This document shows positions 1 to 55,979 of a stretch of 55,979 nucleotides of DNA, one piece after another. The notes under the pieces were generated by a model, which was not told the DNA's origin, did not search any database, and saw only the letters and a program-made list of their open reading frames with translations. A program made the position numbers and the translations under genes. The stretch's first letter is position 1; each line of letters opens with the position of its first letter. The stretch comes from Armatimonadetes bacterium CG2_30_59_28 (lineage in GTDB: Bacteria > Armatimonadota > Abditibacteriia > CG2-30-59-28), in assembly GCA_001872605.1 (NCBI GenBank), contig MNXM01000228.1, positions 1 through 55,979 of the forward strand. Direction: 5' to 3'.

Positions 1-46
1 TCCCGGAACTGCTGCCGGGTTTGCCGCCAGGCAGCGACGGAGGGGT

Positions 47-475
47 CTACCGTCCGGTCCTGCCACTGGTAAGCACGCTCCCCAGGAGTAACAGGTAGTC
101 GGGATGCAGCAGGCGGCACTGTGCCTTCATCGGAGACCGTGTTGCATTCTGGAAGGCGGTCTTTCCAGAGGGGGAAAGCGGGTAATGAGTCAGCAGAAGT
201 TGCAGATAGTATGCGGCAAGATGGACATCGCCCTGGTGGAGGTGGCGCTCGGATGCCTGGAGCAGCGCTTCGGGGGAAAGCTCGGTGGAAGACGACCCGT
301 CAAAAGGTTCTCCCAACGACGGAGAGACACCGGTGCAAACAAGAATCAGCAGCGCGACAACCACGAGCGGTCCGACTGTTTCCCGAATCAGCCGCTTACT
401 TGAACCGACGCGTCGGGGGGGGGCAGCTTTGCCCTCCCGATCGAATCGGGATCTTCGACTTCGTCCGTCATTCAA
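47..475 (-). CDS. small membrane-anchored protein with a TPR-like helical stretch, unknown function
   Basis: The 142-residue product starts at a TTG that has a very good Shine-Dalgarno sequence (GGAGGTG, six bases upstream). An ATG overlaps it but is out of frame. Residues 1-30 are basic, residues 33-52 form one hydrophobic segment (PLVVVALLILVCTGV core), and residues 66-105 look like two amphipathic helices of TPR style (QASERHLHQGDVHLAAYYLQ). The likely topology is a basic cytoplasmic head, one membrane pass and a short outer helical part. It lies 118 bp downstream of the FecR-domain gene on the same strand and may be the last gene of that group. I do not recognise a named family. Confidence 0.55.
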   Translation of the reverse strand: MNDGRSRRSRFDREGKAAPPRRVGSSKRLIRETVGPLVVVALLILVCTGVSPSLGEPFDGSSSTELSPEALLQASERHLHQGDVHLAAYYLQLLLTHYPLSPSGKTAFQNATRSPMKAQCRLLHPDYLLLLGSVLTSGRTGR

Positions 476-592
476 CGTCGCACCTCCGCCCAGTGAAGAA
501 CATGAACCTTCGAAAACAGGTCAACGATGCAGACGGCGGTCATGGGAGTAGCGCACGATTATTGGGCCCATATCCCTCGCCACGCGGCCGCG

Positions 593-2527
593 TTAGAACT
601 GCGGCAGCTTCGACACGACCCCGATTCCCAAGTCGACATTGCTCCCGCTCTTCTTGTCCACAAGCAACACCGCCGAGTATTGGTCGGTGAACTTGCGATA
701 GACCCGAAGGAGTGTTTCCGTGGGAACGAACGTGCCGTTAATGGTACGGTTGAGGGCGGCGTGCTCAAGGAACATATCGACGCCGTATCGCTGGAACAGT
801 CCACCAAAATAAAGCCCGAAGGTTCGAATGTTGCCGTTGAAGTTGTCCCAGCCCACCTCGCCGTAGAGGTCAATCTCGTTCGGGAGGAGAGGGACGCCGA
901 AATCCACAGTCATGCCGGTGTGGTCGGAGAATTCGTCGTTGCTAAGGTTGAGCGCGAAGTTCCCGAACTTGGGCGTCTGGTAGGAGAGTCGCGCATACCA
1001 TCCTCCCTGCAGTCCCGATACTGCCGTTGGCAATCCCGATGGATAGGCGTCAACAAGGTAGGAGAGTTGGAGCTCAGACCGTTGGATCATGGGCGGCGCA
1101 ATCCACGTCACGGCGTCTTGGATATCCCGCCCGAACTGGCGTATCAGGGTCCCAAAAATGGTATTCTGTACCGGCCCTTTGAGAAACCGCTGCCGGCCTG
1201 CGATGAAAGTCCCCAGCTCTTCGGTCCGCCTTGCGACAAACGCGTCTGTCAAGTCGGCCTCGACTCCGTTCTCAAAGAGCGTCGTTGGCGCTACCGCGAA
1301 GTCCCAGTAGTACCCATCGTTCATTCCGTTGACGTGCGTGCGACCACCCAGCGACGAGCCGCCCTCAAACACAAAGGCGGAAAGTTCGGCGTCAATGTGT
1401 GGCGCGAAGTACTGAGGCAACGCGCCCATAGTCGCTGACGCGAGCGCCGAGGTAGATGCCTTTCCACCGCTCTTCCCGGCTTCGTAGGCAGCGCTGTCGC
1501 CCGTTCCGGTTTGAGAGCGAAGCCCAATATCCGCAGTGTTGGGAGGGATCTGGAAGCCACTCATCTTCAGTTGACGTAGCTTGTCTCTCAGGCCCATCGG
1601 GATGGCGCCGTTAAATGATTGGGCTTTCTGACACACCACGCGTGCAACACCGGGATTAGCCTGGACATGGGACTTGATATTCTTGACGATGACGCCGATG
1701 CCTCCGGTCTCATCTCCCGGGTCTGGGAGTGGCGGGGGAGGGGGAGGGTCCACAAAATCGATGCCTGTTTGCTGGATGATTTCCCCGGCCTCCTTCTCGT
1801 CCTCCTTTTTCGCGCCGTCGTTGATCTGTAAGGTCCCCTCTTTGATATTGAGTTGGGTGTTCGAACCCGGGGTCTCGTAGACAGTGGTGCCGGGAGGAGG
1901 AACATCGATGTCAGGATCGATCAATACGCTATCGGGCGCGTCCGATGCGATAATACCCGTTCCTTCTTCGACGCCTTCTTCAACATCCTCGGGCGCGGGC
2001 TGAGGAGGGATAATGATCTTCTGCGGTTGGCCTCCCGGCTGCACGTTGAACTCATTAGATCCCAGGGGAGTGTCGATGCTCAAACCTCCATCGTAGAGAA
2101 TGATTTCAAAGCTGCCATCCGGCAGGCGGGTGAGTGTGAAGGTGGTGCCTTTGACGTTGGCTACAACGGAACCGCTCTTGATCTTCCCCGGGGACTTGAA
2201 GTTGCCGAAGATCTTCCCCTTGTTGAGACTGATATCCTTGCCCGCGCGGACGACAATGTCCGACAATGCCGCAAGTCGGACCACGCTCTTGTCGTCAAAC
2301 CGCACCTCGGCCTTTGATCGCTGGCCGGTGCGGACCTTGTCACCATTTCCCAGTTGCGTGCCAACCTTGCTCGCGGTCCAAGCTGCTCCGGTCTTGGCGT
2401 GCTGCACCACGTGCATGACCACTGTGACTTTGGCAACTTGCGACCATGCCGCGCGCGGCTGAGCACAAATTGCCGCGCAGACGCACAGGGTGATGATTCC
2501 AGCGCGGGTTAGAAGTGGTTGATTCAT
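593..2527 (-). CDS. FecR-domain secreted protein with a C-terminal barrel-like region
   Basis: This is a 644-residue exported protein. Residues 1-30 are a signal peptide ending in AAWSQ. Residues about 55-155 are a FecR domain (GDKVRTGQRSKAEVRF, then NVKGTTFTLTR), a fold found in periplasmic or surface sensors. A Pro/Glu-rich linker follows (about 165-280). The last ~280 residues alternate polar and aromatic residues like beta-strands of an outer-membrane barrel and end in a terminal Phe, as outer-membrane proteins often do. The start is ATG with a strong GGGGAGGAT ribosome site. It lies directly downstream of a CHASE2-cyclase gene; FecR/CHASE2-cyclase pairs are a known arrangement, which suggests surface sensing tied to cyclic nucleotide output. 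The barrel is my inference from strand pattern only. Confidence 0.8.
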   Translation of the reverse strand: MNQPLLTRAGIITLCVCAAICAQPRAAWSQVAKVTVVMHVVQHAKTGAAWTASKVGTQLGNGDKVRTGQRSKAEVRFDDKSVVRLAALSDIVVRAGKDISLNKGKIFGNFKSPGKIKSGSVVANVKGTTFTLTRLPDGSFEIILYDGGLSIDTPLGSNEFNVQPGGQPQKIIIPPQPAPEDVEEGVEEGTGIIASDAPDSVLIDPDIDVPPPGTTVYETPGSNTQLNIKEGTLQINDGAKKEDEKEAGEIIQQTGIDFVDPPPPPPLPDPGDETGGIGVIVKNIKSHVQANPGVARVVCQKAQSFNGAIPMGLRDKLRQLKMSGFQIPPNTADIGLRSQTGTGDSAAYEAGKSGGKASTSALASATMGALPQYFAPHIDAELSAFVFEGGSSLGGRTHVNGMNDGYYWDFAVAPTTLFENGVEADLTDAFVARRTEELGTFIAGRQRFLKGPVQNTIFGTLIRQFGRDIQDAVTWIAPPMIQRSELQLSYLVDAYPSGLPTAVSGLQGGWYARLSYQTPKFGNFALNLSNDEFSDHTGMTVDFGVPLLPNEIDLYGEVGWDNFNGNIRTFGLYFGGLFQRYGVDMFLEHAALNRTINGTFVPTETLLRVYRKFTDQYSAVLLVDKKSGSNVDLGIGVVSKLPQF

Positions 2528-2615
2528 CGCGGTATCCTCCCCAGTATCTTTTCAGCATGGAAGAATTCTCACGTTTTTGCCGGGAAATGTCAAGCACCGA
2601 AAGTGATGCCGACGT

Positions 2616-2708
2616 TATACTCGTTACGGGTGAAAACACCCCCTCACCCCGACCCCTTTGGGTTCGAGGGTGAGGGGGAAAGGTGGATTTTCATCCGTAA
2701 CGAGTATA
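2616..2708. repeat. snap-back palindromic element, copy 1
   Basis: This 93-bp sequence folds back on itself. The ends are a 21-bp inverted repeat with one mismatch (TATACTCGTTACGGGTGAAAA against its complement at the right end). The inside holds a second stem based on CCCCCTCACCC and GGGTGAGGGGG. Copy 2, in inverted orientation, is at 4982-5075. It lies 20 bp past the cyclase stop, between the cyclase and FecR genes, so it would be transcribed as a long hairpin. It has no open reading frame. Confidence 0.9.
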
Positions 2709-2727
2709 AAACACTCCGATGCACGGG

Positions 2728-4974
2728 TCACTTCACAATGTTCGCCCCGTAAGCCTTCTTGTCGGGTGTCTTGTCAGAACCCGCTCCCCAGATGTCGTCC
2801 CTGCGACCGACTTCCTTCAGCCCCAACACTTTGAAGATATCAACGGCGCTGGTCTTCCCTTTGACCTGTGCTGCCGGAACGAACTCCGAGATGACCAGGT
2901 CTTTAACGATTTCGTGGGTCACGCTGCTGCACATGACCCAACTGCCGTATTGTTTGTTGATACCTTCCAGCCGCGCGGCCAGGTTCACGTCGTCGCCGAT
3001 GGCGGTGTAGTCGAGTCGATATTCCGATCCCACACTCCCCACCATCGGTCTGCCCGAATGCACGCCGACCCTCATGTAGAAATCCGGCCACCCCTGGGTG
3101 CGTCCGTATTCGCGGAATTCGGCGCACGCTTCCTGCATCTCGACGGCCGTGCGGATGGCGCGCTCGGCGTGGTCCGGGAACGGGACGGGCGCTCCGAAAA
3201 TGACCATGATTGCGTCGCCAATGTATTTGTCGATGGTGCCTTGATACTTGAAAACAACCTTGCTCATGCGCGTGAGGTACTCGTTGAGAACCTGCACGAC
3301 CACTTCGGGTTCGTTTGCTTCTGAGAGCGTGGTAAATCCCTGGAGGTCGGTGAAGACGAGGGTGGCGTCCACCCGCCGCGCCTTGGGGTATTCCTCGGTT
3401 GGGTGAGCAAGAATCTCAGTCAGTACAGTCGGCGCCACAAAACGCTGGAAGCGACTGTGCATCTTCTTCTTTTCCTGCTCTTCCGTCAGGAACATGTACG
3501 CCACACACAATAGATAGGAGATGCACATCGCTATGAGGGGGTACGCCAGCGGAACCCACAGGTTCTGGAGCCTGAAGGCCGTAAAGGAATAGGTCCAGTA
3601 ACCCCAGGCGGGCGGGAGTAGTCCGCCCCCGAAGTAGAGCAAAAACCACACGATGCTGTATGTGCCCACGCGAAAGCCTTTGACACTGAACGCGAGTTTG
3701 GCGTCAATCAGAGTCGCCGCGCGACTCACCGGTTTGCTGACGGTGATGGTCAGAAGCGCCGTCAGCAGAGAAAGCAGGAAGACAGCGGATAGATTCGTGG
3801 GAAGCGCGGTGCTTCGAATGAACCCCCGTGTAAGAAGATTATGAATTGCGTTTGCATGGATTTCGACTCCCGGAGTCTGGCCGTAGTCCATGAAGGGAGT
3901 CGGAAAGATGTCATGCAGGATCGGCGCGCTGGCACCGATGAGCACAATCTTCCCGTTGAATATTTGCTTGAGGTCCGCATCACTCAGGGCGTCTTCCATC
4001 ATGACCTCAAAGAAGGAGTGAGTTCGGAAGTGTGTCGACGGCCCTGCGAAGTTCATCAGCGACAAGTATGCGTGCAGGGATCGCTCTTTGTCACGGATGT
4101 TGCGGACGATGGGTATTCGGGCTTTCCCCAAACGGCCCTCCTTGATATCTTTGCGCACCTGTTCTGGAGGGAGGTTCAGATACGCTCCGGCGACGGCGGT
4201 GGCGAAGGACGGGTAAGCGTTCCATGCCTCACCGGTGGGCGTATCCGCAGGCTCGAGGTGCTCCAGGTACACCACAAAAGATCGAATGAAATTGTCGGAA
4301 TCCTGGGGCATTCGCGTAATGCCAACATCACGCGCAAACTCGTCAAATTCCGTGATGGGAAAAGCAGCGGAAACCGTTAGCCGGTCGTCGCGTTCTTCCT
4401 CGTCGAAGTCACCGGAGAGGATGACTTTCCCAGGAGTGCCCTTGATGGCCTTGCTCAGGGAACCGTCTTCCTCCGCGTCCGAAGGATCGCTGAAGAGAAC
4501 GTCAAAGGCGATGACCTTGGCGCCCGCTTTGTGGAGACGTTGAAGGACTTTGCCATACACGCTACGCGGCCACGGCCAGATATTCATCTGGGAGAAGGAC
4601 GGGGTATCGATGGCAACAATGACAATATTGTCTTCTACGGGAAGCCTGCCGCGGGACCGGAAATGCATGTCATACAGTTTTAGTTCCAGATTTTCAAAAA
4701 ACTCCCAGTACTGGTGCCTCTTGTAGAACTGGCGTTCCCGATTCAGTCTCTTCTGGTAGCCCTCGTCGGTTTCGCTTTCATGGCGCGTGGTGTCGCAGAA
4801 ATGCTCGTCGTAGCGATGCTCAAAGTCGATCAGGTAGAGACAGACAACTGTTGACACTGCTGCCGATAGGACGGCACCCCAAAGAAGATGCCTTCCACGT
4901 TCCTTGATAAATGCGCGGAATGTAGCTCGCATACGTTTGGCGACTTTCGTAAGGGCAGTCTCCGACGTGCCCAC
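2728..4974 (-). CDS. CHASE2-domain class III adenylate/guanylate cyclase
   Basis: This is a 748-residue membrane receptor cyclase. Residues ~31-50 are a membrane segment, ~90-395 an extracytoplasmic CHASE2 sensor (IVIVAIDTPSFSQMNIWPWP; AKVIAFDVLFSDPS), then three membrane segments (about 405-510). Residues ~540-720 are a class III cyclase domain with both metal-binding aspartates visible (VFTDLQGFTTL and DKYIGDAIMVIFGAP) and the NLAARLE transition-state motif. The product should be cAMP or cGMP; residues for base choice were not resolved. The start is uncertain: GTG at 4974 lies only 7 bp from a palindromic element and has a weak ribosome site, and an ATG at 4932 is an alternative. It is co-directional with the FecR-domain gene downstream and probably shares a message with it. 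Confidence 0.9.
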   Translation of the reverse strand: MGTSETALTKVAKRMRATFRAFIKERGRHLLWGAVLSAAVSTVVCLYLIDFEHRYDEHFCDTTRHESETDEGYQKRLNRERQFYKRHQYWEFFENLELKLYDMHFRSRGRLPVEDNIVIVAIDTPSFSQMNIWPWPRSVYGKVLQRLHKAGAKVIAFDVLFSDPSDAEEDGSLSKAIKGTPGKVILSGDFDEEERDDRLTVSAAFPITEFDEFARDVGITRMPQDSDNFIRSFVVYLEHLEPADTPTGEAWNAYPSFATAVAGAYLNLPPEQVRKDIKEGRLGKARIPIVRNIRDKERSLHAYLSLMNFAGPSTHFRTHSFFEVMMEDALSDADLKQIFNGKIVLIGASAPILHDIFPTPFMDYGQTPGVEIHANAIHNLLTRGFIRSTALPTNLSAVFLLSLLTALLTITVSKPVSRAATLIDAKLAFSVKGFRVGTYSIVWFLLYFGGGLLPPAWGYWTYSFTAFRLQNLWVPLAYPLIAMCISYLLCVAYMFLTEEQEKKKMHSRFQRFVAPTVLTEILAHPTEEYPKARRVDATLVFTDLQGFTTLSEANEPEVVVQVLNEYLTRMSKVVFKYQGTIDKYIGDAIMVIFGAPVPFPDHAERAIRTAVEMQEACAEFREYGRTQGWPDFYMRVGVHSGRPMVGSVGSEYRLDYTAIGDDVNLAARLEGINKQYGSWVMCSSVTHEIVKDLVISEFVPAAQVKGKTSAVDIFKVLGLKEVGRRDDIWGAGSDKTPDKKAYGANIVK

Positions 4975-4981
4975 GTTTGCG

Positions 4982-5075
4982 TATACTCGTTACGGATGAA
5001 AATCCATCTTTCCCCCTCACCCTCGAACCCTTTGGTTTCGAGGGTGAGGGGGTGTTTTCACCCGTAACGAGTATA
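4982..5075. repeat. snap-back palindromic element, copy 2 (inverted)
   Basis: This 94-bp element is the reverse complement of the element at 2616-2708, with differences mainly at the central loop. Here the inner stem is nearly perfect over 19 bp (CCCCCTCACCCTCGAA and its complement) around a short CTTTG loop. The outer ends are the same 21-bp inverted repeat. It abuts the cyclase start codon and so supplies that gene's entire upstream region. Confidence 0.9.
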
Positions 5076-5085
5076 AGACATCTCC

Positions 5086-5150
5086 GTGGTGGGCAGGTCG
5101 GAGACCGTCCCTACCGAGGAGACCAAAGGTGGATTTCCAACCTAAACAAG
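5086..5150. repeat. dispersed ~65-bp repeat, copy A
   Basis: The segment begins GTGGTGGGCAGGTCGGAGAC and ends CCTAAACAAG. It matches 10975-11040 (GTGGTGGGCGTGTCGAAGAC to CCGAAACAAG) over its whole length with about three quarters of bases shared and one small gap, by eye. It sits in the spacer between tyrS and palindromic element 2 and has no coding potential. Confidence 0.7.
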
Positions 5151-5221
5151 TAGCTGTCCTTCCCGCCGGCGCACAGACCCACGCCGGGTATCGGTCAATG
5201 CCTGCTTCTGACCGCCGCTAA

Positions 5222-6427
5222 TCAGCCCAGCGATACTCGCGCGAACTTCCTCTTCCCAACTTTCAGAACGCCGCCGTCCGGTGGCGCAAGCTGAGCATAT
5301 GGGTCGCTCACCGTCATTCCGTCGATGGAAACACCGCCCTGCTCAACGAGTCGGCGAGCCTCGTTGTTGCTGGGGGCGAAACCCGCCTTGCGGATGAGCT
5401 TTAGAATCGAGACCTTGCCGCCGTCGAGATCCTCGGAGGTGATGCGCAACGCATCCATTTCAGTGGGGACGTCCCGTTGCGAGAACACTCGGCTGAACTC
5501 AGCTTCGGCGTGCGCTGCGTCCTCGACGCTGTGGTACAGAGACACGATTTCTCGCGCCAGTCGTTGCTTCGCCTCTTTGGGATGTCCGGAGAGTACCTGC
5601 TGGACCTCCACCATGGGGATGTCGGTGCAAAGCTCAAAGTATTGTTCCATCATCTCGTCCGAGATCGACATGAGCTTGCCGTAGATCTCGTTGGGCGGTT
5701 CCATGATGCCCACGTAGTTCCCCAGCGACTGGCTCATTTTCTCGACGCCGTCCAGACCGATGAGAAGCGGCATCATCAGAGCTACCTGGGGTTCCTGACC
5801 ATACTCCCGCTGCAAGTCGCGCCCGACGAGGTTGTTGAACTTCTGATCCATCCCGCCCATCTCGATATCCGCCTCGATGGCGACCGAGTCGTACCCCTGA
5901 CAGAGCGGGTAGAGCAGTTCGTGAATGCTGATCGGCTGCTGTCCTGCGAAACGTTTCGCGAAATCCTCCCGCTCCAGCATCCGGGCGAGAGTGTATTTCG
6001 CTCCCAACTTGATGACATCCGCAAAGGTCATTGTCCCCAGCCAGTCACTGTTGAAGAAAAAGCGCGTCTTCTCCGGGTCGAGAATCTTGAAGAGTTGCTC
6101 TTCGTAGTCTTTGGCATTCTTCCTGACTTCCTCGCTGGTGAGCTGTTTCCGTGTCTTCGACTTGCCGCTGGGGTCGCCGATCTGCGCCGTGAAGTCGCCG
6201 ATGATGAGACAGGCCTCGTGACCGAGGTCCTGGAACTGCCGCAGTTTCCTGAGCACCACACTCCAGCCGAGGTGAATGTCGGGAGCGGTGGGATCCAGCC
6301 CCAGTTTCACACGCAGGGGACGCCCTTCCTTGAGCGATTTCTCCAGCTTGCTTGCCAGTTCATCATCGGGCACGATTTCGGCCACGCCGCGCCGAACGAT
6401 CTCCAGTTGCTGATCGACAGGAATCAT
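5222..6427 (-). CDS. tyrS: tyrosyl-tRNA synthetase
   Basis: The 401-residue class I aminoacyl-tRNA synthetase charges tRNA-Tyr. The HIGH-type motif is HLGW in LGLDPTAPDIHLGW at about residues 43-56. The KMSKS loop reads KMSQS (VEKMSQSLGNYVGI), and GDFTAQIGDPSGKSKTR follows the first motif as in the TyrZ-type subfamily. Residues ~335-401 are an S4-like RNA-binding domain (APSNNEARRLVEQGGVSIDG). Length and layout are normal. The gene has its own promoter-like sequence at 6473-6502 and only a short leader, so there is no room for a T-box. The KMSQS loop replaces the second lysine of the signature; the rest of the active site looks intact. Confidence 0.97.
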   Translation of the reverse strand: MIPVDQQLEIVRRGVAEIVPDDELASKLEKSLKEGRPLRVKLGLDPTAPDIHLGWSVVLRKLRQFQDLGHEACLIIGDFTAQIGDPSGKSKTRKQLTSEEVRKNAKDYEEQLFKILDPEKTRFFFNSDWLGTMTFADVIKLGAKYTLARMLEREDFAKRFAGQQPISIHELLYPLCQGYDSVAIEADIEMGGMDQKFNNLVGRDLQREYGQEPQVALMMPLLIGLDGVEKMSQSLGNYVGIMEPPNEIYGKLMSISDEMMEQYFELCTDIPMVEVQQVLSGHPKEAKQRLAREIVSLYHSVEDAAHAEAEFSRVFSQRDVPTEMDALRITSEDLDGGKVSILKLIRKAGFAPSNNEARRLVEQGGVSIDGMTVSDPYAQLAPPDGGVLKVGKRKFARVSLG

Positions 6428-6472
6428 GGTAATGCCGCGGGGTCCTCCGCCTTCCCTTCACAAAGTGCTGTG

Positions 6473-6502
6473 ATTATAGCACCCCGTTCACGGCATCGAC
6501 AA
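6473..6502 (-). promoter_or_regulatory. sigma-70-type promoter of tyrS
   Basis: On the minus strand TTGTCG (-35) and TATAAT (-10) are 18 bp apart. The predicted start is near 6466, about 38 bases before the tyrS ATG at 6427. Confidence 0.65.
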
Positions 6503-6522
6503 GGAAAGGCCCGCCACAATCG

Positions 6523-6606
6523 CGAATAGCCGATAGCAGATAGCAGTTAGCAGTTAGCGAATAGCAGGTATTACCTGACACCTGAAACCCGACACCTGAA
6601 ACCTGC
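6523..6606. repeat. degenerate short tandem repeats in the spacer upstream of tyrS
   Basis: Two arrays lie side by side. The first (about 6523-6567) is a 7-bp unit close to GATAGCA or GTTAGCA repeated about five times. The second (about 6573-6606) is a 16-bp unit ACCTGACACCTGAAAC followed by CCGACACCTGAAACCT. There is no open reading frame of note. Confidence 0.75.
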
Positions 6607-6659
6607 CACCATCACCCAATTACCCTCCGAGCGCAAGCGCTACCTCGTTACTTACCTTG

Positions 6660-6706
6660 TGGAGTGCGGCGGCAGTGTCGCCGCTCCGCTCTGCCACCGC
6701 ACTCCA
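6660..6706. repeat. extragenic palindrome with GGAGTGCGG arms
   Basis: The arms TGGAGTGCGG and CCGCACTCCA pair over 10 bp and enclose a GC-rich loop with a secondary CGGCAGTGTCGCCG stem. It lies just past the stop of the small gene at 6709-6945 and could act as its 3' hairpin. Confidence 0.7.
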
Positions 6707-6708
6707 AA

Positions 6709-6945
6709 TCACGGCATCAACGCAATCGACACTTCGTTGCTCGTCAATATCTGTCCGCTGTTAAGATGCGCGTTCATGCGGAACAGCATCCCCGCTTCCA
6801 GCGGCGGAGCGCACTCGCCCGGTGGCACGGGCGTCCCGCCCGTGAGATACATCATGTTACTCTCCGCGTGCTCGCCCGCGGTGTTGTAGACTGCCACGCG
6901 ATACGGCAGCGCCACGTCCATTTTGGGGAAATTTGACTTGTGCAT
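6709..6945 (-). CDS. small hypothetical protein, 78 residues
   Basis: The product begins MHKSNFPKMDVALPYRVAVY and ends in NEVSIALMP. I do not recognise a family and see no signal peptide or membrane segment. Third codon positions are strongly GC-rich, like real genes here, which argues for coding. A GGAG lies 8 bases before the ATG at 6945. It is divergent from the M20 peptidase gene, 108 bp away. The frame contains a perfect palindrome (6826-6844) that is translated as part of TGGTPVPP, so a mobile repeat may have inserted into the reading frame. The same frame stays open far upstream only because it is a shadow of the M20 gene. Confidence 0.4.
   Translation of the reverse strand: MHKSNFPKMDVALPYRVAVYNTAGEHAESNMMYLTGGTPVPPGECAPPLEAGMLFRMNAHLNSGQILTSNEVSIALMP
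6826..6844. repeat. CACGGGCG palindrome inside a small open reading frame
   Basis: CACGGGCG and CGCCCGTG form a perfect 8-bp stem around TCC. I know this GGGCGTCCCGCCC wording as an interspersed extragenic repeat in some environmental bacterial genomes. Here it falls inside the 78-residue frame on the minus strand. Confidence 0.65.
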
Positions 6946-7053
6946 TGCACGCACTCCGCCGAAGTGTTTACAACGACGACTTTGCTGCGAATTGCCCAGA
7001 CGGGCAGGGCTCCATTGACGACGGGAGCAGAATTCCGTAAACTCTGTAACACT

Positions 7054-8214
7054 ATGGATGAAGTGACCCGCTTGCTCGCAGACCTCGTTTCCATTCCCAG
7101 CGTCAACCCATGTGGCAGGGAGGTCAGCGGGGACGAGTACCTCGAGACGCGCGTCGCTGATTATGTGGAGGGTTACCTGAGGGAGATCGGTGTCGACGTG
7201 GAGCGGCAGCAAGTCCATCCGGGAAGGGACAATGTGGTCGGACGGGTCGTCGGGAGGGACCCGTCCAGACACGTTCTCCTGGAAGCCCACATGGACACGA
7301 TGCCCGGCGACAACATGGAGTTCGATGCATTCAGTCCGTTTGTGAAAGACGGGCGGCTGTATGGCCGAGGCTCCTGCGACACGAAGGGTTCCCTCGCCGC
7401 CATGCTGTGTGCCGTGAAGCAAGTGACGGAGGGGGGAAATCCCCTCTGCTCGATCACCGTGCTGGCGGCGGTGGACGAGGAATACCAGTTTACCGGAGTC
7501 ATGCACTTCGTCCGGAACGAAGATTTGACGCGTCCCGGTGGCATCACCGAGGCGGTTGTTGGCGAACCCACAGCGCGAGAGATCATCATTGCGCATAAGG
7601 GATGTGTGCGCTGGATTCTGCGGACGCAAGGAACAGCGGCGCACAGCTCCAACCCCTCCAACGGAGTGAATGCCATTTACCGGATGTCCCGCGTGGTGCA
7701 GGCGCTCGACCAGTTCAACCGAGAAGAGCTTCCCGTCCGTTACGCGCCCCACTCCCTCCTCGGCGGCGCGACGCTGAGTGTGGGAACCATCGCCGGCGGG
7801 CAGGTGGTGAACGTCGTTCCCGATCATTGCGAAATTCAGGTCGACCGCCGTCTGCTGCCGGGGGAAGATCCCGAAGCGGCGATGGAGGAGGTCGCCCACT
7901 ATCTGCTATGCCGTCCGGAAATCGAGTTTGACCTCGAGCACGTAACACCATTCGTTCGGGATGTGGCGATGGAAACGTCTCCTTGCTCGGCGATCGTGCG
8001 ACGCTTCGAGCGCGCTTGCGAGAAGGTTTATGGTGAAGCCACGGTCAACGGCGTTCCGTTTGGGACCGATGCGAGCAAAATCGCGGCGAAAGGCATCCCA
8101 GCCGTCGTCTTTGGTCCGGGCGACATCCGACTGGCGCATACGTCGCACGAGTATGTCCCGCTGGACGAAGTGCGTGCGGCGGTCGAGATTCTGGTGAGGG
8201 CGATTTCCGAGTGA
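7054..8214 (+). CDS. M20-family metallopeptidase (ArgE/DapE/CPG2 type)
   Basis: The 386-residue protein is a cytoplasmic dizinc amidohydrolase of the family that removes acyl groups or amino acids from small substrates. Visible ligands are H and D in EAHMDTMPGD, D in GRGSCDTKG, the catalytic EE pair in AAVDEEYQF, E in VVGEPT, and the late H in AHTSHEYVPLDE. The dimerisation domain lies between about residues 180 and 290 (HKGCVRWILRTQGTAAHSSN). I chose ATG 7054 (MDEVTRLLADLVSIPSVNP) because the family starts there; the 38 codons before it are not protein-like. Substrate is unknown. It is followed at once by a transporter-like gene, so uptake and cleavage of a peptide or acylated amino acid is plausible. 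Confidence 0.88.
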   Translation: MDEVTRLLADLVSIPSVNPCGREVSGDEYLETRVADYVEGYLREIGVDVERQQVHPGRDNVVGRVVGRDPSRHVLLEAHMDTMPGDNMEFDAFSPFVKDGRLYGRGSCDTKGSLAAMLCAVKQVTEGGNPLCSITVLAAVDEEYQFTGVMHFVRNEDLTRPGGITEAVVGEPTAREIIIAHKGCVRWILRTQGTAAHSSNPSNGVNAIYRMSRVVQALDQFNREELPVRYAPHSLLGGATLSVGTIAGGQVVNVVPDHCEIQVDRRLLPGEDPEAAMEEVAHYLLCRPEIEFDLEHVTPFVRDVAMETSPCSAIVRRFERACEKVYGEATVNGVPFGTDASKIAAKGIPAVVFGPGDIRLAHTSHEYVPLDEVRAAVEILVRAISE

Positions 8215-8228
8215 CGACAGGAGGTTGC

Positions 8229-10229
8229 GTGACCAACAGTACTCAACCGAACACCTTCGCTGATCCGGGAGCGCACCATCTGAGCAGCGTCAATTCCTCC
8301 GCCTTCAGTGTCCGCGCGCTCACCATCGGGGTCATCGGGACGCTGCTGATCAGCCTCGGCGCGCCCTATGTGACCAACGTTGTCAAAGGCTCCGCTCTCG
8401 CCTACGACTTCACCACTCCCGGAGCAGTATTCCTGCTTCTCGTTCTGACCGCCGTGGCGAACGTAATTCCGGGTCTCCTGCGTCCTCGATGGAGACTCGC
8501 ACCGTGGGAACTGCTCATCGTCTACATGATGATGCTGATCGCCTCCGCCATTGCCGACATGGGGCTGGCATCGCAGTTACCCGCCATTCTCGCCGCACCC
8601 GCCTATTACGCGTCCGTGGAGAATCGCTGGGATGAAGTTCTACTGCCCTATATCAAGCCGGAATTGATCCCGCATGGCGAAGGCGCCGTGCGGTACTTCT
8701 TTGAGAAGCTCCCCCGAGGGGCAGCAATTCCGTGGAGAGCATGGGTGCAGCCGCTCTTCTTCTGGGGATTGCTGCTGTGCCCGTTGTACTTTGTGATGAT
8801 CGCCCTCATGGTGATCCTGCGCAAGCAGTGGTCGGAGAACGAAAAACTTGTCTATCCCCTGACAACCCTCCCGATGGAGATGGTGCACGACGACAGCAAG
8901 TCACCGATCCCCCCTTTCTTCCGCAATCCCATCATGTGGATCGGGTTCGGGATTGCTTTTTCCTTTGGTTGCCTCGTGGCGCTCCACAACTACTACCCCG
9001 CTTTCCCCGAGGTGAAGTACTCCAGCGGAATCCCCTGGTTCCGCGGCACCATGAGCCTCCCGTTCCGGTTGAGCTTTCCCATGCTCGGCTTCTTTTATCT
9101 GGTGAATCTCGAGACGGCATTTAGTATCTGGTTCTTCAACCTGTTGTCGCAAATCTTCCGTGGGCTCGTCAACATCAATGCGTTCGGCATGGGCGCCCTC
9201 AAAATGACGGAGGATATGGGCATCTACGGTTCCCCCGATCCACTCTTCAAGCAACTGGGAATGGGAGCGATGGTTGCGCTCGTTGTCGGCGGTTTCTGGC
9301 AGGCACGGGAACACCTGCGGAATGTCTTCCGCAAGGCGCTTCTCAACGACCCCTCCGTGGACGACTCGGAGGAAGTCATGTCCTACCGATTCGCCGTCAT
9401 CGGCACGGCCATCAGTTCCGTGGTCATCGCCGTCTGGCTATGCTGGTCGGGGATGCCGGTGGCGCCGATGCTGCTGTTTCTGCTGACGACGTTTGTCATC
9501 TTCATCGGCCTTACCCGTGTCGTTTCCGAGAGCGGTCTTTCCGAAGCGGTGGCCTCCACAACGGGATCGTCCTTCGCCGTCGCCGGACTGGGAACGCGCG
9601 CTTTCACAGACGCCGGACTGGGCGCGACGGGACTGACCTATATCTGGTGCTCCGACATCCGAACGTTTGTGATGGCGTCTGCCGCCACGAGCCTCAAATT
9701 GGCGGAGTTGACGCCGCCGCGCCGTCGAAACCTCTTCTGGTGCATGGCTTTCGCGGTGGCGCTCTCGGCGGTGTCGTCGATTGCGCTGACCATCGCACTC
9801 AGCTACATTCACGGTGGTCTCAAGTTGAGCGGCTGGTTCTTTCAGGGCGGTCCCAATGCCTGTTGGAGCTACATCGCAGACAAGATCAGGAACCCGCGCG
9901 GTCCAGTGCTGGCGGGGTGGAGCGCCACCGCTATTGGCGTTGCCATCATGTGGACTCTTCAGGTCGTGCGTCAGAGGTTCTTGTGGTGGCCGTTCCACCC
10001 AATTGGTTTCTGTGTAGGAACCGTATGGATCATGGATCAATTGTGGCTCACCTGCATGATCGCGTGGCTGCTGAAAGCGATCATCTTGCGCTACGGAGGC
10101 TTCAGCTCCTACCACCGTATGCGCCCGTTCTTCCTGGGACTCATTGCCGGGCAGTTCACCGTGAATGGCTTGTGGATTCTCATTGACATGGCCACCGGAA
10201 AGCAAGGCAACTTCATCTTCTGGATATAA
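8229..10229 (+). CDS. OPT-like multi-pass membrane protein (DUF6785/DUF6784 type)
   Basis: This 666-residue protein has about 14 hydrophobic segments, the first at about residues 28-50. The motif RPRWRLAPWELLIVYMMMLI and the later TRVVSESGLSEAVASTTGSS place it near a family of oligopeptide-transporter-like proteins that is common in Armatimonadota and Planctomycetes. I take GTG 8229 as start because a perfect AGGAGG lies 4 bases before it; an in-frame GTG at 8211 overlaps the M20 stop but lacks such a site. Its substrate is unknown. The tight order M20 peptidase, permease, DUF92 protein suggests co-transcription. Confidence 0.8.
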   Translation: MTNSTQPNTFADPGAHHLSSVNSSAFSVRALTIGVIGTLLISLGAPYVTNVVKGSALAYDFTTPGAVFLLLVLTAVANVIPGLLRPRWRLAPWELLIVYMMMLIASAIADMGLASQLPAILAAPAYYASVENRWDEVLLPYIKPELIPHGEGAVRYFFEKLPRGAAIPWRAWVQPLFFWGLLLCPLYFVMIALMVILRKQWSENEKLVYPLTTLPMEMVHDDSKSPIPPFFRNPIMWIGFGIAFSFGCLVALHNYYPAFPEVKYSSGIPWFRGTMSLPFRLSFPMLGFFYLVNLETAFSIWFFNLLSQIFRGLVNINAFGMGALKMTEDMGIYGSPDPLFKQLGMGAMVALVVGGFWQAREHLRNVFRKALLNDPSVDDSEEVMSYRFAVIGTAISSVVIAVWLCWSGMPVAPMLLFLLTTFVIFIGLTRVVSESGLSEAVASTTGSSFAVAGLGTRAFTDAGLGATGLTYIWCSDIRTFVMASAATSLKLAELTPPRRRNLFWCMAFAVALSAVSSIALTIALSYIHGGLKLSGWFFQGGPNACWSYIADKIRNPRGPVLAGWSATAIGVAIMWTLQVVRQRFLWWPFHPIGFCVGTVWIMDQLWLTCMIAWLLKAIILRYGGFSSYHRMRPFFLGLIAGQFTVNGLWILIDMATGKQGNFIFWI

Positions 10230-10230
10230 A

Positions 10231-10932
10231 TTGCCTGACACGATTATCGGGATATCCCTTGCCGTCGCACTCGGTCTCATTGGCCTGTACCTCAAGGCCT
10301 TTGACCTCGGGGGATGTCTGGCGGGTATTGCCCTGTCGCTGGTCATCGTCTGGTCAATGGGGACGAATGCCTATGGTGTGGTCATCGTGTTTGTGGTGCT
10401 CGGCTCCGCGGCCACGAGGGTGGGCTTTCGGGTAAAGCTGGCGCGAGGCATCGCACAACCCAATAAGGGCCACCGCGGCGCGAGACATGCCCTCGTCAAT
10501 CTGGGAGTGCCCGCAGCCTGCGCGTTGGGGTACGCTCTGTTCCCGGCGGCCGCAGTTCTGCGCGCGGCGTTTGTGGCGTCCGTCGCTAGCGCGTTGGCCG
10601 ATACCCTGGGAACGGAATTGGGTCAGCTACTCTCAGGTCGCCCGGTGCTGCTGTTGCAGCGGAAGGCAGTACCGCCCGGAACGCCCGGTGCCGTTTCCCT
10701 GCAAGGCATATTTGCGGGTCTGCTCGGAGCGGCATTGGTAGGCGCCTTCGCGTCGGCGATGGGCGTGATCCCTCCACGAATCTTCCCCCCACTAATGCTG
10801 TCGGTGCTTCTCGCAGTGTCCGTCGAGAGCATCCTTGGCGAACTATCCACCCAAGCCCCCGCCCTCACCAACCCCGTCCGCAACCTCCTCCTCACCGCAT
10901 CCGCCGCCGCGCTGATGTGTTTGCTGGCGTAG
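10231..10932 (+). CDS. DUF92 family integral membrane protein
   Basis: The 233-residue protein is hydrophobic, with about six membrane segments. ASALADTLGTELGQLL is the family signature (ADT followed by a SELG-like stretch), and KGHRGARHALVNLGVPA resembles the conserved N-terminal loop. I place the start at TTG 10231, one base after the stop of the permease gene, implying coupled translation. DUF92 members have been linked to prenol or phytol phosphate metabolism in plants (VTE5/VTE6 group); whether that applies here is unknown. Confidence 0.75.
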   Translation: MPDTIIGISLAVALGLIGLYLKAFDLGGCLAGIALSLVIVWSMGTNAYGVVIVFVVLGSAATRVGFRVKLARGIAQPNKGHRGARHALVNLGVPAACALGYALFPAAAVLRAAFVASVASALADTLGTELGQLLSGRPVLLLQRKAVPPGTPGAVSLQGIFAGLLGAALVGAFASAMGVIPPRIFPPLMLSVLLAVSVESILGELSTQAPALTNPVRNLLLTASAAALMCLLA

Positions 10933-10974
10933 AGCATACGCCCCACCAAGCGCCACTTGTCTTCGGTGTTCGTC

Positions 10975-11040
10975 GTGGTGGGCGTGTCGAAGACCGCCCC
11001 CATCGAAAGTTGCAAAAGGTGGCTTCTTAACCGAAACAAG
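10975..11040. repeat. dispersed ~65-bp repeat, copy B
   Basis: This segment is the partner of 5086-5150, in the same orientation. It leads directly into the 30-bp tandem repeat at 11040. Confidence 0.7.
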
Positions 11041-11120
11041 GCAGAGACAAAACTGGAGCTTCATCCCACGGTAAAGACAAAGCTGGAGCTTTATCCTACG
11101 GCAGAGACAAAGCTGGGGAT
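11040..11120. repeat. 30-bp tandem repeat, 2.7 copies
   Basis: The unit starts GGCAGAGACAAAACTGGAGC and recurs exactly every 30 bp (11040, 11070, 11100). Copy 2 has 5 or 6 differences from copy 1, and copy 3 breaks off after GACAAAGCTGGGGAT. There are no spacers, so this is not a CRISPR. The rest of the spacer to 11434 shows only a CTCCCC/GGGGAG hairpin at 11281-11302 and nothing else I can name. Confidence 0.85.
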
Positions 11121-11449
11121 CGCGTAGAGATCAGCGAGACGGGAAGGACGCGTGACTCCCATGCACTCCAGTGAAACAACGCGTTTCGTTGAAAACACAC
11201 GTGCGCATGGCTACGCTCACCGCGTTCCTTCGAGAGTGCGCAAGCGTAAGACCAAAAGGTCACTTGGCGGGGAAACCGCTCTCCCCGAACAGGGATGGGG
11301 AGCGTTGTTGGCACGGATTAAACGGGCCGTCAAGTCGAAGGCACAATCGAGGATCAACTGCCCGCAGGGAAAATGTCAGAGATTCTGTTATTGTCCCAGT
11401 TTCGTCGGGTAAGATAGCATTGCTGTGCGTCCCTAAAGGAGATAGGTTC

Positions 11450-12082
11450 ATGCGCTCTCGATATACCGTTCCGCAACAAAATTCCGGCTTTACCCTCATA
11501 GAGCTTCTCACCGTGATCGCGATCATCGCCATTCTGGCCTCCATTTTGTTTCCCGTGTTTGCCAAGGCAAGGGAGAAGGCGCGGCAGAGCGCGTGTGCGT
11601 CGAACATGAAGCAGCTCGGGCTGGCGATCATGATGTACACTCAAGACTATGACGGGGTGTTACCCTACTATCAGCACCCGTTCGGGTTAGCGTGGTACGA
11701 CGACCTGCAGCCGTATCTAAAGAACCGCCAGATCATTGTCTGCCCCAGCAAGTCGGAATGGAACCCGGACGATGCCACGCACAAGACCGGCTACGGATTG
11801 AACGAAACGGTCTTTCCTTCGGGTTTAGGGTCGCCGAATCCTCCCGCTGCCATAGCGCTGGCGGAGATCGGCAGTCCCTCCGAAACCATCGGCGGGGCGG
11901 ACAAGAACCAGGGGAACGTCTACATGGTCGGTCAGAGCTTCTCTGGCTCATCATCGTGGCCATACAACGTCGATACCCGCCACAACGAGGGCGCCAACTT
12001 CCTCTTCATGGACGGTCACGTCAAATGGATGCGGAAGGGCGCGGGGTGGTCGAGAAGCAACGAGTTGTGGGACCTGAATTGA
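11450..12082 (+). CDS. type IV pilin-like protein with H-X9-DG tail (DUF1559-like)
   Basis: The 210-residue protein starts at ATG 11450, with an excellent AAAGGAGAT ribosome site. After a short basic leader ([13 protein letters not shown]) the prepilin peptidase site is G|FTLIELL with Glu at +5, then a hydrophobic helix. The wording [19 protein letters not shown] is typical of Armatimonadota. The C-terminus has [16 protein letters not shown], the H-X9-DG processing-associated motif of this family. Such proteins are exported by type II/IV-pilus-like machinery and displayed at the surface; individual roles are unknown. It stands alone between two repeat-rich spacers. Between its stop and 12195 there is only a GCGGATT heptamer repeat. 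Confidence 0.92.
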
Positions 12083-12084
12083 GT

Positions 12085-12110
12085 GCGGATTGCGGATTGC
12101 GGAATGTCGG
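12085..12110. repeat. 7-bp tandem repeat GCGGATT
   Basis: GTGCGGATTGCGGATTGCGG carries about three units of a 7-bp repeat just after the prepilin stop codon. The period equals that of the array at 6523-6567, but the unit differs. Confidence 0.6.
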
Positions 12111-12194
12111 CGGCAGGAAACGGAATCAGGGCGACTGAGCATATCAGAATTTCGTAGCCGTCGTCAGTCGGACGGAGATTCAGGCCCTCTTTGT

Positions 12195-12770
12195 TCACGG
12201 CAGCAAATCGGCGACGGCGATCTCTTGGTGAGGAGCGTTCAGAGGTCGTGCCGACCCTGTCTCCTTCACGATGGTGACGGTGGAGTACCCGAAGCCGTGA
12301 GGCTGGGAGTCGTCCTCGACAGGCTCCCGCTGAACCTCCAACTGACGGTCCACCAGGTTGAGTATCCAGTAGTCCTCGATACCTGCCTTCGCATACAGGC
12401 TGGCCTTCGCGGTCCGGTCGAACTCCAGCGAGGTGTCCGCGACCTCGACGATCAACTCAGCGGTGGAGGGATGGGCGCGTCTATAATCGCGTGCATTCCC
12501 ACGTATCACAGCGATGTCTGGCTCCGGTTCTGAAGCGTCACCAAGAGTCAACGGAACCTGAGTCGCAACAAAGGCATTCCCGTGGCACGATCCCCGCAAT
12601 ACATCCGCGACCAGAACAACGGCAGTCCAGTGCATACTCCCCATCGGACTCATCTCGACTACGCTCCCCTCAATCAACTCCACGTGCGTTTTGTCAAACA
12701 GCCCGACGCTGGCCATCTTGTAGTACTCATCAGTCGTCCATTCACGGATTCTCGGTTCTGCAACCGGCAT
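12195..12770 (-). CDS. Uma2 family (DUF820) restriction-endonuclease-fold protein
   Basis: The 191-residue protein belongs to the Uma2/DUF820 family, PD-(D/E)XK-fold proteins often found in large numbers in Cyanobacteria, Chloroflexi and Armatimonadota. Recognisable parts are HVELIEGSVVEMSPMGSMHW near residue 30, the acidic SEPEPDIAVI motif and the TAELIVEVADTSLEFDRTAK stretch with the catalytic-type E and K. ATG 12770 has a GAGGAGG site upstream and is preferred over the longer frame to 12809. The role of the family is unsettled. A second copy is at 31613. Confidence 0.88.
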   Translation of the reverse strand: MPVAEPRIREWTTDEYYKMASVGLFDKTHVELIEGSVVEMSPMGSMHWTAVVLVADVLRGSCHGNAFVATQVPLTLGDASEPEPDIAVIRGNARDYRRAHPSTAELIVEVADTSLEFDRTAKASLYAKAGIEDYWILNLVDRQLEVQREPVEDDSQPHGFGYSTVTIVKETGSARPLNAPHQEIAVADLLP

Positions 12771-12869
12771 CTCGATACCTCCTCTCTCGACGCACTCATA
12801 GGATAGCACTCTGAGGAAAATACCTCAATCACTGCTCTGGGATTTCAGAAACGCGGGAGCGAGAGCGAC

Positions 12870-13913
12870 CTATACGACCCACGGAATGAACCGGTATTTC
12901 ACCTGCTTCGCGTACTCCACATACTCCGGATCTGCGCTGAGGTGCTTCTCTTCGTAGAGAGCGCGGAGCAGGTAGATAATGTTCCAACCGATCAGCGGCA
13001 GGATGTTGGCTCCGTTCCGCAGGTAGGGCAGGTACTCAAGCCACCAGGCCATATTCTTGCCAATATAAGCAGGATGGCGGATGACCGCATAGGGCCCCGT
13101 TGCGACAACCCCTCTATGGGTAAGGTTGCTGAATTTCACATTCAGCGCAATCGTCGCCCACACGTAGATGACATAGAGAACAATGGTCCCAACTTTCAGG
13201 GCGACAAGCGCCGACGCGGAGAAGGCAAGTTGGCACTCATCACCCATGTGCAGCGGCAACAACTCACCGGTCCCACCATTGAAGGGAGGATAGCACGCCA
13301 GGGTAACCATCCACGAGAGCGGGTACGGGTCCACCGACTTCAGCCGATTCTTTAACAGTACGGACTCGCTGAAATAGCCAATGGAGGCGAGACCCGCGTC
13401 GATCAGGAACAGGGAGTGGTAGACCAGATTGTAGCGCGTATCAAGATCCGCCGTGGGCAACGCAACTTGGCGGAGAGCCTCTGCGACCGTCCTGTAGTGA
13501 TTGGTTGCGAAGATCAACATCAGAGAGCCGAAGTATGCCTTGACGACGAAACCAAGCAGCTTCGACCGAATGTGTTTGTTGAAGAAGAACGCCCGCCAGG
13601 AAAGGAGAGGACCGGGCGTCTTCCGCGACAGCGAATCACTGATTCGGCGCAGAATCAGAAGAGTAATGTTGGGGGTTGTGAACAACGGCAGTCGAGAGCG
13701 TTTCAGTATCTTCGCGAAGAGAAAACCCTCAAGCAGATAGTACAACCACCCGTATGTCAGGAACAGCCGATAGAAGGGGGTGAAGAAGATAAGGATGTCC
13801 TGATTATCCCCGCCGTTGTAAAAGGGGTGTCGCACGAACACGCACCCGGCCACCGAAAAAAGCCCCAGCATGGTGATGTAGTGGACGGCTGTCCTGCGAA
13901 GAAGTGTGCTCAC
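12870..13913 (-). CDS. isoprenylcysteine carboxyl methyltransferase-like membrane protein
   Basis: The 347-residue protein has about eight hydrophobic segments. The last third holds the ICMT/PEMT signature: THRGVVATGPYAVIRHPAYI, with the RHPAY motif of the S-adenosylmethionine site, and a C-terminal EEKHLSADPEYVEYAKQVKY. The first ~200 residues do not match a family I know, so this is longer than simple ICMT-like methyltransferases. I place the start at GTG 13913 because the frame before it overlaps the neighbouring TIM-barrel gene or its spacer; no clear ribosome site supports it, and ATG 13871 is an alternative. The methylated substrate is unknown. Confidence 0.75.
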   Translation of the reverse strand: MSTLLRRTAVHYITMLGLFSVAGCVFVRHPFYNGGDNQDILIFFTPFYRLFLTYGWLYYLLEGFLFAKILKRSRLPLFTTPNITLLILRRISDSLSRKTPGPLLSWRAFFFNKHIRSKLLGFVVKAYFGSLMLIFATNHYRTVAEALRQVALPTADLDTRYNLVYHSLFLIDAGLASIGYFSESVLLKNRLKSVDPYPLSWMVTLACYPPFNGGTGELLPLHMGDECQLAFSASALVALKVGTIVLYVIYVWATIALNVKFSNLTHRGVVATGPYAVIRHPAYIGKNMAWWLEYLPYLRNGANILPLIGWNIIYLLRALYEEKHLSADPEYVEYAKQVKYRFIPWVV

Positions 13914-14001
13914 TGGAGATCGTGTCAAAGTAAAACCGCCAACATGTTGAGGTGACAGCGAAGGCCCGCCCCGCACCACCAGGACTTCAGCAACGATGAT
14001 T

Positions 14002-14862
14002 TCAGTCCACGCCCAAGGCCCGCTGCCAGACGCGTAGCAACGCGTGCCCGGTTTCCCGTGCAGCTTCGTCGTCGGGCAGTTCGGCAATGCGCTTGCTGAA
14101 AGGCTCAGGAGTGACCGGGCCGTCATAGCCGATATCGCTCAGGACGCGGAGAAACCCAACAAGGTCGATCACGCCCGTCTCGCCGGGGAGCTTGCGCCGG
14201 TTGTCGACGAGTTCGTCCACCTCGACGCCCGCTGGCGCATCGTTGACGTGAACGTAGACAACGTCACCGGCAGAAAGGCGCTTGAGGTCGTCCACGGTGC
14301 CGCGCGACGTGTGCCAGTGCCAGGAATCGAGCAGCAGTCCCACGTTGCCAACCGCAATGGCATCACAAAGCTCCAGCATACCATCCATCGTGTGGATGAA
14401 TTCTCCCTGGTGACCATCGCGGAGCGTCTTCGGCTCGAGGAATTCCAGCCCGATTCGCTGCCCGTAGTCTTTAAGGACCTCGGCGACCGCCCGAAAACGC
14501 CGTGTGAGTTTCTCGAACAATTCGTCGAAAGTGAGGTCGTCGATCCACGACAAAACCCAAGTGTAGCACCATGAGCTACCCAACTCCGACGCAAGCTTTG
14601 CCTTTTGAGGAAGCGTGGCCAGTCCGGAACGGAAATTCTCGTCGGTTCCGAAGCATGCAACTGGCAGACCCCAGCCCCCCGCGCGCAGGTGGGAATTGGC
14701 AAGGAGTTCCTTGACAGTATCCACGGACTCCTCGGCGACCATCTTCGCCACCTGATCAAGGTTCAGGTCGACCCCTTGAAATCCGGCTTCCCGGGCCAAA
14801 GGCAGCACACCCCGCCACTCCGCGGATATCCCGATAGCTTCCGGAGCAATATTCCTGAACAT
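14002..14862 (-). CDS. sugar phosphate isomerase/epimerase-like TIM-barrel protein
   Basis: The 286-residue protein is a xylose-isomerase-like TIM barrel. Metal-site motifs are visible: E in IGLEFLEPKTL, D and H in LLLDSWHWHTS, H in VYVHVNDAP, and E in GPVTPEPFS. Start ATG 14862 (MFRNIAPEAIGIS) has a GGGAGG site nine bases upstream; the frame extends further only by chance. Members act on sugars or inositols, often in catabolism. The substrate cannot be told from sequence. It is downstream of yraN on the same strand but 200 bp away, so the two may not share a message. Confidence 0.85.
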   Translation of the reverse strand: MFRNIAPEAIGISAEWRGVLPLAREAGFQGVDLNLDQVAKMVAEESVDTVKELLANSHLRAGGWGLPVACFGTDENFRSGLATLPQKAKLASELGSSWCYTWVLSWIDDLTFDELFEKLTRRFRAVAEVLKDYGQRIGLEFLEPKTLRDGHQGEFIHTMDGMLELCDAIAVGNVGLLLDSWHWHTSRGTVDDLKRLSAGDVVYVHVNDAPAGVEVDELVDNRRKLPGETGVIDLVGFLRVLSDIGYDGPVTPEPFSKRIAELPDDEAARETGHALLRVWQRALGVD

Positions 14863-14920
14863 GGTTCCACGCCTCCCAAAATATGCCGCAAAGGCTCTTT
14901 GCGGCCTTGGCGGCTTCGCG

Positions 14921-14932
14921 GTTATACTCGTT
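14921..14932 (+). repeat. solitary GTTATACTCGTT site
   Basis: The 12-bp word GTTATACTCGTT equals the outer tip of the snap-back elements at 2616 and 4982 but here lacks the rest of the element. It sits in the spacer upstream of the TIM-barrel gene. Confidence 0.5.
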
Positions 14933-15062
14933 TTCATCTCCCGTGGCGCCGGCAGGTCAGCATGAATCATTCCCTATAGAGTCGCCGGAGTTGGCCGTTC
15001 TGTATCGCCTGACGGACACGGCTGAAGTCCTACAAATTCGTGCGCGGCAACGGCGGTTGATA

Positions 15063-15470
15063 CTACACAAAAGGGCGGTGGGCAAGATCGAACGCGTCGC
15101 GAATCAGGTTGACGGACAACACGCGTTTGCCTTCGCCCAGATGAATTTCGACGATGTCGAATCGACAATCGCGGTCACGAATGCCATTGTCGCAAACATA
15201 GGCAACAGCCATCTTCGAAATTTGCCGCTGCTTGTGTCGGTCAACGGCGTCACCGGGGAGACCAAATTCCTCCGACCGACGTGCCTTCACCTCCACGAAG
15301 ACCAGCACGCCTTTCTCTTCTGCTATGAGATCGATCTCTCCGTATCGCGTCCCGAAGTTCCTCTCGAGGATCGTATAGCCCTCGGAGACAAGGTAGCGTT
15401 CGGCAACGTCTTCGCCAAACTCTCCGCTCTTGCGGGCGCTGGTTTGCGCTCCGTTTTCCGAACCCGTCAT
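15063..15470 (-). CDS. yraN: YraN family (UPF0102) nuclease-fold protein
   Basis: The 135-residue protein carries the usual signature of this Holliday-junction-resolvase-like fold: GEFGEDVAERYLVSEGYTIL, then RYGEIDLIAEEKGVLVFVEV with D and E-x-K of the PD-(D/E)XK core. YraN genes very often sit next to rnhB, as here (33 bp). Its role is not firmly established. Confidence 0.93.
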   Translation of the reverse strand: MTGSENGAQTSARKSGEFGEDVAERYLVSEGYTILERNFGTRYGEIDLIAEEKGVLVFVEVKARRSEEFGLPGDAVDRHKQRQISKMAVAYVCDNGIRDRDCRFDIVEIHLGEGKRVLSVNLIRDAFDLAHRPFV

Positions 15471-15503
15471 CTCTCACCCCGCTGAATTTGAGGCACAGAC
15501 AAT

Positions 15504-16199
15504 TCAGGAGTCCATTCGCAGATCAAGTTGGCGGTTCCCGAGTCTCTCCTCCAACAGGGCGCGATGAGCCTCTCTGCAGGCCCGGCGCACGGGCGAAAAA
15601 GAGAAACGGTGCTCAACGCAAGGCCCGTGTGCTTCCAGCGCGCTCAAGTGCTGGCGCGCCGCGTATCCCTTGTGCTTCGCGAACCCATACTGGGGGTACT
15701 GCTGGTCGAGTTGTTCCATGATTCCATCACGCGTCACTTTTGCGATGATGGACGCTGCGGCAATCGACAGACTGATGCGGTCCCCTTTGACAAGAGCGGT
15801 GTAGGAGAAGCCTGCATCCCCGATAGGAAGTCCGTCCACCAAAACGTGCTGTGGGCGTGGAACGAGTTTATGAACGGCCTCTCGCATCGCCGCGTGCGTG
15901 GCGTTCAGAATGTTGAGTTGGTCAATCGCTGGTGGCTGCTGGAGCCCGACAGCATAGCTAACCTCCTTGACCAGAGACTCGTACAGCCGCTGTCGCGTGT
16001 TCGGGGTCAACAGCTTGGAGTCCTGAATCCCCGGCAGCGAGTATCCCACTGGCAGCACCACCGCCGCAGCAACGACCGGGCCGGCAAGGGGTCCTCTCCC
16101 CGCCTCATCCACTCCCGCCACCACTTCACAACCACGCGCGCGCCACCCATCTTCGTAATGCGTTGCCGGCCCCGTATGCTTGCCCTTGCCTCCAGGCAT
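15504..16199 (-). CDS. rnhB: ribonuclease HII
   Basis: The 231-residue enzyme cleaves the RNA strand of RNA-DNA hybrids, including single ribonucleotides. Motif I is VVAGVDEAGRGPLAGPVVAA with the first two acidic ligands, followed by IQDSKLL, VLVDGLPI (third acid), ALVKGDRISLSIAAASIIAK (fourth acid region) and FAKHKGYAARQH. The start at 16199 is one base past the lepB stop, implying coupled translation. Family length is normal. Confidence 0.96.
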   Translation of the reverse strand: MPGGKGKHTGPATHYEDGWRARGCEVVAGVDEAGRGPLAGPVVAAAVVLPVGYSLPGIQDSKLLTPNTRQRLYESLVKEVSYAVGLQQPPAIDQLNILNATHAAMREAVHKLVPRPQHVLVDGLPIGDAGFSYTALVKGDRISLSIAAASIIAKVTRDGIMEQLDQQYPQYGFAKHKGYAARQHLSALEAHGPCVEHRFSFSPVRRACREAHRALLEERLGNRQLDLRMDS

Positions 16200-16200
16200 G

Positions 16201-17028
16201 TCAGAGAAGCGCGCGGGAGGGCATCATCGGCCGCCACGCCTGGTAGTCTGCGTCTGAGTTCTTTCCCCCCCGCCGGGCAACTGATTTCCATTTGTGATCC
16301 AGCAGGCGAGCACGCTGAAGCGGGTAGAAGATCACCATCGCCTTACCCAGGAGGTTCTCTTTGGGGAGGAAGCCCCACTTATGTCCGTCGTTGCTATCGT
16401 TGCGATTGTCTCCGAAGACCAGCAGAGATCCGTGCGGGACTCTACCGGGCGCGGCAACGAGAATTCTCTCCATCTCTCGCTCATCCTGAACGGGCTCACT
16501 GTTACGCTGCACCGGATACTGGCTATAGGGAAGTATCTCGTACACTTGCCCGTCCACGATTTTCATATCGTAGTCGGGAGGTTCCTGCAGGTAGGGTTCG
16601 GCCAATGCCTTGTCGTTCACATACACCGCCCCGCTGCGGACCTCCACCGCATCGCCCGGAAGACCGACGAGACGTTTGATAAAATCCTTCTTCTCCTTGC
16701 TGTTCCCGAGAGCCTTTGGTGGGGCCTTGAAGACGACGATGTCCTGTCGATGGGGAGGTCGTATCCGGTAGATCCATTTGTTGACCAAAATGCGGTCGTT
16801 CTCCAGAAGTGTCATCCGCATGGAACCGGAGGGGATGTAAAACGCCTGCACGACAAAAGGGCGGATAAAGAAGAACACCAGCACCAGAGCGATCAGTCCT
16901 GAGTCCACAAACTCCAGTACCGAGTGCCGCGTTTCATCCTTCAGAGAGCCCATATTCGGCACAACCAGCCGCGCCACCACCAGGACGACTAATGCAACAA
17001 TTACCCACCACAGATTGTCTGTTTCCAT
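16201..17028 (-). CDS. lepB: signal peptidase I
   Basis: The 275-residue enzyme removes signal peptides from exported proteins. It has two N-terminal membrane segments (about residues 5-25 and 43-63), the nucleophile Ser in YIPSGSMRMTL and the general base Lys in KDFIKRLVGLPGD. GSLLVFGDNRNDSNDGHKWG is the conserved box E. ATG 17028 (METDNLWW) is chosen over the longer frame because the upstream codons are not family-like. Next to rplS and rnhB, it fits a common translation and export operon. Confidence 0.96.
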   Translation of the reverse strand: METDNLWWVIVALVVLVVARLVVPNMGSLKDETRHSVLEFVDSGLIALVLVFFFIRPFVVQAFYIPSGSMRMTLLENDRILVNKWIYRIRPPHRQDIVVFKAPPKALGNSKEKKDFIKRLVGLPGDAVEVRSGAVYVNDKALAEPYLQEPPDYDMKIVDGQVYEILPYSQYPVQRNSEPVQDEREMERILVAAPGRVPHGSLLVFGDNRNDSNDGHKWGFLPKENLLGKAMVIFYPLQRARLLDHKWKSVARRGGKNSDADYQAWRPMMPSRALL

Positions 17029-17142
17029 TGAATTGCACCCCGGGGCACCGATTGTGATGAAGGGCCGCCACCGTCGAGGGTCGGGCGCACCACGCGGGTT
17101 GCCCGATCCTCCCTCGAACGTCACCGGACCCATCCGCGCGAT

Positions 17143-17499
17143 TTACTTCCGCGTGGCTTCCTTGATCCGGATCGCTTTGCTGCCAATACGACCGCGAAGG
17201 TAGTAAAGTTTCGCCCGACGCACTTTGCCACGTCGGCGGACCTCGATGTCCTCAACGCGCGGCGAATGCAGCGGGAAAGTCCTCTCAACTCCTACTCCAT
17301 GAGTGACGCGGCGCACCGTAAAACTCTCCCCGGTGCCGCGGCCGCGTCGCGCTATGACCGTGCCCTCGAACGCCTGAACTCTCTCGCGCCCGCCCTCGAC
17401 CACCTTCACATTAACGCGCACCGCGTCTCCCGGTCGGAAGTCGGGGATATCTCCCTTCAGATACTTTTCCTCAACCGACCTCAATATACCAGCATCCAT
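17143..17499 (-). CDS. rplS: 50S ribosomal protein L19
   Basis: The 118-residue protein sits at the 30S-50S interface. The pattern [20 protein letters not shown], then [15 protein letters not shown] and [20 protein letters not shown], is the full L19 signature. ATG 17499 has a GGGAGG site seven bases upstream; the longer frame to 17514 begins with TTG inside that site. It follows trmD as in many bacteria. Confidence 0.97.
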
Positions 17500-17572
17500 A
17501 ATCCATCCTCCCAAGTGAAAGGTACCAACCTAATAGCGCCCCGTCTCGAATACCCACCGGAGACAACTGAAA

Positions 17573-18331
17573 CTACGTTTGCGCATCCAGAAGCTTTGTG
17601 TCCTCCCGGGTGAGCGATATTCTCTCGAGCAAATCCGGACGGCGCTGTTGGGTTCTCAGCAGTGACTGTTGTCGTCGCCAGCGCGCAATCTCTCCGTGGT
17701 CTCCCGAACGCAACACTTCCGGCACCGTCCAGTCCCGATAGGCCACCGGACGCGTATAATGCGGGTGTTCAATGAGACCGTTCGCAAAGGAATCTTCCTG
17801 AACTGAATCCTCGTCGCCCAGAACGCCGGGGATCCAACGACTGACGGCGTCCAGAATAATCAGCGCCGGCAGTTCACCACCCGTAAGCACATAATCGCCG
17901 ATGGAAATCTCATCGGTGACGAGATGCTCCCGGATTCTCTCATCCACACCCTCATAGTGTCCGCACACGAGCGCCAACCGCGGACTCTCCGCAAGTTCGC
18001 TCACCAAGTTCTGCGTTAGTGTCCGTCCCTGCGGAGTCATGAGAACGATTGGGCAGGGAGGTTCACCGTCCGCTGCCGACCAGTTCAGCACGCTTTCCGC
18101 GGCGACAAAGACGGGTTCCGGTTTGAGCACCATACCCGCACCGCCACCGTAGGGATAGTCATCGCAAACGCGATGGCGGTCCGAGGCATAGTCCCGGATA
18201 TTGTGGACTCCCACGGAGAGGAGTCCCCGGTCAATAGCTCGCCCGACAATGCTGCACCTCAGCGGGCCATCGAACGCTTCGGGAAACAGTGTAAAGATAT
18301 CAAAGTGCATCGCCGTCACGCATCGATTCAT
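17573..18331 (-). CDS. trmD: tRNA (guanine-N1-)-methyltransferase
   Basis: The 252-residue enzyme methylates G37 of tRNAs, guarding the reading frame. Knot-fold motifs are clear: FDIFTLFPEAF, DDYPYGGGAGMVLKPEPV, ALVCGHYEGVDERI and IGDYVLTGGELPAL. The start at 18331 overlaps the rimM stop as ATGA; an internal ATG at 18310 (MHFDIFTLF) also fits the family. The gene order rimM-trmD-rplS is conserved. Confidence 0.97.
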   Translation of the reverse strand: MNRCVTAMHFDIFTLFPEAFDGPLRCSIVGRAIDRGLLSVGVHNIRDYASDRHRVCDDYPYGGGAGMVLKPEPVFVAAESVLNWSAADGEPPCPIVLMTPQGRTLTQNLVSELAESPRLALVCGHYEGVDERIREHLVTDEISIGDYVLTGGELPALIILDAVSRWIPGVLGDEDSVQEDSFANGLIEHPHYTRPVAYRDWTVPEVLRSGDHGEIARWRRQQSLLRTQQRRPDLLERISLTREDTKLLDAQT

Positions 18332-18852
18332 CCGTCCAGCAAGCCCGGAAGCAGATTGACGACCATCTGCCGCGACTCAAAGTCAATGCTCCGGACGACC
18401 TCTTTCGTTGCAGGTATCAGCCCTCGATGAGTGACAAAGACATCGTTCCCACCGGTCTCCAGCACCTCATCAACGATCCCCAACGGTTCCCCTTCCGTAG
18501 AACAAACTTCCATACCCAATATATCCTTGATATAGAACCGTCCCTCCGGCAAGGGTGGCAGCATCTCTTCCGATACGAATAAATCCGCGCCTCGTAACGC
18601 CTCAGCCTCCGCGCGGTCTCTGATTCCCTCCAAGCGGAGAACGACGGCTCTTCGGTCGCGTCGGGAGGACTCAACCACGACAATTCTCCGCAGTCCCTCG
18701 GGGGATGCCAGGCAAAGCCTGCTGTGCGGGTCAAATCTGCGCTCGTTCTGGGTGGCAGGGAGCACCTTGACCTCGCCCTGCACTCCGAAGGGAGCCGCGA
18801 TTTCTCCCACCAGGATGTTCCACCGATCGAGGTTTGCGGCTTCACCATCCAT
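18328..18852 (-). CDS. rimM: 16S rRNA processing protein RimM
   Basis: The 174-residue protein helps mature the 30S head with S19. The N-terminal beta-barrel domain begins ILVGEIAAPFGVQGEVKV, and the C-terminal PRC-barrel carries GRFYIKDILGMEV and VDEVLETGGNDVFV, ending in VVNLLPGLLDG. It overlaps trmD by 4 bp and starts one base after the upstream stop. Confidence 0.96.
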   Translation of the reverse strand: MDGEAANLDRWNILVGEIAAPFGVQGEVKVLPATQNERRFDPHSRLCLASPEGLRRIVVVESSRRDRRAVVLRLEGIRDRAEAEALRGADLFVSEEMLPPLPEGRFYIKDILGMEVCSTEGEPLGIVDEVLETGGNDVFVTHRGLIPATKEVVRSIDFESRQMVVNLLPGLLDG

Positions 18853-18853
18853 T

Positions 18854-19363
18854 TTATGCTATCGAGCCCAGGCTGGAGACTTCCTCGTCGTCACCCACAA
18901 TACGTAGTCCGGCGTTGAATGCCTCGACACGGGCTACCGGCTCATCCGCCGGCCGACCCTCGCGAATCTCAACAATGACATCGTCCTTGACGATAACTTC
19001 AACTTCGGAGAGTTTCTCGTCGATGTTATCCCCGACGTCGATTTGCGTGAAACTCTCAAGTGCGCCTTGAACGAACTCGCTTCCCAAGGGAAACTGCTCA
19101 ACCTGCTCGATGCGCTGGTTGAGGTCCTGCAACGCGCTGTCGTGCTTTTCTCGCTCTTCCTCCAATTGCCTGCGAGTTGCCATCGCCTGCGACACGTTCC
19201 GTTTCTGCAGATCCATCAGGTGTCGTTTGCCTTGAAACTCCAACTGTTGCATCTGCATTTCCACCCGCTGGGCAGCATACCGCAGCTCACGCAGAAGTTT
19301 TTCCCTGAAGGCCGGGGTCACGATCGCTCTTACCGTGACCGGGCGCTTTATCGTCAGACCCAA
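18854..19363 (-). CDS. ylqD: YlqD family protein
   Basis: The 169-residue protein starts MGLTIKRPVTVRAIVTP, followed by a long coiled-coil of about residues 25-90 (RQLEEEREKHDSALQDLNQ) and a small beta domain ending in EVEVIVKDDVIVEIREGRP. This matches YlqD, known between the KH-domain gene and rimM in Bacillus, exactly the position here. The start is a TTG with an AAGGAG site upstream. Function is unknown; the location suggests ribosome-related work. Confidence 0.85.
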   Translation of the reverse strand: MGLTIKRPVTVRAIVTPAFREKLLRELRYAAQRVEMQMQQLEFQGKRHLMDLQKRNVSQAMATRRQLEEEREKHDSALQDLNQRIEQVEQFPLGSEFVQGALESFTQIDVGDNIDEKLSEVEVIVKDDVIVEIREGRPADEPVARVEAFNAGLRIVGDDEEVSSLGSIA

Positions 19364-19402
19364 TTCCCTCTCCTTCCGACTGCGAGCCGGTACGTCGACT
19401 TT

Positions 19403-19633
19403 TCAGGCCAGAATTTCCACGGAGACTCTGCGGCCATCTTTGATAGCGGCCGTCCTCACGACGGTCCGGAGCGCATTGGCGATTCGTCCGTGTTTGCCGA
19501 TGACTCTACCCAGATCATCCGGGGCAACTCGGACCTCATAGATGGTTGTTCTCTCCCCGTCGATCTGTTGTACGTCAACCTCCTCGGGAGTTTCCACCAG
19601 TGCCCGCACAAGGGTATCCACCAATTCCTTCAT
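19403..19633 (-). CDS. khpA: KH-domain RNA-binding protein KhpA
   Basis: The 76-residue protein is a single KH domain with the GxxG loop in LGRVIGKHGRIANALRTVVR. In Firmicutes the family acts with KhpB on RNA and on cell envelope growth. ATG 19633 has a GGAGGGA site; the longer frame starts at a TTG inside it. It lies between rpsP and ylqD, the standard place. Confidence 0.93.
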   Translation of the reverse strand: MKELVDTLVRALVETPEEVDVQQIDGERTTIYEVRVAPDDLGRVIGKHGRIANALRTVVRTAAIKDGRRVSVEILA

Positions 19634-19751
19634 GTGTGTTCCCTCCAATCCATGGCGCGAGAACCCAAATCATTGGGCCCCGTCCACTCAAGAAGATGTG
19701 TCCTGATGCCATATCCCGCATCGAAACCCCAGACTTTTCGGGGTTAGGGAA

Positions 19752-20024
19752 TCATCCGGATGCGGATTCCGCGGACTGGAACTTCCGCCAGATTCCCAGT
19801 TTCTTCATCAGACCGCGCACGGTCTCTGTCGGCTGGGCTCCCTGGCGCAGCCAATGCAGGGCCTTGTCTTCCTCGATCTCGACCAACGCCGGGTTCCGTA
19901 GAGGGCCGTAGTGTCCAATGGTTTCGATAAAACCGCCATCACGCGGCGAGGACGCCTCGGCAACGACCACTCGATAGGACGGTTGGTTCCGGCTGCCCGT
20001 CCTGCGTAAACGAATCTTGACCAA
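19752..20024 (-). CDS. rpsP: 30S ribosomal protein S16
   Basis: The 90-residue protein has the full family pattern: VKIRLRRTGSRNQPSYRVVV, then SPRDGGFIETIGHYGP and WLRQGAQPTETVRGLMKKLG. The best start is TTG 20024, seven bases after AAGGAG, giving a protein that begins (M)VKIRL as the family does; no ATG fits. A small hairpin (GAGCC-ACTTC-GGCTC) sits just before the ribosome site in the leader and might affect translation. Confidence 0.95.
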   Translation of the reverse strand: MVKIRLRRTGSRNQPSYRVVVAEASSPRDGGFIETIGHYGPLRNPALVEIEEDKALHWLRQGAQPTETVRGLMKKLGIWRKFQSAESASG

Positions 20025-20111
20025 TTCCTTACTCCTTTCGAGCCGAAGTGGCTCAGTCGTTCGACAGTCCAATCGCCTAACTTCTCGCCAGGCTACTCGA
20101 CTGCTGCGCCA

Positions 20112-21443
20112 CTACCCCATCGGCATCTGAAATCCCTTTGGAAGCCTCTTGCCGCCGCCCAGTTGGCGCACCATCTTTTTCATCTGGCGGAACTGATTCA
20201 GCAGACGATTGACATCTTGAACCGACATGCCGCTTCCGATGGCAATGCGTCGCCGCCGACTACCGTTCAACATTCCTGGATCCCGCCGCTCCTGCGGGGT
20301 CATGGAGTAAATGATAGCTTCGGTGTGACGTAGTGCGTCTTCGTCCACCGCCAATTTCATCCCCTTCTTGGGACTTAACCCCGGGATCATTTCGAGTATC
20401 TGGTCCAGCGGCCCCAACTGCTTGATTTGCTGCAATTGTTCCAGGAAATCGTCGAACCCAAACTGGTTGCTCCGGAGCTTCCGTTCCATCTCCAGAGCTT
20501 GTTCTTCGCTGATCGCGGATTCAGCTTTCTCTATGAGAGACAACACGTCTCCCATCCCCAATATTCTTGAGGCCATGCGGTCGGGATAGAAAAACTCGAA
20601 CGCGTCCAGCTTCTCCCCAACGCCAACAAACTTGACAGGCTTCCCCGTCACGTGACGAATGGACAGCACCGCGCCACCACGCGCATCCCCGTCGAGTTTT
20701 GTCAGAATAGTGCCAGTGAGATCGACGGCCTTGTCGAACGCGGTCGCCGCGTTCACCGCATCCTGACCGGTCATCGCGTCAACGACCAGCAACGTCTCGT
20801 GGGGGGAGACCGCTTCCTTGACCGCGCGAATCTCTTCCATCATCTCTGTATCAACGTGCAAACGCCCGGCGGTGTCGATGATGACCGTATCCAGCGAGTT
20901 GGACCGCGCATGAGACATTGCGGCCCGCGCCGTGTCCGCCGGAGATGTCTTCTGCCCCATGTCGAAAACGGGAACCCCTGCCGACTTCCCGACCTGCCTC
21001 AACTGCTCAATTGCGGCCGGTCGGTGGATGTCCGTGGCTACCAGCAGAGGATTCTTCCGTTCCTTCCGCGCCCACACAGCCAGTTTCCCCGCTGTTGTCG
21101 TCTTGCCGGTTCCCTGCAAGCCCACCAGCATAATCACCGTTGGCGGCTGTGAAGAAAACGCAAAAGGTTTCTCGCTGCCACCCCCCAGCAACTCGACCAG
21201 TTCGTCGTTGACGACCTTGACCACCTGCTGCGCCGGATTCAATCCTCGCAGAATGTCTTCGCCAATCGAACGCTGACGGACGCGACCGACAAACTCCCGA
21301 ACAACGTGGAAGTTCGCGTCTGCCTCCAGCAACGTGAGACGGATGTCTCGCAACGCCGCGTCAACGTCGGCTTCCGTCAGGGTTCCCTTCTTCTGGAGCT
21401 TGCTGAAAGTATTCTGGAGTTTGGCTGTTAGTCCCTCAAACAT
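20112..21443 (-). CDS. ffh: signal recognition particle protein Ffh
   Basis: The 443-residue GTPase binds signal peptides on ribosomes and hands them to FtsY. The N domain begins MFEGLTAKLQNTFSKLQKKG; the G domain has LVGLQGTGKTTTAGKL (P-loop), VIIDTAGRLHVDTEMMEE and ILTKLDGDARGGA. The C-terminal M domain (from about residue 300) carries RRRIAIGSGMSVQDVNRLLN for RNA binding and ends with a Met/Gly-rich tail. The start is ATG 21443. It lies between ftsY and rpsP in one run. Confidence 0.98.
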   Translation of the reverse strand: MFEGLTAKLQNTFSKLQKKGTLTEADVDAALRDIRLTLLEADANFHVVREFVGRVRQRSIGEDILRGLNPAQQVVKVVNDELVELLGGGSEKPFAFSSQPPTVIMLVGLQGTGKTTTAGKLAVWARKERKNPLLVATDIHRPAAIEQLRQVGKSAGVPVFDMGQKTSPADTARAAMSHARSNSLDTVIIDTAGRLHVDTEMMEEIRAVKEAVSPHETLLVVDAMTGQDAVNAATAFDKAVDLTGTILTKLDGDARGGAVLSIRHVTGKPVKFVGVGEKLDAFEFFYPDRMASRILGMGDVLSLIEKAESAISEEQALEMERKLRSNQFGFDDFLEQLQQIKQLGPLDQILEMIPGLSPKKGMKLAVDEDALRHTEAIIYSMTPQERRDPGMLNGSRRRRIAIGSGMSVQDVNRLLNQFRQMKKMVRQLGGGKRLPKGFQMPMG

Positions 21444-21525
21444 GCAATTTACCGAAGCTCAGTATAGTCCCTCGACCGGCAATGGTCAATCGACTCCCCG
21501 TACCGAACCCACTCAACGAATGCGC

Positions 21526-22404
21526 TCACTCATCGTCCTCGAAGATGCCGTCCACGAACCTCCGCGGATCAAACTCTTCAATGTCATCAATCTTCTCCCC
21601 GGTACCGATCATCTTGATGGGTATCTGGTGACGATCGCGAATGGTTATCACGATGCCTCCCTTGGCGGTTCCATCCAACTTGGTCACAATGACACCTGAG
21701 ACTGGAACAGCCTTCAGAAAGCTCTCCGCCTGTTGCAGACCGTTCTGGCCGGTCGATCCATCGAGCACCAGCAGACACTCGTCCGGAGGGCGTCCCTGTG
21801 CGCGTTCAACGACACGAAAGATCTTCCGCAACTCCTCCATCAGATTCGACTTGGTGTGCAGGCGCCCGGCCGTATCGACCACTACGATGTCGAACCCTCT
21901 CGACTTCGCCGACTGCCATGCGTCAAAGCATACGGCTGCGGGGTCGGCGTTCATCTGGTGCGTCAACACCGGAACGCCGGCGCGGTCGCCCCATTCCTGC
22001 AACTGCTCCATCGCCGCAGCACGAAAGGTGTCGGCGGCAACAAGCAGAGGACGGAATCCTCGTTGTTTCAGCCAGTGCGCCAGCTTCCCGACGGTAGTGG
22101 TCTTCCCTGTCCCGTTGACTCCCATGACAATCCAAGTCAACGGGTACTCCCCGCGCGTGGTCAATCGCGCAGGCTCAACGCCCAGAATCCGTATCAACTC
22201 GTACTTCAGGAATTCCCTGACCTCTTCAGTATCCCTGCACTGGCGCTTCTCCACCATCGCCTTGAGTTCGCCGATGACCTGCTCGGCTGTTGTGATGCTG
22301 ATGTCGGAGAGGACCATCGCCTCCTCCAACTCCAGCCACAGATCTTCATCGATCTGCTTCCCGGAGAACACCGCCCCAAGCTTCTTGAAGAATCCACGAA
22401 GCAT
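21526..22404 (-). CDS. ftsY: signal recognition particle receptor FtsY
   Basis: The 292-residue protein is the short form of FtsY with no long acidic N-terminal region. The NG domain shows VMGVNGTGKTTTVGKLAHW, VVVDTAGRLHTKSNLMEEL and VIVTKLDGTAKGGI. It receives ribosomes from Ffh at the membrane. Its start lies about 210 bases downstream of the terminator of a small RNA gene. The leader in between holds two strong hairpins (22512-22541 and 22557-22606), so expression may be controlled at the RNA level. Confidence 0.97.
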   Translation of the reverse strand: MLRGFFKKLGAVFSGKQIDEDLWLELEEAMVLSDISITTAEQVIGELKAMVEKRQCRDTEEVREFLKYELIRILGVEPARLTTRGEYPLTWIVMGVNGTGKTTTVGKLAHWLKQRGFRPLLVAADTFRAAAMEQLQEWGDRAGVPVLTHQMNADPAAVCFDAWQSAKSRGFDIVVVDTAGRLHTKSNLMEELRKIFRVVERAQGRPPDECLLVLDGSTGQNGLQQAESFLKAVPVSGVIVTKLDGTAKGGIVITIRDRHQIPIKMIGTGEKIDDIEEFDPRRFVDGIFEDDE

Positions 22405-22511
22405 AAGAAAAGCCTGTTAAATTCCGCTTCTAACTGTGAGGTCCGCGTCCGTTGCGGAAATCACCCGCAACACGCATCCCTATCTCTTGCGCGCAGCACG
22501 GAAGAGCGGAA

Positions 22512-22541
22512 GAGGCTGGGTACTTCCGTTCCTCCAGCCTC
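22512..22541 (-). promoter_or_regulatory. hairpin in the ftsY leader
   Basis: GAGGCTGG and CCAGCCTC form a perfect 8-bp stem around a 14-base loop on the strand that would be the ftsY leader. Confidence 0.45.
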
Positions 22542-22556
22542 CCGTCCTCCCCAATT

Positions 22557-22606
22557 TGTCTGGTTGTGGCTGCTCCGCAACATGTTGCTGCCCGCTGAAC
22601 CAGACA
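22557..22606 (-). promoter_or_regulatory. 50-nt hairpin between RNA terminator and ftsY
   Basis: TGTCTGGTT and AACCAGACA form a 9-bp outer stem, and the core holds the perfect dyad GCAACATGTTGC (22577-22588). The hairpin begins 5 bases after the terminator U-tract, so it would form only in transcripts that read through. Confidence 0.5.
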
Positions 22607-22611
22607 GACAC

Positions 22612-22637
22612 AAAAAAGGCAGAGCTAAGGCTCTGCC
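22612..22637 (-). terminator. intrinsic terminator of the small RNA
   Basis: On the minus strand GGCAGAGC, a four-base loop and GCTCTGCC form an 8-bp stem followed at once by TTTTTT. This is a textbook Rho-independent terminator. Confidence 0.9.
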
Positions 22638-22692
22638 TGGAGACTACGGACCGATTTGCACCGTAGCGCCGGACCCTTCGTCCGAGCAGTCT
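22612..22692 (-). ncRNA. compact ~80-nt structured RNA upstream of ftsY, unknown class
   Basis: A perfect promoter (22697-22725) and an intrinsic terminator (22612-22637) define a transcript of about 80 bases. It has no ribosome site or useful reading frame. The part before the terminator can fold as a three-way junction: P1 AGACT/AGTCT, which starts at the predicted first base; P2 CGGAC-GAAGG-GTCCG; and P3 TACGG/CCGTA around TGCAAATCGGT-like bases. This could be a free-standing small RNA or a riboswitch-like leader that decides read-through into ftsY. I do not recognise it as any known riboswitch, ribozyme, 6S or SRP RNA. Confidence 0.65.
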
Positions 22693-22696
22693 GCGT

Positions 22697-22725
22697 ATTA
22701 TAAAGAGACTTTCAGGAGTTGTCAA
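22697..22725 (-). promoter_or_regulatory. perfect consensus sigma-70 promoter
   Basis: On the minus strand TTGACA and TATAAT are separated by exactly 17 bp, an exact match to consensus. It points at the small RNA and at ftsY. The sequence lies just after the stop of the gene at 22774-23652. Confidence 0.9.
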
Positions 22726-22773
22726 ACGCTGACCGAGGCGCGCGTTGACCGTGCCCGGCACTGCAAGCGCCCT

Positions 22774-23652
22774 TCACGCGCGTGCCGCGTCACTCCTCGC
22801 ATCCCGACGACGGACCTTCGCTGCCTTTGTGGTTGTGCCTGCGGCAATCCGAGGATAGTCGCCCAACCATTCGTACCTTGGCCGAAGCGCGAAGAGGAAT
22901 GCCTCAACAAGCGCCACCGACATGCTTCGGCGCTTTATCACTTCGCGCTGCGCCACAATTTCCTGCTGTTGCAGGGCAAGGTAGGCGGCGGTGGACAGCT
23001 CTTCGGTTACACCGGCATTCAGGTCGCTGGCGATCTGGCCCCGGGTAACGATGTGGCCGTGCAGCAAGTCCTGCACTAACTCATCAGGACGACTGACCCA
23101 CAGCACTTGAGGGTTGCGCAATACGTGGTTGACAGGGTCCGGATCCCGATCCGTGGTGCAGATGAGCCACCCCCTCTCCAACGAACTGGCGATCGCGCAA
23201 CGCATCGGGAGGCCCCTGCCATTGGGCAGCACTACCTGGTTGACCTCTCCGTAGCACTGGTGAGCCGGATGGATAAAGAGACGCCCAAAACCAGGAAAGG
23301 AAACCTCCCCCTCGGCTTCCAAACGATAGTCCATGGCTCTGACAAAGCCCGATGCCTCCAGAGAGTTGGTGTACTTCTGCAACGCCTCCAGATCAAGCCC
23401 TTCCACATACTCCGGCATGGCAAGAGGGAAACTGAGGTTCTCAGGCATCACTTTCAGGAGGAGGCTTCTCGGCAGCGTCTCGACGATCAGCACGGCAAGA
23501 GCCAGTGCGATAAGGGTGTAGCGAACCGACGGGCTGACAAGTCCCGCCATCGCCATTCCTGGCGGTTCAGCGAATGCCGTGCCGACAGCAACCATTGTGA
23601 AAAGGATGGAAAGCCCCTGCCCCGACAGTACGCCAAGTGCCGTTCTATTCAT
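22774..23652 (-). CDS. hypothetical two-segment membrane protein
   Basis: The 292-residue product starts at ATG 23652 (MNRTALGVLSGQGLS). Residues ~5-28 and ~43-62 are hydrophobic and frame a short AEPPGMAMAGLVSPSV loop, so it is probably anchored with the main part in the cytoplasm. The soluble part (about 75-230) includes FPGFGRLFIHPAHQ and ERGWLICTTDRDPDPVNHVL. The last ~60 residues are helical and basic. I do not recognise a family. A TATAAT at 23686-23691 on the minus strand may be its -10 box, facing away from the promoter of the long plus-strand operon. Confidence 0.6.
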   Translation of the reverse strand: MNRTALGVLSGQGLSILFTMVAVGTAFAEPPGMAMAGLVSPSVRYTLIALALAVLIVETLPRSLLLKVMPENLSFPLAMPEYVEGLDLEALQKYTNSLEASGFVRAMDYRLEAEGEVSFPGFGRLFIHPAHQCYGEVNQVVLPNGRGLPMRCAIASSLERGWLICTTDRDPDPVNHVLRNPQVLWVSRPDELVQDLLHGHIVTRGQIASDLNAGVTEELSTAAYLALQQQEIVAQREVIKRRSMSVALVEAFLFALRPRYEWLGDYPRIAAGTTTKAAKVRRRDARSDAARA

Positions 23653-23749
23653 GCTTCGCCCACTCCCTGATTCAGAACGGTTATCATTATAGCAGAAAAT
23701 CGCCCTGGACTGCCTCCCAGAACATCGCAGCAGTAGAATCTCTCGGCAT

Positions 23750-23779
23750 TTGTCACTCCTTCGTCCTCCATTGTATAAT
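23750..23779 (+). promoter_or_regulatory. promoter of the acyl/glycan operon
   Basis: TTGTCA and TATAAT are 18 bp apart, one mismatch from consensus. The predicted start near 23786 leaves a leader of about 58 bases before the first gene. It is the only good promoter I see before the long co-directional run to 40316. Confidence 0.75.
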
Positions 23780-23843
23780 CTCTTCGTTCCCGGGCTTGCC
23801 CCTGGTGAACCCGATTCCAACAAAATCATTGGAGGGAAAATCC

Positions 23844-24368
23844 CTGATAATCCGCGTGTTCATCGAGCAGTTCTACGAGAACCTGGAAGAGGCGACCATT
23901 GGCCGCTGGCTCAAGGCTGAGGGGGACCGCGTTGGCGACCAAGAGCCACTGGTCGAGATCATTACCGACAAGATCACCTTTGAGCTGCCGGCTCCCGGGT
24001 CGGGCGTCGTTCGCTCAATCATCTCCCGCGAGAAGAGCGTTGTTCCGGTAGGCTGCGTCATCGGACTTCTCGGTGAGCCTGACGATCCATTGCCCGACGT
24101 GTCCGCGGAAAACCGGGCAACGCTCGAACGCCGTCAGAGGGAGGTCGAGTCGCAGGCGCTCATTCCCTCGCCGGAGACAGTGGCTCCCGAAGCCTCTGTC
24201 AGCGAGCGCGTCCGGGATCGTGGCAAAGTGCGCGCCACTCCCGCGGCCCGTCGGGTGGCAAGGGAAAATGGCATGGACCTTGCCGAAGTCGCTGCCTCTA
24301 TCGGTGGCGGACTCATTCAGGAGGAAGACGTGCAGCGGTGGATTGAGCGGAGAGGAAGCAGCACATGA
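23844..24368 (+). CDS. lipoyl/PSBD protein lacking an acyltransferase domain (E2-like)
   Basis: The 174-residue protein resembles the front part of a 2-oxoacid dehydrogenase E2. Residues 1-75 are a lipoyl domain with the lipoyl-lysine in ITDKITFELPAPGSG. Residues ~130-170 are a peripheral-subunit-binding domain (RATPAARRVARENGMDLAEV). The ~230-residue catalytic acyltransferase domain is absent and the stop is in place, so this is a carrier arm without an engine. A matching E1 alpha/beta pair is encoded 5 kb downstream in the same run. The start appears to be CTG 23844: GGAGGG lies seven bases upstream and the lipoyl fold begins there (MIIRVFIEQF if initiated with Met). GTG 23856 is the fallback, but is 19 bases from the site and would clip the first strand. 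Confidence 0.85.
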   Translation: MIIRVFIEQFYENLEEATIGRWLKAEGDRVGDQEPLVEIITDKITFELPAPGSGVVRSIISREKSVVPVGCVIGLLGEPDDPLPDVSAENRATLERRQREVESQALIPSPETVAPEASVSERVRDRGKVRATPAARRVARENGMDLAEVAASIGGGLIQEEDVQRWIERRGSST

Positions 24369-24748
24369 TCTGGGGCAGCGGGGTGGACATCGTCGATACG
24401 GAACGCATCCGCCAGATGATCGACAGACACGGGGAACGGTTCCTCCGCAAGGTTTTCACTCCCAACGAAATCGCCTATTGCCAGCGCGGACGCAACCAGC
24501 ATGAGAACTTTGCGGCCCGCGTCGCCGCCAAAGAGGCCGGCGCCAAGGCCGTCGGCACGGGCTGGCGACAGGGGGTCCACTGGAAGAACTTCGAGGTGGA
24601 GCACGAACGTAGCGGAAAGCCGGTTCTCATCGTCTATGGACGCGCCCTGGAAATCATGGAAGAGGCCGGGGTCGTCAACAGCACTCTGTCCCTGTCGCAC
24701 GACGGAGGTCTGGCCGTGGCTCATGTGATCCTTGAGGTGAGGGACTGA
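24365..24748 (+). CDS. acpS: holo-[acyl-carrier-protein] synthase
   Basis: The 127-residue enzyme transfers phosphopantetheine from CoA to the serine of acyl carrier proteins. Both signature motifs are there: GSGVDIVDTERI, with the metal-binding Asp, and FAARVAAKEAGAKAVGTGW, with the catalytic Glu/Lys. Its ATG overlaps the stop of the lipoyl gene (ATGA). Its place in this operon, which also has an ACP fused to a glycosyltransferase, suggests that it activates that ACP, though it may serve the whole cell. Confidence 0.94.
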   Translation: MIWGSGVDIVDTERIRQMIDRHGERFLRKVFTPNEIAYCQRGRNQHENFAARVAAKEAGAKAVGTGWRQGVHWKNFEVEHERSGKPVLIVYGRALEIMEEAGVVNSTLSLSHDGGLAVAHVILEVRD

Positions 24749-24749
24749 T

Positions 24750-25499
24750 ATGGCACACGACGGAACGCCCAGAGTTGCTATAGTCACGGGAAGCTCACGA
24801 GGGATCGGGCGCGCCATTGCGCTGGAGTTGGCACACCGCGGTAGCCGCGTCGTCATCAACTACAGGGCGGGAAAAGACGCTGCGGAAGCGGTTCGGCGCG
24901 AAATTGAGTTGTCTGGAGGGGAAGCGCTCGTCGTTCGAGCAGACGTGAGCGTCGAGGCAGACGTGCGCACCATGATGGAGAAGACCATCGAGCAGTTCTC
25001 CAGACTGGACATTCTCGTCAACAATGCCGGAGTCCTGCAAGACAACTTCGTCTCCTTCATGTCAGAAGAACAGTGGGACTTGGTCCTTGACGTGAACCTC
25101 AAAAGCGCCTTCTTCTGCACCAAGCACGCCAGTAAGCAGATGGCGAAGCAACGCTGGGGGCGGATCATCAATATCAGTTCCGACGCGGGTCTGATGGGAG
25201 ACATGCTGCGGACTAACTACTCCGCAGCAAAAGCCGGACTGATCGGCTTGACCAAGTCGACTGCCCGCGAGCTTGCCGCTCGCGGAATAACAGCCAATGC
25301 GATTGCTCCCGGCTACATTGAAACGGACATGACGAGTGAATGGGCGGACCAGAAACGGAAGCAGATGCTGGAGCGAATCCCCATGCAGCGACTTGGCTCA
25401 CCGCAGGAAGTTGCTCGGGCGGCTGCATATCTCGCCAGCGAACAGGCATCCTATGTCACAGGGCAGGTACTCAGTGTCGATGGCGGTTTGCACATGTAG
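24750..25499 (+). CDS. FabG-like 3-oxoacyl-ACP reductase (SDR family)
   Basis: The 249-residue short-chain dehydrogenase has the NADP-binding VTGSSRGIGRAIALEL, the NNAG motif (ILVNNAGVLQDN), and the catalytic Ser-Tyr-Lys in NISSDAGLMGDM and NYSAAKAGLIGLTKS. The end SYVTGQVLSVDGGLHM is typical of FabG. It begins one base after acpS and probably reduces the beta-keto product of the operon's ketosynthase. A housekeeping fatty-acid role cannot be excluded. Confidence 0.9.
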   Translation: MAHDGTPRVAIVTGSSRGIGRAIALELAHRGSRVVINYRAGKDAAEAVRREIELSGGEALVVRADVSVEADVRTMMEKTIEQFSRLDILVNNAGVLQDNFVSFMSEEQWDLVLDVNLKSAFFCTKHASKQMAKQRWGRIINISSDAGLMGDMLRTNYSAAKAGLIGLTKSTARELAARGITANAIAPGYIETDMTSEWADQKRKQMLERIPMQRLGSPQEVARAAAYLASEQASYVTGQVLSVDGGLHM

Positions 25500-25503
25500 G
25501 CGG

Positions 25504-27456
25504 ATGGCAATTGACCCTGAGCGATTTCCTGTCCCACTCGTTCTCTCGCTAATTCTCAGTCTGACTGCCGGTCATGTTTCGGGGCAGGAAGCGAGCTCCG
25601 GTCTGCGCGACCGGCTTTCCGCTCTCGAAATATCAGCTCGCTCGCTCTCCCAACCGACGGGCAAGCTCTCCGAAGCGGTCCACCGCACCAACTACCCACT
25701 CCTGATGCTGAAGATCGAGAAGGCACGATTCCTGCTCGACAAGCAAAGCTCCTACTGGAAGTCATACACCAAGGACGCCGAGTTTGAGATTCGCGAAGGC
25801 GAGGTTCTGCTTCGGCTTCTTAAAGAAAACCGCCTCGCCTACGACAACGCAACGGGATGGCATGAGCGCGCGTACATCTCGGAGGCGGACGGTTCGGCTC
25901 AGCCCTTCTGGGTGTATCTGCCGCGCTCCTACACGCAGCCGGAGTATCGGGACCGGAGGTACCCGGTGATGGTGTTTCTGCACGGGTACGACACCAGTCT
26001 CACGAAGGCAGACCCCTGGACGCTGAGTCAGTCGATCCTCGAACTGGCCGATCAACGCGGCTACATCGTGGCGGTGCCATACGGAAGACGTAACACGGAC
26101 TTCGTCTCGATTGGCGAAGTGGACGTTCTTGCCGTTATTGCTGAACTGCAACGGCTGTTTCGTGTGGACGCGGATCGAGTCTGTCTCATAGGGGTCTCCA
26201 TGGGGGGCTACGGCGCTTACACCGTTGGACTGCATTACCCCGATCTGTTTGCCGCGATCATGGTAGTGTCGGGGCGAACGGATCACTACTTCTGGCAGAA
26301 GCTGGAGCGCCCCAAGGTTGCGGGCTTCAAGCAGTGGCTGATTGACGCGGACAACCCACTGACACTGGTGGAGAACGCCCGCAACCTGCCGATACTCATT
26401 GTTCAGGGCGGGGACGACAGCCTGGTGGATATTCGCCACTCTCGAAGGATGGCGGCGACACTGAAGGACCTCGGATTTACCTATCAATTCGATGAGTTGA
26501 AGAACGAGGACCACTGGATATACTTCGGAACCGACTGCTACGAACGAGCGTTTAACTGGTTCGACAAGCATCGACGCGACCTCTCCCCAAAGGTGATTAC
26601 TCACCACACCTTCTCCCCAAAGTACGGGAGAGCCTACTGGGCGGAGATTACCGCGTTCGAGCGATGGGGGAATCCCGCCGAAGTGCGAGCGGAGGTGACT
26701 GACGGGAACACGATCGAATTGATGACAGACAACGTGAAAGATGTCGTCATTCACTTCCCCACGCCCCGTCTTGACGAGAAGAAACCTGTCACGCTTCGCT
26801 GGAACGGAAAGGTGGTGTACGAGGGGAAGATAGGGAACCCGGGGCAGTGGTCGTCTGCAGAGGCGACGGTGCCGACCGGCGTCCACAAGGCGGGTCACCG
26901 ATGGGGGCCGATCAAGGAGGTCTTCAATGGGCCGCATATCCTTGTATTTGGCACAAAGGGGACGGATCGCAGCAATACTCGCCTCCAGAACAACGCGGTA
27001 CGGATGGCGGAGGAGTGGAGCCGGTTCGCCGACGGCGTCCCAACAATCAAGCCAGACTCGGAAGTAACGGAAGAGGACATCGAGCGCTTCAACCTGGTGT
27101 TGTTTGGCGACGAAAATCAGAACGAAATTGTCGCGCGTCTGCGGGAGCAACTCCCATTCACCGTGAAGGAAGGCGAGTACGCGATCGCCGGCAATACTTA
27201 CCGCGGTGACGACATCGGGTTCATGATGGTCTATCCGAATCCACTGAATTCCGGTCGATCTGTTCTGATACAAAGCGGCCTGTTCTGGGGAGACGCTTTG
27301 CCCATCAACCATAAGTTTGACCTTTTACCCGACTATATCGTCTACAATGACAAAGTTGACTACTCCGACAAAACGAATGAGTACCTTGTGGCAGGATTCT
27401 TTGACACAAACTGGAAACTCGACGAAACGCTGATCTGGAGGAGGGATAAGCGATGA
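25504..27456 (+). CDS. secreted alpha/beta-hydrolase (esterase/prolyl-oligopeptidase-like)
   Basis: The 650-residue exported protein starts at ATG 25504, four bases after fabG, with a signal peptide ending near HVSGQEA. Residues ~70-150 are helical, and ~150-360 an alpha/beta-hydrolase with the nucleophile in IGVSMGGYGAYTVG, the acid in VQGGDDSLVD and the His in KNEDHWIYF. The remaining ~290 residues look like two further domains (ITAFERWGNPAEVRAEVTDG and later), seen in large secreted PHB-depolymerase-like esterases. It may trim or release the product outside the cytoplasm. Why a secreted enzyme is encoded inside a biosynthetic run is open. Confidence 0.82.
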   Translation: MAIDPERFPVPLVLSLILSLTAGHVSGQEASSGLRDRLSALEISARSLSQPTGKLSEAVHRTNYPLLMLKIEKARFLLDKQSSYWKSYTKDAEFEIREGEVLLRLLKENRLAYDNATGWHERAYISEADGSAQPFWVYLPRSYTQPEYRDRRYPVMVFLHGYDTSLTKADPWTLSQSILELADQRGYIVAVPYGRRNTDFVSIGEVDVLAVIAELQRLFRVDADRVCLIGVSMGGYGAYTVGLHYPDLFAAIMVVSGRTDHYFWQKLERPKVAGFKQWLIDADNPLTLVENARNLPILIVQGGDDSLVDIRHSRRMAATLKDLGFTYQFDELKNEDHWIYFGTDCYERAFNWFDKHRRDLSPKVITHHTFSPKYGRAYWAEITAFERWGNPAEVRAEVTDGNTIELMTDNVKDVVIHFPTPRLDEKKPVTLRWNGKVVYEGKIGNPGQWSSAEATVPTGVHKAGHRWGPIKEVFNGPHILVFGTKGTDRSNTRLQNNAVRMAEEWSRFADGVPTIKPDSEVTEEDIERFNLVLFGDENQNEIVARLREQLPFTVKEGEYAIAGNTYRGDDIGFMMVYPNPLNSGRSVLIQSGLFWGDALPINHKFDLLPDYIVYNDKVDYSDKTNEYLVAGFFDTNWKLDETLIWRRDKR

Positions 27457-27508
27457 AGGTCACGTCACTGGACACTGGTCACGGGCTGCCTGTTGCTTGT
27501 CACCTGCC

Positions 27509-28726
27509 ATGAACCGAGTTGTCATCACAGGAGCAGGTCTCATCTGTTGCCTGGGAAGCGATCTTGAGTCTTTCTGGGAGCGTCTGCTCGCGGGTGAGTC
27601 GGGCATCGGACCAATTACCAAGTTCGATCCCACGGGACTGCGGAATGAAGAGGCCGGCGAGGTTGTTGACTTCGACTGGTCCCGCTACGCGGACGACGAG
27701 GTTGACGAGGCAACGCAATTTGCGTTTGCCGCAACTGCGGATGCGCTGATGGATGCTGGTCTGACAACGCGCGGCGCGCGCCTCTCCGCCGCCATTCCCG
27801 ATATCGGTCTCGTTTACTCCACAAACTTCGGGGGGGCGTACTCATGGGAAAGCTTCGTAGTTGCGTCGCGGGACGCGTCGACCGGCGCGGATGAAGCAGC
27901 CAATGATTTCAGACAGTTCCAGTTCCAGAGCGCATCGGAATACGTTAGACAAGAGTTGGAGCTGGGTGGGCTGGCGGCGACGCTCTCCAATTCCTGCTCG
28001 TCGGGCGTCAGCGCAGTGGGGATGGCGTTTGACCAGCTCCGTCTCGGCGACGCGGCGGTCATCGTCGCGGGGGGCTACGACAGTCTCGGTCTCTCGAGTC
28101 TGAGCGGCCTCAGCATTCTGCGAACCATCACCGCTGAGAAGTGTCGGCCTTTCGACAAGAATCGCAGCGGAACCATCTTTGGTGAAGGCGCGGGGATGGT
28201 GGTGCTCGAAGAGCTTGACCACGCAAAGGCGCGTGGGGCCAGTATCTACGCCGAGGTATTGGGGTACTCCCTCAACAATAATGCCTATCATCTGACTGCT
28301 CCTGATAAGGAAGGAGAAGGGATGGTGCAGGTGATTCAGCGGGCGATTGGCCACGCGGGCATTTCGCCCGACGCGATTGACTATATCAACGCCCACGGCA
28401 CGGGGACCCAGTACCACGATCCCGCCGAGATTCTGGCGATCAAGGCAGTGCTGGGAGACCACGCGTACAAGATACCGGTGAGTTCCATCAAGGCCGCCAC
28501 TGCCCATACGCTGGGGCCCGCCGGCGCTATCGAGTTGATAGCGACCGTACTCGCCACACGGGATGACATTGTGCCGCCCACGGTCAATTACGAGACACCG
28601 GACCCCGATTGCGACCTGGACATTGTCCCCAACCAGTCGAAGCCGTGGCCGGTGACTGCCGCGATGTCACTCTCGGCAGGGATTGGAGGGAACAACGGGG
28701 CGATCATCGTTCGATCGATGGACTGA
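27509..28726 (+). CDS. beta-ketoacyl-ACP synthase (KAS II type)
   Basis: The 405-residue enzyme is a full-length condensing enzyme. The active-site Cys is in TLSNSCSSGVSAVG, the two His are in DYINAHGTGTQYHD and IKAATAHTLGPAGA, and the Lys opens the latter. FGEGAGMVVLEE and the GIGGNNGAIIVR end are typical. It starts at ATG 27509; TTG 27497 is less likely. A 52-bp spacer of CACTGGTCAC-like words precedes it, the widest gap in the run. The next gene encodes a ketosynthase-like protein without the Cys, so the two may form a KS/chain-length-factor heterodimer. Confidence 0.93.
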   Translation: MNRVVITGAGLICCLGSDLESFWERLLAGESGIGPITKFDPTGLRNEEAGEVVDFDWSRYADDEVDEATQFAFAATADALMDAGLTTRGARLSAAIPDIGLVYSTNFGGAYSWESFVVASRDASTGADEAANDFRQFQFQSASEYVRQELELGGLAATLSNSCSSGVSAVGMAFDQLRLGDAAVIVAGGYDSLGLSSLSGLSILRTITAEKCRPFDKNRSGTIFGEGAGMVVLEELDHAKARGASIYAEVLGYSLNNNAYHLTAPDKEGEGMVQVIQRAIGHAGISPDAIDYINAHGTGTQYHDPAEILAIKAVLGDHAYKIPVSSIKAATAHTLGPAGAIELIATVLATRDDIVPPTVNYETPDPDCDLDIVPNQSKPWPVTAAMSLSAGIGGNNGAIIVRSMD

Positions 28727-28739
28727 TCCCCAGACTGGC

Positions 28740-29606
28740 ATGAATACGCCAATACACGTCACCGGAATCGGCATTGTGTCCTCGATCGGGATCGGTCGAG
28801 ACGAGTTTTTCGCGGCGGTACGCGATGGGCGCCGCAGGTCAGGAAAGATTGAGGACTTCTGCATCGAGGATTATCTCGAGACGGAGAAGACCTACCTCGA
28901 CCACTGTTCCGCATTTGCGCTCGCCGCTTGCGCCATGGCCCTTAAAGACGCCCAATTGCCCCCATCATGCATCCATCATCCGTCAGCTTCGTCCGGCATT
29001 TGCCTCGGCACCGCCCTGGGATGCCTGCAGACGATGGAGGATTTTTTTCTACGCGTGATCGAGAAGGGACCTCGCTACGCGAATTCGCTGCTGTTCAGTC
29101 ATTCCTATGCCAACTCCCCGACCAGCCTCGCGGCGATCGAATTTGGGCTTGCCGGTTACCACTCCACCGCCACATCGGGCGAGAGCTCAAGCCTGATCGC
29201 ATTAATGCAGTCTCTCAATGCTCTGCGTTTGGGGTATGCGGAGCGCATCGTCACTGGTGGAGTAGACGCGCTGTCCGAAGCGCTTCAGCGTGTCTGGGCG
29301 CAGATATACCCCGACCGAATGCCGGGCGAGGGGGCCGCGGTGTTCGTTCTCGAGACGGAAACCGCAGTCGTGGAGCGCGGTCTCCAGCCGGCGGCATTCC
29401 CCCGGATCGTTGTACAGTCCGCCCACTGCGACGGTGCATCTCCGGCCGCTGATTCCATCGAGCGCGACATCGGGTTTGTCGTGGGAGCCATGGACGCATT
29501 CAACACCGCCACGGCCATGGGGGAACTCGAGGACGCCGCATCGAAGCAGGTCGCGGCGTTGTCTAACAGCACACCGCAATATCAGATTCTCCTGTCAAGG
29601 GATTAA
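28740..29606 (+). CDS. truncated ketosynthase-like protein without catalytic Cys (chain-length-factor-like)
   Basis: The 288-residue protein is similar to the N-terminal two thirds of KAS enzymes: PIHVTGIGIVSSIGIGRDEF at the start, SGICLGTALGCLQTMEDFF in the middle, and RLGYAERIVTGGVDALSEAL after the elbow. Counting back from the GG of VTGG, the Cys position holds Glu in TSGESSSLIALMQ. The region with both catalytic His is missing, since only ~100 residues follow. It cannot condense by itself. Chain-length factors of type II polyketide and aryl-polyene systems are similar inactive partners, although they are full length and usually have Gln there. It begins 13 bases after the active ketosynthase gene. 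Confidence 0.8.
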   Translation: MNTPIHVTGIGIVSSIGIGRDEFFAAVRDGRRRSGKIEDFCIEDYLETEKTYLDHCSAFALAACAMALKDAQLPPSCIHHPSASSGICLGTALGCLQTMEDFFLRVIEKGPRYANSLLFSHSYANSPTSLAAIEFGLAGYHSTATSGESSSLIALMQSLNALRLGYAERIVTGGVDALSEALQRVWAQIYPDRMPGEGAAVFVLETETAVVERGLQPAAFPRIVVQSAHCDGASPAADSIERDIGFVVGAMDAFNTATAMGELEDAASKQVAALSNSTPQYQILLSRD

Positions 29607-29608
29607 TC

Positions 29609-30610
29609 GTGGACGACAAACAACTTCTCGCAGACTACCGTCGGATGCTGCTCATTCGGCGGTTCGAGGAAAAGCTGGACTCGCTCTTCACATCCGGTGT
29701 CATCAAGGGCACGTCGCACCTCTACGCGGGCCAGGAGGCCGTGGCGGTGGGCGTCTGCGCGGCGCTTCGATCAAACGACTTCATGACCAGTACGCACCGC
29801 GGGCATGGACACCTGTTGGCAAAGGGTGCGGACCCGAAGCGAGTAATGGCCGAACTCTTCGGAAAATCCACCGGTTACAGCAAGGGCCGCGGCGGCAGTC
29901 AACATACCGCCTGTGCGGCGGTGGGCTTTCTCGGCTCCAACGGCATTACTGGCGGAGGAATCCCCATTGCCACCGGCGCCGCGCTGGCCGTGCAGATGAC
30001 GGCGTCAGCGCCGCTGACGAAAGACGGACACGCGGGAAGGAACCGCGCGCACCCCGACGCTGTCGTTGTGTGCTTCTTCGGCGAGGGCGGGGCCAGCATC
30101 GGCATGTTTCACGAGAGCCTCAACATGGCGGGAATCTGGAAACTGCCGATCATCTATGTTTGCGAAAACAACCTCTATGCGATGTCGGTCCCACTGCATG
30201 AGGAATCTGCGGTTCAAGACATTGCCCACCGAGCTGAGTCGTACGGGATGCCCGGCGTGATTGTGGACGGCTGCGACTACTTTGCCGTCGCCCGGGCGGT
30301 CGCCGAAGCTGCTGCACGCGCAAGGGCAGGCGAAGGGCCGTCGCTACTGGAGGCGAAGACCTACCGATACTACGGACACAGCAAATCGGACAAACGGGAG
30401 TACCGCACACGCGAAGAGGAAGCGTCCTGGAAGAACCGTGATCCCATCCTCCTGCTGGGAACGAAGCTGCTGGAGACAGACGTCTTAACCAAAGATGCCC
30501 AGCTGCAAGCACTTCACGAAGTGGATGCAGAGGTTGAGGCCGCGGTGGAGTTCGCGGACAACAGCCCGGAACCTGATCCCGCTGCGGTGCTTGATGAGGT
30601 GTTTGCCTGA
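29609..30610 (+). CDS. 2-oxoacid dehydrogenase E1 component, alpha subunit
   Basis: The 333-residue ThDP enzyme subunit matches pyruvate, acetoin or branched-chain dehydrogenase E1 alpha. Landmarks are LIRRFEEKLDSLFTSGVIKG, STHRGHGHLLAKG, KGRGGSQHTACAAVGFLGSN and the ThDP fold CFFGEGGASIGMFHESLNMA ending in ENN. The usual GDG of the Mg/ThDP motif reads GEG. About 20 extra residues (TKDGHAGRNRAHPD region) sit just before that fold. GTG 29609 is preceded by AAGGGA and lies 2 bases after the previous stop. It should pair with the beta subunit next door and load the lipoyl protein at 23844. The 2-oxoacid is unknown. Confidence 0.93.
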   Translation: MDDKQLLADYRRMLLIRRFEEKLDSLFTSGVIKGTSHLYAGQEAVAVGVCAALRSNDFMTSTHRGHGHLLAKGADPKRVMAELFGKSTGYSKGRGGSQHTACAAVGFLGSNGITGGGIPIATGAALAVQMTASAPLTKDGHAGRNRAHPDAVVVCFFGEGGASIGMFHESLNMAGIWKLPIIYVCENNLYAMSVPLHEESAVQDIAHRAESYGMPGVIVDGCDYFAVARAVAEAAARARAGEGPSLLEAKTYRYYGHSKSDKREYRTREEEASWKNRDPILLLGTKLLETDVLTKDAQLQALHEVDAEVEAAVEFADNSPEPDPAAVLDEVFA

Positions 30611-30613
30611 CTC

Positions 30614-31597
30614 ATGCGAGAAATGTTCTACTCCCACGCTATCCGTGAAGCCATCGCTGAGGAGATGGAGCGCGACCCCAATGTCTTCCTTCTCGGCGAA
30701 GACGTGGCCGAGTACGGCGGCGCGTTTAAAGTGACTCAAGGGCTGGTGGGGCAATTCGGGAAGGGCCGGATCCGCAACACCCCTATCTGCGAAAACTCGT
30801 TTGTCGGAGTTGCGGTTGGAGCTGCGATGCTTGGCATGCGCCCTGTCGTCGACATCATGTTTCAGGATTTCATCACTCTGGCGATGGACCAGATCGTCAA
30901 TCATGCCTCGAAAATTCATTACATGTACGGTGGTCAGTTGAGTGTGCCCATCGTCATCCGCACGCCGGCGGGAGGAGGACGCTGCTACGGACCGACCCAT
31001 TCGCAAAGTCTGGAAGCCTGGTTCATGCACGTGCCGGGACTCAAGGTGGCTGCTCCCGCAACAGCCCACGACGCCAAAGGAATGCTGAAGGCAGCCATAC
31101 GAGACAACAACCCCGTAGTATTTGTTGAAAGCAAGCTGTTGTACGGGCAGAAGGGACTCGTGCCCGAAGAGGACTATGTGGTTCCACTGGGCCAGGCGAG
31201 GGTCGTCCGGGAAGGCGAACACCTCACCCTGATCGCCTATTCCCGCATGGTGGGAGAGGCAGAGCGCGCCGCCACCGCCCTGGATCGAGAAGGGATATCC
31301 TGTGAAGTCATCGATCTGCGAACTCTCGCTCCCCTCGATCTCCAGTCCATCGCAGACTCGGTGGTGAAGACCGGACGGGCCGTGGTGGTGGAAGAAGGAT
31401 GCCTGACGGGTGGCGTCGGCGCAGAGGTAAGCGCGCAGATCGTGGAGAACTGCTTTGACTACCTCAATGCCCCCGTCCAGCGCGTTGCGGCTTTGGATGT
31501 CGCGGTTCCCTGCGCCGACGCTCTGGAGCGCGCCGCCTTGCCGGACGCTGGAAAGGTTATGGCAACTGTGCGACAATTGATGCAGAAATACGGCTGA
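30614..31597 (+). CDS. 2-oxoacid dehydrogenase E1 component, beta subunit
   Basis: The 327-residue subunit shows VFLLGEDVAEYGGAFKVTQG, NTPICENSFVGVAVGAAMLG, VIRTPAGGGRCYGPTHSQS and VVVEEGCLTGGVGAEVSAQI, the standard E1 beta landmarks. The transketolase C-terminal domain is complete. It begins 3 bases after the alpha stop. No complete E2 or E3 gene is present in the window, so either the complex borrows them or the acyl group leaves by another route. Confidence 0.95.
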   Translation: MREMFYSHAIREAIAEEMERDPNVFLLGEDVAEYGGAFKVTQGLVGQFGKGRIRNTPICENSFVGVAVGAAMLGMRPVVDIMFQDFITLAMDQIVNHASKIHYMYGGQLSVPIVIRTPAGGGRCYGPTHSQSLEAWFMHVPGLKVAAPATAHDAKGMLKAAIRDNNPVVFVESKLLYGQKGLVPEEDYVVPLGQARVVREGEHLTLIAYSRMVGEAERAATALDREGISCEVIDLRTLAPLDLQSIADSVVKTGRAVVVEEGCLTGGVGAEVSAQIVENCFDYLNAPVQRVAALDVAVPCADALERAALPDAGKVMATVRQLMQKYG

Positions 31598-31612
31598 AAG
31601 GGGTGATCAGTG

Positions 31613-32251
31613 ATGCCGGTCACTATGGCAACTCGCGAAGAAACTCTCGATGTCGCCCGCGACACGGAATTCCCGACGATGGCCGAAGATGAATTTGTGG
31701 AGTGGTGTAACAAAGACACGCGGGCAGAATTCACTGATGGGAGGATCGTCTTCATGTCCCCAGTTTCAATTGACCATTCTCTGACCTTCAACTGGTTGAC
31801 TCGTGTTCTGGGACTCTTTGTCGAGCACCGTGGCTTGGGAGTTGTGTTGGGCAGTGAAGTGATGCTCCGGCTCCGCCCCGGGTTGCGGCGCCTGCCTGAC
31901 CTCATCTTTGTTGCCGAGGAGCGCCGGGGCATTTTGCGCCAGAACCATATCGAGGGCGCCCCGGACGCCGTCTTCGAGATCGTCTCCCCTGATAGCGTCT
32001 CTCGGGACTGGAGAGAGAAGTTCGCAGAATACGCAGAAGCCGGGGTGAGCGAGTACTGGGTGATCGACTCCCCTCATCAACGCGCCGACCTGAATGTGCT
32101 CGATGAAGGCGGCCGGTACGAATCTGTTGAGGAAGACGATGGCTACCTGATTTCGCAGGCCATCGAGGGCTTCCGATTGAAGACAGAATGGCTGTGGGAG
32201 GAACCACTGCCAAACCCGCTGGACGTTCTCCGGGAACTGGGGGTGCCGTGA
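31613..32251 (+). CDS. Uma2 family (DUF820) protein embedded in the operon
   Basis: The 212-residue protein has the family signature: RAEFTDGRIVFMSPVSIDHS, RRLPDLIFVAEERRG and DAVFEIVSPDSVSRDWREKF, with the E and K of the nuclease-like core, then EAGVSEYWVIDSPHQRADL. ATG 31613 follows an AAAGGGG site. It overlaps the GT2 gene by GTGA. Uma2 genes scatter widely, so this may be a passenger, yet the overlap shows that it is translated with the cluster. Confidence 0.85.
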   Translation: MPVTMATREETLDVARDTEFPTMAEDEFVEWCNKDTRAEFTDGRIVFMSPVSIDHSLTFNWLTRVLGLFVEHRGLGVVLGSEVMLRLRPGLRRLPDLIFVAEERRGILRQNHIEGAPDAVFEIVSPDSVSRDWREKFAEYAEAGVSEYWVIDSPHQRADLNVLDEGGRYESVEEDDGYLISQAIEGFRLKTEWLWEEPLPNPLDVLRELGVP

Positions 32252-33396
32252 CCTCTCCGGCAGTCAGCATCATCATTCTCAATCACGACAAAGCAGCCTA
32301 CACGCGCGCGTGTTTGCAGAGCCTGTTGCAGGTTGGAGCAGGAGAGAAGTTCGAGGTTATCGCGGTGGACAACGGGTCGCGGGATGAAACACCGGAGCTG
32401 CTGGAGTCGCTCAAGCCTGACTTTGCACGCGCGGGTTCGGAAATAAAGATCGTCACGAACGCGGAGAACGTGGGAGCCATCATCGGGCGCAATCAGGCGA
32501 TGGAGATTGCAGGAGGCGACGACTTCCTTTTCATGGACAATGACGTCGTCGCCGGAGACGACGGCTGGCTGGCTGCACTGCGGTCTCGTCTGGACGCGGA
32601 CGCGTCCATTGGGATCATCGGCCCCAAGCTGCTCTTCCCGTGGGAACCCCATCTGATCGAGTTTGCGGGATGTGCGGTTTCACCCTCGGGGCGGATTCAG
32701 TACATGGGACGCGGCGCGACGCGTGACGACCCTGCGTTCAACACGGAACGCGAGGTTCAGTGCCTGATCAGCGCGTGTATCCTTTTCCGTCGCGGGCTGG
32801 TGGAGGAGATAGGGAATCTGGATGAGGCATTCAGCCCAGTCCAGTATGAAGATCTGGACTTCTGTTACCGGACGCGCCGGGCAGGCCATCGAGTTGTCTA
32901 CACGCACAAGGTGGAGATGTATCACTTCGAGCACACGACAACCGGTGGGTCGCCCGACATTAACTTCAGGTACGTGACCATCAAGAACGGGAAACTCTTC
33001 AAGAAACGCTGGCGGCACATGTTCGAGACCGAAAGCGGACCACCGGACGAGGAATGCGCCTGGGCCGCGATCGAGAAGAAGAGCATTAAGGAGATAGATG
33101 AGAGAGAATGGAAGACGAAAAATGGAGGGTACACGATGGCTAACGGAGACGAACTGAGACAGAACCTCAAACAGATGATCGTGGAGCGTCTGTTCCTGAA
33201 AGTCGACCCCGTCGCGATGACCGACGACGCTCCGCTCATGGCAACCTATGGCATCGACTCGGTGGCCCTTTTCGAGTTGGTGGTGGGGCTGGAGGAAGAC
33301 TTCGGCATCACTCTTGAGGATGAGGAGTTCAGTCTGGACCTCTTTGAGAACGTCAATTCCGTCGCTGCACTGGTGGAACGGAAACAGGGAGCGTAG
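32248..33396 (+). CDS. GT2 glycosyltransferase fused to an acyl carrier protein
   Basis: The 382-residue protein has two parts. Residues 1-~280 are a family 2 glycosyltransferase: VSIIILNHDKAAYTRACLQS, VIAVDNGSRDETPELLES, FLFMDNDVVAGDDGWLAAL (the DxD region) and SPVQYEDLDFCYRTRRAGH. Residues ~297-382 are a complete ACP whose phosphopantetheine Ser is in ATYGIDSVALFELVVGLEED. No stop lies between them. An in-frame ATG at 33136 with GGAGGG six bases upstream would also give a free 86-residue ACP. The start GTG 32248 overlaps the Uma2 stop. This physical link of sugar transfer to an acyl carrier is unusual and ties the acyl genes to the glycan genes. Confidence 0.88.
   Translation: MTSPAVSIIILNHDKAAYTRACLQSLLQVGAGEKFEVIAVDNGSRDETPELLESLKPDFARAGSEIKIVTNAENVGAIIGRNQAMEIAGGDDFLFMDNDVVAGDDGWLAALRSRLDADASIGIIGPKLLFPWEPHLIEFAGCAVSPSGRIQYMGRGATRDDPAFNTEREVQCLISACILFRRGLVEEIGNLDEAFSPVQYEDLDFCYRTRRAGHRVVYTHKVEMYHFEHTTTGGSPDINFRYVTIKNGKLFKKRWRHMFETESGPPDEECAWAAIEKKSIKEIDEREWKTKNGGYTMANGDELRQNLKQMIVERLFLKVDPVAMTDDAPLMATYGIDSVALFELVVGLEEDFGITLEDEEFSLDLFENVNSVAALVERKQGA
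33124..33138 (+). promoter_or_regulatory. internal ribosome binding site and ATG for a free ACP
   Basis: GGAGGG is followed after six bases by ATG at 33136, in frame with the GT2-ACP gene, exactly at the ACP domain boundary. This would give two products from one frame. Confidence 0.7.
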
Positions 33397-33399
33397 GGC

Positions 33400-34251
33400 T
33401 TGTCCGGCATCGAGACACCGATGTTCCTCGCAAGCGAAGGCCGTCGGATCTTCGCGGTGTGGCATCAACCGGCTGCCGATGCGGGGAAGGTAACCGATAC
33501 CGCTTTCGTTTTCTGCCCTCCATTTGCCGAGGAGGAAAAGTGCTGCCATCGCGCGTTCGTGGACATGGCGCGGAAGTTGTGCAGTCGCGGACACCCCGTG
33601 CTGAGAATCCAGTACCGGGGGTGTGGTGACAGCGAGGGCGATTTCGGCGACTTCTCCTGTGCAGACTGGGAGCAAGATATCAACAACGCTCTTGCCTTCC
33701 TGCGGCGGCAGGGCCGCCCCAGGCTGGGTCTGCTCGGCCTGCGGTTGGGGGCGTCCTTGGCAGGCCGGGTTGCCGAGAGTACGGGCGACGTGCAGAATCT
33801 GATCCTCTGGGAACCCATTGTCAACGGGCGGCAATACATGTCCCTCAACCTTCGCCGCAAGTTGCTCCGAAGGATGCTGACGGATAAGGAAGGTGGAGAG
33901 TCCCCTCCCGCTTCTCAGGCAACCATGACGGACGGACGGACGGGGATCGACTTCGAAGGCTACTGGATCTCCGCCGAGATGCAGACGCAGATCGGGGAGA
34001 TTGATCTCATTGCTGATGCGAAGAGATTCCGCGGCGAGGTTCTGCTGACACAGATTTCTTCTCAAAGCAGCCCCGGCAAGACGATCCGTTCCCTCGAGGA
34101 CAGATACGCGTCGGCTGGCGCGAGCGTTGCGGTCGAGGCAGTGGTGGAGCAGCCCATCTGGAACCTGCTCGACCTGTTCCACCCCACCCAACTGATTGAC
34201 TCGACCATCGACTGGATGCTGGCGCGCAACAGATGCGTGGTGGAGCGATGA
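33400..34251 (+). CDS. exosortase-A-system-type hydrolase 2 homologue
   Basis: The 283-residue alpha/beta-hydrolase-fold protein matches the hydrolase 2 family of PEP-CTERM/exosortase loci: FVFCPPFAEEEKCCHRAFVD, QYRGCGDSEGDFGDFSCADW and LLGLRLGASLAGRVAE. In the nucleophile elbow G-L-R-L-G the expected Ser is Arg, as I recall for this family. ILWEPIVNGRQYMSLNLRRK is also diagnostic. It may bind rather than hydrolyse an acyl or glycan. It begins at TTG 33400, three bases after the ACP stop; ATG 33421 is an alternative. No exosortase gene is in this window. Confidence 0.82.
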   Translation: MSGIETPMFLASEGRRIFAVWHQPAADAGKVTDTAFVFCPPFAEEEKCCHRAFVDMARKLCSRGHPVLRIQYRGCGDSEGDFGDFSCADWEQDINNALAFLRRQGRPRLGLLGLRLGASLAGRVAESTGDVQNLILWEPIVNGRQYMSLNLRRKLLRRMLTDKEGGESPPASQATMTDGRTGIDFEGYWISAEMQTQIGEIDLIADAKRFRGEVLLTQISSQSSPGKTIRSLEDRYASAGASVAVEAVVEQPIWNLLDLFHPTQLIDSTIDWMLARNRCVVER

Positions 34252-35114
34252 GCGTTCAGCAGACCGTCACCTTTAAGTCGGCCGGGAAACAACTGGTGGG
34301 CGTCATCCAGCGTGCGGGGGCGCCGTGCGGCGCCGGGGTCGTGTTTGCACATGGCTGGTCCGGTTACCGTGTTGGGCCGCACGGGATGTTTGTGCATTGC
34401 GCGCGGCGCCTTGCCATCGAAGGGATTCCCTCACTTCGCTTTGACTTCCGCGGCCGCGGGGACAGCGAGGGTGAACTGGAGGACGCCAGCCTCATCACCA
34501 TGGCGGCTGACATGAGTCCTGCCGTAGATTGCCTCATCGAGCGTACGGGCGCCAACCAGGTCTTCCTGGTGGGCATCTGTTCCGGCGCCGAGGTGGCCTT
34601 CGCCGCGGCGACATGCCACTCGGCCATCGCCGGACTGGCGCTCTGGTCTGCGCCCGTCTTCTGGGCTGACGCGGCGGAGGGAGAAGAGATCAACACCGCG
34701 GAAGTTGCCTCGAGAAAGAAGAGGTACTATGCAGCAGAATACCTCCGCAAACTCCTCCGACCTGAAACCTGGAGTAAGCTCTTCAGCGGCCGCATCCAGT
34801 TCGGGATTGTTGCACGAGTTCTCCTGGCACGCAGGAAGTCAACGACCGACATAGATAGCGCGACCACACCGCAGGAATGGAGGCGGAATGTCCTCCGCGA
34901 GTTCGCAGGCTTCGGCGGGAAGGTGCTGGGCGTCTACGGTGCGCATGATCCCACCACGGGACAGGCGCTGCAATGGTATCAATCGCTCTGCACGGATTAC
35001 GCAATCCCATACTCCCACCACCTCGTTCAGGGCGCCAATCACAGTTACTACTCACTGGTGTGGGAGCGAGAGGTCATGGAGAAGACGTTATCCTGGCTGA
35101 AGGAGAACCGATAA
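34248..35114 (+). CDS. exosortase-A-system-type hydrolase 1 homologue
   Basis: The 288-residue alpha/beta-hydrolase is the partner family, hydrolase 1: GVVFAHGWSGYRVGPHGMFV, LRFDFRGRGDSEGELEDASL and the elbow VFLVGICSGAEVAFAA, where the nucleophile position is Cys. VYGAHDPTTGQA and GANHSYYSLVWE hold the candidate acid and His. Its ATG overlaps the previous stop (ATGA). In exosortase loci these two hydrolases and an ACP sit beside glycan genes, the same company as here. Confidence 0.82.
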   Translation: MSVQQTVTFKSAGKQLVGVIQRAGAPCGAGVVFAHGWSGYRVGPHGMFVHCARRLAIEGIPSLRFDFRGRGDSEGELEDASLITMAADMSPAVDCLIERTGANQVFLVGICSGAEVAFAAATCHSAIAGLALWSAPVFWADAAEGEEINTAEVASRKKRYYAAEYLRKLLRPETWSKLFSGRIQFGIVARVLLARRKSTTDIDSATTPQEWRRNVLREFAGFGGKVLGVYGAHDPTTGQALQWYQSLCTDYAIPYSHHLVQGANHSYYSLVWEREVMEKTLSWLKENR

Positions 35115-35118
35115 AACC

Positions 35119-36288
35119 GTGCCCGCTCGGATTCTCTACGTCAACCATGTCTCACAGATGAGCGGGGCCGAGCACAGCCTCCTCGGACTTCTGACGACAC
35201 TGCCGCGGGACCGTTTTGAGCCAATTGTGGCCCTGCCTGATGAGGGTCCGTTGCGTAATCGCGTGGAAGGGTTGGGGATCGAGACTGTCAGCGTTCCCCT
35301 TGGGCGTCTCAAGAGGTCTTTGCAGCCGACGCACATGCTGGATTCCTTGAACAGGATATATCGGTCCAGACAAGCGCTCAAGGCGTTCTGCCAACAGCGA
35401 GACATTTGCCTGATACATTCCAACAGCACACGAGCGCACTTCGCGGGCGGCCACGCCGCCCGGTTGCTCGGCCTTCCCGCAATCTGGCATTGCCGCGACC
35501 TCACGGACATCCCTATTTGCAAGGGGATGTTGGGACGAACAGCCACAAGCATCGTGGCCATCTCCGAGGCCGTCCGGCTTTCCCTCGTCCGACAGGCGTT
35601 TTCGCCAACGAAGATACGCGTGATCCATAACGGAGTCGATGTCGATCGCTTCCAGCCGCGTCCCCCGGACGAGGAGCTTTGCCGGCGATACGCCGTACCG
35701 GAGAACGGCTTTGTCTTTGCCATCATTGGTCAGATAGTGCCCTGGAAGCGGCACGACCTTTTTCTCGCCGCCGCTGCTCGAATAGCTCCGGCCTTCCCGC
35801 AGGCGCGGTTCTGGATCATTGGAGACGACCTGTTCAACGATCACCCCGAATACTGCCGACAACTGAGACGCCGCGCAGATGAGCCAGATTTGAGAGCTCG
35901 CGTTGTTTTCACCGGCTTTATTGAGGCGATTGATCGTGTCCTGTCCTCCGTTCAGGCCGTTGTGGTGCCATCGGACAACGAGCCTTTTGGGCGCGTCGTT
36001 ATCGAGTGCATGGCGGCGGCGAAGCCGGTCATTGCGACGCGCGCGGGAGGGCCGGTCGAGATCATCGAGAACCATCATACCGGTATTCTGATCCCGCCTG
36101 ATAACATCAACGCACTGACCGACGCCATGCAGGAGCTGCTGAAACGATCCCAATGGCGGGACCGCCTCGGACGCGAAGCGCGGGAGCATGTCTGTAACAA
36201 TTTCAGCCTGACAAAAAACACGACGAATACCTGCCAACTCTACGAGGAGCTCCTCCGACCTGACAACGTCAGGAGCACATCACCATGA
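35119..36288 (+). CDS. GT4 family glycosyltransferase
   Basis: The 389-residue GT-B enzyme transfers a sugar from a nucleotide donor. The N-terminal domain begins RILYVNHVSQMSGAEHSLLG (gene start GTG 35119). The C-terminal domain has IRVIHNGVDVDRFQP, FAIIGQIVPWKRHDLFLAAA and the EX7E motif in NEPFGRVVIECMAAAKPVIA. It lies 4 bases after hydrolase 1 and overlaps the next gene by ATGA. Sugar and acceptor are unknown. Confidence 0.92.
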   Translation: MPARILYVNHVSQMSGAEHSLLGLLTTLPRDRFEPIVALPDEGPLRNRVEGLGIETVSVPLGRLKRSLQPTHMLDSLNRIYRSRQALKAFCQQRDICLIHSNSTRAHFAGGHAARLLGLPAIWHCRDLTDIPICKGMLGRTATSIVAISEAVRLSLVRQAFSPTKIRVIHNGVDVDRFQPRPPDEELCRRYAVPENGFVFAIIGQIVPWKRHDLFLAAAARIAPAFPQARFWIIGDDLFNDHPEYCRQLRRRADEPDLRARVVFTGFIEAIDRVLSSVQAVVVPSDNEPFGRVVIECMAAAKPVIATRAGGPVEIIENHHTGILIPPDNINALTDAMQELLKRSQWRDRLGREAREHVCNNFSLTKNTTNTCQLYEELLRPDNVRSTSP

Positions 36289-37439
36289 AGATTGGGATAG
36301 ACGGAACGCTTCTGCATGGCAACTACTCGGGAGTCGAGTACTCCATCCACCACCTGCTGAATGCGCTGGTTGCGGATGACCGCGAGAACAAGTATATCAT
36401 TCACGTTGGCGCCAACTTCCAGCCGGACCCCACGAGCCCGACCAACTTCGAGTGGAAACACACCTCGTTTCCCGCGACCCGCCGATTGAGGAGAATCTTC
36501 TGGCAACAGTGGCAGCTACCACCGCAGCTTCTGCTCGATGGTGTAGACGTCTTTCACGGCCCCGGCTACATCACGCCCGTCCACTGTCCGGTTCCGTCCG
36601 TCGTTACAGTTTACGACGTCATCGCACTTACTCATCCTGAACTTTGCAGCATGGGTAACCGGCTGCACTACCGATGGATGCTCCCCAGAGTGCTGCGACG
36701 CGCCACGCGAGCGATCGTCCCCTCGGAAGCTGTAAGAGACGATGTCCTCCATCTCTTCCCCGAGATCACAGACAGGATTCGAGTTGTTCCGTTGGGCATT
36801 GACGGAGCTTTCTTCGACCAGCCGGACACGGAAACGCTGGGGCGTGTGCGGGCGAAGTACCATCTGCCGGAGCACTTTATACTGTTCCTGGGGAACCTGG
36901 AGAGGAAGAAGAATCTCTCCCTGCTTGTCCAGGCGTTCAGCGAACTGAAAGCCGCGAGCGTAATCCCTCATCGCCTCGTTCTCGCGGGGTGCCTGAAGAC
37001 TGCAACAGAGGACCTGCACAAATCCATTGAGGACACGGCAGCAGGGGCCACCATTCGCCTGCTCGATTACGTCCCGGGCGAAGACCTCCCGTCACTCTAT
37101 CAACTGGCGGACGTGTTTGTGCTCCCTTCTCTCGTGGAGGGATTCGGGCTCCCTGTGCTGGAGTCAATGGCTCTCGGAACACCGGTAGTTGCCTCCAATC
37201 GAGGCGCGCTTCCGGAAATCGTCGCCGACGCCGGTCTGCTGTGCGATCCGGAGGACAGAGTATCTCTCACCGATGCACTCCTGCGCCTCATCACCGACGA
37301 GGGTCTTCGGGACCGCCTCATCGAGGCAGGCAGAATTCGCGCCCGGCAGTTCACATGGAAGACCGCGGCAAGACGGGTGATGGCGATTTATCGGGAAGCC
37401 TTTGACGCCGGGGCCAGCAACGACAAGGGGCGCCTCTAA
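36285..37439 (+). CDS. GT4 family glycosyltransferase
   Basis: The 384-residue GT-B enzyme starts KIGIDGTLLHGNYSGVEYSI. The C-terminal domain carries FILFLGNLERKKNLSLLVQA and the donor-site LPSLVEGFGLPVLESMALGT (E-x7-E). Mannosyltransferases often have the wording FHGPGYITP and AIVPSEAVRDDVLHLFP, but I cannot fix the sugar. It is the second of three consecutive GT4 genes. Confidence 0.92.
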   Translation: MKIGIDGTLLHGNYSGVEYSIHHLLNALVADDRENKYIIHVGANFQPDPTSPTNFEWKHTSFPATRRLRRIFWQQWQLPPQLLLDGVDVFHGPGYITPVHCPVPSVVTVYDVIALTHPELCSMGNRLHYRWMLPRVLRRATRAIVPSEAVRDDVLHLFPEITDRIRVVPLGIDGAFFDQPDTETLGRVRAKYHLPEHFILFLGNLERKKNLSLLVQAFSELKAASVIPHRLVLAGCLKTATEDLHKSIEDTAAGATIRLLDYVPGEDLPSLYQLADVFVLPSLVEGFGLPVLESMALGTPVVASNRGALPEIVADAGLLCDPEDRVSLTDALLRLITDEGLRDRLIEAGRIRARQFTWKTAARRVMAIYREAFDAGASNDKGRL

Positions 37440-37440
37440 C

Positions 37441-38640
37441 GTGAGTGGCAAAACCATCGGCTACATCCTCGGTCAATTCCCATCGCTCACGGAGACCTTT
37501 ATCCTGCGGGAGATACGGGAACTGGCGCGACAGGGCGTGGCGCTCCGGATATTCTCACTGAGGAAACCCGCGAGTCGGTTCGCATCACTGCCTCCCGCGT
37601 TACAGGACGTTGAGGTGCACTATGCCCCAACGAAGTTTGCGGGGAGATTCTGGGTCGCAGCCGCGCACAGAGCGCTCCTTGCCGGACGCGGCAGTCCCAC
37701 CGTAGCCGCGGCATCGCAGGCGTGGCTGCCCCTGTTGAGAGCCCATCCGGAGATATGTCACCTTCACGCCCACTTCGCGAATGAACCGTCCCTCACCTCG
37801 ATGGCGTTGAGTCGGGCGACCGGGTTGCCATTCAGCTTTTCGGCCCATGCGTGGGATATCTACTGCTCCGACGCCCCGTTGCGTCAACTCATCCAGGAAG
37901 CCTCGTTCGTTACGACGTGCACGCAGATGAACGTCGATCATCTCCGTTTGGTCTGCCGTCAAAACGACGTCAACAGGATTAACCTTGTCCGGCACGGGTT
38001 GGACCTCAGTGACTTCCCGCGTCCGGTAACGTATCGCTCCGGACAACGGCGCGATCCACAGAGTCCCTTCCGTTGTGTGGCCATCGGGAGGCTCATCGAC
38101 AAGAAGGGATTCGGCACACTGATCACGGCAATGGCGTCGTTGAGGGAAATGTCTCTGCACGTCGAGTGCGCCATCATCGGCGAAGGATCGCAGAGGATGC
38201 TTCTCGAAGAACTCGTGGTCGCCGCGGGTGTCCAAGATTGCGTGCACTTCCGCGGCGCGCTGTTACACTCTGACGCTATTGATCAACTTCGGCAGGCCGA
38301 TGCGCTCATTGTGCCGTCGGTGGTCACACCGGAGGGCGACCGCGACGGGTTGCCGAACGTGATATTGGAGGCCGCCGCTCTCGGCATCCCCATCATCGCC
38401 AGCGACCTGCCGGGAATACGCGAGTTCGTGGATCACCGGGACACCGGACTTGTCACTGCGTCGGGAGATGTGGAGTCCCTTGCACAGGCCATTCGGGCAC
38501 TCCTCGAAGAGGATGATACAATGACTGAACAGCTGCGCCACAATGCTCGACGAAAGATCGAAACGGAATACGATATTTCGCAGAACATACGGCCGCTGGT
38601 CGAGCGATTCACCCACAGCATGGAACAGGAAGGTACATGA
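37441..38640 (+). CDS. GT4 family glycosyltransferase, colanic-acid type
   Basis: The 399-residue enzyme begins at GTG 37441, one base after the previous stop: GKTIGYILGQFPSLTETFIL. CHLHAHFANEPSLTSMALSR and LPFSFSAHAWDIYCSDAPL are typical of the WcaL-like branch. The donor site includes VAIGRLIDKKGFGTLITAMA and GDRDGLPNVILEAAALGIPI. It overlaps the flippase gene by ATGA. It probably adds a late sugar to the repeat unit. Confidence 0.92.
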   Translation: MSGKTIGYILGQFPSLTETFILREIRELARQGVALRIFSLRKPASRFASLPPALQDVEVHYAPTKFAGRFWVAAAHRALLAGRGSPTVAAASQAWLPLLRAHPEICHLHAHFANEPSLTSMALSRATGLPFSFSAHAWDIYCSDAPLRQLIQEASFVTTCTQMNVDHLRLVCRQNDVNRINLVRHGLDLSDFPRPVTYRSGQRRDPQSPFRCVAIGRLIDKKGFGTLITAMASLREMSLHVECAIIGEGSQRMLLEELVVAAGVQDCVHFRGALLHSDAIDQLRQADALIVPSVVTPEGDRDGLPNVILEAAALGIPIIASDLPGIREFVDHRDTGLVTASGDVESLAQAIRALLEEDDTMTEQLRHNARRKIETEYDISQNIRPLVERFTHSMEQEGT

Positions 38641-40316
38641 ACGAAGAAAACAGCCCAACCAGCAACCTCACTGGAACAGAAACGACAACAGACACACCGT
38701 CGGGCGCGTCCACCGGGAAGCACATCGCGAAGGCGACCGGCGGGATCATGATCTTTCATGTCCTGCGATTCATGCTGGGATTCATGGAGAAGCCGCTTAT
38801 CGCGCATTACTTCGGGACCACCTCCGTAGCCGACGCGTACACCGTGGCCCGTGACATCGTGAATCGCATCTGGCTTATCTTCGAGAAGGTGGTCAATCCC
38901 TCGTTCCTTCCGTGCTTCATCCAATCGCTGAAAGATGATGGAGAGGAACGCGCTTGGAGCTTCACCAATACTGTGGCCACTATCATGACCGCGCTATTGG
39001 TCGTCACAATCACAGTGGCCTGGTTCATCACTCCTCCCCTTGTTAATTTCTACACCCGCAATCCGCAGCGGGGAGAAATTGAGCTGACCATTCTGTTAAC
39101 CCGGACCATGATCTTTGGTCTGCTCTTCCTTGGGTTGTCCTCCCTCACCTACGTCATTCTGAATGGGTACAAGCGCTTCGCCCTCGCCGCGATGGGGGAT
39201 ACCATCTGGAAAGGATCCATCCTTGCCGCGGTGGTCTTTGGCGTTCCCTATCTCCTCAAGCACTCGCAAGGGCTTGAGTCCGTTGCCGTTGTTGCCCTCG
39301 CGGTCGGTTTCCTCGTGGGAAGTTTCGGGAAGCTTCTCCCCCAGCTTATTGGTCTTTATCACAAGCGTCACCTGTTCCGCTTCTCGGTGTTGTGGGACGA
39401 CCCCACTTTGCGCCGGATGGGACTGCTGATTCCTCCCCTGCTGGCAGGAATCATTGTCTCCGAATTCCGCGGCATGATGATGGTCAAGTTCGCGAATGCG
39501 CCACAAATCGGGGAAGGGGGACGAGCGGCGCTGAACCAGTATTCCCGGCCGCTCATTGACGCTCTCATCTTTATCTTCCCATACGCCATGAGTATCGCAA
39601 TTTTCCCCTATCTCTCCCAATTGCACGTTTCCAAAGAGAAACAAGCGTTCACGGACACCTTTATGGGCGCGTTGAGGGTCTGTGCATTCTTCTTTATTCC
39701 CCTCACCGTGGGATTTATCATGTTCTGCCAGCCCATCATCCGGGCAGTCTTCGAGGGGGGGAAATTTGGCGCGGAATCCCTCGCGCTGACGGTTGGGCCG
39801 TTTGTCTGCTTCAGCGCTGGCATGGTGTTCTTTGCATCTGAAACCATCGTCAACCAAACATGGTACTCCACGGCCAACACCCTGGTGCCGAACACGGTTG
39901 GCATCGTCACCAGCCTCCTTGCGGTACTCTTCGCCTGGTGCGCGGTTGAGACTGGTCATGGACTGGAAGGCATTGCCCTCTCCGAGACGCTGGCGAAATC
40001 GACGAAGGTCATCATCCTGATCTTCCTTCTCCGTGGCTGCATGGCCAATATGCGCCTCCGGAAGCAGGGGCCATTTCTTCTAAAAGTGCTTGTCTCTTCC
40101 GCGGCACTGGCCGCGTTCGGATCATTGGCAATGCACGTGACTGCTCCGATCTGGACTGCAGAATACACTAAACTGATACGCATCGAGCGGCTGGCTGCCG
40201 TTGCAGTAACGTTGGGGGGGGGTCTGTTGGTTCATATCGCGGTGGCGAAGGCGATAAAAATCGAGGAAGCCGAATACGTGATCGAGTTTGTGCGGAAGCG
40301 AATGAAGAGAGGGTAA
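38637..40316 (+). CDS. murJ: MurJ/MviN-type lipid-linked precursor flippase
   Basis: The 559-residue protein has about 14 membrane segments after a polar ~30-residue head. The family is shown by EKPLIAHYFGTTSVADAYTV near the start, FLPCFIQSLKDDGEERAW, and AIFPYLSQLHVSKEKQAFTD with the later RAVFEGGKFGAESLA. MurJ flips lipid II; in glycan clusters relatives flip lipid-linked oligosaccharides in place of Wzx. As the last gene of the run it likely moves the finished product across the membrane. It could also be the cell's peptidoglycan flippase, since no other copy is visible here. Confidence 0.9.
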   Translation: MNEENSPTSNLTGTETTTDTPSGASTGKHIAKATGGIMIFHVLRFMLGFMEKPLIAHYFGTTSVADAYTVARDIVNRIWLIFEKVVNPSFLPCFIQSLKDDGEERAWSFTNTVATIMTALLVVTITVAWFITPPLVNFYTRNPQRGEIELTILLTRTMIFGLLFLGLSSLTYVILNGYKRFALAAMGDTIWKGSILAAVVFGVPYLLKHSQGLESVAVVALAVGFLVGSFGKLLPQLIGLYHKRHLFRFSVLWDDPTLRRMGLLIPPLLAGIIVSEFRGMMMVKFANAPQIGEGGRAALNQYSRPLIDALIFIFPYAMSIAIFPYLSQLHVSKEKQAFTDTFMGALRVCAFFFIPLTVGFIMFCQPIIRAVFEGGKFGAESLALTVGPFVCFSAGMVFFASETIVNQTWYSTANTLVPNTVGIVTSLLAVLFAWCAVETGHGLEGIALSETLAKSTKVIILIFLLRGCMANMRLRKQGPFLLKVLVSSAALAAFGSLAMHVTAPIWTAEYTKLIRIERLAAVAVTLGGGLLVHIAVAKAIKIEEAEYVIEFVRKRMKRG

Positions 40317-40377
40317 TCGGGGTAAGTTGGCGGTGGGCTGATTGAGTCGCTGGGCAAGTCGGGACGGGGGGAATGAC

Positions 40378-40992
40378 ATGATTTACACACGATCCGGAGA
40401 TAACGGAGAAACGGGGTTGCGCGGCGGTCCACGTGTGCCCAAAGACAATCTCCGCGTTGAGGCCTGTGGGTCCGTCGATGAACTGAACACTACGCTGGGA
40501 GTATGCCTCAGCTTCCTCGATAGCAACGAACTTACGTCCCTCATTCAGCGCATCCAGCGCGAATTGCTCGTGTTGGGATCCGAGTTGGCGACTCCCCCCA
40601 GCGCGGGGCGCGGGGCCCAGGGGATGAAGCTATCGATTCGATCCACGCAAGTGGACGATGTCGAGAAGCAGATAGACCGGTTTGAGGCAGACCTCAATCC
40701 CCTGAAGGAGTTCATCGTTCCCGGGGGATCTCCGGCAGCCGCGCATCTCCATCACGCCCGCGCGGTCTGTCGACGCGCAGAGCGAAGAACTGTTGCTTTG
40801 AATCGATCTGACCCCGTCAGCCTGAACACCCTCAAATACCTCAACCGCCTCTCCGATCTCCTCTTTGTTCTGGCGCGGTGGACAAATAAACAGGCTGGTG
40901 TCGACGACCTGAGATGGGAGAAGGATCGACTCCCTACCGAACACAATCTGTTTGTTGAAACCCCAGCACGGTGGTGGGTACCCCCGCTATGA
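40378..40992 (+). CDS. ATP:cob(I)alamin adenosyltransferase, PduO type
   Basis: The 204-residue enzyme makes adenosylcobalamin. The ATP site is IYTRSGDNGETGLRGG, followed by NLRVEACGSVDELNTTLGVC and AVCRRAERRTVALNRSD; SLNTLKYLNRLSDLLFVLAR is the typical C-terminal helix. ATG 40378 is preceded by GGGGGGAA. It lies 61 bases after the flippase gene and may be transcribed with it, but its chemistry is unrelated. Confidence 0.93.
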   Translation: MIYTRSGDNGETGLRGGPRVPKDNLRVEACGSVDELNTTLGVCLSFLDSNELTSLIQRIQRELLVLGSELATPPSAGRGAQGMKLSIRSTQVDDVEKQIDRFEADLNPLKEFIVPGGSPAAAHLHHARAVCRRAERRTVALNRSDPVSLNTLKYLNRLSDLLFVLARWTNKQAGVDDLRWEKDRLPTEHNLFVETPARWWVPPL

Positions 40993-41047
40993 GTTCGGGA
41001 GCATCTCAAAGTGGGGTCATTCTTATGCTGGAACTTCGGGTCCGGAA

Positions 41048-41077
41048 TGGCGGATTGGAAAAACCGCCCTCCTGTCT
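41048..41077. repeat. TGGCGG-TTG palindrome, copy 1
   Basis: TGGCGGATTGGAAAAACCGC with the following CCTCCTGTCT can form a GGCGG/CCGCC hairpin. It overlaps the stop of the giant gene and matches 53556-53585 at 23 of 30 positions without gaps. It lies between convergent genes and could also serve as their terminator. Confidence 0.6.
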
Positions 41078-44000
41078 AATGCACGCGTACCGTGCGGACA
41101 GCTTTCACTTGTTCGCCAAAGTCGTTACTGGCAATAAGCTCGATGATGTAGACTCCGCGCGGCACGTAGGCGCCCAGCGCGTTTCTGCCATCCCATTGCG
41201 CGGTATTGAGTCCCGCTCGGAGTTCCGCCATGGGGAACGCGTACATGACACGACCGCTGGCGGCGCGGATGCGCAGTTGAGCCTGCGCGGTTTGTGACAG
41301 GGAGAAGGATATCCGCAGTCCGGAGGTGAGGTTCCTCAATTCACTGCTGCCGGCGCTGAAATTGGCGATGCGCAGCCGACTCCCTGGAAGCTTGGTGACC
41401 TCCAGTCGGAAGTGACGAACGGTCTGTGGCGTGGACTGCGACCTGAAAGTGTAGCCCGTTGTTGTCCGCAGGGCTTGCTTGCGATTCGTTGCCTCGTCAA
41501 TCAGGTACAGCCGGTATTCCTTCGGTACCGCGCTGAGGTTGGGGTAGGTAACGCGAATTTCGGTATCTTTCAGATTGGTCCCCACGGTAAATCGCCAACT
41601 CGCAGTGCCGAGAGCCTCCACGCCCAACTGCGCTGGACGCAAATCCCAGGCATACTGTCCACCCAATCCGGAGGACTGGTTTTCTCTGCCGGCGAACGCC
41701 AGGTCAACGAACGAGCCGTCCTCGCTCACAGGCAACGGCGGCTTCGCAAGCTGGAGCCCTCGATTCCTCAACAGACCGGAATCCAGAACCCCGAAAATGT
41801 TACCGGCGCTTCGCAGCGAAACCGTCGTGGCATTCCGTTCGGGTGTAACTGCTTCTGCAATCAACTCCACTCCCCAGTGCTGCTCGTCGGCTTTGCGAGA
41901 GGCGATGTTGCGGCTCGCCGTCACTGCCGACCGATCCACGGGTTGGGCGGGCAGCACCAATTCTACACCGGGCTTATTGCTCCGATACCAGGCGCCCGCT
42001 CCCACCGGTAAGGCGGACCGCATTGTGGACCGGAGCGTATCAGGCACTTCCGCGATGAACAGTGGATCAAACACGAGATTATAGGCCTGTGTCGCACAGT
42101 TCCACATCCACGCATACGGATCCACCGAAGTTTGCTGGTATGCCCCGCCGGGCACACCGTTGGTTTTCAGGTCGCCTTTGTCCACTCCGTTCTGACGGAT
42201 GCGAATATTGGTCAGGTCCCACGGAATGTCAACCGCAAACGGATTACCGATAATCTGATAGCCGTTCCCGATGGGAATCACGAACTCCTGGCTGGAATCT
42301 ACCTCCGTCCCGGAAGCGATGCTCAGGTCGGAGCTATCCTGACGGCGTACCCAGAAGCCTTGCCCGGGTTGCACGGTGTAGTTGCTGCCGCTATAGAAAA
42401 TGTAATCGCCTGCGTCGTTGTTCGCGGCTTCGCTCCAACCAGCAAGCCGCAATTCATTCGCGGGCACACCGAAGATGTTTGCCGGGTCGGGGTTGCTGAA
42501 CGTAAATGGAACCCCAACCAGGTTCAGTCCCTGACACAATGAAATGGTGAATTTGCCAACAATCTCGACCGTTTGGGATGCAACCGGATTTTCCGGCGCC
42601 GGTTCTCTGGCGTCGCTCACCTGCACCTTGTTGCTGCCATAGCCGATGTTGAGCAGGTCGATCTCGGCCACACCATACTCACCGGTGGAAAGCGTCGCAG
42701 CGGTCTCGCGGGATGATCCGTTGTCCAACGCTCCCTGTCCGGCGATGACCTCAAACTTCAGCGGTGTGTTGGGCACTCGGTTGCTGTTCCTGTCAGTCAC
42801 CGTCGCAGTGATACGCGATTGGCCTCCCTGGCTCGCCTCGCTGGGACTAGCTCCCAGCGAAATTATGCTCGGCTCTCCCGCTTGAGCGGTGGCGGTGAAG
42901 GAGACGAGGCTGTCTGCAATGTCCGGAGCAGTCGCCTCGGCAATGTTCGTCCCGGTCTTCTCGCCCAGAATCCAGCGGACACTCGCCCTGCCGGTGGCGT
43001 CGGTGCGGACTACCCGGGTTGTGGGATTGTCCGGCGTCGCCACGAAGGTTCCTTTGCCTTCCTTGATACTGAAGACGACATCCACGCCTGGAACCGGCTG
43101 ATCGCTGACAGTCTTGGGGGCGGTGTCTTCTCCGCCTGCCCCAGTAGAAATCATGGCCGGAACGACCACCTCAACTTCCAAGGGATCGGTCAGTTCCTCG
43201 CCAGCGACGCCCTTCTGCTCGTTGCCGCCGACCACCCTCAGCGTTGCTCCCGCCGCGAGCTGGATCGTACCCGCACAAACGTTGCTGGACCCGTTGTCCA
43301 ATATGACGTTTTCCGAGTTATCTGCCACGTTGGTTATTCGCACCCGGAAGCCGTCACCGTTATGCAGGGACAGCGGCAGAATGCTGACACTATTCGCGGC
43401 TGAATCAAAGGTGAACGTCGCTCCGCTCAAGTCAATCGGCGTCGCCGAATCCGCCGGTGAATGCAGTTCGTAGTTCCGGGCGTTGGTAACGGTCCCGGCG
43501 CTGAGACCGGATTCGTCGTTGCCGAATGTCACTGTGATGCGCGCATTATCCGCGCCACAGCCGGTGACCTTCGGAGGCAATACATCCAGCACCGTGCCGC
43601 TGGAAACGTTGGCGGCGCCGTCCGTCATCATCGGGTTCCCGGCGGTATCCTTGACGTTCGTCACGGTGATCTTGTAGGTGTCCCCGCCCTTCAGAGTAGT
43701 GCCGCCGATGGTGGTCGTGAAGGTCGCGGCATCGTAGGCAAAACTGACGCTGGCAAGACTCACCGAGGTTCCTTCCGGGCTTTCCAAAGCAAAGTTCGCG
43801 CGGGTGGCAGCATCGGTGACGTTGACATCCTCGGAGAACCGCACCTGCACTGAAGCGCTGCTGTTATCAGCGCGACTCCCAACCACCGTGGGAGGCTCTT
43901 CATCACGGCAGACGGTGGAGCAGACGTTCCCCACGCCATCCGCCACGATGGGGTTGCCAACCATATCCTTGACGTTCCGCACGATCGCCTCCACCGTCTT

Positions 44001-47000
44001 GCCGGAGCGCACGGTGACTCCCTGACCGCTGAGCTTGACAGTCTTCGTCGCCGCATCGTACTCAAACACAGCAGTCGATAAGTCCAGAGGCGCGCCGTCC
44101 TGGCTCACTTGGTAATTGCTGCGGTTAGTGGCTGTCGTCGCCAGCACTTCCTCGGAGAACGTAATCTTCCCATAACCCGATCCCGTCTGTGCCGCGTCGC
44201 AAGCGATGACCGTGGGACCAACGACGTCGAGCACCGTGCCGCTGGAAACATTCGTCTCACCGTTGTCCACGATGGCATTATTCGCCAGGTCTTTTACATT
44301 GGTTAAAATCACCTTATAGCTGTTTCCCGCCGTCAGCGTCGTGCCGCCGATCGTCGTCGCGAAGGTCGCAGAATCGTAGGTTAACGTCGTGGAGGTGAGG
44401 TCTACCGCCGTGCCTGCGGGGCTCTCCAGCGCAAAGTTCGCCTTCGTCGTCGCATCAGTCAAGTTGACGTTCTCGGAGAACGTCAACTGCACGGAAGAAG
44501 TAGAATTATCCGCGGAACTCGACACCACGGTCGGAGGAACCACGTCACTCACCGTGCCGCTGGCAATGTTGGTCGTGTCGTTGGCCACGATCACGTTCCC
44601 CGCCGTGTCCTTCACGTGGGTCACCGTGATCCTATACGTGTCCCCCGACTTGAGCGTCGTTCCCGCAATGGTGGTGGTAAACGTCGCCGCATCGTAGGCA
44701 AGAGTGATGCCCGCTGGCGACAGGTCTACCGCCGTGCCTGCGGGACTCTCCAGCGCAAAGTTCGCCTTCGTCGTCGCATCAGTCAAGTTGACGTTCTCGG
44801 AAAACACAACTTCCACCGACGAACTGACATTATCGGCCTTGCTCGACACCACCGTCGGCGGCGCCTCGTCATCCACCACTCCAGAGGCGACGTTTGAGGT
44901 CCCATCCACAGCGATTGCGTTTCCTGCAATGTCCCTTAGATTCACGACCGTCACCTTGAAGGTATTCCCAGCGGTGACATTGACGCTACTATTGATCGTC
45001 ACAGTGTAAGTTGCTGCGCCGTACGTCGCGGTTGCGCTGCTCAGGTCCAACAGTGTCCCCGTGGGACTCTCCACAGTGAAGTTGGACAGGTTGGCTGCGT
45101 CCGTCGCGTTCATATCTTCTGAGAAGATCACCTTCACATAGCCTGAACCGGTTTGTCCTGCGGAAGCCCCGTTCGCCGTTGGCGGAGTTGTTTCCCTCGC
45201 CTGCGAAAACTCGGAAGTGTTTCCATTTGCATCGGTCGCTGTAGCCGTCAACACCTTGTCGGAGGGGACGGGGCTGGCAGGAGTCAGAAACCAGCTCCCG
45301 GCTGACACGGTGGCGGACCCGATATAGTTCTTTCCCTCGCCATAGCCGGAGGGGTCGGCAACATCGTCCAGAAACAAATCAATCTGAACGGGGCCCGACG
45401 CGCCCGTGTCAATGGTTCCCGATACTTTGTTGGTCGCAGGATTCATGTTGATGCTCGTAATCACCGGGAAGTTCATCAGGTTGTTGGGACCGATGTCAGT
45501 ATCCCCGGCTTCGTTCGTCGTCACCCCGTCGCCACCCAGATCGATTCCCAGACCCACATTGGCATAAATCTGGTTTGCCAGGACGCGGTTGCCTGTGCCA
45601 GAGACGACCCGCACGCCGTCGCCACCGTTATTGGCGATCACATTGTGAATTCCTGTCCCGATGGTGTTGTTGCTCGCGGAATTAAGAATGTGCACCCCGT
45701 GTGAGGCATTTCCTAAAGGAGTGATCTCATCCACCTGCACGCCGATGAAATTCCCCTGAATCGCGTTCCCGCTGGTGCCGGCGCCCTCCAGACGGACTCC
45801 CTCGCTCAGCCCAGAGATGACGTTCCCAACCCCGGCTGTCGAGCCGCCCACAGTGTTGTCGTGCGCCCCACCAAGCATCCAGACGCCGTACATGTCTGTA
45901 CCTATGTCAGTCATCCCTGTCGCGTTGGTGCCGAGGAAGTTGCCGGTGACTGTGTTGTTCGCCGCTGAGGCGCCCTCGATTTTCACCTGCGACTCGTTGC
46001 CGGCGATGACGTTGCGTGTGCTGGCAATCGTTCCACCGAGGGTGTTCCCCGCAGCATTCAGAATGTGGACACCTGCCTGCGTATTGCCCGGGGCGCTGTT
46101 TCCAGAAGGATCGACCCCGAGGACACAGGACTGGACCACATTGTTGTCGCCTGTTATCTGAATGGCCGTCCCGTCAAATCCGGTAACGGAAAGCCCCTTG
46201 ATCGTGCAGCCTGACCCACTCACCGTCAGACCGTGGCTGGCCCCCGCAAATCCCCCGTCCAGTTGCACCAACGGGGGGCCGGTGTATCCAGGTTGGGTTG
46301 AGGCATCAATGATTGCCCCTGTCGCCGTGACTACCGGCAGAGAGGAACTTGGGGAGATAACGTGTGGACCGGCGCCCGGGATATTGAAGGAAACGGTAGT
46401 CCCCGCATGGGTGTTGGCATAAGCGATGGCTTCCCGCAGGCTACCAAAACCGATGTCGCCGGTGTGGGTCACCACCCAGGCCTGTGCGCCCACCTGTCGC
46501 GCGGCGGAGAACTCGGAGGTGTTGCCGTTGGTGTCAGTCGCGGTGGCTGTCACCCATTCCCCATTTGCGAGAGACACCGGCAGGATTGCGTCGAAGGTTC
46601 CGTCCGCATTCGGCGCGCCGCTGCCGAGGTATTCCTGCCCTTCACCATTCCCGCTCGAATCGGCGCCACTGTTTCTGAAAAATTCCAGGGAGGTCGAGGT
46701 GGGATTCGGCGTGTCCAGCAGACCGCCGACCGTCGTTGAGGAACCGTTGACCACCACCGAATGGATCACCGGGAAATTCTGGAGGTTGTTCGGACCGGTA
46801 TCGGCGTCGCCCGCATCGTTGGCCGTTACCCCGTTCATCCCGAGATCAATGCCCAACCCACCATTCGCGAAGATATTGCAGAACGTGATGCGATGACCCA
46901 GACCCGAACCAATGCCAACACCATTCTGCGCGTTATAGGCGATGGTGTTTCCACCCGCCGCCGCGTCGCCAATGAGGGTGTTACTCGCCGAACCGGTAAT

Positions 47001-50000
47001 CGCAACACCGCTACCGCCGTTGCCCAAGGCAGAGGTCCCGTCTGCCTGTGTCCCGATCCTGTTCCCGTAAAGCTGATTGTCGTTAGTGCCACTGCCGTCA
47101 ATCAGGACGCCATCGGCCGCGTTTCCTGAGATTAGGTTCTGTTCCGGAACCGAGCTGCCGCCGATGGTATTGTTGCTGGCTCCCGTATTGATCTCGATCC
47201 CCCGAACTGTGTTGGGGATCGCGCTTGTCCCTGTAGCATTGGTGCCAATCTTGTTCCCCCAGACGACGTTACTCGACACACCGGAGCCTCCCAGGAGGAT
47301 TCCGTTTATCCCGTTGCCGGAAATAAGGTTGCCCTTGCCAATCGTGTTGGATGTGGCGCCGAAGGCGATGTTGACGCCGTGGCGCAGGTTCTTCATCGCC
47401 GCTGATCCATCGGCTTTTACGCCGATCAGATTATTCTGGATCTGGTTGTTGCTGGTGCCGGCTCCGGCCATCGTTACACCGTTCAGCGTGTTACCCGAGA
47501 TCACATTTTCCTCACCCGCGGTGGCGCCGCCAACGATGTTGCCGGACGCTCCAGACTCCATCGTGATGCCATCCGCCCCATTGGGCAGGGCGTTGGCGCC
47601 GGACGCGTTGACGCCAATGTAGTTGCCGGAAAGCATGTTGCTGGACGCACTGGAACCGGTGATCTGGACGCCTGCCCCCTGGTTCCCGGAAACCACGTTA
47701 CGCTCCAGAGTTGAACTACCACCGACGGTCGTTCCCATCGCATTGCTGAGGACAATCCCCTCCGTGGTGTTGCCCAGCGCCACGCCGCCGGTCTTGTCGA
47801 CGCCGATATAGTTGCCCCGGATGGTGTTGCTCATATCGCCATTGAGGCCATCAATGTAAACGCCAACCCCGGTGTTCCCGGAGATGATGTTCCCTGCCCC
47901 GGAAACCGACCCGCCGATAACGTTCATCCCAGAGTCAATACGGACGCCGCCAAATCCATTGACCAACGCTACTGCGCCGCTGACATCGGTCCCGATATAG
48001 TTCCCCTGCAGCACGTTCCCCGATGCGCTCGACCCCGTGATTTTGACGCCGCTCCCCATGTTCCCGGAAATCACGTTGCGAACCGCCACCGAGGTTCCGC
48101 CAATGGTGTTGTTGGATGAACCTGATAGGAGAATGCCGTTGCCGCCGTTGGCTGAGGCCGCATTGCCATTGATGTTCGTGCCAATACGATTGCCGGTGAT
48201 CGCATTGTCTGAATTGCTCCCCTGAACGAAGATTCCATCTCCTCCGAAGCGATTGATGCACAGTCCCTTTACGACGCAACTGCTCGCGTTGATGCGGAGA
48301 CCGACGGCGGAGGTGCCAGCGTTGGTCCCATCAATCTCAATCACGGGTTTGTCCACGTAATCGGGTTCGGTGGTGCCGTCGATCGTTGTGCCGAACCCGG
48401 TGATGGTGGGCAATGGCGCAGCGGGCTGGATGGTATGCGGACCCGTGCCTGGAATATTGAAGGCGATGATCGTGCCCGGATTGCCGTTCGCATAGTTGAT
48501 CGCTTCCCGAAGGCTGCCAAAGCCGCTGTCGCCCGTGTGGGTCACCGTCCATGCGCTGCTGCCCATTTGCCGCGCTACAGAGAACTCGGAGGTATTCCCA
48601 CTCGCGTCCGTCGCCGTCGCCGTCACCCATTTACCGTTCGGCACGATGGCAGCAATGGTAACAGAGAACGTGCCATCACTGTTGGGAGTTCCACTCCCCA
48701 GATAGACTTGTCCCTCGCCGTTGCCGGAAAGATCCGCCGTATCGTTCTGGAAAAATTCAAGGATGGCGCTTCCCGGATTGGGGGTGTCGATGGTTCCCGT
48801 GATCGTCGTCGAGGCCACCGCAAGGACAGAATGAATCACCGGGAAATTCTGAAGTCCATTGGGTCCGGTATCGGCGTCGCCTGTGTCGTTGGCCGTTACC
48901 CCGTCGCCCTGTAAGTCAATCCCCATCGATGCACTGTTGCTGATCGTATTTTGTGTAACGATGTTGCTTGTGCTGGCTATCCCTGTGATACGGACACCAT
49001 CCACGCCGTTGTTGGCGATGGTATTGTCCGGTCCCACTTCATTGGACTGAGCGCCGGCATCGATCATCACGCCGTTGCCCAGATTGCCAAGCGTGGAAAC
49101 GCCATCCGCCTGCACGCCAATGCGGTTCCCCTGAATCAGATTGGTGGTGGTGCCCGTTCCCGTGATCCTCACGCCATCGGCCTGGTTTCCAGAGACGACA
49201 TTCCCTTCTCCTATGCCGGTCCCACCGATGGTATTGGACTGCGCGCCGGCGCTGATCTGGACGCCGCAGATTCCATGGGGCACGCCCGCCGTTCCCACGG
49301 AATTTGTCCCGATGAAATTCCCCTGAACCGTGTTTCCGGTGGCTGCGGATCCACTGATGGAAACCCCGCTGCCTTGGAACCCGTTGACGACCAGGTTCTT
49401 CACAATCCCGTTTGCTCCCTGAAGCTCCATGCCGTTGACATTGCCAGCAGACGCTCCATTGATAATGACTTCCGGGCCGCCTGTGTTTGTGTTCCCCGTG
49501 AAGGTTGTCTGTGTCGATCCATCAATAATGGTTCCGGCCGCTGTAATGGCTGGCAGGCCGGTGGTCGGCTGAAGGGTGAACACGCCGGTCATTGCGTTGT
49601 AACCTGAATCGGCTGTCGGAATATTAAAGGTAACTGTCGTGTCCGGGTTGGCATTAGCGTAGTTAATCGCTGCGCGCAGACTCCCCGGCACGGCATCCGC
49701 CGTGGTGGTAACGATCCCCCCCCCCATTGTCGTGTAGAGCCTCAAGTTGGTTGCGGCAAACTGCGGCTCGAACACTTTCCCGCCACCAATGTTGAGCCCA
49801 TTCACCGTGGCGAAGTTCCCTGTCCGGGAGGCAAAGCTCAATATTTGGAACGCGTCGTTCACATTGGGGACATACCCACCGAGGAGAGAAACGTTGAGCG
49901 TCCCGTTGAGGGTCGCAGCGCCACTGACGTTGAGAATGTCGAGCTGGGAAATCCCTGCGATCTCGGCGTTGAAAGTTCCAGTTGCTGTCTGAGAATAGGT

Positions 50001-53000
50001 TCCAGTGATGCTAAGCGTCCCTGGGGAAGTCCCGGGGTTCAACGTTGCCGCGTTGGAGACATTACCGGAGACCGTCCCTGTTCCACTCAGCGTCCCCCCG
50101 GAAAGCGTTACGGTATTGCCCCCGGCAACCGACAGGGCTCCATTCACCGTTGTGGTTCCTGATCCGCTCTGCGTATAGCCTCCGGAGGTCAGAGAAAAGG
50201 TTGAACCGTTACCGATGGACACACTCCCCACGTTGGAAAATGCCGATGCGGTCGCCAAGCTGGCGCCGTTCTGCAACCCGATACTTGAGCTGGCTACGTT
50301 CTGCGACAAACCCAAAAATGCGCCGGTGTCGGTCTGATCGACGACGCTTGCTGTCGCACCGTCAAGCAGAATGGACGCTGCGTTAGTCGCGATGTTGGCG
50401 CCAGTGAACTTCAGCACGCCCTTTACGAGGTACGATCCATTGGTCAGTGTGTTACTCGTGAAGTTGGAGAAGGGTCCTTGAAGGTACAGTGTGCCGGACT
50501 GAATGTCGAATGTGCCGCCATTTGATACGGCTACGTTGGCGTGTGTTGCGGTTGTTCCTGGTCCCGCGGATTTGGTGAAGGTGCCCTGGTTATCAAAAAC
50601 CATGCCCGTACCCGCGGTGGAATCCAACAGCAGATCGCCTTGGCAGTTCAGGGACGCGCCGGACAGATTGGAGAGCTTCGCCCCGTTGTTGAGCAACAGA
50701 TTACCCGCCGACCAGTTCATCGTGCCGTAGTTGTTCAGTGTGCGGGCGTCAAGCGTCTTGTCCGATCCGGTGGTCATGCTCACCGTTAGTCCTGCCCCGA
50801 TATCCGTACTTCCGGAACCACCCAATACCCCGCCGGACCAGTCGAACGTTGTCGTGGGGGTCAGAGTGCCGGAGGTCCTCAAAACTCCGCCGCCAAGGGT
50901 CAAGGTCGCGACCGAGATATTCGCGCTGCCAAAGTCGGCAGCCCCTCCGCTAACCGTCAGAGAGCTCCCTACACTTGTCACCGTACCCGGGCAGGACAGC
51001 GATCCGGCGCTCACCGTAGTGCTGCCGGTGATGTTGTAGGTTCCCGAATGGCTCACTGTAGCGCCGTCAAAAATCGCGGTGGGGCCGCTGATCACTGGGA
51101 CCCCCGTTGAACCGAAAATCCCTCCGCTAAACTGCAGGGTGGTTGCTGTGCCGCCCTGTATCGTCCCCGAATTGGTTCCCCCGCCGGCGACCTTCAGCGT
51201 TCCGCTCTGAACGTCAACCAGTCCGCTGTTTGAGAGGGAGACACCGGATCCGAGCGTGAGCGTTCCACCGCCCGACTTCTTCAAAGTTCCCGAGTTCGAG
51301 ACGGAAGCGCCAATACCTGCGTCCAGCAGGATCGATAAGTCCCCCTGGCAGTCAAGCGTGCTTCCCGTTTGGTTTGTCCACACTGCATTGTTACTGAGAA
51401 GCAGATTGCCGCCGGACCAGGCAACGGGCGCAGCATTGGTCAGGGAACGCCCGTCCAATCCCTTGGCCGTGGCTCCCGTCAGACTGGCAACCACGGCGTT
51501 ACCGATGGTGGTGCTGCCCGTGCCTCCCAGTGTGCCCCCTGTCCAGTCGAAACCCTCGGTGGGAGTGAGACTGCCGGAGTTCTTCAGAGTGCCTCCGCCA
51601 AGTGCCAGGGTCGTTACGGACAGATTGGCGCTGCCAAAGTCGGCAGTTCCACCGGTAACGGTCAATGAATCACCCACACTGAGCACAGCACCTGGGCAGG
51701 ACAGCGAACCCGAGAGAACCTTGGTGCTCCCTCCTGTGAGGTTGTATGTCCCGTTACTGATGACGGTGGCGCCGTCGAACTGAACCGTCGGAGCGCCGCC
51801 ACTACCGTCTCCCTGAATGTTGCCTAACAGGTTCATCGTCCCGGCGCTGAACTGGAGGACAGTTCCGGAAGTCCCCTGGAAAATCCCATCACTATTGGTG
51901 GTTCCCACATTGCTGATTTGGAACGTTCCCGACTGAACATCCACGGTCGCGTACGTCGTGTTGGTGAACGTAACGCCGGTGATGGACGCGATGCCTGTCG
52001 TAGTCGAGCGCCGGAAGGTCCCGTTGTTGGTGAACGCTGACGTTGTACCCCCGCCGCCTTGCAGTGAGAGGTCCCCTTTGCACTCAAATGTCCAGCCCGT
52101 TTGGTTTGTAAGGCTCGCCCCGTTCTTCAGGATGAGGTTTCCCCCAGTCCACTGCATGCTTCCCCCATTGCTTACCGACAGCCCGTCAATGGTTTTGTCG
52201 GCGGCAGTAGCCAAACTAAGGCTGCCGGTGCTGCCGGATGTGAATGTGCCACTGCCACTCAGCGCTCCACCATTCCATGCGAAAGTTGAGTTGAGCGTAA
52301 CGGCCTTGCCACTGGCGACGGAGAGCGTTCCATTGTTCAGGGTTGTCGTCGCGAGGCTTGCGTCGACGTTGAAGTTCACCATCGTTCCTGCGTTGTTGAT
52401 GTAGCACGAACCGAGTTGGGGATAGGGGTTGTTGAAATTCGTCGTGCCTCCCGAAAGATTTGTCTGATCGCTAACATACCAACTTCCGTTGACGTTCACC
52501 GTTCCACCGGTGACGTAAACGGTTCCGGTCGATCCGGTGTTCACGCTCGAGTTTATGTCGTGGATGCCACCCGCGAACTGCAGGTAGGCATATCCGCCGG
52601 CTGTGCCAGGAAGGCTCGCGTTGAAACTGCCATTGTGCGTGCCTCCCCCTTGCAGACTCAGCGCGCCATGTTCGACCAGCACACTCCCGGTACCTGAATT
52701 GTTGAATTGAATGTTCGGCCCGATGACGGCTGTGCCCGTCGCAGCGGCCACGGTCTTCTTGAATGTGCCCATGTTGGTGAACACTCGCCCGCTCGATACA
52801 GCATCCATGTTATTGTTTCCCTGCACGTCAAACGTGCCGGAGTTCGTGATGGACGCCCCTGTTTGCCACGAAATGTATCCGGAGACCCAGTTAATGATTC
52901 CCGAACTGGTGAGGGGTCGATTCAGCGTGACTGAAGATGCGCTGTTGACGGTGAGCGTTCCCGACGTCGAGATATCGGTGGTGCCAGAGCCGTTCATGGT

Positions 53001-53435
53001 TCCGCCATTCCAGGTGACCTTCCCGTATACGCTCAGGGTCCCTGAGCCGCTCAGTGTTCCACCATTCAGCAACAGCACTCCCGGTGTCGTTACGCCGCTG
53101 GTACCATTCACCGTCAACGTATTGCCCGCCCCGACTGACAACGTTTCGGTCCCGGCCGAAATGCCACCCAACACCAGTACATTCACCGTCGCGTTCACGT
53201 CCAGCGTAACCGTGTACGTCCCATCCACGATGATGTTTACGTCGTCTCCGGTCGCGGGGGCCACGCCCCCCCATTTGCTCGGGTCGCTCCAGTTCCCACT
53301 GACAGGAGACTGCCACGAGCGCGTGACGGCAACGGCGTTAGGGGACTGAGATAGCAGTCCAGCGACAAGGAAAATCAGGGGTAGCGACACACGACGAGTC
53401 AGATTCCGGCGCCGGACAACAATTTGCTTTCGCAT
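41076..53435 (-). CDS. giant secreted mosaic repeat protein, 4119 residues
   Basis: From ATG 53435 (MRKQIVVRRRNLTRRVSLPL) a signal peptide runs to about residue 36. Residues ~40-1240 are Gly/Thr/Ser-rich short repeats (GGTLSGSGT, FTNNGTF, FDWTGGTLGG) typical of a parallel beta-helix. Residues ~1240-2745 carry three CSLREA-like blocks (HTGDSGFGSLREAINYANGN type) and ~68-residue NosD-like repeats (GNVISGN, IQGNYIG, NTIGG). Residues ~2745-3397 are six Ig-like repeats (VEVVFSENVNLTDATTKANF). Then come Big_1-like stretches, an ISLCQGLNLVGVPFTF domain, and a FlgD-like Ig tail (QWDGRNALGAYVPRGVYIIE). It is probably a surface fibre, adhesin or matrix protein. Few charged residues and biased codons make the opposite strand rich in false frames. 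Confidence 0.92.
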   Translation of the reverse strand: MRKQIVVRRRNLTRRVSLPLIFLVAGLLSQSPNAVAVTRSWQSPVSGNWSDPSKWGGVAPATGDDVNIIVDGTYTVTLDVNATVNVLVLGGISAGTETLSVGAGNTLTVNGTSGVTTPGVLLLNGGTLSGSGTLSVYGKVTWNGGTMNGSGTTDISTSGTLTVNSASSVTLNRPLTSSGIINWVSGYISWQTGASITNSGTFDVQGNNNMDAVSSGRVFTNMGTFKKTVAAATGTAVIGPNIQFNNSGTGSVLVEHGALSLQGGGTHNGSFNASLPGTAGGYAYLQFAGGIHDINSSVNTGSTGTVYVTGGTVNVNGSWYVSDQTNLSGGTTNFNNPYPQLGSCYINNAGTMVNFNVDASLATTTLNNGTLSVASGKAVTLNSTFAWNGGALSGSGTFTSGSTGSLSLATAADKTIDGLSVSNGGSMQWTGGNLILKNGASLTNQTGWTFECKGDLSLQGGGGTTSAFTNNGTFRRSTTTGIASITGVTFTNTTYATVDVQSGTFQISNVGTTNSDGIFQGTSGTVLQFSAGTMNLLGNIQGDGSGGAPTVQFDGATVISNGTYNLTGGSTKVLSGSLSCPGAVLSVGDSLTVTGGTADFGSANLSVTTLALGGGTLKNSGSLTPTEGFDWTGGTLGGTGSTTIGNAVVASLTGATAKGLDGRSLTNAAPVAWSGGNLLLSNNAVWTNQTGSTLDCQGDLSILLDAGIGASVSNSGTLKKSGGGTLTLGSGVSLSNSGLVDVQSGTLKVAGGGTNSGTIQGGTATTLQFSGGIFGSTGVPVISGPTAIFDGATVSHSGTYNITGSTTVSAGSLSCPGTVTSVGSSLTVSGGAADFGSANISVATLTLGGGVLRTSGTLTPTTTFDWSGGVLGGSGSTDIGAGLTVSMTTGSDKTLDARTLNNYGTMNWSAGNLLLNNGAKLSNLSGASLNCQGDLLLDSTAGTGMVFDNQGTFTKSAGPGTTATHANVAVSNGGTFDIQSGTLYLQGPFSNFTSNTLTNGSYLVKGVLKFTGANIATNAASILLDGATASVVDQTDTGAFLGLSQNVASSSIGLQNGASLATASAFSNVGSVSIGNGSTFSLTSGGYTQSGSGTTTVNGALSVAGGNTVTLSGGTLSGTGTVSGNVSNAATLNPGTSPGTLSITGTYSQTATGTFNAEIAGISQLDILNVSGAATLNGTLNVSLLGGYVPNVNDAFQILSFASRTGNFATVNGLNIGGGKVFEPQFAATNLRLYTTMGGGIVTTTADAVPGSLRAAINYANANPDTTVTFNIPTADSGYNAMTGVFTLQPTTGLPAITAAGTIIDGSTQTTFTGNTNTGGPEVIINGASAGNVNGMELQGANGIVKNLVVNGFQGSGVSISGSAATGNTVQGNFIGTNSVGTAGVPHGICGVQISAGAQSNTIGGTGIGEGNVVSGNQADGVRITGTGTTTNLIQGNRIGVQADGVSTLGNLGNGVMIDAGAQSNEVGPDNTIANNGVDGVRITGIASTSNIVTQNTISNSASMGIDLQGDGVTANDTGDADTGPNGLQNFPVIHSVLAVASTTITGTIDTPNPGSAILEFFQNDTADLSGNGEGQVYLGSGTPNSDGTFSVTIAAIVPNGKWVTATATDASGNTSEFSVARQMGSSAWTVTHTGDSGFGSLREAINYANGNPGTIIAFNIPGTGPHTIQPAAPLPTITGFGTTIDGTTEPDYVDKPVIEIDGTNAGTSAVGLRINASSCVVKGLCINRFGGDGIFVQGSNSDNAITGNRIGTNINGNAASANGGNGILLSGSSNNTIGGTSVAVRNVISGNMGSGVKITGSSASGNVLQGNYIGTDVSGAVALVNGFGGVRIDSGMNVIGGSVSGAGNIISGNTGVGVYIDGLNGDMSNTIRGNYIGVDKTGGVALGNTTEGIVLSNAMGTTVGGSSTLERNVVSGNQGAGVQITGSSASSNMLSGNYIGVNASGANALPNGADGITMESGASGNIVGGATAGEENVISGNTLNGVTMAGAGTSNNQIQNNLIGVKADGSAAMKNLRHGVNIAFGATSNTIGKGNLISGNGINGILLGGSGVSSNVVWGNKIGTNATGTSAIPNTVRGIEINTGASNNTIGGSSVPEQNLISGNAADGVLIDGSGTNDNQLYGNRIGTQADGTSALGNGGSGVAITGSASNTLIGDAAAGGNTIAYNAQNGVGIGSGLGHRITFCNIFANGGLGIDLGMNGVTANDAGDADTGPNNLQNFPVIHSVVVNGSSTTVGGLLDTPNPTSTSLEFFRNSGADSSGNGEGQEYLGSGAPNADGTFDAILPVSLANGEWVTATATDTNGNTSEFSAARQVGAQAWVVTHTGDIGFGSLREAIAYANTHAGTTVSFNIPGAGPHVISPSSSLPVVTATGAIIDASTQPGYTGPPLVQLDGGFAGASHGLTVSGSGCTIKGLSVTGFDGTAIQITGDNNVVQSCVLGVDPSGNSAPGNTQAGVHILNAAGNTLGGTIASTRNVIAGNESQVKIEGASAANNTVTGNFLGTNATGMTDIGTDMYGVWMLGGAHDNTVGGSTAGVGNVISGLSEGVRLEGAGTSGNAIQGNFIGVQVDEITPLGNASHGVHILNSASNNTIGTGIHNVIANNGGDGVRVVSGTGNRVLANQIYANVGLGIDLGGDGVTTNEAGDTDIGPNNLMNFPVITSINMNPATNKVSGTIDTGASGPVQIDLFLDDVADPSGYGEGKNYIGSATVSAGSWFLTPASPVPSDKVLTATATDANGNTSEFSQARETTPPTANGASAGQTGSGYVKVIFSEDMNATDAANLSNFTVESPTGTLLDLSSATATYGAATYTVTINSSVNVTAGNTFKVTVVNLRDIAGNAIAVDGTSNVASGVVDDEAPPTVVSSKADNVSSSVEVVFSENVNLTDATTKANFALESPAGTAVDLSPAGITLAYDAATFTTTIAGTTLKSGDTYRITVTHVKDTAGNVIVANDTTNIASGTVSDVVPPTVVSSSADNSTSSVQLTFSENVNLTDATTKANFALESPAGTAVDLTSTTLTYDSATFATTIGGTTLTAGNSYKVILTNVKDLANNAIVDNGETNVSSGTVLDVVGPTVIACDAAQTGSGYGKITFSEEVLATTATNRSNYQVSQDGAPLDLSTAVFEYDAATKTVKLSGQGVTVRSGKTVEAIVRNVKDMVGNPIVADGVGNVCSTVCRDEEPPTVVGSRADNSSASVQVRFSEDVNVTDAATRANFALESPEGTSVSLASVSFAYDAATFTTTIGGTTLKGGDTYKITVTNVKDTAGNPMMTDGAANVSSGTVLDVLPPKVTGCGADNARITVTFGNDESGLSAGTVTNARNYELHSPADSATPIDLSGATFTFDSAANSVSILPLSLHNGDGFRVRITNVADNSENVILDNGSSNVCAGTIQLAAGATLRVVGGNEQKGVAGEELTDPLEVEVVVPAMISTGAGGEDTAPKTVSDQPVPGVDVVFSIKEGKGTFVATPDNPTTRVVRTDATGRASVRWILGEKTGTNIAEATAPDIADSLVSFTATAQAGEPSIISLGASPSEASQGGQSRITATVTDRNSNRVPNTPLKFEVIAGQGALDNGSSRETAATLSTGEYGVAEIDLLNIGYGSNKVQVSDAREPAPENPVASQTVEIVGKFTISLCQGLNLVGVPFTFSNPDPANIFGVPANELRLAGWSEAANNDAGDYIFYSGSNYTVQPGQGFWVRRQDSSDLSIASGTEVDSSQEFVIPIGNGYQIIGNPFAVDIPWDLTNIRIRQNGVDKGDLKTNGVPGGAYQQTSVDPYAWMWNCATQAYNLVFDPLFIAEVPDTLRSTMRSALPVGAGAWYRSNKPGVELVLPAQPVDRSAVTASRNIASRKADEQHWGVELIAEAVTPERNATTVSLRSAGNIFGVLDSGLLRNRGLQLAKPPLPVSEDGSFVDLAFAGRENQSSGLGGQYAWDLRPAQLGVEALGTASWRFTVGTNLKDTEIRVTYPNLSAVPKEYRLYLIDEATNRKQALRTTTGYTFRSQSTPQTVRHFRLEVTKLPGSRLRIANFSAGSSELRNLTSGLRISFSLSQTAQAQLRIRAASGRVMYAFPMAELRAGLNTAQWDGRNALGAYVPRGVYIIELIASNDFGEQVKAVRTVRVH
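44399..44480. repeat. 82-bp near-identical internal repeat, copy 1
   Basis: This stretch of an Ig-like repeat equals 44723-44804 at 80 of 82 bases, while flanking parts of the two repeats differ far more. It encodes the ENVNLTDATTKANFALESP region. Confidence 0.85.
44723..44804. repeat. 82-bp near-identical internal repeat, copy 2
   Basis: This is the partner of 44399-44480, 324 bp away in the same orientation. The spacing equals one Ig-like repeat (108 codons). Confidence 0.85.
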
Positions 53436-53552
53436 AATGCACCTCGCAACAGATGAATGGGGGCGTGCGGCCCACATGTATATTCTGGTCGACCACTGAC
53501 GTTATAAATCAGGACAGGTATATCACATCGCGAAGGCTTGCACAACCGTCTT

Positions 53553-53585
53553 GGGTGGCGGGTTGAGAAACCCGCCACCCTGTCC
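53553..53585. repeat. TGGCGG-TTG palindrome, copy 2
   Basis: GGGTGGCGGGTT and AACCCGCCACCC form a perfect 12-bp stem closed by GAGA. It lies in the 223-bp spacer between the giant gene and the C45-family gene. It is the better preserved partner of the hairpin at 41048 and may also end transcription of the upstream C45 gene. Confidence 0.75.
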
Positions 53586-53658
53586 ACGCAACACCAATCC
53601 CGTTAACGGCTTCACAGGTTCGCGGGGATTATTTTTCGGCCCTCAGCAAACCGGATAA

Positions 53659-54702
53659 TCAGAGCGAATACGTTCTCGGCCAGTTCTGACACGGCGCGCC
53701 GCGAGTCACGTGCAGCAGCCCGCGGCTGGGTTCGGCGACAACAGCAGCGGACGTGTGCGTGCCGTTCCCCCGGTGAGCGCAGATGGACAAAGGAAAATTC
53801 TGGTGGTCGCACAAGGCGGCAAGCGCGACCTGAGGAGTCAGCCGGCCGCGTTCCGCTTCCAGGAGTTCATAGAGCCTCTTCTGCCGGTGTTCGGAGCCAC
53901 CCGATCGCTGACTCTCCTCGTTTGCTTTGGTTACGAGTGTCCGGAACGCTCCGGCAACAGCGTGGTTTGCATGGACGTAAATGCCGCCGCGTCCTTCGAT
54001 GACCTCCGTCAGTCCGTGGCAGAGCTCCAGCCCAAAACATCTTACATCGACATCAGCAACCGTGATGTGCGCCACGATCCTGACGCCGTGTTTACGGATC
54101 GCATCAACTGCTTCCGCCAACCTGTTCGAGCACAGCGCAATCAAGCACGCAGCATCAAAGGGGAGGTCCCCTCCTTTTGTGCGGGGAGTCACATAGAGCG
54201 AGTTCCGGAAGACACTCGTTCCTGTCCCCGCAAACCCGTGTCCCAGCAACTCTCCCGGATACGTCAGCGTCAGAATCCCGGGTGCGTCGTTGGGCTTGAT
54301 CCTGAGTACTTGGTAGAAGTACGTCCGAGCGTTTGATGTATCTTTTGTCTGCCCGGCAATGGCACGGCCATCGAGGGTGTGATCTTTGTGGACAGAGAAT
54401 GATGTGCATTCCGTCAGCGGCATTGCGATGGGCGAACAGCCACACAACTCCTCCGGTACCCCTGCTCCCTGCGCCATTCCCCGGATGAGGTCCACCAGGT
54501 GCGGGCACATGCGGTCCACGAGGTTGGCGGTCACTCCCCCGCGTCCTTTCCACCACCACGCTGTCCAGTTGGCCTCTCTGGCACGTTCAGCGTTAACTCG
54601 CAGGGAGTGTGCCCATGCCAGGCCCAGCTGGATTCCGCACTCGTGCGATGTGCCTTCGAAGTTGAGAAAGGGCACTTCTCCTTCCGCACTGTAACGCGTC
54701 AC
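53659..54702 (-). CDS. C45-family peptidase / acyl-CoA:6-APA acyltransferase-like protein
   Basis: The 347-residue protein is an Ntn-hydrolase of the C45 type. SHECGIQLGLAWAHSLRVNA is the family opening, and the likely nucleophile Cys is in PLTECTSFSVHKDHTLDGRA, where members cut themselves to expose it. GQTKDTS and LTLTYPGELLGHGFAGTG follow as expected, and IYVHANHAV gives the Asn/His region. The start is GTG 54702 with AGGGAG seven bases upstream. Many members are of unknown substrate; amide hydrolysis or acyl transfer is the likely reaction. It lies 24 bp downstream of the DUF6941-like gene. Confidence 0.82.
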   Translation of the reverse strand: MTRYSAEGEVPFLNFEGTSHECGIQLGLAWAHSLRVNAERAREANWTAWWWKGRGGVTANLVDRMCPHLVDLIRGMAQGAGVPEELCGCSPIAMPLTECTSFSVHKDHTLDGRAIAGQTKDTSNARTYFYQVLRIKPNDAPGILTLTYPGELLGHGFAGTGTSVFRNSLYVTPRTKGGDLPFDAACLIALCSNRLAEAVDAIRKHGVRIVAHITVADVDVRCFGLELCHGLTEVIEGRGGIYVHANHAVAGAFRTLVTKANEESQRSGGSEHRQKRLYELLEAERGRLTPQVALAALCDHQNFPLSICAHRGNGTHTSAAVVAEPSRGLLHVTRGAPCQNWPRTYSL

Positions 54703-54726
54703 GTTTGCGCTCCCTCTCTGAGAAAT

Positions 54727-55155
54727 TCACGCATCGCCGCCTTCTCCTGGCGGCTCCTGCTCCAGCTGAATAACACGAAAGACCTTTTGCGCGACGATGG
54801 TGTTGTTTGCCCAGAACCTGAACTCATATTTTCCTGCATGGTTGAACTGGATATTCTGCAGATTGAAAACCATCTCATTGTGGGCGAGCATGTCTGCGAG
54901 ATCGCCTTCCCCGTCGATGCGCACCAACGCCGACTCATCCTCCTGATTCAGGTTGATCAACTCCAACCGAAAGTCGTAATGCCCTTGCGCGTCGGTGAAA
55001 TTAAGGTAAACGCAGAGCTGCCGGTGGACCACCGGGAACTGGGCGGAGTGGATCTGGCTGAAGATGCCGATAAGGCTCCACTTCCCGGTTCCGACTTCCT
55101 GTATGGCATGGTCGCAGATAACAATGGCATTCGATTCTGGCGTTTGTCCTGACAT
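54727..55155 (-). CDS. DUF6941-like small beta-rich protein
   Basis: The 142-residue protein reads AIVICDHAIQEVGTGKWSLI, then GIFSQIHSAQFPVVHRQLCV and LNFTDAQGHYDFRLELINLN, with KYEFRFWANNTIVAQKVFRV near the end. I associate this pattern with the DUF6941 family, widespread small proteins of unknown role, probably a single Ig- or jellyroll-like domain. It has no signal peptide. It precedes the C45-family gene on the same strand. Confidence 0.65.
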   Translation of the reverse strand: MSGQTPESNAIVICDHAIQEVGTGKWSLIGIFSQIHSAQFPVVHRQLCVYLNFTDAQGHYDFRLELINLNQEDESALVRIDGEGDLADMLAHNEMVFNLQNIQFNHAGKYEFRFWANNTIVAQKVFRVIQLEQEPPGEGGDA

Positions 55156-55240
55156 GGCTTCCTTCCCTGAAATGCAGACAGCCTATCGTGTCGAGGGAGA
55201 TGAGATGAGATGACAGGATGACGGGATAACACATCTCCCC

Positions 55241-55253
55241 GTTATACTCGTTA
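55241..55253 (+). repeat. solitary GTTATACTCGTTA site
   Basis: These 13 bases equal the outer tip of the snap-back elements at 2616 and 4982. A short GTTACCC-like repeat follows and runs into the Nudix stop codon. Confidence 0.5.
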
Positions 55254-55258
55254 CCCCG

Positions 55259-55693
55259 TTACCCAATTACCCGCCTCGCCCGCCGCACCCACTCCCGTTC
55301 AGCTTCGAAAGTCAACTGGCTCAGAGCCTCTTCCCATGGCAGCCAGTCCGGCAGGAACTGGTCTTCGCCGCGGGGAGTGTTCACTTCCGGGGTGTCTGGT
55401 AAGGACATCAGAAAATAGTGCTCGGTGCGAATGTAGTGCTTTCCCTTGTGATCGAATTCCACCATCTGCGATCCAAGGGCGGACTCGATATCGGCTGCTC
55501 CGTACCCGCTCTCTTCTTCGGTTTCCCGAAGCGCCGTTTCATCCGGACTTTCTCCAGGCTCGATGTGTCCTTTGGGGAGGCGAACCTCTCCCTTGGAGGG
55601 ACGACGAAGGACGAGCACGCGTCCCCCTCGCACCACTACTCCCCCCGCCGCCGCGTATTGAACCGTGTTATTTTGGGTCTGTCTGAACTCCAT
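55259..55693 (-). CDS. Nudix hydrolase (MutT/diadenosine polyphosphatase type)
   Basis: The 144-residue enzyme has the Nudix box GHIEPGESPDETALRETEEE plus SGY, complete with the REx2EE metal site. The start YAAAGGVVVRGGRVLVLRRP and KGEVRLPKGHIEPGE fit the Ap4A/Ap6A-type branch. ATG 55693 has a GAGGT five bases upstream and is preferred over the longer TTG frame to 55744. It hydrolyses nucleoside diphosphates linked to another group; the exact substrate is unknown. Confidence 0.92.
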   Translation of the reverse strand: MEFRQTQNNTVQYAAAGGVVVRGGRVLVLRRPSKGEVRLPKGHIEPGESPDETALRETEEESGYGAADIESALGSQMVEFDHKGKHYIRTEHYFLMSLPDTPEVNTPRGEDQFLPDWLPWEEALSQLTFEAEREWVRRARRVIG

Positions 55694-55841
55694 TTCCGAC
55701 CTCAATTCACACAACAAATTAGGAGACCCGACAGCATTTGTCAATGCCTCGACCCCTTTATTCCCCTTGATCCACCCTCCGGAGGAGGAGAGGAAGTTGC
55801 GGCGCCTTGTGAATGCTGAGGAGGAGTGAGGTAGGTTGAGT

Positions 55842-55855
55842 GAGTAAACTCACCA
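55842..55855. promoter_or_regulatory. GTGAGT-AA-ACTCAC dyad upstream of the transposase-like frame
   Basis: A perfect 6+6 bp dyad with a 2-bp centre lies 14 bp before the ATG at 55869. It could be an operator or part of an insertion-sequence end. Confidence 0.35.
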
Positions 55856-55868
55856 ACGAGGTGCAGGA

Positions 55869-55979
55869 ATGGCATTACAGGGTCTTTTGCCTTACGAGTA
55901 CGAATCGGAGAAGCATGAGACGGGTCTGACAGCGATGGCGGGGGGTTGCCGACGTATCTTGATTTGGCCTTCGTGGCAG
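55869..55979 (+). pseudogene. 5' end of a DDE-type transposase gene with a G-run frameshift
   Basis: From ATG 55869, after a GAGGTG site, the frame reads MALQGLLPYEYESEKHETGL then TAMAG. After a run of six G (55938-55946 region) the expected continuation GLPTYLDLAFVA is in another frame, while the original frame gives CRRILIWPSW. I associate the ETGLTAxAGLPxYL wording with insertion-sequence transposases of the IS1380/IS4 sort. The window ends here, so it may be a decayed copy, a programmed frameshift or a sequence error in the G-run. Confidence 0.45.

Follow-up and report, generated by a model that had tools for sequence, protein, structure and literature searches.

A conserved operon linking a lipoyl carrier, an E1 pair and a ketosynthase pair with glycan assembly genes in Armatimonadota

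Results

Gene organisation of the locus

The window, which is the whole 55,979-nucleotide stretch of DNA analysed from Armatimonadetes bacterium CG2_30_59_28, contains a run of 16 co-directional genes on the plus strand between positions 23844 and 40316, according to its ORFs and to domain and profile searches (Table 1). The first-pass annotation had described fifteen co-directional genes. The co-directional run was confirmed. Its sixteen genes include a Uma2-type gene and an esterase of 650 aa, missing from the earlier list, whose N-terminus resembles a signal sequence. The gene families named before all lie on the plus strand, and the domain and family profile searches agreed with their assignments. 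The genes are also as tightly packed as claimed, with junctions from -22 to +13 bp and a single exception, a 52-bp gap between the esterase and the ketosynthase (KS) gene. The value of -22 bp depends on the assumed start of GT2-ACP and becomes a 4-bp overlap with the GTG at 32248. At the 3' end of the run, 61 bp separate MurJ and PduO.

No ATG is present near the start of homology of the lipoyl gene, which likely starts with CTG at 23844 (after GGAGGG) or TTG at 23829. A promoter-like site at 23750-23779 matches in 11 of 12 positions. However, five such sites were counted in the region compared to a mean of 6.0 (sd 2.5) in shuffles. As this is no excess, the "one good promoter" proposed earlier is unproven.

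Table 1. Genes of the co-directional run with their positions in the window and the supporting profile matches.
Feature	Position	Strand	Evidence
Lipoyl carrier with PSBD (E3-binding), no E2 catalytic domain	23844..24368	+	PF00364, PF02817 only
AcpS phosphopantetheinyl transferase	24365..24748	+	TIGR00516 over cut-off
FabG 3-oxoacyl-ACP reductase	24750..25499	+	TIGR01830 316 bits, cut-off 298
Alpha/beta-hydrolase esterase, signal-like start	25504..27456	+	PF00756/PF00326
Ketosynthase KS, FabF-like, catalytic residues intact	27509..28726	+	PF00109/PF02801
Cys-less KS partner, CLF-like, shortened C-terminal half	28740..29606	+	PF00109 only
E1 alpha, ThDP enzyme	29609..30610	+	PF00676
E1 beta	30614..31597	+	PF02779/PF02780
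Uma2-type gene	31610..32251	+	PF05685
GT2 fused to ACP (start maybe GTG 32248)	32188..33396	+	PF00535, PF00550
hydr2, alpha/beta-hydrolase	33400..34251	+	TIGR03101 148 bits, cut-off 203
hydr1, alpha/beta-hydrolase	34248..35114	+	TIGR03100 124 bits, cut-off 168
GT4 glycosyltransferase a	35119..36288	+	PF00534/PF13439
GT4 glycosyltransferase b	36285..37439	+	PF00534/PF13439
GT4 glycosyltransferase c	37441..38640	+	PF13692/PF00534
MurJ-type flippase	38637..40316	+	PF03023

Conservation and co-inheritance

Lack of conservation in relatives had been named beforehand as evidence against a joint role. The set proved to be conserved, both among 291 Armatimonadota genomes and in distant loci. Other families carry the genes in the order Lip-(AcpS)-FabG-(Est)-KS-CLF-E1a-E1b-GT2-ACP-hydr2-hydr1-GT4a-b-c-MurJ. 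KS lies within 2.5 kb of the Cys-less partner (CLF) in 48 of 56 CLF loci and E1a immediately 3' of CLF in 37; in the other 19, E1a does not adjoin CLF, partly owing to contig ends. E1b precedes GT2 in 25 of 39 GT2 loci, and an ACP follows GT2 in 32 of them. The GT2-ACP fusion noted previously was seen only in the window; the 13 other loci compared encode the two proteins separately, which makes the fusion a local one. Uma2 stands between E1b and GT2 in the window; it was not found at this junction in the relatives' loci inspected and is therefore probably a local insertion outside the conserved set. The esterase occurs at the equivalent place in G001, G003, G004 and G005, and AcpS is missing from many relatives' loci.

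A wider contig search with E1 alpha yielded at least 80 loci, mostly with ordinary E1 alpha. KS/CLF stood beside E1a in L045, L054 and L092 among the matches listed; the latter two were taken as the same loci as G090:C234 and G146:C327, leaving L045, from a MAG titled Lentisphaerae, as the only additional one. Two genomes around it (G413 and G412) keep the order Lip-FabG-KS-CLF-E1a-E1b-GT2-ACP-hydr2-hydr1-GT4 from Lip to GT4a. Given that it recurs both across families and in genomes further removed, the gene arrangement is not due to chance. No relative was found when viral contigs were searched with GT2-ACP.

CLF was assigned to 52 genomes, 48 of them with at least 216 bits and four (G041, G141, G004 and G005, 164-192 bits) by synteny, while hits counted as generic FabF reached up to 199 bits in the CLF profile search. 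CLF and GT2 occurred together in 50 of the 291 genomes, CLF alone in 2, GT2 alone in 3 and neither in 236, although p-values for this co-occurrence should not be taken literally because the genomes are kin. Without the 21 genomes used for profile building, the corresponding numbers were 30, 1, 3 and 236, and with a strict score 46, 2, 7 and 236 (291 genomes). The co-occurrence persists where both genes are unlinked. In the split loci of G097, G069, G051, G271, G275 and G286, E1a is found beside KS-CLF, while a different contig carries E1b together with GT2. Around G291, GT2 scored 371-397 bits in five of five CLF-positive genomes, and 12 of 21 CLF-negative genomes tested had a weaker GT2 relative (260-298 bits). 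A stretch of G299 carries KS, a CLF-like gene, GT2 and ACP, but E1 and the lipoyl carrier are absent from this stretch. The glycan part can stand alone, as the G126 locus keeps GT2-ACP-hydr-GT4-MurJ without CLF, E1b and LipB.

Ketosynthase pair, FabG and ACP

Residues were counted after repeat copies and short or weak hits had been dropped, apart from one CLF gene (G002) that is included twice. The catalytic C-H-H-K of KS is intact in all 45 rows that reach 480 bits and a length of 330 aa; the weaker KS of G413 and of G412, which score 410 bits and are split in two, lie outside this count. No Cys was present in the active-site column of CLF in any of 54 rows, and KS and CLF form a single ORF in G131. 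The locus thus has an intact KS adjoining a Cys-less partner like type II PKS systems and, in the window, a dedicated ACP and a PPTase as well. FabG has Tyr and Lys in 29 of 29 rows and Ser in 25, with Ala or Thr replacing Ser in the other four. The ACP Ser was kept throughout (35/35 rows), and the best-scoring characterised ACP family for the operon's domain was AmcB. Sequence searches against the PDB mainly returned FabF, PDH E1, GT2 and esterase/hydrolase entries. Domain and profile searches of the operon proteins found no malonyltransferase, dehydratase or E3, which would be supplied by the cell.

Lipoyl carrier, E1 pair and LipB

The lipoyl Lys is kept in 26 of 26 carrier rows, in a domain of ~160 aa. 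The locus has E1 alpha and beta and the lipoyl Lys of a 2-oxoacid dehydrogenase but not the E2 catalytic core: PF00198 is absent from the operon carrier, and both matches to it in the genome fall on C255 and C245. An 899-aa E1, an E2 and an E3 are encoded on C245, where E1 and E3 were assigned by visual inspection of the translation; C255 carries the second E2, and further E1 genes lie on C205 and C325. In a tree without rows below 260 aa and three duplicate loci, the E1 alpha proteins of the system formed their own clade of 47 rows (SH-aLRT 99) apart from 81 others. With this dedicated clade, and conventional genes elsewhere, the E1 genes do not look like partners of an ordinary complete E2/E3, a possibility raised in the first-pass annotation.

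The Glu of the GED motif was found in all 32 E1-beta rows. The site aligned with His128-beta of human PDH, which we take to have a role in lipoyl acylation, is His in the window and in 11 of 32 rows overall; Ala, Ser, Asn or Gly takes its place in the other 21. In six of nine loci inspected, a fourth GT4 is followed by LipB (four called by TIGR00214 over cut-off and two by a BLAST link), and its position beside the glycan genes in these six relatives adds a link for a joint pathway. The genome has two MurJ copies, of which the one in the operon scored 189 bits and the one on C46 338 bits.

Hydrolases hydr1 and hydr2

At the nucleophile position, hydr1 has Cys within G-x-C-x-G in 25 of 25 rows and hydr2 has Arg in 28 of 28 rows, both counts keeping repeats so that distinct genes are fewer. 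The Cys motif by itself makes hydr1 a candidate acyltransferase, while hydr2 is, judged by its sequence, probably a non-catalytic partner. The esterases matched in the PDB are presumably serine enzymes, and a Cys triad would resemble PhaC.

The earlier label "exosortase-type" for these hydrolases is misleading. Both score below their family cut-offs. TIGR03100, the hydr1 family, was matched in 49 of 291 genomes (44 of them CLF-positive) but over cut-off in none; eight CLF-positive genomes had no match and five genomes had a match without CLF. An exosortase was found in 240 of 291 genomes, namely in 41 of 52 with and 199 of 239 without CLF (Fisher p 0.43), and thus does not track the system. 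The genome of the window itself yielded none. This suggests that "exosortase-associated hydrolase" may be a misleading name, given the Cys of hydr1, the Arg of hydr2 and the fact that both proteins accompany an ACP pathway and not exosortase.

Discussion

The joint role proposed for the gene set in the first-pass annotation is backed by the conserved order, the co-inheritance of CLF and GT2, the dedicated E1-alpha clade and the linkage to LipB and MurJ, and that the genes form one joint pathway is well supported. For its nature, we give about an even chance to a single conserved route in which a lipoyl-primed KS/CLF mini-synthase provides the acyl modification of an exported glycan. We infer every reaction of it, including the substrate, the identity and attachment of the acyl group, the priming of KS from lipoyl and the sugar transfer. 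E1 with ThDP would decarboxylate pyruvate or another 2-oxo acid, either short or branched, and acylate the dedicated lipoyl carrier, whose PSBD could recruit the cell's E3. Since the carrier has no E2 CoA-transferase domain, the acyl group would not be passed to CoA. Instead, the KS pair may accept it and condense it with malonyl-ACP, and FabG would reduce the condensation product on the operon ACP activated by AcpS. As the operon proteins include neither a dehydratase nor an enoyl reductase, the product would remain a 3-hydroxyacyl group on ACP. The putative pair of hydr1 and its Arg partner hydr2 may then transfer the acyl group from ACP to a sugar laid down by GT2; alternatively, GT2 might glycosylate the ACP-bound hydroxyl. 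The GT4 enzymes a to c would lengthen the glycan and the extra MurJ would flip the product.

A bolder, CoA-independent version of this scheme is unlikely in our estimation. There, acyl-lipoyl would feed KS/CLF, 3-hydroxyacyl-ACP would be the acceptor of GT2, and the ACP-tethered glycan would be extended, released or transferred by hydr1 and flipped. If true, the ACP-tethered start would be a novel mode of initiating lipid-linked glycans.

KS/CLF might also iterate and build, from a starter provided by E1, a longer hydroxylated or polyketide chain that anchors the glycan as its lipid part, in analogy to aryl-polyene or resorcinol-type lipids. A CLF-type partner sets chain length, the PDB matches of KS include the two-subunit entries 6smo and 1tqy (FabF and 9s5h entries scored above them), and MurJ with a chain of glycosyltransferases would suit a lipid-linked oligosaccharide. 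We nevertheless consider iteration rather unlikely, as no dehydratase, cyclase or aromatase was found among the operon proteins or the scanned neighbours, and the closest ACP family, AmcB, belongs to a pair performing a single C2 elongation, as described in the part of the paper available (PMC10698177).

The loss of the E1-beta His in most rows and the split loci with E1b next to glycosyltransferases would agree with E1 as a ThDP carboligase that adds a two-carbon unit to a sugar, the acylation by KS/CLF being a separate part of the same glycan pathway. This is doubtful, given that the invariant lipoyl Lys and LipB beside the glycan genes point to lipoyl chemistry and that E1a so often directly follows CLF; the presence of the lipoyl carrier, LipB, KS/CLF and FabG is better accounted for by the joint acyl pathway.

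E1 and the lipoyl protein belong to the same families as those of ordinary complexes, but that they are spare 2-oxoacid dehydrogenase parts placed in a glycan operon by accident is very improbable and was rejected in view of the dedicated E1a group, the order kept in distant genomes, the missing E2 core and the conventional complex genes elsewhere. An exosortase/PEP-CTERM-associated exopolysaccharide locus, to which the nearest families of hydr1 and hydr2 (TIGR03100 and TIGR03101) and the exosortases in most genomes of the phylum might point, is highly improbable and was rejected likewise, since exosortases occur independently of CLF. Finally, E1-derived acyl groups, KS, FabG, AcpS and ACP are the parts required to replace FabH in starting branched-chain fatty-acid synthesis, yet this is almost certainly not their function, as a FabH match was read by eye in 52 of 52 CLF-positive genomes and FabH lies on C317 of the window's genome with FabG, ACP and a KS/FabF-like gene on the same stretch.

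Judging from titles and the openings of abstracts, no description of this gene set was found in the literature. The chemistry of lipoyl groups, that of KS/CLF pairs and the assembly of surface glycans are usually treated as separate subjects, which this co-inherited set joins. With its own E1 subfamily and the relatives' own LipB, it would represent an unusual role for lipoate as well as CoA-free feeding of type-II synthases. In poorly cultured bacteria, it would further predict a surface glycan with acyl modification, for which mass spectrometry could search.

Comparison with known systems

The operon shares E1 alpha/beta, a lipoyl domain and PSBD with 2-oxoacid dehydrogenase complexes, but it lacks the E2 catalytic core and E3 and is embedded with KS/CLF and glycosyltransferases. 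Like exosortase-A-associated EPS loci, the operon combines a hydrolase 1/hydrolase 2 pair with glycan genes; its hydrolases differ in their scores below the family cut-offs and in having no exosortase link across the phylum. Aryl-polyene clusters contain KS, CLF, a FabG-like KR, PPTase, ACP and sometimes a GT, all of which have counterparts here. In contrast to them, the operon has no dehydratase (none was found among its proteins or in the scanned part of the relatives' neighbours), ammonia-lyase or AMP-ligase, and its starter appears to come from E1.

Two further systems are described in the available parts of their papers. In cispentacin and coronafacate biosynthesis, AmcF-AmcG and AmcB provide a KS with a KS-like partner and a dedicated ACP for a 2-oxo-acid starter, and AmcH uses ATP to attach intact 2-oxoglutarate to the ACP (PMC10698177). 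The operon would share the KS with its partner, the dedicated ACP and a 2-oxo-acid starter, but no AmcH-type adenylating loader is found among its proteins; the available text of that paper mentions neither pyruvate dehydrogenase nor lipoyl. In naphthyridinomycin biosynthesis, and similarly in related systems, NapB/NapD, a ThDP enzyme of the two-component-transketolase type, loads the dedicated ACP NapC (PMC7570522). By analogy, a ThDP enzyme would feed a small unit to an assembly line with a dedicated ACP in both cases. The Nap system draws on a ketose phosphate as donor and feeds an NRPS, whereas the E1 of the operon is PDH-like and stands with a glycan assembly line, KS/CLF, FabG and a free lipoyl/PSBD carrier.

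Organisation of the operon and its surroundings

The first-pass annotation had proposed an operon joining acyl chemistry to glycan assembly, and this locus is real: 16 co-directional genes, among them members of all the families named there, were found in the window. Their order is lipoyl-PSBD carrier (Lip), AcpS, FabG, esterase (Est), FabF-like ketosynthase (KS), Cys-less ketosynthase partner (CLF), E1 alpha (E1a), E1 beta (E1b), Uma2, GT2-ACP, hydr2, hydr1, three GT4 and MurJ, with hydr1 and hydr2 being α/β-hydrolases nearest to TIGR03100 and TIGR03101, respectively. The carrier has no E2 core. G+C is even along the window (0.56–0.61), which is contig C123 of a 5.49 Mb genome in 344 contigs. 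The 4133-aa frame has a signal-like start and many segments that appear similar by eye; it looks like a giant surface protein adjoining the glycan operon. The 351-aa frame overlaps a promoter-like site and had no match in Pfam. Uma2 is inserted between E1b and GT2 in the window, and a Uma2 gene also adjoins CLF in locus L148 of the relative G064.

Features with coordinates or defined placement in the window and in loci (L) of other genomes (G)
Feature	Source	Position	Strand	Placement
Operon, Lip to MurJ	window	about 23844-40316	+	
Two SRP-GTPase genes, FtsY- and Ffh-like	window		opposite to operon	upstream of operon
351-aa open frame	window	22774-23829	-	divergent from operon
Uma2	window	31610-32251	+	
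PduO	window			downstream of operon
4133-aa open frame	window	41076-53477	-	downstream of PduO
Pyruvate-formate-lyase-like glycyl radical enzyme	L035 (G131)	4520-6769		between GT2 and ACP
KS-CLF-like-GT2-ACP run	L216 (G299)	7.5-10.7 kb		
Large open frame	L175	102-5075		locus edge
Large open frame	L178	14640-19877		locus edge
Large open frame	L180	10825-14775		locus edge
Large open frame	L183	17-3895		locus edge

Conservation of gene order

Gene order was surveyed in 20 loci by tblastn with the operon proteins. Family HMMs were then applied to the window together with 64 loci, and to sets of 34 and 10 loci, some loci being taken twice. The operon order recurred repeatedly with both methods, across relatives and more distant genomes, so that the gene set of the first-pass annotation proved to be conserved. 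G001 carries the whole set with both ends cut by contig ends, and G003 carries Lip-AcpS-FabG-Est-KS-CLF-E1a-E1b-GT2-ACP-GT4a. Long versions start at Lip (G264, G265, G267, G268, G131) or at KS (G076, G115). After removal of repeats, 56 CLF loci were left. E1a comes directly after CLF in 37, and several of the 19 exceptions are truncated at a contig end; KS was no more than 2.5 kb from CLF in 48 of the 56. Among 39 GT2 loci, E1b preceded GT2 in 25, and ACP followed within 4 kb in 32, hydr2 in 29 and hydr1 in 24.

The set is split in G097, G069, G051, G271, G275 and G286, with E1a beside KS-CLF and E1b beside GT2, ACP, hydrolases and GT4. Family f5 is split between CLF and E1a, and family f12 between E1b and GT2. 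The GT2-ACP fusion occurs only in the window among 14 loci, and KS is fused to CLF in G131. In G004, GT2 and ACP are separated by a PAP2 phosphatase, copies of which were linked by BLAST in G005 and G002. The glycyl radical enzyme of G131 occupies the same interval.

Beyond MurJ, a fourth GT4 was present in all nine loci inspected there. It is followed by LipB in G265, G131, G275 and G271 (TIGR00214 over cut-off in 4/4; LplA-B_cat of Pfam in the one scanned); G051 and G277 have copies linked to these by BLAST. LipB was absent after the fourth GT4 in G268, G076 and G126, and from the window locus. G126 has kept the glycan half, without CLF and E1b at the locus. Downstream of these genes, G131 encodes a Wzy_C-like protein that scores below cut-off, and BLAST links it to counterparts in G277, G265 and G126. 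Large open frames of ~1300–1750 aa, weakly alike, were observed at locus edges in both genome groups; these frames, listed in the table, are possible surface acceptors.

In the more distant group, locus L045 (labelled uncultured Lentisphaerae, genome G291) carries Lip-FabG-KS-CLF-E1a-E1b. CLF scored well above the generic level in 5 of 148 genomes around L045 (G291, G413, G295, G302 and G412), whose presumed placement in another phylum is based on the label of L045 and a search centred on it. G413 and G412 contain Lip-FabG-KS-CLF-E1a-E1b-GT2-ACP-hydr2-hydr1-GT4a within one stretch. On another contig, G302 has E1a-E1b-GT2-ACP-hydr2-hydr1 and G291 has GT2-ACP-hydr2-hydr1, while in G295 GT2 is away from ACP and the hydrolases within the stretch examined. 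All five gave a GT2 match of 371–397 bits; among the 26 genomes compared, the highest score outside these five was 298. The run in L216 has a DUF362/4Fe-4S protein upstream, and neither E1 nor lipoyl carrier was found within the stretch; the run could belong to a related system that draws its acyl group from a different source.

Co-inheritance across the phylum

CLF was detected in 52 of 291 genomes of the phylum of the window (48 by score, 4 by synteny) and GT2 in 53. Both were present in 50, CLF alone in 2, GT2 alone in 3 and neither in 236; the respective values were 30, 1, 3 and 236 without the 21 profile-source genomes, and 46, 2, 7 and 236 with a strict score. The public model TIGR03100, built independently of these loci, matched hydr1 in 49 genomes, 44 of them with CLF; 8 CLF genomes were without a match and 5 others had one. 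G006 and G290 have such a match without CLF or GT2. The control, exosortase, was found in 41/52 genomes with CLF versus 199/239 without. Fisher values serve as a guide only, since the genomes are related. CLF genomes are spread over 18 of 45 labelled families. In family f30, where some genomes are incomplete, six have both CLF and GT2 and nine have neither, and genera g50 and g155 have members on both sides; the pattern is thus not only one ancient split.

A dedicated E1 and further copies in the genome

The operon E1 is an extra E1 in a genome with other E1 genes. C245 encodes an E2 together with an 899-aa AceE-like E1 and an E3, the last two assigned by visual inspection of the translated sequence. 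C325 carries an E1a/E1b pair and C205 a fused E1; a second E2 lies on C255. The operon MurJ is likewise a second copy, with a higher-scoring one on C46. FabH is found on C317 in a stretch with FabG, ACP and a FabF-type KS. When 128 E1 alpha sequences were placed in a tree by a quick method without bootstrap, 47 from these loci, or from elsewhere in CLF genomes, grouped together (SH-aLRT 99) apart from 81 others, some on long branches. These 81 comprise the other E1s of the window's genome and those of named genomes, a partial sample from a scan with the operon E1 family.

Catalytic residues

KS retained Cys-His-His-Lys in 45/45 rows (at least 480 bits and 330 aa), and Cys was absent from the active-site column of CLF in 54/54 (one gene entered twice). 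The lipoyl Lys (26/26) and the ACP Ser (35/35) were invariant; FabG had Tyr and Lys in 29/29 rows and Ser in 25/29. E1 alpha kept the HRGHGH histidines in 48/48 rows, with Asp of the GDG motif replaced by Glu in 10/48, the window among them. Residue 139 of E1 beta in the window aligns with human His128-beta, which serves in lipoyl acylation. His was found in this column in 11/32 rows (the window, G001, G021, G007, G034, G015 and five rows of the G291 group); the other 21 rows had Ala, Ser, Asn or Gly. The fused E1 on C205 has Gly there. G-x-C-x-G was present in hydr1 in 25/25 rows, with Asp and His in rows extending to the C-terminus, and hydr2 had Arg at the nucleophile place in 28/28 (repeats included in both counts).

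Proposed pathway and comparison with known systems

The conserved set very probably forms one pathway. Its gene make-up, residues and joint inheritance were observed, and every reaction below is inferred. E1 and the lipoyl carrier would produce an acyl-lipoyl thioester. As the carrier is without a CoA-transferase core, the KS/CLF pair is the natural taker within the set and would accept the acyl group from it. A 3-hydroxyacyl-ACP is predicted after the FabG step because the operon encodes FabG and neither dehydratase nor enoyl reductase. Judged by its sequence, hydr1 is the leading candidate for acyl transfer from ACP to a sugar, having Cys at the nucleophile place and a paired relative without nucleophile. 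Alternatively, GT2 might glycosylate the ACP-bound hydroxyl. The GT4 enzymes would finish the glycan and MurJ would flip it.

No description of the set was recognised in the literature searched for the set, its parts and precedents, with subscription papers mostly outside the coverage. In the dnacin/naphthyridinomycin genes, a ThDP enzyme feeds an ACP (PMC7570522); a free lipoyl carrier and a glycan line are absent from the available part of that text. Both are likewise absent from the accessible text on cispentacin (PMC10698177), which resembles the operon in its KS/KS-like pair, there with a 2-oxo-acid starter loaded by an ATP enzyme.
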